From Cloeon dipterum (taxonomy: Eukaryota > Arthropoda > Insecta > Ephemeroptera > Baetidae): 64,000 nt of DNA. Within the stretch, counting starts at the first letter, position 1. Each line of letters begins with the position of its first letter. The notes under the pieces are model-generated. The model ran no database searches, had not been told where the DNA came from, and saw only the letters and a list, made by a program, of their open reading frames with translations. Below, one piece after another: positions 1 through 64,000 of the stretch. The DNA lies in NCBI RefSeq assembly GCF_949628265.1, contig NC_088787.1:25224501-25288500 (forward strand). Direction: 5' to 3'. The position numbers and the translations under genes are program-made.

Positions 1-2969
1 GAAGTGGGTTGGACACTCTTGGCAAAAGAGTGCCGCCAGCTGCATCCGTCAAACCTCCAGGGCCTGGAGTGCCGTTGGAACCAGCTCCTTCAGAAAGTGG
101 CACTATGAAGCTATAATTACATAATGAAGTCTTTTTACTCACCTGGAGCATTTGGATCCGATCCAGCAGGGTTTGAAGGGCCAGAACCAACAAGAGTTGC
201 GGAGTTGGGACCGGCAGTTGAAGAAGGACCTGACCCGGCAGGGTTCAAAGGGTCTGCTATCGATGGATCATCAGGATTTGAAGGAATCATTATAGGGTTG
301 GAAGGGTCTATTGTATTTGATGGGTCCGACACGGCCGGATTCGACGGATCTGCAGGGTTTGATGGATCTAGAGGATTTTTTGGGTCCATAGGGTTTGATG
401 GGTCTGCTGGTTCTTTCCCTGGAGAAAAAGTTCCTCCTCCAGGGGCCGTGATTTTTGGTTTCGGTGGCTTTTGGTTTGACTTTGTTGTTTTGAGAAACCT
501 TGTAGAATTTTTGCTCGTCTTAGAGCACCGCACCATACCGCAGCACTTGATAATTTGAAATCGTCTTTTTTGTTTAGTAATCACGATGACAGTTCTGCGT
601 GGACTGCGCTTTTCAAGGAGGTGAATCTCCTTCATTGATGATGGTGCGAAATTATCTATAAATAAAATTACTTTTGTTGGCAAAACGATCATCCCTGTAA
701 ATAATTGTAACTATAATAATTATAAGTCTCAGCCAGCAGCCATGGATTTGGCCTAGCTGCAGCATCAACATTAGCCGCCGGATTAAAAGTTGAAAAAATC
801 GAAAAATATTAGGCCGTTGAGCATTGCTAAACTTCACTTTTATAAATCTTTCAACCTCTCACGGCAGCGGCAAAATTGCTCAGTCAGCCACCGCCGCCGA
901 GCCAAAATTCAGCAGAAGCCGCGGTTCATCCTGTAATCGCCAAAAATAACGAGGCAGAGACTTCTTATTATATTTGATATTTTAATTGGTACAAGCATTA
1001 AAACCTCGATTTTTCTCAACAAACTGTATTGAAATAGTGTTTTAAACGGTTTGTGTCTTTAAGTTTTCAGTCTTTTTTTGATTAGTTATAGGTCTTAGAG
1101 ATTTATGGAAAAATAATAGTGGATAAATGCTTTTACGTGATTCATCTAATTAAAGTGTAAGAGTCAACTCCGCAAATAAATGTGGTGCTCATTGAATGTG
1201 ATTTAAGTTACGAGCTCCATCAATGGGTTGTTGAACCAGCATATATATAATATGTATAGCCACTACAGGAAATTAATTAAATTTGAGGTCATCAAGTTTA
1301 ACTCGAATTCCCTTCATGCAATCCTTTCCTTAAGTACTTTATTTTAATTTAATATGGCAAATTTTAACCAATATCTGGACGAAAGCTAAAATTGACTTAG
1401 AGACGGAAAGCTTTTATGCGTTTCTTCCCTTTTGACGGCGCAATCCAGTACACGCTCTCCTTTTGTCGCGCCGCAAACTCTAAAATATCAGTTTGAGTGA
1501 GCAAAATCATTTATTATAGAAATTTCTTTCCGGTTTATATATATATATATATAATAGATATTTAGATATTGGGGTATATCCCTTGATAAAATCGACGCGG
1601 AATTTATCTGGGAACATTTTGAGACCAATTGCGTGCCGATCAGACCAAACCCCTAGGACAAGATAGAGTTTGAAGTTTGAAAACGTGATTTTTGCATTTT
1701 CTCTATTAGAATAACATGGAAAATTCACCATATTTTCTGCAAGGGAACCCTTGAAAGGTTTCCACCTGTTCCATCCCACGCGTAAGTTCATCTCCGGTCT
1801 GGAAACCAATTTTGAGGTTTTCCGCACACATAAAAAATTAAATTTGATTTTTTTACGGTTTTACGGCCATTGCGACACGTGAAAAGCACAAGCAAAAATG
1901 GTTTCCTTTATATGAAAATTCGACCGCTCGTTGAATAGTCGACCATGAACCCTCATCTCTTTTTCAAACTTTACCTGATAAACCCTAACAACAATAATCA
2001 TTAATCTTAATAATTATGCATGTACATGTTTAAAATGAGCAATAAAAATAGTAATAACAACCTTTTTCAGGGTACCCCGACCTCAGATTCTCTACGAGGT
2101 CGGTTTTTAATGCTTTTTTCAGCAAATTCGAGCATATTGGTTGATACTCGGCGAAGATTTTTCACAACCTACCCTGATGACCTTTGTCGTGGTACCGCTC
2201 CCTGAGATCGGTCCCAGACCAACCATTTGCAATTTTTCCATCGCCGACGACCATTTTGATGCATCACAGGCACATTTTACAGGAAAATAGCGATATAACG
2301 AACGCGCTTGTGGTGCATAAAATTTGAGATAATGGGTTCTCAATTGTAATATTGCGATTTTTCTTACGCCGTTTAACATTCTGACGTGTCATATGTGCGT
2401 TTCTATTGATGAAGCCTCGATGACGCACGCGAAAAATTTGATTATCATTTGAAAGCAACATTTTTTCGAGATCGTGAACATCCGCTCGGGATTTTTTGGG
2501 TTTGTTCAACATGATTCACGAAAAATAGCATAGTAGCGAAGTTTAAACGCGTGCGGCGCGATTGTCTCGATGGTCAGGCGACCGCAGGGAGAGAGGCGCC
2601 ATAAATACCAAATGTCCCTTGGGCGCAGCAAGTGCTTGTTGCCATAGTTATATAATAGTATACAAGTTGGACAATTAAATACCATACATATCGTGGTTTG
2701 CAAGTCCAATCGATAGTAAAATTAAAGCTATATTTTACTCTTCTACAGTTTAGATTCGATTGATTTTTCAATTGTAAGGGAAAATGCGATTTGTTTTATC
2801 ATCAAACCTGAATGAATTGGATAGCGAAGCAAGCTTTCATTGATGGCTTTTTCCTTGGCATAAACCTTTACCAACATTAAAATGATGAGTTTTGGTGAAT
2901 AGGCGCAATGGTTATAATTACCGCTGCTGCAAAAGTGAGTGCAACGAGGGCGAACGTGTTCGAAGTCAT
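1..2969 (-). CDS. Modular C-type lectin gene A, 5' part (cut by window edge)
   Basis: Exons read from the sequence are 2922-2969 (signal peptide MTSNTFALVALTFAAA, then a GTAATT donor), 2808-2865 (ending ...LLRYPIHS), 143-655 and 1-102 (continuing off the left edge). Phases agree across all joins. The 143-655 exon holds a basic segment (KRSPRR, KQKRRF, CCGMVRC) followed by DPSNP-type proline repeats; the last visible exon is Thr/Pro/Gly-rich. No lectin domain of this gene lies in the window, so the lectin call rests on the near-identical 5' exons of neighbouring gene B, which does continue into lectin domains. A second acceptor at 2853/2854 would give an exon shorter by four codons. The product is expected to be secreted. 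Confidence 0.75.
143..404 (-). repeat. DPSNP-type coding repeat, gene A linker
   Basis: Part of the large 5' exon of gene A. Codons for Asp-Pro-Ser-Asn-Pro and variants (DPLNP, DPKNP, DPSNT) recur with a period of about five to six residues, making an acidic, proline-rich and probably unstructured spacer. The opposite strand therefore shows a misleading GFDGS-type open frame. Nearly the same block is found in gene B; the block in gene C is related but strongly diverged. Confidence 0.85.
656..2807 (-). other. Large intron of lectin gene A with inserted sequence
   Basis: The matching intron in gene B is only about 470 bp. Both ends align with B: about 656-810 matches B 13969-14123, about 1280-1400 matches B 14137-14275, and the right end resumes at about 2795. 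The extra sequence in A is therefore about 470 bp at 811-1280 plus about 1.4 kb at 1400-2790. The larger insert contains a perfect 8-bp hairpin (CCGACCTC ... GAGGTCGG) near 2078-2104. I recognise no coding region or named transposon in it. Confidence 0.6.
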
Positions 2970-3588
2970 CACTAAATACCGCCTGAATTCATCAAAAGTG
3001 ATAGAGTCGCTTCGTGTTCGAATGCCCGTTGTTATAGAGAGGAAAAACTATGCTTGCTCAATTCGATTTCACCAAACAGTGCGAGAAAAGCGGATGCTGT
3101 TCTGTATATTTATGGCTTTGTGTTGTGCACAACTATACAGCGCGTGTGCATTTTGCTTTGTGCATCTCGCTTGACGCAAAACCAATATTTTATTTTATAT
3201 ACAGTAGCATTTCCCAATTTTTAAGGCCTGAGAGTACTATAACTAAAAACTTGCATGTTCATCATTCACTCACACAATGAATTTGATAACTATTATAGCT
3301 CCTCAGTGAATTATTGTTTTAACATCTATCAAATATTAAATTTGCGTGTTATTTGTTAGCCGCGCTCTATAAGGAAAGAAATAAACATCACTGAACTTAT
3401 GGCAAAAGATATAAAAAAAATTCACTCTCTCTACGCACACACATAGATCCTAAATAAACAACCTTAACGAATTCTCGGGATAAAACATGATATTTAATTC
3501 AATCATAATATTTTCTGAAAGGAAATCCCTGTTTGAAGTAAGTAATCACTTTGTTTGATTTGTTTCCATTTCAATTTTGCTTATTCAG
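2970..3588 (-). promoter_or_regulatory. Upstream region of lectin gene A
   Basis: This stretch lies upstream of the gene A start codon and is clearly homologous to 14600-15140 upstream of gene B. Both carry a TATATAAAATA-like stretch on the minus strand (here near 3186-3202) about 220 bp before the ATG. The conservation makes it a likely promoter, but the transcription start is not visible. Small open frames here on the plus strand look like chance. Confidence 0.4.
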
Positions 3589-4244
3589 TGTGTTGCGCGG
3601 GTTCCGCTTGAGAGCGACCCTGAAGCTGTGAAGGCGTTGGAGGCCTCGTTTGAAGTGGCTGTTTTGTACCTCAGGAAGTCATCACCAGAATCATAGGCGT
3701 TTCTTGTCGCCGCGCAGCTGGCCAATTATGGGATTCCGGAGATTGTTCAAACGGTGACAAATTTGGCTTTTTTGTTTATGTTAATTTGCGCCCTTCATTT
3801 AAATTTTGTGTCAAGTTTTTGAACATTTGAAGACGTATTTTCCAATGCTTCGTAAAAATAACCTCTTTGTGTTGATTTCAAATAACACAAGGAGAGTTCG
3901 AGAGTTGAAGGGCCTTCTGCATTGCTAATAGATATTCACAAGACAGTCTTTGCCTGACAAAATATTTAATGAATTAAAATTAATTATGATTAATATTATA
4001 TGCAGATAGTGTTCAAGAAAACTTTGTCGAAATGCGCCAGAGGGACAAAAACTTCAATGGCGATGATTTGCATATGTTGCTGAATTTGGCCAGGTAAATA
4101 ATATTCAAATGTGTGAATTAGTTTATAAACGAATTAAATCAAAACGGCAGGTTGCTAATACTGAGCACTCTAGCACAAAATCTGACTGCTGAAATCTGGA
4201 AGCGAGCGTGCGACATGGAAGGGGCGAGGAGGGCGCGACTTTAA
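3589..4244 (+). pseudogene. MCM-binding protein (MCMBP)-like 3' remnant
   Basis: Three exon-like blocks with splice sites: 3589-3753, 4006-4093 and 4151-4244 (ends in TAA). Translated pieces such as ANYGIPEIVQT, NFVEMRQRDKN, DDLHMLLNLARLL and AEIWKRACDMEGARRARL resemble the C-terminus of MCM-binding protein, which helps unload the MCM2-7 helicase from chromatin. It looks dead: an in-frame TAG sits at 3694-3696, the first and second blocks join out of phase by one base, and no upstream exons are visible. Because it keeps introns it is not a processed copy; it looks like a duplicated 3' fragment of a gene elsewhere. The family assignment is from memory of conserved C-terminal residues. Confidence 0.55.
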
Positions 4245-4508
4245 CATTAAGGTTAGGATCATCAATACCAAAGGAATCATGTTTGGATTTTGTAACAGTT
4301 CAGGAGCGCAGTCCTGCGCCCTTTATTTTTAGCCAAAAATTGTCAGTGGTTCAAATTATTATAATTTTTCATTATTTTTTTTACAGCAGAAAGATGGTTT
4401 TAAAATAAGAATTGAGTTTTCGCTCGTCTCAGCCACGCGTTGCATTCAATATTTTTATTTTCAAACAAATTGTTTTTTTCGTAATCCTGATACCAAAAGC
4501 TACTTGCT

Positions 4509-7085
4509 CTACACGGATTTTTCGCAAACGTAATAACATGGGTGCCCACAGCTAACGTCATACCAATGTCCGTCTCTAAAGCATTAGTTTGTCAGTTAAG
4601 TGAGATTTACTTTAAAATTAAAATAATACATATTGATCACGCAGTCCTCTGAAGCGAACGCTGCTGGCTCGTTCGGAGCCCAGCCAACGTAATCCAGTGT
4701 CGCGTTAGATTCCCATTTTGTGTAGTTGGACTGGCCTCTCTTGTTGAGTCCGGAGTAAACCCAATTTCCTTCAATACCTGCAACGGCCCCATGTACAAAC
4801 GTTGGAAACCACCTATTGTTTTAACCTTTTCTCATGATAGCCCACTGGACACAAAAGTTTTCCTGGACAGTCTCTGCAGACGCCAGCACCAATCCCTTGT
4901 CAACGCATTTCTGCTTTGCCGTGTCGTAGGCAACCTGACAGAAATTATATTCGAGTATTAAATTTTAAGTTTTTACAAGAAGCAATGTTTACAGCGTCAG
5001 GGAAAGCTTCAAATTGGCCTGTAAATCAATTACAGATCAGAAATATTTTTCTAGATTTGAGGAAAAGATTAATACCGGTTTTGCAATTGTCAGTTGGCGC
5101 AGGGTTAGACTCGCAAACGTATGAAATTGACGCTGTGCAACCTATCTCAACCCACAGAGAATTCCTTAAAATACCGGTTAGAATTTTAAATTCCATTTTA
5201 TCTGAACTCTCACTGGAATGCAGCACAGTGTGCTCCAGTCCAAGATTTCAAGTTATAGGAAGGAGCAAATCCTGAATAGTTCAATGGCACTCCATTTGCC
5301 CAGTACTGGAAGTACATGGATCCCATTTTGTTGAGTGAGTGCCACAGCTGCGCTCCCTTTTTGCCTTTAAATTATAGACAAGGAAGGAATGAATTGAATG
5401 TACACCGCAATTATAATAAGAAAAAATCACCCGCGGCGTAAATGAGAAATTGCACGCAATAATTTTCCTGTGGAGTTTCCAATGTCGCAAGATCTCCGTT
5501 ATTATTTTTGCAATCGTCCTTAGCGTCGATCCATTTTTTCTATTTAACAAAAGAGATACTTAGCGGAGTAATTATCAATATCGCTTTGAGCATTCCTTAC
5601 AGTTGCCGTCGAAATAGTATAGCTTGAAACTGCAAAAGGCGCGAGTGAGAATTATGAGGGAAGAAAATCAGTAAATAATATTACATCCATCGCACGGGTG
5701 TTTGAAATCATTGGTCTCGCACACGTAGCGCCAGGATAAGCCACAGGGCGAATCAACCCAGTGCTGATTGCTAATTGTTAACTCTTTGTCAGTTGGTCGC
5801 GTATTTACCAAATAGTAATTTTATACAGAAAAACTACGCAGTCCTCGGTAGCAAATGCTTCAGGGTTATTTACGTCCCAGTCGGTGTAGGTTAGCGCGCT
5901 ACCGCTCAGCCACTGGCTATAATTGCTCAGTCCGCGCTTGTCCATTCCTATCCAATGCTGAGTCACTCCGAATCCTTGAATAAAATCTTGAATGAGTTTT
6001 ATCTTTTAAAAATTTCCTGTGTAAAATATCGTATCACTGTATTGTAAAATATTGTGTATAGATTGAATCGAAGCACATATAAAAATAAGCTAAAGCTTAA
6101 AAAATGATTTAGTTTTTTATGCGTTGTCTCATGCATGGTACGATTTTGTTTTGCTTGTCAGAGTTGAGAGTTAAAATGTTTTTTATTTTCACGTCGTAAA
6201 AATCATTTTCTATTATTTCGATAAAAATTGAATCCTTCTCATGGTATTGAAAAACAGAAATTTCAATTATTAATAATGCTGTCACCAAAGCATAGCAAAA
6301 ACAAGTGTAGTAATCAAGTATAAGATTACCCATCTCGACCAGATACTGTCCCAAGCATAAATTTTCCTCGGGAGTCTCGGCACTAACGAGTGAGCTATTT
6401 TTCATAATACACTCGAACTTCGCGTCGTCGTATATTCTCTGTATAAATTGGAATTCATAGCATGGATTTAATATTTTTTTTTTAATATGGAAAATTGAAC
6501 AGAAACGTGTGTTTTACCGTGTCCGAGGAGAGGATAAACTTGTATTCTGATTACAGGTATCAATTACGAGAGGGCTACACACTAAAAGACAAAGTCATAC
6601 TAGCGCAGACGTCTTGCTTAGCTGGCGACTCACAAACGTAAATATTGGAGCCCATGCACGGTGTGTCGATCCACTCGTCGTTTCTATGAATTTGTTATTT
6701 CATTGGATACGATCGAGAAAAGTATGCATACAAGTAGGCTGCGCAGTTTTCAGTCTTCAGCTGAGCCGGTTCGCCAGCTTTCCAGGCGGTGAATGAGATG
6801 GAAGTTCCGTCAAACCACTGCAAATAGTTGCTCTGGCCGATTTTGTTCAAGCCGATAAAGACGATGCTCGCAGATTTTCCTGAATTTTAATTTAACACTT
6901 ACGGGATTTACAAAATGTTTGCGATATAAGCTTTAGGCTTACCAGCCATGGCGATTTTGTCTTTAATGCACGCGTGATCTTTGTCCGTTTTCACTGTGGC
7001 CAAGTCCGCTGATTTCAGTTTACACGCCGCCCTGGCTGCACCCCATGTTTGCGTGTCAGTTGAAATTGTGTACGTTGACGCCACT
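4509..7085 (-). repeat. Four-domain lectin unit 3 of gene B (domains 9-12)
   Basis: Domains 9-12 repeat the order and signature of domains 5-8. Domain 9 (about 6590-7085) has STDTQTWGAARAAC and GEPAQLKTENC. Domain 10 (about 5680-6560) has GMDKRGLSNYSQW and NNPEAFATEDC. Domain 11 (about 5070-5640) has LWHSLNKMGSMYFQYW and SYNLKSWTGAHC. Domain 12 (4509 to about 4945) has SGLNKRGQSNYTKW and YYVCEKSV. Gene C lacks this unit and stops after its domain 8, so the unit looks like an extra internal duplication in B. Coordinates are approximate except for the stop codon. Confidence 0.75.
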
Positions 7086-10000
7086 TAAAAACGGATTTTA
7101 AGAAAGTAAAGAGTTTCACAAGTTTTAAAGTCAAAGTTATTTTTCAAAAATCTAAAATTCTAACTCAATGTATTCATTATACAGAAATGTGAAATTAAGG
7201 CGCAAAAGGTTTGGATCGCAGTCTTATCTTGCTATAAAATTATATTTTATTTTGGCTTCAAAAAATCACTCACGTCCTTGACAGGGGTCCACAATCACAG
7301 CCTTTTCGCAAACGTAGTAGTTTCCCACAACGCAGTTAATATCATACCACTGGCCCTGTCTGAAAAGGCGAAAACTCTTCATTTTTATTGAGCCAAACTA
7401 CATGCAGTAAATCATACATGTTGAGCATGCAATCTTCACTGGCGAACCCTGACGGCTCGCCGGGCGGGAAGCTTCTATAAGTGAGAGGGGCACCGTTTTC
7501 CCATTTTGTGTAGTTAGTCTGACCGATTTTATTCAATCCGGTATAAACCCAGTTGTCATAAACGCCTAAATTGCAAACTTAAAATTTATATTTTTAGATA
7601 CACGAAAGTAAACAACCCTTTTTCAATATCGCTCTTTGAACGCAAATATTTTCCGTGACCGTCTCCATATTCGCAATAGCCATTCCTTTCGATTTGCATC
7701 TCAGTTTTGAAGTAGCATAATCGACCTTACGTCTTTGGTTAGATTCAATATTTAAAAACACAATGCAACTTACTTGCTCTGCGAACACTTCAAATTGTCC
7801 TGCGAATTGCTGCTTATAAATCACGCGTGAAATAACAATTTGATCCCTACCATCCGTGCAGATTTCTTTCGGACTAGGCTTTGATTCGCAAACGTACGGG
7901 ATCTCCCAGGTACAGGGAATGTCACCCCAAATACCACTCCTAGTATTTAATTTTCATTTTGAAACAGACCAGGCCTGTTAGAATAGTCTTACTCGAATCC
8001 TCCGCAATGCTCTCCAGTCCAAGACTTCAAATTGTAGCTCGGGTCAAAGTCACTGTAGGTGAGTGGCTCGCCGTTTGCCCATTGGATGAAGTAAACTGTG
8101 CCCAACTTGCTCAACGAATGCCACATCCGCTCGTCCTTTTTACCTGCATTCATAAACTTTTGACTAAAAAGTGTACAAAATTTTGCACATTGCGAATAAT
8201 ACGCTTCATGAAAACAATTTTAGAAATTTTTAATAGTAATTCTACATCGATTTCGTCTTGGATCATGTATCAGATTTTTTATTTAAAAATTAAATATCGG
8301 GCTTCATTTAATAACTTTTACCACCTCTAAATGCCAATTTTGTGTTCAAGCGTATCGATATAACGTAGCTTTGTTGGATTGTAATATAAGTGAAGTGCGC
8401 ATTACATTATTCTAAACGTCGCTCTAAATAAAAAAATATCTCCGATGCGATCCACTTATATTATTAGTAATATGGTAAATTTGATGTTCTAGTAGACCGA
8501 AGGTGTGTATTTAAAAAATTCAATCTATCCATTTTTCTTACCAGCCATATATATTTTATATCTGACGCAAAAATTCTCCTCTGGCGTCTCCATGGACACA
8601 AGATCTCCGCCCAGTTTCTTGCACTCCTCCGATGCATAAATCCAATTTTTCTGAAAGGTTGCAACTTACAAATATTAATGTGGTGATAGTTCGCATACTC
8701 ACGTTATTGTTTGTGACAATCGTGTAAGTGGAAACTAATAACAATATTATTAGAAGATGTTTTCTTTTAATTTTTAATTGCGTACAATCTTCACATGGGT
8801 CTTTGTAGTCGTCCTCGCACACATATCTGTAGGCTACTCCGCAGGGCGAGTCATGCCAGTGATGGTTTCTGAAGCACAACTAAAAATTCATGTCCCAAAA
8901 ATAAATGTAAAAACGAACAAGGCAACAGCGCAATGTTCGCTGGCAAATGCCTCAGGGTTGTTGACGTCCCAGTCCGTGAAAGTCAGAAGTTCGCCGTTGG
9001 ACCACTTTGTATGATTGAGGGTTCTTCTCTTGTCGAGACCGATTGTGAGTGGCGTGGACGACAACTCTTTGAACAATAATGTACGTCGTTTTTGTTTTTA
9101 ATATTTCGGCTTTTACCCAGTCCCGCGATGTACTGTTGCAAGCACATGCTTTTAGAGGGGTTGTCCAAATCCACAATCGTCATGTTCTTTTTTAAGCATT
9201 CGAACCGCGCATCGTCATACACTCTCTGCAGGTTTCACAAATTAAAATTTCCCGTAAAAACGTTTCTGTCATTGCCATATTACCGCTTCAGTAGATACTG
9301 AGAAGCTGTATTCTAAAATGGAATATAGAAAATGAGTTACGCATCTTTTTGGGAAAATTGGCTATTACTTGAGCAGACGTCGATAGGTGCTGGGGATTCG
9401 CAAACGTAAGCGTTCGATCCTTTACAATCGACGTCCATCCAGGCACCGTCTCTGCAATATTTACATGGGACCGTCTTGAAACGGTTAATATTTTAAATTA
9501 AAATCCCAACTTGTACGCAGAGCAATGTTCCGTCTTAAATTGCGCTGGTTCACCAGATTTCCAATAAGTCGCAGTCGGCGTACTTCCGCTGTACAATGAC
9601 GTATAGTTGCTCCAGCCCATTTTATTTAGACCGTGGAAAACGATGCTTGTAGTTTTTCCTGCGAGTGCACCAAAACGTGAATTTTAACCCACTATTAGAG
9701 TGTTTTTGAAATTCATTTCACCGGCCAAGTCGATTTTGTCCTTGACGCAAGCGTGCTCCTTCGCGCTGTCGATGCTGACCAGATCTCCGCCCTGCTTTTT
9801 GCACTCGGCTCTTGCGCCACCCCAGGTCTTTGTGTCGGTCGAAACTTTGTATGTGGAAGGCACTGTGAAAACATTGCAAGACTATTTTTATTATTTGATT
9901 TCCTCCGTTTTTTGCTGATATTTGTCATACATTTAATTTAAATCTGTTCTAAATATAATCCAACTCACAAAGTCTACATAAAAACAGTTTGACTTTGTGT

Positions 10001-13000
10001 ATTGCTTGGATATGTAAAAAAATATCATTTTGAAGACACTATATAATGCTGGGTAATTGTGCCTTTGCAATAAATTAAATTTTGGCAGGACGTAACCCTT
10101 GTTTTAGAATGTTTTACGTTACGCGGTTTTTAAAATGCTTTTTCTTTTAAACTATTAGCAAAATAAAGAGGTAATTTGTGTCCAAAATTTCAAGTGTAAT
10201 AAAAAATTTATTTAGAATAAGACAGGTGGTAAACGTTTTGAAAAAATGCACTCCTTACGTCCTTTGCAGGGGTCGATAACAATTGTCTTTTCACAGACGT
10301 AATAAGCTGATAATTCGCAGGGCAAATCGTACCAATGGGAGAAGCTGTTTGCAAACAATTGAGTCGAGTTTCGAGTGCGAATGAAGAAATAAATACAAAT
10401 GGATCCCGCACTGCTCATGAGGGAACTGCGCTGGTTCGCCTCTGTTCCAATCCAGATAAGTCAGAGGTGCTTCATTGTACCACTTGGTGTAATTGCTCGC
10501 GCCTTTCTTGTTCAGACCGTTCCAAACGTAGTTGAAGGTCAAACCTTTAAAAATAAACTCAATTAATCGCGATTAATTTTTGATTTGAAAATTTCCAAAC
10601 CTTTCTCGTCAAGTAAACGCTGAATGCAAATGTTTTCCTCTCTAGTCTCAGGTACTGACAAAGCCATCCCATTTTTTTTGCACTCAATAATTGCCGCGTC
10701 AAAAGTGAGCTACACACCGTGAGATTAAAAAAAATGAACAGTGCCTCGACCAACGAGGCCTTCCTTACCACAGATGTGGATGCAACGAATTGATCTGTAT
10801 GGCAAAGAAATTTTAATTTTGAACACTCTTACTTTAAAATTTGCATACCAGGATCGCAGCGGTCGATCTGTGCAGATTCACAAACGTACCGCAACTTCCA
10901 GTCGCATGGAACGTCTCCCCATTTTCCATATCTTAGAAGTTACAGTAGGATTGGAATTTAAAAAAATTTAAAACAATAAATTTTTTTATCACATACTCAA
11001 ATGCTCCACAACTCTGCCATGGGAATTCAAATGGGTTTCCAGGTGACCAACCAACGTAAGTCAATGGCTCTCCGTTGTTCCAAGAGTCGAAATTCGGCTG
11101 TCCAAACATATTCAATGAGTGCCACACGCGATCAGCTGCCGTAAGACCTTTTCTTAACCACTAAAATTGTAAATTCTATTTTTTTCAACAGACTCCATAC
11201 CCGCGTTTTTTAAGATAGACATGACGCAGATATTTTCCTGTGGTGTTTCCAAAGAAGTTAGTTCCATTCCAAGTTTCTTACAGTTCAGTCTCGCTTGTGC
11301 CCACGAGGCCTTTTTCCCCAAATATTGTGCTCCAATAGTACCATAAGTAAACATAAAATAATAATTATACCGTGTCGTTAGAAAGCACATGTTTTGTTGT
11401 CACTGCAAAATATAAAGTGTAAATAATTTTTACAAATAAAACAAATTTATACTATTAAAACAAGGGTCGAGGACGACTGCATCTTCACAGGCATAACGCA
11501 GGGGTTGAGTGCACGAAACATCAAACCAATGGAAATTGCTATGAATTTGTCATATGTCAATTAATAAATTAAAAACCATAAATATATTTCATATTTTTCA
11601 ATTGAATTGCAGCTATAGTGATTTTGATAAATTCGACCAGAAATATTTTTTTCTAATATGGCAACTACACGGCTCGCATTTTTTTATTTTTAGCAATTAT
11701 TCCTACTTAGCTTGCACGCATTTTTCAGTGCCAAACTGGGCTGGGTTGCCTGCCGCCCAGTCGAGATAGAGTAAAGGTTTTGCGTTAACCCAAGACGTGT
11801 AGTTCGCATTTCCAGTCATTGTTAAACCGATATAAACGGGTTCCCTGGCGAGCCCTAACAGTTTTAAATCTTTAATAAATATTTTAAATTAATTAAGTCC
11901 CATATGATCTTGCCAAGCATGGTGAGCTGCCTTTGGAAGCATGTGTTCTGATCTCGAGTCTCCAGGCTAACCAGATCCATTTTCTTCTTCTGACATTCCG
12001 CCCTTGCATCGTCAAAAGACAACTTTGTACTCGATATTTCAACCGGTTGCTCGTCTAAGAATAACACTTTACACCAATTCGCTGGTCAAAAAAAGCATTA
12101 TTTTCACTTGTGCACATGTCGAATGGCTGGGGTGTTTCGCAAACGTAGTTGTAGGTGTCTGTGCAAGAGGCTCCAATCCACTTTCCTCCGCTGGAACAAA
12201 ATGCTCAAGAAAAGATTTTGATACACGCGGCGCGAGAGTTACGAAATCAAAGAGCAGTCTTCAGTGTCAATCTTCGCAGGGGCGCCAGAATTCCAATCGG
12301 TGTAGGTGAGTGACTGTCCGCTCAGCCACTGAGAGTAGTTTGGTAGGCCGATTTTGTTGAGTGCTTGCCAAAACGGAGTCGCTGTTTGTTCTTAAAAATC
12401 GGAAACCGCTGAGTGATCAGGAAATCGAATTTCTTGATGGAACTTACTGGCATTTTCAATTATGAATTTAACGCAGGTATTTTCTTCCGTGGTTTCCATG
12501 TTTACAAGGTCCATGCCTTTCTTCTGGCACTCCAATCTTGCGTTAGCCCATGTTTGCTGAAAATTTATGTCACTCAAAAGTTTACACATCGACCGAAAGA
12601 AATAAAAATGTCATATATTACCTTGTCAGCCGAAAGAGTGTAATTAGATTTGCCTGATTGAAATGTTTTAATTTTATTGCTTTGTAAAAAAACTTTTATA
12701 CTTTCGAAGCAGGGTGGACGTGGAGGAGTTGTGGTTGGTGGAGTTTGACCGGACGGTAGAATCGTTGCGCTTGATACCACAAATGTAGTTTGAATATCAA
12801 ATTTTCATCAATCTTTCATGCATGACACATGTCTTTATTTCACAACCGCAGAAATAAATTACTTCCTCGCTCTGTTCCCTTATCGAATTTCCCAATGCAA
12901 AATGAAGCGTATCATTTCAAAAAGTATCGTCTAGTGGCAATTTGTGTCCTCAATCATTGGAGTTCGGACAAATTTGGGTCGTGACTATTTTTTTATAACA

Positions 13001-14599
13001 AATTGATATGATAAAATCGTGCTTTATCTAAAAGAAAAGATGATTTGAAAAAGTAAGATTTTTCTTTGGCAAAAAGTATAACCTTAAATAAATTTTGGTA
13101 TGATTATTGGATAAATTTAAAAATATAGGTCATGTAAATTTTTTTGTTACTTTGTGCTACCAGGCCCTGGCGTTGTGATTATGATGTCTGAGGCCGCAGT
13201 TGTACCACCTGGAGCCCTAGTCGTAGCTCCCGGAACCCCAGTCGTAGTTCCTGGGGTTCCAGTTGTTGCTCCTGGTGCGCCCTGGACAACAGTAGTTCCA
13301 CCTGGAGCTGGAGGAAGTGGGTTGGACACTCCTGGCAAAAGAGTGCCACCAGCTGTACCCGTCAAACCTCCAGGGCCTGGAGTGACGTTGGAACCAGCTC
13401 CTTTAGAAAGTGGCACTGTGAAGCTATAATTACATAATGAAGTATTTTTACTCACCTGGAGCATTTGGATCCGATCCAGCAGGGTTTGAAGGGCCAGAAC
13501 CAACAAGAGTTGCGGAGTTGGGACCGGCAGTTGAAGAAGGACCTGACCCGGCAGGGTTCAAAGGGTCTGCTCTTGACGGATCATCAGGATTTGAAGGATT
13601 TATTATTGGGTTGGAAGGGTCTATTGTATTTGATGGGTCCGACACGGCCGGATTTGACGGATCTGCGGGGTTTGATGGATCTAGAGGATTTTTTGGGTCC
13701 ATAGGGTTTGATGGGTCTGCTGGTTCTTTCCCTGGAGAAAAAGTTCTACCTCCAGGGGCCGTGATTTTTGGTTTCGGTGGCTTTTGGTTTGACTTTGTTG
13801 TTTTGAGAAACCTTGTAGAATTTTTGCTCGTCTTAGAGCACCGCACCATACCGCAGCACTTGATAATTTGGAATCGTCTTTTTTGTTTAGTAATCACGAT
13901 GACAGTTCTGCGTGGACTGCGCTTTTCAAGGATGTGAAGCTCCTTCATTGATGATGGTGCGAAATTATCTATAAATAAAATTACTTTTGTTGGCAAAACG
14001 ATCATCCCTGTAAATAATTGTAACTATAATAATCATAAGTCTCAGCCAGCAGCCATGGATTTGGCCTAGCTGCAGCAGCAACATCAGCCGCCGGATTCAA
14101 AGTTGAAAAAATCGGAAAATATCAGGCCGCAGGAAGTTCATTAAATTTGAGGTCAACAAATTTAACTCAAATTCCCTTCGTCCAATCATTTCCACAGTTA
14201 ATTGCTTTAATTTAACATCACAAATTTGAACCATTATCTGCAAGAAAGCTAAAATTGACTTTGGACGGAAAGCCTTTAGATTCAAAGTGTTTTTATTGCG
14301 GATCAGCAGAGCAACAATGCTCCACCTCCACACCTCCCCACATTCAGAATACAACAGATAAAAATACAAAACTTTTTTGTTTTTGATAACAGAGGGAATA
14401 AGAAAATAAAATAAATAAATTTTTATCAGCAAACCTGTGTGAATTGGATAGCGGGGCAAGCTTTCATTGATGCCATTTTCCATGGCATAAACCTTTACCA
14501 ACATTAAAATGATGAGTTTTCGTAAATAATATGCGCAATGATTATAATTACCACTGCTGCAAAAGTGAGTGCTATGAGGGCGAATGTGTAAAAAGTCAT
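4509..14599 (-). CDS. Modular secreted C-type lectin gene B, 12 lectin domains
   Basis: 5' exons: 14552-14599 (signal peptide MTFYTFALIALTFAAV), 14435-14492, 13456-13968 (basic Cys segment then DPSNP repeats), 13151-13415 (mucin-like Thr/Pro/Gly), 12702-12769 (PPTTTPPRPPCFE), 12622-12653. Then 12 lectin domains of three exons each, for example domain 1 at 12448-12556, 12243-12390 and 12108-12190. The stop codon TAG is at 4509-4511, right after YYVCEKSV. Each domain shows a helix-1 Cys, a second ENxCV Cys, W..GEP..C, W.D..C and YVCE, plus a linker Cys (DPC, DVC or EIC) before the next domain. No domain has EPN or QPD; the position reads EPA, NPA, NPE, EPS, APA or YNL. Likely an extracellular pattern-recognition or adhesion protein of roughly 1800 residues. 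Every join checked is in phase; no break was seen. Confidence 0.85.
7270..9865 (-). repeat. Four-domain lectin unit 2 of gene B (domains 5-8)
   Basis: Domain 5 (about 9372-9865): STDTKTWGGARAEC, GEPAQFKTEHC, DGAWMDVDC. Domain 6 (about 8780-9290): GLDKRRTLNHTKW, NNPEAFASEHC, HHWHDSPC. Domain 7 (about 7850-8735): MWHSLSKLGTVYFIQW, SYNLKSWTGEHC, WGDIPC. Domain 8 (about 7270-7810): GLNKIGQTNYTKW, GEPSGFASEDC, GNYYVCEKAVIVDPC. Domains 5 and 6 are almost base-for-base identical to those of gene C, introns included; domain 8 is clearly diverged from its C counterpart. Confidence 0.75.
10240..12556 (-). repeat. Four-domain lectin unit 1 of gene B (domains 1-4)
   Basis: Domain 1 (12108-12556): KQTATPFWQALNKIG, GAPAKIDTEDC, GGKWIGASC. 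Domain 2 (about 11480-12057): VYIGLTMTGNANYTSW, GNPAQFGTEKC, FHWFDVSC. Domain 3 (about 10850-11390): VWHSLNMFGQPNFDSW, GNPFEFPWQSC, WGDVPC. Domain 4 (about 10240-10710): GLNKKGASNYTKW, GEPAQFPHEQC, AYYVCEKTIVIDPC. Shared signatures tie domain 3 to 7 and 11 (WHSLN) and domain 4 to 8 and 12 (GLNKxGxxNYTKW, YYVCEK), which reveals the four-domain period. Confidence 0.75.
13456..13717 (-). repeat. DPSNP-type coding repeat, gene B linker
   Basis: Inside exon 13456-13968. It is a proline/aspartate/asparagine repeat nearly identical to that of gene A, with a handful of substitutions. It separates the basic Cys segment from the mucin-like exon and is expected to be a flexible extracellular spacer. Confidence 0.85.
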
Positions 14600-15384
14600 C
14601 ACTAAATACTGCCTGAATGTATCAAATAGAGCAGTCGCTTTAGTGTTCAAATGCTCAGCACAATAGAGAGGGAAAGCTTTGCTTGCCCATTTCGATTTCG
14701 CCTAGCAGTGCGAGGAAAGCGGATGCTGTTGTGTGCTGCTTCTGTATGGCTCTGTTGTGCACGACTATACAGCGCTTGTGCTTATTTTGCGTTGTGCGTA
14801 TCGCTTATGACGCAAGACCAATATTTTATTTTATATATAGTAGCATTTCCCAATTTTTAAGGCCTGAGTACTATTACTAAAAACTTGCGCTCGTCATTCA
14901 CTGGCACCATGAATTTGCATCAGAAAATAATCTTCATAGAAGCTAATATGGCTCCTCAGTGATATGTGCATTTATTTCTTGTTTTAACATCTATTTAAGT
15001 GTTCAAGTTGCGTGTTGTGGGAGGAATGAAATAAACCTTACTGACACATGGCAAAAGAAAGACTAATTTATTTCTGCGCTCGTACATAGATCCTTAATTC
15101 CTTAATATACAACTTTAATGAACTCTCTGGACAAAACATAATATATGCTATTTAATTGCTGAGACTGATATCCAATTACGTAAATATCCAATTATTTTCC
15201 CAGCCCTTCCTTATCTTACAGATTTTTATGTTAAATTCCAAAATTTCATTTGATATGGCGCTTGAGTTCTAAAATCGAAACTGAAAAGTTTCTCAAATCA
15301 AACCAAATTTACTTTGTCAAGATTCACCAAATTGTTTTATTTCTCTTGAAAATATTGTTATTTTCATCAATATAACGACCTGCT
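14600..15384 (-). promoter_or_regulatory. Spacer between lectin genes C and B, with B upstream region
   Basis: The part next to gene B (about 14600-15140) is homologous to the upstream region of gene A, including a TATATATAAAATA-like run on the minus strand near 14826-14843. The remaining 240 bp or so before the gene C stop codon holds nothing I recognise, and the MCMBP-like remnant found between A and B is absent here. Confidence 0.4.
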
Positions 15385-17945
15385 TTACACAGTTTTCTCG
15401 CAAACATAGTAGTTTCCAAAATCGCAGCTAATATCATACCACTGGCCTTCTCTAAAATGAAAAAAAAAGTTTTTTGAGACAACCACAAGAAATTAAAACT
15501 TGCGTGTTGAAAATGCAATTTTCATAAAGAAACGCTGCTGGCTCGCCAGGTGGGAAGCCGCTGTAAGTGAGAGCGGCACCATTCTCCCACTTCGTGTAGT
15601 TGGTCTGACCGATTTTGTTCAATCCCGCATACACCCAGTTATTGTAAGCACCTTTTACATTATAATTTTTACGTAAAATGAACTTAAATAGATTGGAAAT
15701 CCACCTTTCCTCAGAATCGCTCTTTGAACGCAAATATTTTCTGTTACGGTTTCCATATTCGCGAGAGCAGTTCCGCTCTCGTTGCATCTCTGCAATGAAG
15801 TGGCGTAATTGACCTTAAATATTTGTTTTAGTTAAATTCTTTGAAATATAGAATATGTGGCTCACTCGCATGGCGTAAACCTCAAATTGACCTACAAAAA
15901 TTTGCGTTAATATCAAGTGCATAGAAATATTTTATTAACCTCAGTTTAAAGCAAGCTATTCATATTGTGAGTCTCATTTCACATTTTGTGTTTTTACTCA
16001 AATATTGCATTCTGTAGTGACACAAAGAAAAAGAGAACGCGATACAGTAAGGAAGCTGCTTTAAATTTCAACTAAAAATTATGACTTACCTTTATATTGA
16101 CATCTACCATCGAATAAAAAAATTAACCTACCGTTTATGCAAATTTCTTTGGGGCTTGGATTCGATTCGCAAACGTACGGGATCTCCCAGGTACAGGGAA
16201 TGTCCCCCCAAATGCCACTTCTAGTATTATTTAATTTTTATATTGGAACAGACCAGGCCTGTTAGAATAGTCTTACTCGAATCCACCGCAATGCTCTCCA
16301 GTCCAAGACTTCAAATTGTAGCCTGGGACAAAGTCACTGTAGGTGAGTGGCTCGCCGTTTGCCCATTGCTTAAAGTAAACTGTGCCCAACTTGCTCAAAG
16401 AATGCCACATCCGCTCGTCCTTTTTCCCTGATATTTCATACTTAATTTACAGCCAAATGATTTGCGTATAATATGTATGAAATAATTAAAAAGATTCCCT
16501 CTGGAATGCATTTTATAATCTTATGAGGATTATAGAAACGCTCGCAAAATTTAAAAAAATTTTGCCATGTCACATTTTTCCTGAAAAACAAAGTGAAGAA
16601 ATCAATTTATAAATAGTCATACCAGCCAGATATATTTTATATCTGACGCAAAAATTCTCCTCTGGCGTCTCCATGGACACAAGATCTCCGCCCAGTTTCT
16701 TGCACTCGTCTGATGCAAATACCCAATTTTTCTGGAAATTTAGAACTTACAAATATTAATAAGCTTTTATGATTCGCACTCTTACGTTGTTGTTTGTGAC
16801 AATCGTGTAAGTGGAAACTAATAAAAATTTACTTATAATGTTTTTTTTTAATTATTCATTGCGTACAATCTGCACATGGGTCTTTGTAGTCGTCCTCGCA
16901 CACATATCTGTAGGCTACTCCGCAGGGCGAGTCATGCCAGTGATGGTTTCTGAAGTACAACTAAAAATTCATGTCCCAAAAATAAATGTAAAAACGAACA
17001 AGGCAACAGCGCAATGTTCGCTGGCAAATGCCTCAGGGTTGTTGACGTCCCAGTCCGTGAAAGTCAGAAGTTCGCCGTTGGACCACTTTGTATGATTGAG
17101 GGTTCTTCTCTTGTCGAGACCGATTGTGAGTGGCGTGGACGACAACTCTTTGAACAATAATGTATGTCGTTTTTGTTTTTAATATTTCGGCTTTTACCCA
17201 GTCCCGCGATGTACTGTTGCAAGCACATGCTTTTAGAGGGGTTGTCCAAATCCACAATCGTCATGTTCTTTTTTAAGCATTCGAACCGCGCATCGTCATA
17301 CACTCTCTGCAGGTTTCACAAATTAAAATTTCCCGTAAAAACGTTTCTGTCATTGCCATATTACCGCTTCAGTAGATACTGAGAAACTGTATTCTAAAAT
17401 GGGATATAGAAAATGAGTTACGCATCTTTTTGGGAAAATTGGCTATTACTTGAGCAGACGTCGATAGGTGCTGGGGATTCGCAAACGTAAGCGTTCGATC
17501 CTTTACAATCGACGTCCATCCAGGCACCGTCTCTGCAATATTTATATGGGACCGTCTTGAAACGGTTAATATTTTAAATTAAAATCCCAACTTGTACGCA
17601 GAGCAATGTTCCGTCTTAAATTGCGCTGGTTCCCCAGATTTCCAATAAGTCGCAGTCGGCGTACTTCCGCTGTACAATGACGTATAGTTGCTCCAGCCCA
17701 TTTTATTTAGACCGTGGAAAACGATGCTTGTAGTTTTTCCTGCGAGTGCACCAAAACGTGAATTTTAACCCACTATTAGAGTGTTTTTGAAATTCATTTC
17801 ACCGGCCAAGTCGATTTTGTCCTTGACGCAAGCGTGCTCCTTCGCGCTGTCGATGCTGACCAGATCTCCGCCCTGCTTTTTGCACTCGGCTCTTGCGCCA
17901 CCCCAGGTCTTTGTGTCGGTCGAAACTTTGTATGTGGAAGGCACT
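15385..17945 (-). repeat. Four-domain lectin unit 2 of gene C (domains 5-8)
   Basis: Domain 5 (about 17450-17945) and domain 6 (about 16865-17380) match gene B domains 5-6 almost base for base through exons and introns. Domain 7 (about 16130-16820) reads SYNLKSW-like as GYNLKSWTGEHC. Domain 8 (15385 to about 15890) has GLNKIGQTNYTKW, GEPAAFLYENC, WYDISC, YYVCEKTV and then stop. Domain 8 differs markedly from B domain 8 while 5 and 6 barely differ. Confidence 0.75.
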
Positions 17946-18118
17946 GTGAAAACATTGCAAGACCATAAATCAAATTTGATTTCCTTCGGTTTTTTGCTGC
18001 TGTTTGTCACACATTTAATTTAAATTTTGTCTAAACAGAATCCAACTCACAAAGTCTACATAAAAATATTTGGACTTGGTGCATTGCTCGGAAATCTAAA
18101 AATTAAACATTTTGAAGA

Positions 18119-18193
<75 letters not shown>

Positions 18194-21100
18194 ATGCTGG
18201 GTAAATGTGCCTTTGCAATAAACGAAATTTTGGCAGGATTTAACCCATGTTTTAGAATGTCTTACGTTACGCTTTTTTAACTACTCTTTTTCTTTTAAAC
18301 TATTAGCAAAATAAACTGGAAATGTGTCCAAAATTTTAAATGGAATAAAAAGTTTCCTTAAAATAAGATAAGTGGCAAACTTTTCTAAAAAATTTGCACT
18401 CCTTACGTCCTTTGCAGGGGTCGATAACAATTGTCTTTTCACAGACGTAATAAGCTGATAATTCGCAGGGCAAATCGTACCAATGGGCGAAGCTGTTTGC
18501 AAAAAATTGAGTCGAGTTTCGAGTGCAAATGAAGAAATAAATACAAATGCATTCCACACTGCTCATGAGGGAACTGCGCTGGTTCGCCTCTGTTCCAATC
18601 CAGATAAGTCAGCGGTGCTTCATTATACCACTTGGTGTAATTGCTCGCGCCTTTCTTGTTCAGACCGTTCCAAACGAAGTTGTTTGTCAAACCTTGAAAA
18701 ATGAACTCAATTAATCGCGATAAATTTTGATTTAAAAATTTCCAAACCTTTCTCGTCAAGTAAACGCTGAATGCAAATGTTTTCCTCTCTGGTCTCAGGT
18801 ACTGACAAAGCCATCCCGTTTTTTCTGCACTCAATAACTGCCGCGTCAAAAGTGAGCTACACACCGTAAGAATTTTTTAATGAAAAATTAAAGAGTGAAG
18901 AGTGCCTAGACCAACGAGGCCTTGACTCAAAATACTGACTATCGAGAATGACATTGAACCAATTTCAACGTGCCATCAAGTTTAAAATTGCAACAGGGAA
19001 TTTTTAAGTTTCTTACCACAGAAGTGGATGCAACGAATTGATCTGGATGGCAAAGTAATTTTAATGTTAAACCCTCTTACTTTAAATTTTGCATACCAGG
19101 ATCGCAAGGGTCAATTTGTGCAGATTCACAAACATATCGCAACTTCCAAGAGCATGGAACGTCTCCCCATCTCCCGTACCTAAGAATAATAACAATAGAT
19201 CGGAATTAAAGCATGCTTTTGACTTTTGGCACAAAAAAAAAACACATACTCGAAAGCTCCACAGCTCTCCCAGGGTATCTGCGCTGGATTTCCTGGCGCC
19301 CAGTCATTGTAAGTCAGTGGCTCTCCGTTGTTCCAAGAGTCATAATTCGGCTGTCCAAACATATTCAAAGAGTGCCACACGCGATCAGCCGCCGTTATGC
19401 CTATATATATATATAGGTTACATATCTAGGGATATTTATTTTAATTTGCCACCAAACTCAATACCTGCAGACTTTAAAATGGACTTGACACAGATATTTT
19501 CCTGCGGTGTTTCCATAGAAGTCAGTTCCATTCCAAGTTTTTTGCAGTTTAATCTCGCTACTGCCCACGATGCCTTTTTTATCATTAAAATTTTAAAATA
19601 TACAACACCAATCACATGGTTCCATCAAATATATACCGTGTCGTTTGAAAGAACGTGTTTTGTTGTCACTGCAAATTAAAGTGTGCATATTAATGTTATT
19701 AAAAAATAATTTGCTATTCATACTGCTGAAACAAGGGTCAAGAACAACTGCATCTTCGCAGGCATATCTCAAGGGTTCAGTGCAAGCAACATCAAACCAA
19801 TGGAAATTGCTTTAAATTTTTTAAATTATCAGTCCACAAAAATGATTTATAACATTAATGGCTATTTAAATATTAAAAAAAACAGATGAATTAATTTGTG
19901 TTGCGAGATTGGCATTCAATTTTACTTGGCTTGCACGCATTTTTCGGTGCCAAACTGGGCTGGGTTGCCTGCTGCCCAGTCGAGATAGAGTAAAGGTTTT
20001 GCGTTAACCCAAGTCGTGTAGTTCGTATTTCCAGTCATTGTTAAACCGATATAAACGGGTTCCCTGGCGAGCCCTAACAGTTTTAAATCTTTAATAAACA
20101 TTTTAAATTAATTAAGTCCCTTATGATCTTGCCAAGCATGGTGAGCTGCTTTTGGAAGCATGTGTTCTGATCTCGAGTCTCCAGGCTAACCAGATCCATT
20201 TTCTTCCTCTGACATTCCGCCCTTGCATCGTCAAAAGACAACTTTGTACTCGATATTTCAACCGGTTGCTCGTCTAAGAATAACACTTTACACCAATTCG
20301 CTGGTCAAAAAAGCATTATTTTCACTTGTGCACATGTCGAATGGCTGGGGTGTTTCGCAAACGTAGTTGTAGGTGTCTGTGCAAGAGGCTCCAATCCACT
20401 TTCCTCCGCTGGAACAAAATGCTCAAGAAAAGATTTTGATACACGCGGCGCGAGAGTTACGAAATCAAAGAGCAGTCTTCAGTGTCAATCTTCGCAGGGG
20501 CGCCAGAATTCCAATCGGTGTAGGTGAGTGACTGTCCGCTCAGCCACTGAGAGTAGCTTGGTAGGCCGATTTTGTTGAGTGCTTGCCAAAACGGAGTCGC
20601 TGTTTGTTCTTAAAAATCGGAAACCGCTGAGTGATCAGGAAATCGAATTTCTTGATGGAACTTACTGGCATTTTCAATTATGAATTTAACGCAGGTATTT
20701 TCTTCCGTGGTTTCCATGTTTACAAGGTCCATGCCTTTCTTCTGGCACTCCAATCTTGCGTTAGCCCATGTTTGCTGGCAAATAAGGGGCATTGAAAAGT
20801 TGATGCATTGACCGGAATAAATAAAAATCTAAAATTTTACCTTCTCGGTGGAAAGAGTGTAATTTGATTTGCCTGAATTTATTGTTTAATATTCAATGCT
20901 TCTTTAGTTAAAATAATAAATTTACTTTCAAAGCAGGGTGGACGTGGAGGAGTCGTAGTTGGTGGAGTTTGATCGGACGGTAGAGTCGTCGTGCTTTATA
21001 GTATAATACGTTTGAATATTTAAGTCACATATTTGATAAATCTTTAGGCATAACATATATGTGTGCCCAATTTTTAGCATATTTTCATTTTACTTCAAAA

Positions 21101-23116
21101 ATTTTATAATAAAAAAATGCGACTCTCTCTAACAATCAGAAAAACAACGTTAAAAATTTCTTATACAACCAAAAATTAGCAAGAGATGTGAAAAGTTCCG
21201 ATATTTTGATCTTAACGCGACGATAGATTAAAAATCTATACATATATGTTTGCAAGTTCCCTTCAACATTTCATGCATTTTTTATCATATTTATTTCCAC
21301 TGCATTGACAATTAACTAGTAAGACTGAACAATTTTATATACCACTAACAATAAGAAAAATACTAAAAAGTGATATCGACCCCTAATCAATTTTATCTAT
21401 GTACTTATATTTGAAACTTAATGTTTCCTTACTTTGTTGCACCAGGCCCTGGCATTGTACTTCTGGTGCCTAGTGCTGGAGTTGGAGTTGTATCTGCGCC
21501 ACCAGGAGTAACAGTCGTAGCACCTGAAATAACCGTTGAAGCTCCCTGGACAACAGTTGTTGCACCCGGAGCCAGAGTAGAGGTGATTTGACGAGGACTA
21601 GTATTGGTTACGCCTTGCGAAGACGTTCCTCCAGCTGCAGTGATCGTACTTTCAAGGCCAGCACCCTCTGGCAGAATAAAAGAATTGTGATGGAGATAAA
21701 ATAAGAAATCAAAGTCTTTATTTTATTCACCGGTAGCTTTTGGATCCATCCCTACAGTGTTTGAAGGGCTATTAGAACTGGCAAGATTTGGCGAGTTAGG
21801 ACCAGCAGTTGAAGGAGGATCTGACCCGCCAGGGTTCAAAGGGTCTGTTTTCAACGGATTAGCAGGATTTTTAGGATCTATTATCGGGTTGAAAGGGTCC
21901 GTTTGATTTAATGGGTTCTGCACTTCTGGATTCATTGGATCTTCCGGATTAGGGCTGTTTGATGGATCTTCAGGACTTGACGGAGTTTTAGAATTTGATG
22001 GTTCCTCAGGATTCGACGGATCCACAGGGTCTGAAGGATTTGAAAGATTTGCTGGATCCAGAGGATCCAATGCGTTCGGTGGCTCTTTCCCGGCGGGGGG
22101 AAAAGTTCCTCCTCCAGGAGCCGTGATTTTTGGTTTCGGTGGCTTTTGGTTTGTCTTTGTTGTTTTGAGAAACCTTGTAGAGTTTTTGCTCGTCTTAGAG
22201 CACCGCACCATACCGCAGCACTTGATAATTTGGAATCGTCTTTTTTGTTTAGTAATTACGATGACAGTTCTGCGTGGACTGCGCTTTTCAAGTTTGTGAA
22301 GCGTCTTGTCTAGTGAGGGTTCAAAATCATCTAGAAAGAGTAATATGTTGATGATTTTTAGTTTCAATATACTCTCTGTTCATAATAAAATAGTCATCTA
22401 AAATTGAGATTGGAACAAAGAACAAAGATGGATAAAAAATATTGGCACGAAATAAATTAAAAGCTTTAGATTAATTCACTTGGTGCGTTTTTAAAATTTC
22501 CTGTTTTTTTTAATTCATCAGTTATCCAGGCTATAAACTTCATCCAATACATTCTAGGTTAGGCCTATGCTCAATCTAATTGTCAACGTCATGCGTGATT
22601 ACTCCGTTGTTATTTTGAAGAACTTATTGTTATCTACACCCCACCGATCGAAGTGTAAAAAATACATGTATTAAACCATCGAATCAAATTAGTCAAATTA
22701 AATTTGCAGAAGGAAATTCGCACACAAAATACTCGCTGAAGTCGTAACATCCAATTTCTTCTTGTCTATTTTTAAGCTTTAACACGTTGGTCATTTTCAC
22801 AACGATTTTTTACCGTTTATCCCTATGGAGATATAATATATGGCATCACTTTTCCCGAATTTTTCTTTGTGCATCGTAAGGAATTTCCCATACACACGAG
22901 CATTAAATGCTCGTAATTAAATATAAATTATATACAATAAATAGACCGTCAAGATGCACGAACCTTTGTGAATTGGATAACGGAGTAAACTATGGTTGGT
23001 GGCATTCTTGCTGGAAAAGTCCTATTCCGAAATATTAATATTTTGAACTGTTTTGTGCCTGGCGCAAAACTTACCGCTGCTACAAAAGTGGCCACAGCGA
23101 GCGCGAGCGGGTACAT
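15385..23116 (-). CDS. Modular secreted C-type lectin gene C, 8 lectin domains
   Basis: 5' exons: 23075-23116 (signal peptide MYPLALAVATFVAA), 22964-23006 (NATNHSLLRYPIHK), 21731-22330 (basic Cys segment and diverged proline repeat), 21433-21667 (Thr/Gly/Pro-rich), about 20933-20990 (PPTTTPPRPPCFE) and a short exon near 20845. Eight lectin domains follow, each of three exons. The stop codon TAA is at 15385-15387 directly after GNYYVCEKTV, at the equivalent point of the fold where gene B domain 12 ends. Joins checked keep phase: exon 3 ends in phase 1, and the mucin exon ends AA then C to give Asn. As in B, none of the domains has EPN or QPD. The linker Cys before each domain and the ENxCV Cys may form an extra disulfide in every module. 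No disabling change was seen. Confidence 0.85.
18122..18187. repeat. (TA)33 microsatellite
   Basis: An uninterrupted run of TA dinucleotides followed by CACACA, in the intron between domain 4 and domain 5 exons of gene C. The paralogous intron of gene B reads CACTATATAATG at about 10037, so the run expanded in C (or shrank in B) after duplication. Confidence 0.97.
18395..20775 (-). repeat. Four-domain lectin unit 1 of gene C (domains 1-4)
   Basis: Domain 1 (about 20333-20775) and domain 2 (about 19728-20275) are nearly identical to those of gene B, introns included. Domain 3 (about 19100-19650) is diverged (YNDWAPGNPAQIPWESC against YVGWSPGNPFEFPWQSC in B) and its flanking introns carry indels. 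Domain 4 (about 18395-18865) is close to B. Confidence 0.75.
21731..22072 (-). repeat. Proline-rich coding repeat, gene C linker
   Basis: In exon 21731-22330. Repeat units such as DPSNP, DPMNP, DPFNP and EPSNS are arranged as in genes A and B but differ in sequence and number, unlike the adjoining basic segment, which is almost unchanged. Confidence 0.8.
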
Positions 23117-25613
23117 TCTCACTTTTGACCGATTTCAATTAATGATGGGGTTGTCACGCGTCCAATAGGTTTCCTGCCAGTTTGCAAAAGAAAAAACGTA
23201 TTTCCAATGCGGAGCGAAAATATTTTCCGAGAAAAGCGGATGCTCTTCAGGCGGTTGAATATTAAATTGGCCTCTTCCAACAAGTATTGCTTTGATTTGC
23301 GTTTCACGTTTTTCGCTGTTACTGTGATGAGTAATGTGATGAATATTAGCTATTTACTATACGTGGCAAGCACGTCGGAACGGAATTGCAGGTAAATTGC
23401 CAGCAAATAAATACGTCACAAAAAGGGAAGGGAGATTAGGTCGAAATTCTCATAAAAAGTACACATAATATAGCAATTTAGCAATGGCATGATTTGAAAC
23501 AATAGATTCATGATGTAACTGTCTGTGCGCGCATGGTATGCAGAACATATTTAAATTATATAACACTTAACCATCCAACGTTTTCTTGAACCTTTCCTAT
23601 TTGAATCAAGTTAATTAAAATCACTGATTTGCACATCGAATTTTGAGCTTATTTTTTGTGGTTTAATATAAAATATTTTCTTATGCAATATTGACTCAAA
23701 TGTACTAATTGAATGAATCTTATATTTTCAGCTTACAATGTTATTTTCCATTCACATTGTGGTTAACAAAATTTTTGCGCCGCTACATTATAGGGACTGT
23801 ATCCTTTTCAGGCTTCAAGAGGACGGAACATAGGTTTTTTTGCATTCCTTTATTTTTTAAAGGAATTCAAATTTTGTAATCAATTTAAAGAAACTAGCGT
23901 GACATTAATTTAATTCAAAAGTCTATCTAATAAGTTATAATTTTGTATGTTATTTGTGTGCCACTTTAAAGCAAGGCTTGGGTTTTTGGCACAAATTTTG
24001 TAGCTTATTATTTTACTTTTAGAAAATTAAATATAGAGGACACATGATTCAGTAATTACCGTAATTACGATTACAAAAAAATGCCAAAGTTCTTATAATG
24101 TGAATGATCAATGCGATATTTTTACATTTAAAATGCGATTTCCCTATTATTGCTAAGGCGATCGCAAAATATGCTGATGATACTGCTCTAGATTTTAATG
24201 TTAAAAATGAAGTTCGCATTTTTATTCAAATTTGAAAAATGCTTTAGTAAGTACCACACAAATAAAAAAGTATCTTATCCATATTAAAGTGACATCTCAT
24301 CGTGCTCTGCAATAAAGAGGGAATGTCTCAAAGATAAGAGCTATAGCTATTTATATAAGATACGCAATAATGCCCAAAATGATTGTCAAATCTATTGAGT
24401 GCTGCTATAATCCGCATCCTTCATCCTAATTCAAGCACTCAAGACGATTAGGTGCATTGAGTTGTGATTCTCTCTGATGACTTCTACAATAAATCATTTA
24501 TGTAATAAAGCTCTTGTTTACCTCAATGCCACCAACGCCGCCCAGGTCAGGCTAGTGAGTGAAAGCTATTCTTCTCTAAGCGGTTGAATAACTCCGAAAA
24601 GATGAGATACAATACAGTGAAGGATGGCACTTGGGAAAGAACATTAAAAAACACTAACCATACCTTTTTTAACAAAGTCTTTTTTAAAATCATAGGCTGT
24701 TATTGTGAAATTAGGCTTTTTTCAAATAATAAAAATCCCTCTACCGATTTAATATTAGCGTAACCCCAGTGGCCCACAAAAAATGATCTCTGTGCAGGAG
24801 GTTGTTGCTAAAAATAATCGATAAAATGCTACATGCAAGGCCACGAAATTGCTTACAGTGAGGGGTGCGATAAGTGAACAACGGGGGGTTCAGTTCTCCA
24901 TTCTGTTCTCCCCCCTCGACGTGACGCAATACTTTTCACGTGTGGGGGGCACTTAAAGACAGATAATGTTTCCGCTCTGAAGCCTATCAGCAGTCACAAC
25001 ATTGTTTGTTTGAGAGATGCAGCTCCTAAGGTTAGTTTTGTTCAAAAAAGGTGGCAAGTTATATATAGCCATTTTTATAATTTGCTGTGCTGAATTTGTT
25101 CTACTATCGAGGCAAAAACAAAAATGATAAGTAGTATAGTTGCGGGGTGGCCGGTTAGGAAAGGGAAAGAACTGCTCAGTTTGGCTGCTTTAGAGATAGG
25201 CTAACTTCATTTCACACTCCGCACTCTTTGTGTTCACACATTCATTAAATACCTGAATGAATACTTGGGATATAACAAAAAATAACATAACTTTGATCCG
25301 TGATATATGTAATTTGCATTTGAAAAAAGCAAAGAGGGAACGTGATAAAGTTGAAGCGCTAGAGCTAGACACGTGCAGTGTCAGATCTGTCATCTGTCGA
25401 GGATTTAATTTATCCTCCTCTCTGCTCAATTCACGGTGCGTGCCCTCCAATGGCATCATCGTTAGGGAGCTATTATTTATTTGAAACTGGTGGGGTCTGC
25501 AGAGTCGAAGGAGTGTGAGGCACTATCTGCAACTCTCGCGTCCGTTTCTCCTGCACTGAGAGGTCAGTTGTTACTATTACAGTGTTAATATAACAACGAC
25601 ACTCGTAGCAAAC
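23117..25613. other. Intergenic region between lectin gene C and aldehyde oxidase
   Basis: About 2.5 kb of mostly AT-rich DNA between two divergently transcribed genes, so it holds both upstream regions. I see no convincing coding exon. Around 24860-24960 there are short runs of G6, C6 and G6 within an otherwise AT-rich stretch. At 25563-25568 the sequence TCAGTT, an arthropod Inr-like motif, lies about 50 bp before the aldehyde oxidase start codon and may mark its transcription start. Confidence 0.4.
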
Positions 25614-28600
25614 ATGTGGAACGCAATATTTGGCAGGTAAAAATAACGTTCATGGCATTTTTATTCGATTTTTCACAGTTTTGTTGGATAACAAAAACAA
25701 TCCTTTCAAAACAAAAACAAAAAAAAAATGTTAGAAGATTTCTCTACAATTTAGGCATGCTAATATAAGTCTACTATCTCTCATTTTGAAATCGATTTTT
25801 TGATTATATAATTCAAAAAAAATAGTGGCCCTTTGGATTGCGGAACAAGAGCGAGAGAGTTAAAGCTCTCTGTTGCTATGCGGGAGATGTGCTTTGTGTT
25901 TGCCGGTGAGTGGGCTACAGAAGAGCAAAAAATCCCAGCGCTTACGTTATTGTATAGCCAATTTCATGCAGACTTCACGTGCGAGTGGATAGAGCCCGGC
26001 GCGAATAAAAAATATCATCACAAGGCCGTCCGAGAGCGTAACGTGGCGCTCCAGCTCTCTCGCGCTCGCTATTATAAAGAAGTATTGATCCTAACCCGCA
26101 CACGAGAAAGCGAGCTAGATAAAACAAAACAAAAACAAGGCTCAGCTTGTTGTCGGCTGAATTTAACTTCAACTAAATCCTTCGACAGAAACGGAGTTTT
26201 AATTTTGATTCTTTATGAGGTATTTCCAATCCATTTTGTCAACACGACCTTTCAATTAGGCACACTAAACTTCCTATTTTGCAAATGATATTTTGGCATG
26301 CAGCTTTATTATTTTTCGACCGTATTGATTGATGCTGGGAAATTCATTATGAAAATTTATTTTGTTTTTTGCTGGGTTAAGCATTTATGCAGTTTATTGC
26401 TTAAAAGTTGTTAAATCTAAATTAAAATGAGATGATTTGCGAGTGGATTTTTTCCTTTCATTTTCTTGGTGTTAATATGATTTTTTAGAAAAAGGAGGAG
26501 GTCTTTTAAATTTCGCATCTCTTAAGATTGGGCATGAGAAATTTTCAAGGGCGGATTGTGTCGTAAGGACGAGGGTGTAGAGAAGAGGCATAGTTCGTGA
26601 AATCCATCACTTTTTCATTTAAAATAAACCAAATTGATTGCCATTAAGCATATTCCATTGCTGCTGAGGTGAAATCCTCTGAAATTTTCTGCGTTGCTTA
26701 ATGGGATTTGTACTGCTGACGAGGTCTTCGGGGCTGAAACACCTTTTACTTTATCCTAGTATAAGAACATGCGAGCTGATTTTTTCTTGTGCTGCGCCCA
26801 TCATGATTGAAAACAAAATTTAAATTTAACAAAAATTAGAACGCTTTTAGTGAGGCTATACATAACAATTGTGGAAAGCCCTTTTGATCTTTTATTGAAA
26901 TACTCTCTAAAAATTGGTATAGAGCTATAAATTTTCCCTGGTTACCGTTTAAATTAAAATCGGCTCCAAAGTTGGATGCTGATCAAACAACGGATGGCGC
27001 ACTTCTCCCTGTAGAAAATCAGGATTTATTTCATCAGGAGTGGAATTTTTACACCCCCTTAAATAGATCGCGACGAGAGGAATTGAAATCAAACGAAGAC
27101 TCATTGACAAACTGTTTCATATTTTGAGAAATTTGGCAAAGCTGATTTTAATTATTACGCCGTCCTAATTCCACTGTTGCACTTTGTAGAGATAAAACTG
27201 TTGCTGAACTCTTCAAAAAATATACTCAATGAACCCCAAACATTGCAAAATATTCTTAAGAATAAATAATGAGAGTAATTTTTTGCCTGTAAAACTCTAC
27301 TTTAATATCCAGTTAAACTTTATTATCCTCGATATTTTTCAACACCACCTAGTGCCCCATAGATTAGATTGAATTAAAAAAATATTGTCATAAATAAATT
27401 ATAAAGATGAAAAGGTAATTTAAAAATTAGTTACAGTCTTTACCATCAAAAGAAATTTTAGTTTTATAAAAGATTTGCTATTTGAAATTGACATCAATGT
27501 GCTCAACCCGTTTGAAAACAATTTGGTCAATATCTTTAAGTAGACAGTAAAGAGGTTTCCATGCACAGCATAATCAATTTTTTACCAAGACTCACAAAAT
27601 ATTAGTTGCTCTGAACTTTAATCTGAGGAGCCTAAAGAGTTTTATGCAGTATTAACTGCAAAAACACTATGAAACCAATGAAAAATTCTGCTGTCGTATC
27701 TTATCTGTGTTTTTTGGCTGTATACAAAGAGATCAAGCGTAGCCCTCTTAAAGATAGAGTCATTTGTATCATTAGCTAATTAGAAATCCAACATATGATA
27801 TGATTAGTGTACCTTTGCACTGTTTGATGCTTGGATCGCCGGTCTGAAGTGCAAGATATTCCGTATCACCTATAATTCAAAAGACCAGTAGGGCATCTCA
27901 CGTAGACAAGCAAAATGCAGTGCTTTAGGTCGAGCAAGAAAAGTAATCACCATCATCACGCTGACTAGTAAGCAGCTCTAACTGGTTATTACAAATTTAA
28001 AAAATAAGCGTGTATTATTTACAAAAAGTTTAATTGTTGATATATGTATAATTGAGGCATGTGGATTGATCACAAACCTGTATTTCATAATTATAGCGCT
28101 ACGCCTGTTAACGATGCGGCAAACGAAGTCACGTTTACCATTAATGGCAAGACCTACAAAGGTGAGTTCTTTTAATTAAAACTATTATACTATTAAAAAT
28201 CTTGAAATAGCTAACTAATATTCCTGCAAAAATTGACATTTGGTAATTTGATTGTACCAAATTTAACCCACCGCCATTGGGAGTTCTTTTCGAAAGTGCT
28301 TACAATTTTCGAGTTTATATCTATGGTTTTTGTCGTAGCTGGCAGTGGTCTTCCGGAGGACACGAGCCTGAACACGTTTATCCGAGATGTGGCCAACCTG
28401 AAAGGCACCAAGTTCATGTGCGCCGAAGGTGGCTGCGGCGCGTGCATCGTCTCGGCTACCGTCGAGCACCCGGTCTCCAAAGAGCGCGAGACCAAAGCTG
28501 TTAACTCGGTTTGTGTCCTTCTTTCAGGACTGTTAGAAATATCTTAAGAAAATAATTGTAGTGCTTGGTGCCGGTCTTCTCGTGCCACGGCTGGGAAATC

Positions 28601-31600
28601 ACGACCATCGAGGGCATTGGTAACCGCATGAAGGGCTACCATCAGACCCAGGCGCAACTAGCCAAATTCAACGGCACACAGTGTGGATACTGCTCGCCTG
28701 GCATGGTCATGAATATGTACAAGTGAGTATTTAGTTTGATCTTGAGAACTGCGTCCGAAAAATCATGCTGAGTAAGACACTTGAAAAATGAATTTTATCT
28801 ATATTTCTTTGTTTGTTCTTGCTAAATGGCATTCAGATTAAACAAACCTTAAAAAAAGAAAACCTTCTAGGGAAGGCTGCCAGAACTAGCAAGAAAGCAA
28901 TTTCACACTGAGCCAAATTGGATAAAAGGCTGAAAACTTTTGAAGTAGAGCAAAATCGAAAAGTGTGTTTAAAAGTGTAAGAGAGAAACACTTCAGAACT
29001 AATACAGAATCTAATTTCCTCGTTGCTAAATTAAAATTTAAACTGTTAATTTGATTTATTTTACCAATAAAAAGGGCTTTAGTTTTAAAGCCGAAAATAG
29101 TTGGAGAAATAAGTCAACACTATTGTCCGTTTTCCATTTAATACATACAATGGAACATTTCTCTAAAGTGACTTCTTTGATAAAAATTTGCGAAAATAAT
29201 TCCAGAAAATATATTATATTGAAAAATGTACGATTTTACAATTTGCATTTTCCCTGCAATTTTTATTTACTATATGATTATTTAGTCTGCTAGAGGGAGG
29301 CCACGCACCGACTATGGCTCAAATTGAGAACTCTTTCGGAGGTAATCTGTGCCGCTGCACTGGCTACCGTCCCATTTTGGACGCGTTCAAGGCTCTCGCC
29401 TCGGACGCCACTCCCGAGCTCAAGGCCAGCTGCGTCGACATTGAAGTAATTTTTGAATTTTATTTATTGTAAAATTTATTTATTTGAAAACTAGGAAGTC
29501 TACAAAATCTGCAAGAAAACGGGGGAACGTTGCTCTGGGAAGTGCTCGATTCCGGCCGACTTGCCAAAGTCGGTTGCATTGAGCACTGGCGGAGTGAACT
29601 GGCGCAAAGTCAGCTCGCTGGCCGAGTTGCGTGACGCGTTGGTCAACATTGGTGAGACACCATACAAGCTGGTCGCAGGAAACACCGCTGAAGGTAACTG
29701 GAATGTCTTCGCATAAAATACAATTTTCATATCACACACAGACTCGATTGTGAGTTTCCCAAACAGGAAACAAAATGAAAAATGGACGGCACGCAGAGAA
29801 AATTTCTGCTCGCTCTTTAAAATGATTTGATTTTATTTTCCAAGAATCAAATGCAAATAAATTCTCATTGAATTTGCTCCAGGTGTTTACAAGAGCGAGG
29901 GGATTAAGGTGTACATTGACGTGAAGGGGGTGCCTGAGCTGAGGTCGATCGATAAGAAGCCAGGTGCAATCACCCTGGGCGGAAATGTCACCCTAACCGA
30001 GGCCATGAACTTTTTCGCCAGTGTCACCGAGAAAGAGTTCAAATACGTTAATCAACTGGCCACGCACATTGACTGGATCGCCAACGTCCCTGTCCGAAAT
30101 GTCAGTGATGCAGCAATAATTTTCTGATTCGTTTTATGGTGTAATATGCTCAATATTTTAGGCCGGAACTCTAGCTGGAAATCTGTCCATCAAACACGCA
30201 CACCATGAATTTCCCTCTGATATTTTCACCACATTTGAAACTGTCGGCGCCAAGCTTAACATCAGTGAGTGCATTCTGAATTTCAATGATTTTTAGTAAT
30301 TAAATAATAAAAATTGCAAACGAATTCATTACGATAAAATCAAATTACACCCCAAATTTTGATATTTTATTTCATGCTAGTAACGTGTTTTTTATTATTT
30401 CCAAGCTTTAAAACCTTTTAGTATATTATCTTAGGACTTAATTTTTTTTAGATATCTTTAAAGCTTAATTTTATTTCTGTTTGTTTTTATGATAAATTCA
30501 TTAAAAGAAATAAACTCATTTTGCAGTGGATGCCGTTGGCGATGTGAAAACGGTAACCCTGGCCGACTACCTGGTGTTGGACATGAACAGGAAGTTCATC
30601 TTGAGCATCGAGCTGTCGAAGAAGGGTGAAAACCACCGTTTCCGCTCGTTCAAGATCACCCCTCGCGCCCAAAACGCGCACGCCTACGTCAACGCCGGTT
30701 TCTGCTTCGAGTTTGAGGACACCAAGGCCTGGAAGGTCGTTGGCCAGCCCAGGATCGTCTTTGGTGGCATTGCACCAAGCTTTGTATAAGAAAATTTTGC
30801 CCTACCTTTTGGCACTTTGATTGAGACGTATGTTTTTTTCAGACCCACGCGAGCAACATTGAGTCGTATCTTACGGGCAAAAACCTGCTGGATAGTGCGG
30901 CCATCTCCGGAGCTTTTGCTGAGCTTGGACGACAACTTAATCCAGACAGAGTTCTGCCCGATGCTACTGCTGAGTACCGGAAGAATCTGGCACAGGCCCT
31001 TTTCTTCAAGTTCCTGCTCGGTCTCGATCCTAGCAAGGTATGAAATGATATTTTTTAGTTTTGAAAATGGTGCTCATCTGGTATTAGTTTTTCATGTAAA
31101 ATATCCATCTTTGTAAATGTCCATTTCTCATCTAAACGCTCGTAAATTTCTAGGTAAGCGACTCGCAAAAGTCTGGCGGGACCAACCTGGAGCGTCCGCT
31201 GTCGACCGGCAAGCAGGACTTTGACACTGACAAGTCGCTGTACCCGCTGAACGAGCCGATCCCCAAGATCGAGGCGCTGGCCCAGTGCTCTGGCGAAGCT
31301 GAGTTCGTCAACGACATTCCGTCCGTGCCGGGCGAAGTGCACGCTGCCTTCGTTCTCTCCACGCAGGCCACCGGCACCATCGCAAACATCGACCCCACTG
31401 AGGCGCTTGTAAGAAACTTGCATTTTCTTGGTTTGATTCCTGAGTTTAAAATTAACATTGATGGGATTTTAGGCGATGCCAGGCGTGGTTGGCTTCTTCA
31501 AGCACACCGACATGGTGCATTACAACATCTTCACGCCGCCAGATTTTGGCTATGCCGATCAAGAGGAGGTAAGTTAATGCAGTTTAAAGAATCAATTAAT

Positions 31601-34600
31601 TATTAACTAATTTTTTGCTTAAATAAATTAAGCAGAATAAAAATGAATATTTATTTTAATGAAATTTTGACTAAGATATCAACATAAAATTTATTATATT
31701 AGTTTGGAGTTGCAGGAGACGCCAAAGAATAATGATGTTATAATCATAGCTTAATATGAGTATTTTAAAGCTGATGAATATACATATATTTTTCGCAATG
31801 GAAGATCAATTTACTAACATTAATATAGCAAGGAAGTACTGACAGAAATGAGTTCATGTAATGAAAGGCAAAACTAACAAATGTTTCAGATTTTCTGCAG
31901 TGGAAATGTGAAATATGCCGGACAGGCGCTGGGCCTGGTGGTGGCTGAAACCAGGGAACTTGCTCTCAAGGCTGCTGACAAGGTTAAAGTCGAGTACAAG
32001 AACTCAACAATCACCAAACCAGTCATCAGTATGAGCGAAGTCTTGCAAAACGCCGGCAGCAGAATCCACCCCGATGACAACGAGGCGGAGAATGAAGGTA
32101 GAGTTTTTACGTTCTTACAATAGATTACTCGCATGGGAAAGGGTCTCAGGGAATTTGCCTAGAATACTTTTTGAATAGGGCAGCAGTTGCAGTCATTAGA
32201 AAGGTGGAATTGTATTTTCTTCACGAATTCTTGTGTTAAAAAAGTAGCTTTTCGAGCTTTTCATTATATATACGGATGATATTTTGACCTTGTGAATTTT
32301 GTGAGAAGTTAAATAACTGTTGATGAAAACAATCGCTGTACATTAAAAGAGCGTGTAATTTAATTTTTTCTTTTCAATGTTTCAATAATTCGCTAACCAT
32401 CACCCTAAATTAATTTCTACGCGTACTGTTCAAAATCCTCGCGACTTCTTGATTGTTTGAATTCTAGATAATTTACAAGAAAATCAAAATAAATAAATCT
32501 TAATAATCATCTATAAATTAACATGCCTTACAATTTGTTGCCTTTTTTGCTCAGTAAAACGATTTAAGGAAAAAAATTATATTATTTTCTTAATTTCAGA
32601 AGAGACTGCATCTCATCGCACGAAGGCGGCAAAGATCATTAAAGGCGATTTCGAAATCCCCAAGCAGTACCACCTGACCATGGAGAACCAGTCGTGCCTG
32701 GTGCTGCCCAAGGAGGACGACAGTTTTGACGTCTTCTCGACTACCCAGTGGATCGACCTGGGACAGGCCGTCGTCGCCCGCTGCCTCGACATTAAGGCTA
32801 GCAAGTAAGCAATGATTTTTCTTGGTATATTTTTTTTGTCATTTTGCCGAATTTTTATTCGCGCAGAGTGAACATGTCAGTTCGTCGACTCGGAGGAGGA
32901 TATGGAGCCAAAATCACACGGCCGTCGCAGCTGGCCGGCGCGTGTGCCGTCGCTTCGCAGAAACTCAATAGGGCGGTTAGGATGGTGATGCCAATGACGG
33001 CAAACATGGAGCTGGCAGGAAAGCGTTTTGGACTCAGGAATGAGTACGAAGTACGTAAACAAAAAGAATTATTTTTCAATTTTTAAACTTTTGGCATGGG
33101 AACAACTAAAATTTATGATTTGAGAGTAATTTGTATAGACTAGAAAAATTTTGGCCATAAGCCGAATTGTTTTTTTTTAATTTTTTTTTTATAAAGTGAT
33201 ATTGTTTGTATGAGCAAGAACCTTGTTACAAAAATTAAAAATGTATGTGTTTTAGGTGGGGGTAGACGAGAAGGGCAAGATCGAGTATCTGCAGGCCAAG
33301 TTCTTCCAAGACTCAGGCTGCAACCTGAACGACAGTCCCCTGAGGTCGACGCGCGAGCACTTCAACAACTGCTACGACAGCACCAAGTTCAAGGTCGAGA
33401 GCCAGCAGATCCGGACGGACACAGCGTCCAACACGTGGTGCCGCGCGCCAGGCACCACCGAGGGCGTCGCCTTCATCGAAGAAATCATGGAACGCATCGC
33501 CGGCGAGACTAAACTCGACCCGCTGGCCGTGCGCCTGGCCAACCTGCACAACAACGACAACCCCATCGCCGAAATGATCGCTGAGCTCAAGAGGATCAGC
33601 GACTTTGACGCCAGGAGGGCCAAAGTCAACGAGTTCAATGCAGTGCGTATTTATTGTGACACATCTTGCTTTCATTACAGGTTAAATTTAATTATAAAAA
33701 ATGTTTTTGATTTTCTTGGGAATTTTAAATTAAATATATACACGAAAATTTAAACCCATTTTCGAAATATTAAATTTGGTTTTAAAAAATTTGTATTTTA
33801 ATTTATAATATTGATTTTGCAATGGCTACTCCCATAGGTGAACAACTAGGAGTTCAGAGCTAAAAATTGAAAAAAAAACATTCTTGTCTCCCTATGGAAG
33901 TAACCGCATTATGAAATCAATTTTTTAAATTTTAATTCGCTCCAAGTTTTTTTTATTTTTTAAGTAAATTTTTTCCAATTTTTATGTTCCCATATAAAGG
34001 ATACTTTTAACTACATCATCGAAATTGAAAACTTATTTTCCTTCATCCGAAAAGTTAATTCTTAAAAATTCCATGTTAATTTTTTCAGGCGAATCGGTGG
34101 AAGAAGCGTGGTATGTCGATAGTGCCGATGCAGTACCCGTTTGACTTCTGGGGCAACCACCCGGCTATCGTGAGCATCTACCAGAGCGACGGCTCCGTCG
34201 CCATCTCGCACGGTGGCATCGAAATGGGCCAAGGAATGAATACCAAGGTGGCGCAGGTGGCGGCCCACATCCTTGGGGTTCCGCTTGACTCTATCTCGGT
34301 CAAGCCGAGCAACACGCTGACCAGCGCCAATGCCATCGTCACCGGCGGCAGTCTCGGCAGCGAAGCTGTCAGCTACGTGAGTTTTTAGAAAAGACCTATA
34401 TGCTTAAATTAAAAAATTTATTCGCATTTAATTTTTATAATATAAACGAGTTAAGATTTTGATTGTTATGTTTTTTGCCTAATTCAAATATATTTTTTTC
34501 CAGGCCACGATGCAGTGCTGCAAAGAGCTCCTCAAGAGACTGCAGCCCATCAAGGACAAGATGCCCAACGCCAGCTGGTTGGAACTGATCAAAAATGCTC

Positions 34601-35546
34601 ACGGCAAACAAATCGATCTGGTTGCCACCTACATGTGAGCAATTACTAGCGCCGCACTCACACAAGTTTAAATTAACTTTTCCTCTTTAAGGTTCACCCC
34701 GAAGGACGATGTGAAGAGGTACAACATCTGGGGCGCTGCGATTGCCGAGGTTGAGGTCGACGTTCTCACAGGCGAAAAGCAGGTGAGTTTATTCTAATAA
34801 ACTTTGTAGCAGCTAGGTCCAAGGTTCGAGACGAACATTAAAAAATTGTCTGCTCGATGATCCAAGTACGGACCTGAAAAATCTTTTTCGTAGATTTTGC
34901 GCGTGGATTTGCTTGAGGATGCTGGGCAGAGTATGAGCCCCATGGTAGATATTGGACAAATCGAAGGCGCCTTTGTCATGGGAATGGGCTACTGGCTGAC
35001 CGAGGAGTTGATTCACGACCCAACCACTGGCCGCCTTCTCAACACCAGAACATGGGCAAGCACTTATATTGATTTTAAAATAATTTCTATTTCAATTATT
35101 TAATCATACTTATACTGTTACGAAATTAATATAAGCCAAAATCTTTATTAAATGCCATTGCAGAACTACAAGGTCCCTGGAGCGAAAGACATTCCAGCCG
35201 ATTTCAGGGTCACGTTCAGGAAGAATGCGAAAAATCCTGACGGCGTGTTGCAGTCCAAAGGTAAAGTTGAAATAAATTTTCATCATCCCTCATATTCAAA
35301 ATGACCATCCAGCGACTGGAGAGCCGCCGTTGAATTTGAGCATTGTTGTGCTCTTCGCTGTGTCTGATGCTGTGCGCTCTGCCAGGAAGGACGCTGCAGG
35401 TGACGACAAATACCACCAATTGAGTAAGAAATGCATAATTGTAAAATGGATACCAAGTTAAATTCATTTTTCACGCAGAGCCGCCAGCAACCGCAGAACA
35501 CATTTTCCTAGCTGGTCTGGCGGACCCTAAGGACTTCAAGCTGTGA
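25614..35546 (+). CDS. Aldehyde oxidase (molybdo-flavoenzyme), 23 exons
   Basis: Oxidises aldehydes or N-heterocycles with molybdenum cofactor, FAD and two 2Fe-2S clusters in the cytosol. Exons: 25614-25636, 28097-28161, 28339-28508, 28562-28722, 29286-29445, 29495-29693, 29883-30100, 30162-30264, 30527-30783, 30843-31037, 31154-31408, 31473-31568, 31890-32097, 32600-32804, 32867-33050, 33256-33642, 34089-34376, 34504-34634, 34692-34782, 34894-35055, 35164-35260, 35313-35423, 35479-35546. All phases join, giving 1277 residues, the normal family length. Visible: first cluster Cys57, 62, 65, 87; second Cys127, 130, 162, 164 ([16 protein letters not shown]); FAD segment [11 protein letters not shown] near 252; GGGYGAKI near 781; CRAPGTTEG near 895; catalytic Glu in GEPP near 1222. 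The [11 protein letters not shown] and CRAPGTTEG forms favour insect aldehyde oxidase over xanthine dehydrogenase. The 23-base first exon is the least certain part. Confidence 0.93.
25637..28096 (+). other. First intron of aldehyde oxidase
   Basis: About 2.5 kb with no supportable exon. At 25848-26125 it is less AT-rich and holds several GAGAG/CTCTC motifs (around 25848, 25866, 26033, 26055) and a TATAAA at 26073-26078, so it could be an internal promoter or enhancer. An open frame at 25833-26288 crosses it but has no recognisable protein features. Confidence 0.35.
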
Positions 35547-35602
35547 GACACAAAGGCATTTCTTCCTGTGTCCATTTAATTTCTGTATCGATGGTGCGAG
35601 CG

Positions 35603-35608
35603 ATTAAA
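35603..35608 (+). other. Polyadenylation signal, aldehyde oxidase
   Basis: ATTAAA hexamer 57 bp after the aldehyde oxidase stop codon; the first plausible poly(A) signal downstream. Confidence 0.5.
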
Positions 35609-35636
35609 GAAAATATTTTGTTACTACACCACAACG

Positions 35637-35642
35637 TTTATT
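35637..35642 (-). other. Polyadenylation signal, furry
   Basis: AATAAA on the minus strand about 90 bp beyond the furry stop codon. It lies only about 30 bp from the aldehyde oxidase ATTAAA on the other strand, so the two 3' ends probably abut or overlap. Confidence 0.55.
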
Positions 35643-35731
35643 TCCGTCTGGATCATGAACATATAATATGCACAGAGGAGATTAAAAAATTAAAATGCTA
35701 ACATAGTGAGATAACGCAGACTTTTGGGAGC

Positions 35732-55327
<19,596 letters not shown>

Positions 55328-56275
55328 TTTTGTGTTTGCTCAGGTCACAAATCGAAAAGCATGGCAGCAGCACTTTTGAAATAAAAACACCATTAAAGAC
55401 AAATCAAGTATTTTGGGTTATTTTCCTTCTATACATAGATTAAATTTAAATTTTCCTTGGTGAATATTATTTGACGTTCAAGTTTGCTTGATTTCATTTG
55501 GCACAAAACTGAAATCCTTGCGCAATATTGACAATAATTCCATTTGGAGATAAAAATCGGTGCACAAGAAAATTTCCCAAGTTAAATTGTCACAAATTAT
55601 TATATTGTAATCAAGAAAGATGCATTTAAAAAGACCACATCGCGACGCAGTTTAAATTAATTTGCTTTGGTTTCACTCGCCACCGAAGTTTCCAGTTTTC
55701 ATTTGGGTTATCATGCATTTTTAAAAAATACCTTTATGCTCTACCTAAATTTGGGACAAAAATGCTAGACGAACGGGTGAACTTGAAAAGCTGTGTATGT
55801 ATGTGCTGTGCTATGTAATCGATCGCAGGGTAAGACTCACAGCTGGCTAAACACAAATTTGACAAGGAGAGTACAGACAGGAGCAAAATAATATTGTACA
55901 AAATAGGCACGAAAAGTTAAATTAATCTAAAAATATGTTCGGAAAGTATTTAAATTTTCAAAAATTGAATTAAAATTTCAAGGTTCAATGCAATTTAAGC
56001 TCAAAGTACCAAAAAGTTATGTTTCGTCTTAAAAACCTCTCGCTGTTCCTCATCTACACATCAATGCCACTCCCTTAACAGATGATGATGTCTCCGGTCT
56101 CCGCCCCTCTATTATTGTTAAATATCTCGAGCGTGCGAGCGTGGTTGAGTAGGAAAGTTTTTTTTTGTCGGCTTAAGCAAAATCTTTTCTGAAAATTAAT
56201 TAAAATTTGAACCTAAGTTTCTCACAATCATACTTCTGCATCAGGATCTAAATACAGGCACATTTTATTGCCAAG
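55328..56275. promoter_or_regulatory. Shared upstream region of furry and mRpL13
   Basis: About 950 bp between two divergent start codons, so it must contain both promoters and 5' untranslated regions. AT-rich; no coding exon or clear TATA box was recognised. Confidence 0.45.
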
Positions 56276-57062
56276 ATGTCTGCAGTGAAAAGAGTTCAGG
56301 TTTGTCTTTATTTCACATGCGTGATCGTGATTATTTTGATCATTTTGATTTCCACAGCAATGGGCCTCATTCGCACGAGTTTGGCACTTGTTTGACGCCA
56401 GGTGGCAGAACCCTTTCGACTCAGGTGTGCTCATCGCAAAATATTTGAAGGGTCTCTACAAGCCAATCTATGGTTCCCAAAGTAAGAGCTTGTGTAAAAT
56501 ATGTATTGTTTACTGTCGGAAAATTACAACTTTGTTTCTTATTTAGGCTTGTGTGGTGACCACGTAGTGGTAATAAACTGCCGTCACGTGGCCTTGCCAG
56601 GGGATGAGTGGAGGAAAAGGGTATACTTCCACCACGCCACATATCCAGGTTCTCAAACTTGGACGCCTGCTTGGGAAATGCACACCAGAAACCCTGTGAT
56701 GGTTCGTCGTCTTAGGTCAATTTATCTAGCACTTTACATTTTGGAATGATCGAATATTCCAGGTCATGAAAAAGGCGGTGTATACAAGCATGCATGGAAA
56801 CCTGCTGAGGAGGCATACAATGATGCGGTTACATCTGTTCGCTGATGAAGAAATAGACCCTGAAATTGCTCCTCGCATCTCTAATGTTATCAAACAAATT
56901 AGACCGGTGCCTGAGAGGCTTGACCTGATGCCTGAAGAAAAGGTCAAGAGTTTCCCTCAGATTGCTGATCTTGATAAGGACTACGTCATCCCTGAGCTGA
57001 AGGAATATCCTAATTGGGAGAGCAAGTTCAGGAAAATGAAGAAGGAGGGCAAGAAGAAATAG
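56276..57062 (+). CDS. mRpL13: Mitochondrial large ribosomal subunit protein L13 (uL13m)
   Basis: Component of the large subunit of the mitochondrial ribosome. Exons 56276-56299 (MSAVKRVQ), 56358-56481, 56547-56701 and 56763-57062 join in phase to 200 residues. Conserved: QWASFARVWHLFDARWQNP, LKGLYKPIYGS, CGDHVVVINCRHVAL, RKRVYFHHATYPG, NPVMVMKKAVYTSM and LLRRHTMMRLHLFADE. It is about 20 residues longer than the human protein because of a lysine-rich C-terminal tail (KFRKMKKEGKKK). AATAAA at 57089-57094 is the likely poly(A) signal. Divergent from furry. Confidence 0.94.
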
Positions 57063-57088
57063 GCAGTCTCTTTTGCTTTTTAGTTTAC

Positions 57089-57094
57089 AATAAA
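57089..57094 (+). other. Polyadenylation signal, mRpL13
   Basis: AATAAA 26 bp after the stop codon of the L13 gene. Confidence 0.7.
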
Positions 57095-57305
57095 AATGTT
57101 ATCTGTATATAGCTTTTACAAGTTTGTTTGTTTTATGGCAACTTACAAAACAATTTAATAAATATTCATTTCGTCGAATTAAAGTAAAGCAAATGTAAAC
57201 ACAATGCTCGGAAGGATCAAATATACCAGTGCAAATTCCATTATCAAATTTTGGTACTCTGGTTAACAATACTAATACTGCATTGTACACATTGTCATCT
57301 ACAGC

Positions 57306-57379
57306 GGCCCATTAGCTCAGTTGGTTAGAGCGTCGTGCTAATAACGCGAAGGTCGTGGGTTCGATCCCCCCATGGGCCA
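57306..57379 (+). tRNA. tRNA-Ile, anticodon AAU
   Basis: A 74-base cloverleaf: acceptor stem GGCCCAT/ATGGGCC with discriminator A; D arm GCTC/GAGC; anticodon stem TCGTG/CGCGA around loop CTAATAA (anticodon AAT); T arm GTGGG-TTCGATC-CCCCC. Box A (TAGCTCAGTTGG) and box B (GGTTCGATCCC) are intact, a T run follows at about 57383, and there is no intron. The second pair of the T stem is T opposite C, a mismatch; the rest of the fold is regular. It lies between L13 and the DM9 gene on the same strand. Confidence 0.92.
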
Positions 57380-57919
57380 TGCTTTTTGTTTCAAGAATCT
57401 ATAGTTTTTTGGGCCATCAAAGCAACGATAATATGCCCAAATGTTTTGAATTGTGAGGTAATTTTTTATTTTCATCAAGGTCATAATCACATTTTGATGG
57501 CAGATGGTGAACTTGTAGCCAGTGCAACGCACAAATGGTAAGGTATATTGTTTTGAGAATCGCTCTTAGGAGTGTCTTCATTTCCCCCAGTTCCTTACTA
57601 TAATTAAATAAAATTTATAGAATTCCTTTTTTATGATAGACCTGCGATTTTTTATTTTCTCTCACAATCAGAGTCCCTACATTCGTTTTTTAGTCTCACT
57701 TTTGACGCAAACGCAGTCCTCTGAAGTCAGTGGAGCGCATCCTTTTTCTGCGCAGTTCCATTAAGCGGTGCAAGACACTGATATATTGCATGCAGGGGAA
57801 CTGTGCTGTGTGCGTAGATTTCGTGCGTTTTCGGAGACAGAGAGAGCGCCGAGAGCAGAGGCGAACGCTAGAGGTGCGGTTTCTCTAAGCCAGGAGTTGT
57901 CAAAGAAATTTCTGCAAAA
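57380..57919 (+). promoter_or_regulatory. Upstream region of the FAMeT/DM9 gene
   Basis: No gene is seen between the tRNA and the next start codon. TCAGTGG near 57727 resembles an arthropod initiator about 190 bp before the ATG at 57920. The interval 57830-57920 would then be 5' untranslated sequence. Confidence 0.35.
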
Positions 57920-60900
57920 ATGCCGGAGAGAGGTGCGTCAGATCGTTCTGATAGTTTTATTTCATTAAATTCATAGTGCAAATCTTCCATCCCTTCTTAT
58001 ATCCTGTTCTTCATTTTTAACTTTGTTTTTCCTTGGTCTTTTTCTCATAGCGGGAAGTCTCACTTTGGAAAGTCTATGAAGCAACGACGCGCAATATATA
58101 GAATATAAAATACAAACTTGATTCCAAAGTTCGGCGATAATTTTAAGAATATTTTGTACATTTTAATGAAAAAATCTAGAAAACCTCATTGATGGTATTT
58201 TAGCGCTCCATTTTTCACCTTTTAAGGGCGAGCATCCAACGCCTTTGGCATACATAACGCAGCATAAGCACATACAACCTCTAGTGTGCGTTGTTGATCT
58301 TTTAGCCGTTTTATCGCGTTATCTTCCAGAGATTTTGGTCAGGAGGGCATAATGGGTCCCGGCGTTTTCGACTAGAGTGGTGCAGCGCCAGCGTGCGCGT
58401 TCTATTTCAAGGAGATGGCGTGTTCTTTTTAGTTCAAACAAACTGGGTGTTGCACTTTCGTCTCTTTCAAAACTTTGAATAATATAGCCACGGCCACACA
58501 GAAAGGAGAGATGAGAACGGGTGATTGAATTTGTGTGACTGTTCATATAAAAACTGGTTTTAGCTTGCAACACGGCAGAGTCAAAAAGCGAGAAACAAAA
58601 ATGTTCTATTTTTAAAATGATCGAGCAGTCCAAATAGGAATTCCGCGTTGGAGTTATTGATTAGCATTTATCTAGACTTTGATTTGGCAATGTTCCCTTT
58701 TGAGAGGTATATATCTAAAATTAAAATAAAAAATAAAAACAGTCTGAAAAGTTTGCATCTTTAAATGAAATATTTGGGTTAATTTCTCTCGATTATTGCA
58801 TGCAAACAGATTTTCAAATTCTTTGGCTCTCTGAAGTTATGATTTTCATCATTTTAGATAAATTGATTCACGGTCCGTGCTATTTTACTTGAGTTGTATG
58901 CAACCCGCATCGAGTGATTATTTGGCGGCGCAGTCTAAAAGTCAGCGCACGGCTCTCTCTCTCGACTGTTAAAATGAAGCGCGCTTCAAGCTTCAACCGA
59001 GTGCGTCAGATATGTTTTCAAGCGTTTTTAATTTATTTTCCATGTGATTCTAATCATTTAAAATTAAGCATTTTATACTGAATTTTTTTAAAATGTAGAT
59101 TTAATCGATTTTCCGATGATTCCTCAGAATTCAAAACTGCTGACAGTAAAGACTACTACTTCAACGAAGTGCCAACAAACAGCACGTGCACTCTGCGCTT
59201 CAGGGTGAAAACGTCCAACGATGCCCACATCTGTCTCTCGGCCACAGGGGCCCAGGATTCCACTCCGACTCTGGAGATCTTCCTTGGTGGATGGGACAAT
59301 AAAATGAGTGCCATTCGCAGAGACAACGCGCAGCCCGAAAAAGTTTGTGTGCTAAAATTTGTAAAAATATATTAATTATTCATCCATCTTGAATTTTCGC
59401 AGGTAAAAGTGTCAACTCCTGACCTGTTGAGTTCCAAAGAGTACTTCGTCTTTTGGATCAAATGGGACAACAAAGGACAGGTGGACGTTGGAAGGGACAA
59501 CAACGTAGAGCCCTTCATGTCCTACTTGGACCCGAATCCTTTCCCGATCAGTCATTACGGAATGCGGACTACCTGGGGCGCCACTGGAAAGTGGAAGGAC
59601 CATGAACGTAAGCTCGTATAGATAGGTATATATATTAGTAACTTTTTATTAATTTTTTTTTATTAATAAATGCAATTTTAAATGTATTTACATTCGCTCA
59701 TCAACGCGCAGGTTAGCAAAACTATAATTCTAAGGATAAGGTAGAGATTACAAAAGGGTCTAACCATCGATGATAAGTATTTCAAGCATAAAATTTAAAT
59801 AATTAAGGACTAAAAATTAAATTCTTGTATGTACGTGTGTATCGATCAGACGACTCTAATTCCATTACTCACCAAGTATGTAATTCTTATGGCGAGTCAA
59901 TAGAGAACTACTGACTTAGACTTCTAATCCCTTAAGCAGATGTTTTGTCCCCAAGACATTAAGGCGCTAAACTGGCTAAACCGGAAGAAATTTCACACCA
60001 AAATAAAGTATTTCCTAAAGCAAAAAACTTAATATTAAAAATCATATATAAATTAAATTAACTACATATTCGATTTTCTGGTGTAGATGATTAATTGGGT
60101 GGTTACAGTTTTCTTGAATTTAAACACCTTTAAAATTTATACTCTGCGCATTGTACTGCCCTGCAATTTACTTTTATGACAATTTTCCGCAGTTGCATAC
60201 GTGCTGCACGAAGGGAGTGCACCAGCAGCACCGGCTGCTTCAGTGGAGGATGCACCAGCGGAGGCTGCTGGTGGTGCAGATGGCCGCGCGGAGTACCACT
60301 GGGTGGCCGCCAAGAACGGCCAAATCCCAAGCAACGCCGTGGTAGGCGGCACCGACCATGGCGAGCAGGTGCTGTTCATCGCCAGGGTTAGCTACAACAA
60401 CTCGCAACTCATCGGCAAGGTCAACAACGTGCTGCAGGGTGCCAGGGTGGCTTGCAACGGCCAGGAGCTGCACTTTGTTGAGTACGAGGTGTTGTGCGGC
60501 AGTACATCCAAGTGGCTCACGGGATGCAACAGCCAGGTGCCCCCCAACGCGGTGCTCGGCGGACGAGGATGCAATGGTGACACCTACTACATCGCCCGCA
60601 CGGACTGCAACGGCGCAATTACGGTCGGAATGGTACATATTCATGCTTAAAAATTTATAATTGGAAAATAATAGTTGTATGTCAAAATTGCGTAATGGTT
60701 GCTGTCCAGGCCCTTTTGTTGTTCAATTCTCAGTAAGAATATTCAAGGAGATTTTGCCTACTTATTGTTTAGATGTGTATTTTGTGTTATTAAAAAATAT
60801 TTGAGTAAAAACTATCACACTATAGGTACAAAGCAAAACTTAGAAAAAAGTTACTTGGCAACTTTTACAAAAAAAAACTGATTGTATTATGAACCCATTT

Positions 60901-61224
60901 CGTGTTGACGGTTTCCAGTTAAATTTAAATTGGATGTGTGCGCAAGGTAAATTTTTAAGATGTGCTGCTTTTTTGGCAACTTTATTCAAATTAAAAATTC
61001 TAAGCTGGAAATACCTGTGACTATAGGATTTTAAAAGTGTTGATTTAATCACTTGAATAAAAAATTGAAACATTTTTCAAGCACTTACTTTCTAATTCGA
61101 AATTGTGGTTAAAATACAGGAACCAATTTTTTGATTTCAGGTTCTCGCCAGCACTCGCCAATGTCACGTAGCATACGGTGGAAGGGAGCTGGTAGCCAAC
61201 ACCTTTGATGTTTTGATTAACTAA
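57920..61224 (+). CDS. Farnesoic acid O-methyltransferase-like protein with two DM9 repeats
   Basis: Exons 57920-57932 (MPER), 59128-59342, 59403-59607, 60193-60632 and 61141-61224 join in phase to 318 residues. Residues about 5-145 form the FAMeT-type domain (DYYFNEVPTNSTCTLRFRVK, NDAHICLS, EIFLGGWDNKMSAIRR, FVFWIKWDNKGQVDVGRDN, GMRTTWGATGKW). After an Ala/Pro-rich linker come two DM9 repeats (HWVAAKNGQIPSNAVVGG and KWLTGCNSQVPPNAVLGG). The layout matches the insect FAMeT-like/DM9 family. The name comes from crustacean juvenile-hormone work; methyltransferase activity is doubtful because no SAM-binding motif is visible, and DM9 proteins are known as mannose-binding in bivalves. The four-residue first exon with a 1.2-kb intron is the least certain part. 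Confidence 0.9.
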
Positions 61225-61889
61225 ATTACAAATTATTACCTAAATTATAAACCGCAGGGCGCTATTTAGTAAAGCAGCTCTAACTCTGTCTAAATACAAT
61301 CTCAGGAAAAGATCTATTCGTAAAAGTGTTTAATGACTTTGTTTAAATAACAATTAATTATTTTGTCATGATGAAAACAGCTGCTGTGGCTGCTAGAGGC
61401 CTATTTACACAACTATATACATAGAAGCTCTGTAAACATTTATTTACACAATTTGAGCTAAAATATTTAAACGAATGAGTGAGTAAGAAATGAAAGGGTT
61501 TTTCAGTGTTTGACAAAGCTCATGTAATTGAAATTTTTGCAAAAAAATGGAATAAAAACAAGATTTACTACGGCTGCATAATCTGTGCCAAAGGCGCGAC
61601 CGCCGTCTTAATGAACACAACAAATGAAATAGATATCAAAATCTTTTTAGCATGAATAAAGCTTTTATTAAACATTGATTCGTGAGTTTAATTTTGCTCT
61701 TCTAACCAACGTGCTAAAAAACGCAACGTGAAATGAATAGGGCAAGCAGGAAAGTAAAATAATTTCACAACATGGCCATCAAAAACCAAATACGCTTATG
61801 GTTGAGCCGTTACAGAATTTTTCCTGTTTCAATTATTCGGTCGGAATTATCTAAATTAATAAAAAAAATCGGCTCGCACTGTACAAATT
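61225..61889. other. AT-rich sequence after the FAMeT/DM9 gene
   Basis: 3' untranslated region of the FAMeT/DM9 gene followed by AT-rich DNA. GAATAAA motifs occur near 61549 and 61652 on the plus strand and could serve as poly(A) signals. No coding exon was recognised. Confidence 0.35.
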
Positions 61890-62345
61890 AGAGCGTCCGT
61901 CGGATGGGAAATATACGGGTGTACCCAGGAATACCTGGATACCTAGCAGAAGTATTAAGCTATTATATGAGACACGAGCTGGGATCGGTTATTTTTTCGG
62001 GACAGGAATCTATAGATGGTAAAATTTAGTAACATTGTCGTACCAAGGTAGGGCACCAGGGGAAGAATAGGAATTTTTCATTTTGCGTGTGCGCAGCACA
62101 GAGCAAGAAAAATATGAATATTTGTTTTAATTTTAAATTTTACACCTTTTACTCCACACTATTTTGAAACATTTCAACATTTGCATGGAAGACGTCAAGC
62201 GAGCCGAGATTTCTCGGTAAATAGTTTCCACGTTTAGGGTTTTCCCAAAAAAATAAGAAAATTTTCTCGGGACCAGGGCCGAACCCGGGACAACATTTTC
62301 GGGAAAGGTGAACTCGGGACAAAAAAGTTATCCCGATTGACGCTC
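61890..62345. mobile_element. Candidate non-autonomous inverted-repeat element (MITE-like)
   Basis: The ends read GAGCGTC-CG-TCGG on the left and, in reverse complement, GAGCGTC-AA-TCGG on the right, each flanked by TA as expected for a TA target duplication. The 456-bp interior has no coding capacity and contains repeated CGGGAC/TCCCGAG words. The inverted repeats are short (11 of 13 matching), so this is a suggestion rather than a proven element; no second copy was found in the window. Confidence 0.4.
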
Positions 62346-64000
62346 TAGTAAAAAATGTAAAGCACATTATTGGCAAGGAGGGGCGTTTTTCTGATCCGGC
62401 TCCCCACCTACTCGCGACTCGCTGCGAGTGCGAGACAAACGGCAGCACACAGACAGGCAGGAAAGTGCGGCAGATCAGTCCTGGCAGTGGAGTTGGTGAG
62501 AGGCGTTATTTACTCCTCTCCTGTTCACCAAGCGCCTCGACAACTCTCTTTCTCACGTGTTTTTGTTGTGCTCGCATTTCGCTCCTCGGCGCTGGAATCT
62601 GGATTACCCGGACGCCGTTGAGTTCTGCCCTTAGGCCAGCTTTTGCTGCAAATCGACTCATTCCGGTGGACACAAATACCTGTGAGTGTTGTTTTATCGT
62701 GCTTTTTAATTTTGCTCTTCGACCAAATGAATCAAATTTTCAGGACAGTATATCTAATTAAATTTTAACATCAGCGTCTTTAATTTTATTGCGACAAATG
62801 AAAAGTACAAGAATTTATTTGTGCATTTTATTAGTTTTAACTTAATATTAATATTATAAATTTATGTAAATTTGATTTATTAGCAATTTATTTTGTTTTA
62901 TCATTATTTTATGCAGGTGATGCGGGTTTAATTTTTGTCAAATTTGTTTTAATTTAATAAATATTATAGCTTTCATATCTCAGCATTATTCACTGCGGTA
63001 GATGAAAATCTTTTAGATACATATTATCTTGTTAAATCAATGTTGATATTTCAATGATAATATTTTTATAATAAAAGAAATTACGAAGAACTCGTCAATT
63101 AAGAATTTGTGATAATCCCATAATATTGTATTTAATATATCATTGATTAAGATTTTTTGAGAGAGGAAGTAGAGAAAATAATGAGAGTAACATCATGAGA
63201 TGATTTCGAGCCAAGTCATGCGCATGAATCACCTCTGTTCTGCTCTCATCCTCCATAACCATCGGGTAGATCTGACTGAATCGAACGTATGGACCACGCC
63301 GGATATAAGCGAGTCGAGCGTGAAATTGCCGCTCATTGTGCTTTTGTTCTGTGAATCATGTTGTGCGTTATGATTGGGAATAGAAAGCAGGAAAGCTGCA
63401 TAATCAGTGTATTATATTAAGCACATAAAGCCCGAGAAAAGTCAAATTACCAATTTTATTCCTTTTTTCTTTACAGGAAAGCCAAATAAGTTCCTCTTCC
63501 TTAAAATGATTTAAAAATATAGCCAAACATATTAGGCAATGTTTCTCATATCCTATTAAAATCTTCATGGATTGTTTTTAATCGGAATAAATTATTTTGA
63601 ATTAATATTGGATAAAATAGTTGTTTTAAAATAATTTTTCTTTTTTAAATTATAATTAGAGGTCATTCGCAAGGCCCTTATCTTTCTAAACCATTTCGCC
63701 AATTTACCCAGCATAATTCGTTATTATGATTTCGTCTGGCATAATTATTACCTTTTTATCTTGCACAATTACAATAAAAAGGTTTTAACCCTGCAGCAAT
63801 GGTCCGAAAGGAAAAATTAATTGGTGCGGGCCCTGGAATTTCAACAATGGCTGAGTGCGCTCGTGACAAGGCGAAAATAATTATCGCCCGATTGTGTAAA
63901 TAGCTTTACGTGCCTTTGCCAAGCGGAGCCGGCATGAATCGAGGAAAGTGTCTAGTCAATCCTGATAATTTATTTACCTTGATCGCTCGTCTTAATAATC
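62346..64000. other. Intergenic DNA with a possible untranslated 5' exon
   Basis: A less AT-rich stretch at 62395-62690 has an initiator-like ATCAGTCC (62473-62480) and donor-like GGTGAG at 62495 and CTGTGAGT at 62681, so it may be the first non-coding exon of a plus-strand gene beyond the right edge. There is no open frame worth naming. From 62760 to 64000 the DNA is AT-rich apart from a mixed patch at 63215-63360; nothing else is recognised. Confidence 0.3.

Follow-up and report, generated by a model that had tools for sequence, protein, structure and literature searches.

Three adjacent genes of Cloeon dipterum, termed A, B and C, are arranged in tandem on the minus strand with intact reading frames in the window, the 64,000-nucleotide stretch analysed here (G000:C2:25224501-25288500 of the genome searched, which comprises 190.1 Mb in 10 contigs). 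The best explanation for these genes, to which we assign a probability of roughly one half, is that they arose by recent duplication as giant members of a large family whose secreted proteins are built from a short cysteine-containing box, a linker and C-type lectin domains (CTLDs), and that they likely serve as disulfide-linked multivalent recognition proteins. A short conserved box that precedes lectin domains at more than 100 places and belongs to no Pfam family offers a way into the question of how a large secreted repertoire is assembled and perhaps oligomerised. Genes A, B and C illustrate how such proteins lengthen to twelve domains by steps of four, and how sugar-binding residues can be lost while the fold and the box remain constrained. 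If the function is immune, the family would constitute a large, clustered and fast-changing set of secreted recognition proteins with a directly testable head.

The exons of A, B and C were curated by hand from the genomic DNA, with splice sites, frame and stops checked. Two attempts at automatic gene finding split exons wrongly and were replaced by the hand-curated models. The models contain no internal stops, and their introns, of median length 56-58 bases, are of the GT-AG type except for one GC donor in every gene, at its tenth exon, and an additional one in C. Poly(A)-like hexamers lie 44-68 bases past the stops, which is a weak sign in AT-rich DNA. Gene A extends beyond the window, inside which lie its ATG at 2969, exons 1-3 and part of exon 4; in the flanking DNA that was read, all of its CTLDs are found to the left of the window and the gene ends at window-relative position -8953, giving a total of 50 exons, 1807 residues and 12 CTLDs. 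The features are as follows, in window positions.

15385..23116, minus strand: gene C, ATG at 23116 and stop ending at 15385; 35 exons, 1318 residues, 8 CTLDs.
22964..23116, minus strand: gene C signal-peptide exon (23116-23075) and short exon 2 (23021-22964), with a hydrophobic start.
22158..22268, minus strand: gene C CCG box, TVIVITKQKRRFQIIKCCGMVRCSKTSKNSTRFLKTT, immediately behind KRSPRR and identical in A, B and C.
21433..22157, minus strand: gene C Pro/Asp/Ser spacer (remainder of exon 3, to 21731) and mucin-like exon (21667-21433).
18407..20872, minus strand: gene C CTLDs 1-4, with a short PPRPPC exon ahead (20993-20926).
15385..17943, minus strand: gene C CTLDs 5-8.
4509..14599, minus strand: gene B, ATG at 14599 and stop ending at 4509; 50 exons, 1793 residues, 12 CTLDs.
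14435..14599, minus strand: gene B signal-peptide exon (14599-14552) and exon 2 (14492-14435).
13796..13906, minus strand: gene B CCG box.
13151..13795, minus strand: gene B DPSNP spacer (to 13456) and mucin-like exon (13400-13151).
10259..12653, minus strand: gene B CTLDs 1-4, with a short PPRPPC exon ahead (12769-12702).
7274..9862, minus strand: gene B CTLDs 5-8.
4509..7083, minus strand: gene B CTLDs 9-12, placed by the domain tree as a diverged duplicate of the 5-8 block.
1..2969, minus strand: gene A, 5' part, with signal exon (2969-2922), exon 2 (2865-2808), box exon (655-143) and a mucin exon running from 87 past the window edge.
483..593, minus strand: gene A CCG box.

Other genes are also present in the window. 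At 59082-60650, on the plus strand, a farnesoic acid O-methyltransferase-like domain (PF12248) is followed by a DM9-repeat open reading frame (PF11901), perhaps within one gene; DM9 proteins include lectin-like ones. Parts of a molybdopterin dehydrogenase-like gene of the xanthine dehydrogenase/aldehyde oxidase type (CO_deh_flav_C, MoCoBD_1) and of a furry/MOR2-PAG1-like gene (PF14222) lie at 30514-33753 on the plus strand and at 48338-50716 on the minus strand.

All three proteins display the same order of parts: a hydrophobic start, a short pro-region ending in KRSPRR, the 37-residue box, a spacer and the CTLDs. The spacer, of 217-241 residues, is rich in Pro, Ser, Thr and Gly and contains DPxNP units, and it shares with the KRSPRR motif, the box and the mucin-like exon its presence in A, B and C. 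The shared layout of three adjacent genes proposed by the sequence-only reading is thus borne out, and its counts of eight domains in C and twelve in B are exact, by alignment of the CTLDs and, for B, by the 12 stretches of the protein assigned to Pfam Lectin_C (PF00059; E 8.5e-118, 387 bits against a cut-off of 22.6). No Pfam family was detected in the N-terminal 303 residues of A at E values up to 1, and the earlier view that the architecture lies outside named families holds as far as Pfam and the literature searched. The proposed secreted, multivalent design also agrees with the signal-like start, with the 8-12 CTLDs and with the lack of any membrane anchor, as no such hydrophobic stretch was found beyond the start (maximum KD19 past residue 30 of 0.95-1.16). 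The proteins terminate two residues beyond the last YVCEK, with no transmembrane segment and cytoplasmic tail.

The CCG box, a name coined in this analysis, has the core [KR][KR]xxII[KR]CCGxxxC. In A, B and C its 37 residues carry a net charge of +10, with a pI of 11.1, and include three cysteines. The sequence-only reading had treated this basic cysteine block as a trait of the three genes; the block is indeed present in them, but it is not private to them, being an N-terminal module found genome-wide. An 86-residue query spanning KRSPRR and the box matched 31 places, of which three were strong and lie in this cluster (E at most 3.1e-41) and 28 were weaker (the next at 1.8e-4). Three further queries gave 61, 19 and 96 matches, and the union comprises at least 156 places, with matches up to E ~0.4, some of them weak. 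CTLD places were pooled to 376 (106 + 28 + 150 + 79 of 150 + 13 of 150, the remainder overlapping places already pooled). Of the 156 boxes, 129 have a same-strand CTLD place in the 6 kb that follow, the nearest at a median of 2.7 kb, against a mean of 0.7 for random positions (maximum 5, 200 rounds) and 8 when strands were flipped. Upstream on the same strand a CTLD place was found at 60 of 156 boxes, as expected from tandem clusters, and on the opposite strand at 8. When the 150-place CTLD list was used alone, 106 of 156 boxes were linked (random 0.35, flipped 6), while the 106-place list alone gave 18 downstream, 8 upstream and 2 opposite. For the remaining 27 boxes the pooled lists contain no CTLD place; five of these boxes are located at C3:8.41-8.43 Mb, where weak CTLD matches are present (L020/L021). 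Thus, A, B and C are giant members of what is apparently, judged from sequence, a large and undescribed box-CTLD family.

Nineteen stretches of 10 kb, containing 25 boxes, were read in detail; they comprise mostly the better KRSPRR-box matches, were chosen with Lectin_C places known and are not a random sample. Every box with at least 4.5 kb of room was followed by a CTLD match downstream (15/15, some weak, for example E 0.03 in L020), compared with 3/15 upstream and 0/15 on the other strand. Taking all 25 boxes together, 20 had a CTLD match downstream and five, with less than 1.8 kb of room, had none; one of the 25 had a match on the other strand. A signal-like ATG occurs within 600 bases upstream of 19 of the 25 boxes, at a distance of 150-575 bases in other members, and on the antisense strand of 4 of 25; at the other six boxes no signal-like start was detected by this criterion. 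With a crude choice of acceptor, the box exon of other members starts in phase 1 in 14 of 23 cases, in phase 0 in five and in phase 2 in four. In two of the stretches (L031 and L033), poly-Thr-rich open stretches lie between the box and later CTLD matches, or beside them.

The boxes are concentrated in the terminal tenths of chromosomes (87 of 156, against 20% expected), and most of these lie at one end of C1 (41) or of C4 (32). Dense clusters are seen at C1 39-42.9 Mb and C4 33.5-36.1 Mb, towards one chromosome end each, and of the 151 intervals separating adjacent boxes 79 are shorter than 15 kb, with a median for those of 6.9 kb. Another recent tandem array is seen at G000:C2:6339498-6380408, where four Lectin_C places with the same score (54.5 bits) are spaced ~13.5 kb apart.

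Within the lectin array of A, B and C, 31 of the 32 CTLDs contain six cysteines and one, CTLD8 of gene C, contains five. The four conserved cysteines are kept in an alignment of the 32 domains, with C21, C93, C106 and C114 invariant in the twelve of B; besides these four canonical residues a fifth cysteine sits in the helix, in an ENxC-like context, and a sixth in the linker, mostly in a DPC-like one; the helix cysteine probably pairs with that of the linker. The last CTLD of A and of B carries one extra cysteine (SCGHPCYYVCEK; B 4509-4575), which is absent from C. The tryptophan motif W-x-D/E ahead of the third cysteine is present in 29 of 32 domains. In contrast to the preserved fold, which Pfam assigns to Lectin_C, neither EPN/QPD nor WND was found in any of the 32 CTLDs (27 of them distinct), and classical sugar binding is therefore unlikely. 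Thus, the designation of these domains as lectins stands for the fold and is doubtful in the sugar-binding sense.

The missing canonical residues fit a second explanation, in which the three genes encode structural or adhesive extracellular proteins, with stalk and CTLD array placed in a matrix (egg adhesive, peritrophic matrix, cuticle or underwater secretion) and crosslinked by the box. The long spacer rich in Pro, Ser, Thr and Gly would fit such a protein as well, and the extra conserved cysteine of each CTLD would suit a rigid, crosslinked rod. Recognition is better suited by the other box loci, where 15 of 25 CTLD fragments keep QPD or EPN (partial fragments with E at most 0.1 that reach the profile end), and an expansion that is large and clustered is found more typically among recognition genes; secreted CTLD proteins that form families of this kind often have that role. 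A structural role is accordingly regarded as possible but clearly less probable than recognition.

The history of the arrays can be followed in a tree of the 32 CTLDs, in which the deepest forks are not resolved. Domain 5 pairs with 9, 6 with 10, 7 with 11 and 8 with 12, while domain 4 joins 8 and 12. This pairing points to duplication of a four-domain block, of which C has one fewer, and on the evidence of the tree the arrays grew by four-CTLD blocks. All 32 CTLDs start in phase 1, with exon phases 1-0-1-2 in 24 of them and 1-1-2 in the other eight, where exons one and two are fused. Across 6.5 kb of DNA the identity between A and B is 96.4%, and C resembles B at 92-95.5% in several segments 0.3-1.5 kb long and at 74-77% in others. 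Substitution in the CTLDs is constrained, with dN of 0.012-0.026, dS of 0.07-0.18 and dN/dS of ~0.15-0.17 (first 870 residues in pairs with C). Between A and B, at 3590-3760, a short plus-strand remnant resembling an open reading frame lies inside a duplicated stretch (3499-9942, with its copy ~13.5 kb to the left), and it looks like a broken unrelated gene carried along in the duplication.

In the mechanism proposed for the recognition proteins, a proprotein convertase would cut at KRSPRR and expose the box as the mature N-terminus, and the box cysteines, odd in number (three), would link chains through disulfides. Protein C contains 51 cysteines, and since the 48 outside the box form an even remainder, one or more of the box cysteines may join chains, a step of parity reasoning only; proteins A and B contain 76 each, and the extra cysteine of their CTLD12 makes the count outside the box odd. 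The stalk, with O-glycans, would hold the head apart from the CTLD array, and 8-12 CTLDs would provide avidity through many weak contacts to protein or non-canonical glycan ligands, ligands of both kinds being proposed because the canonical Ca2+ and sugar residues are gone. Mannose-receptor proteins offer an analogy in suggesting that a CTLD array lacking the canonical sites could have high avidity for proteins or unusual glycans. The likeliest role would be to recognise and clump microbes in the haemolymph or at a wet surface, and A, B and C may accordingly have an immune function.

The charge of the box and the possible convertase site ahead of it are also compatible with a lectin-carried antimicrobial peptide precursor, in which the cationic cysteine peptide is cut off and kills microbes that the CTLDs target. 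Release of a free cationic peptide had been suggested by the sequence-only reading, but the positions of the basic motifs do not favour it. KRSPRR, which contains dibasic motifs, precedes the box on its N-terminal side, and the box itself holds another (KRR); in A, B and C neither dibasic nor RxxR/RxxK motifs were found in the segment leading from the box to CTLD1, so that cleavage at KRSPRR would expose the box rather than release it. Although another type of protease may cut behind the box, its closeness to a signal-like start in other members (19/25) gives it the look of an N-terminal head, and the precursor explanation is distinctly unlikely.

In all three gene pairs the box has dN = 0, with dS of 0.04-0.13, whereas the signal/pro part and the spacer have dN of 0.28-0.32 and dS of 0.50-0.56 (pairs with C). 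Since the dS of the box falls far below the ~0.5 of its flanks in pairs with C, gene conversion may share in the identity of the three boxes. It is quite improbable that recent conversion alone maintains this identity in a box that has no function of its own, as the C-C-G and the cysteine four residues on are invariant in 17 aligned boxes from five chromosomes, an invariance due in part to the choice of sequences, the aligned boxes having been found by similarity to the box. No clear PDB relative of the box was identified (best E 0.06, unrelated), and of 45 stretches matching the box pattern in viral contigs none was confirmed. A structure prediction for 69 residues containing the box reached a pLDDT of 46 and was not used as evidence.

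That the 5' exons and the lectin exons belong to separate genes lying side by side is very improbable, for although signal-like ATGs also occur within the CTLD parts (B 6333, 6136 and 5593; C 19135 and 18566; A -7136 and -7333), splicing is phase-consistent and unbroken in three copies, none of the three genes has a signal-like ATG between the box exon and its first CTLD, and boxes and CTLDs are linked on the same strand at 129 of 156 places. By one criterion, signal-like ATGs were also detected upstream of the box, at 14084 in B and at 2481, 998, 771 and 765 in A.

A broader form of the recognition reading is put forward tentatively. The CCG box would be an undescribed N-terminal disulfide head that oligomerises a secreted lectin family of ~130-160 loci in one genome, concentrated towards chromosome ends. 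Genes A, B and C would then represent a branch in which sugar binding was given up for very high valency through duplication of CTLD blocks, a soluble counterpart of the mannose-receptor design.

Long tandem CTLD arrays are common to A, B and C and to the mannose receptor family (MR, PLA2R and DEC-205, with 8-10 tandem CTLDs), in which many CTLDs likewise have no sugar-binding residues. The best PDB matches to a profile of the twelve CTLDs of B are PLA2R (E 2.8e-64), the yolk sac IgY receptor (1.9e-63) and DEC-205 (6.1e-63). In contrast to that family, A, B and C lack a membrane anchor and carry the CCG box and a mucin-like stalk at the N-terminus, protein B has no ricin-type or FN2 domain (only Lectin_C scores above the Pfam cut-off), and the 8 or 12 CTLDs include a repeated four-domain block; the likeness is at the domain level. 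Collectins and other oligomeric lectins of their kind are secreted recognition lectins joined via N-terminal cysteines and provide a further analogy, and only an analogy, as their head is different and A, B and C present a CTLD array instead of one CRD, with no collagen region seen.

Among insects, immulectins (IML) are tandem-CRD CTLD proteins with lineage-specific expansion, as are A, B and C, and the PxxC motif that ends their first CRD (PMC7379682, in the part drawn on here) is comparable to the linker cysteine of the CTLDs described above. In contrast, immulectins have two CRDs, mostly with EPN or QPD, and the part of the source drawn on here describes no cationic cysteine box or mucin stalk in them, whereas A, B and C have 8-12 CTLDs without EPN/QPD. 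The same part of that source divides insect proteins into CTL-S (one CRD), IML (two, expanded) and CTL-X (extra domains), and as the classes are set out there A, B and C match none of them in CRD number. CTL repertoires are large in bivalves and variable in arthropods according to the part of PMC10140915 drawn on. The main texts, as consulted in part, of the Cloeon dipterum genome paper (180 Mb; PMC7250882) and of a further paper on this species (PMC11491810) do not contain the word 'lectin', and neither the box nor the box-CTLD architecture was found in the literature searched, the scope of which leaves aside subscription papers, preprints and supplements.

The closest likeness is found within the genome itself, where the other CCG-box lectins have the same box, a signal-like start upstream and CTLDs downstream on the same strand. 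They differ from A, B and C in that the loci read contain fragments of 1-4 CTLDs within 4.5 kb, often with QPD, and these other members are thus probably few-domained.
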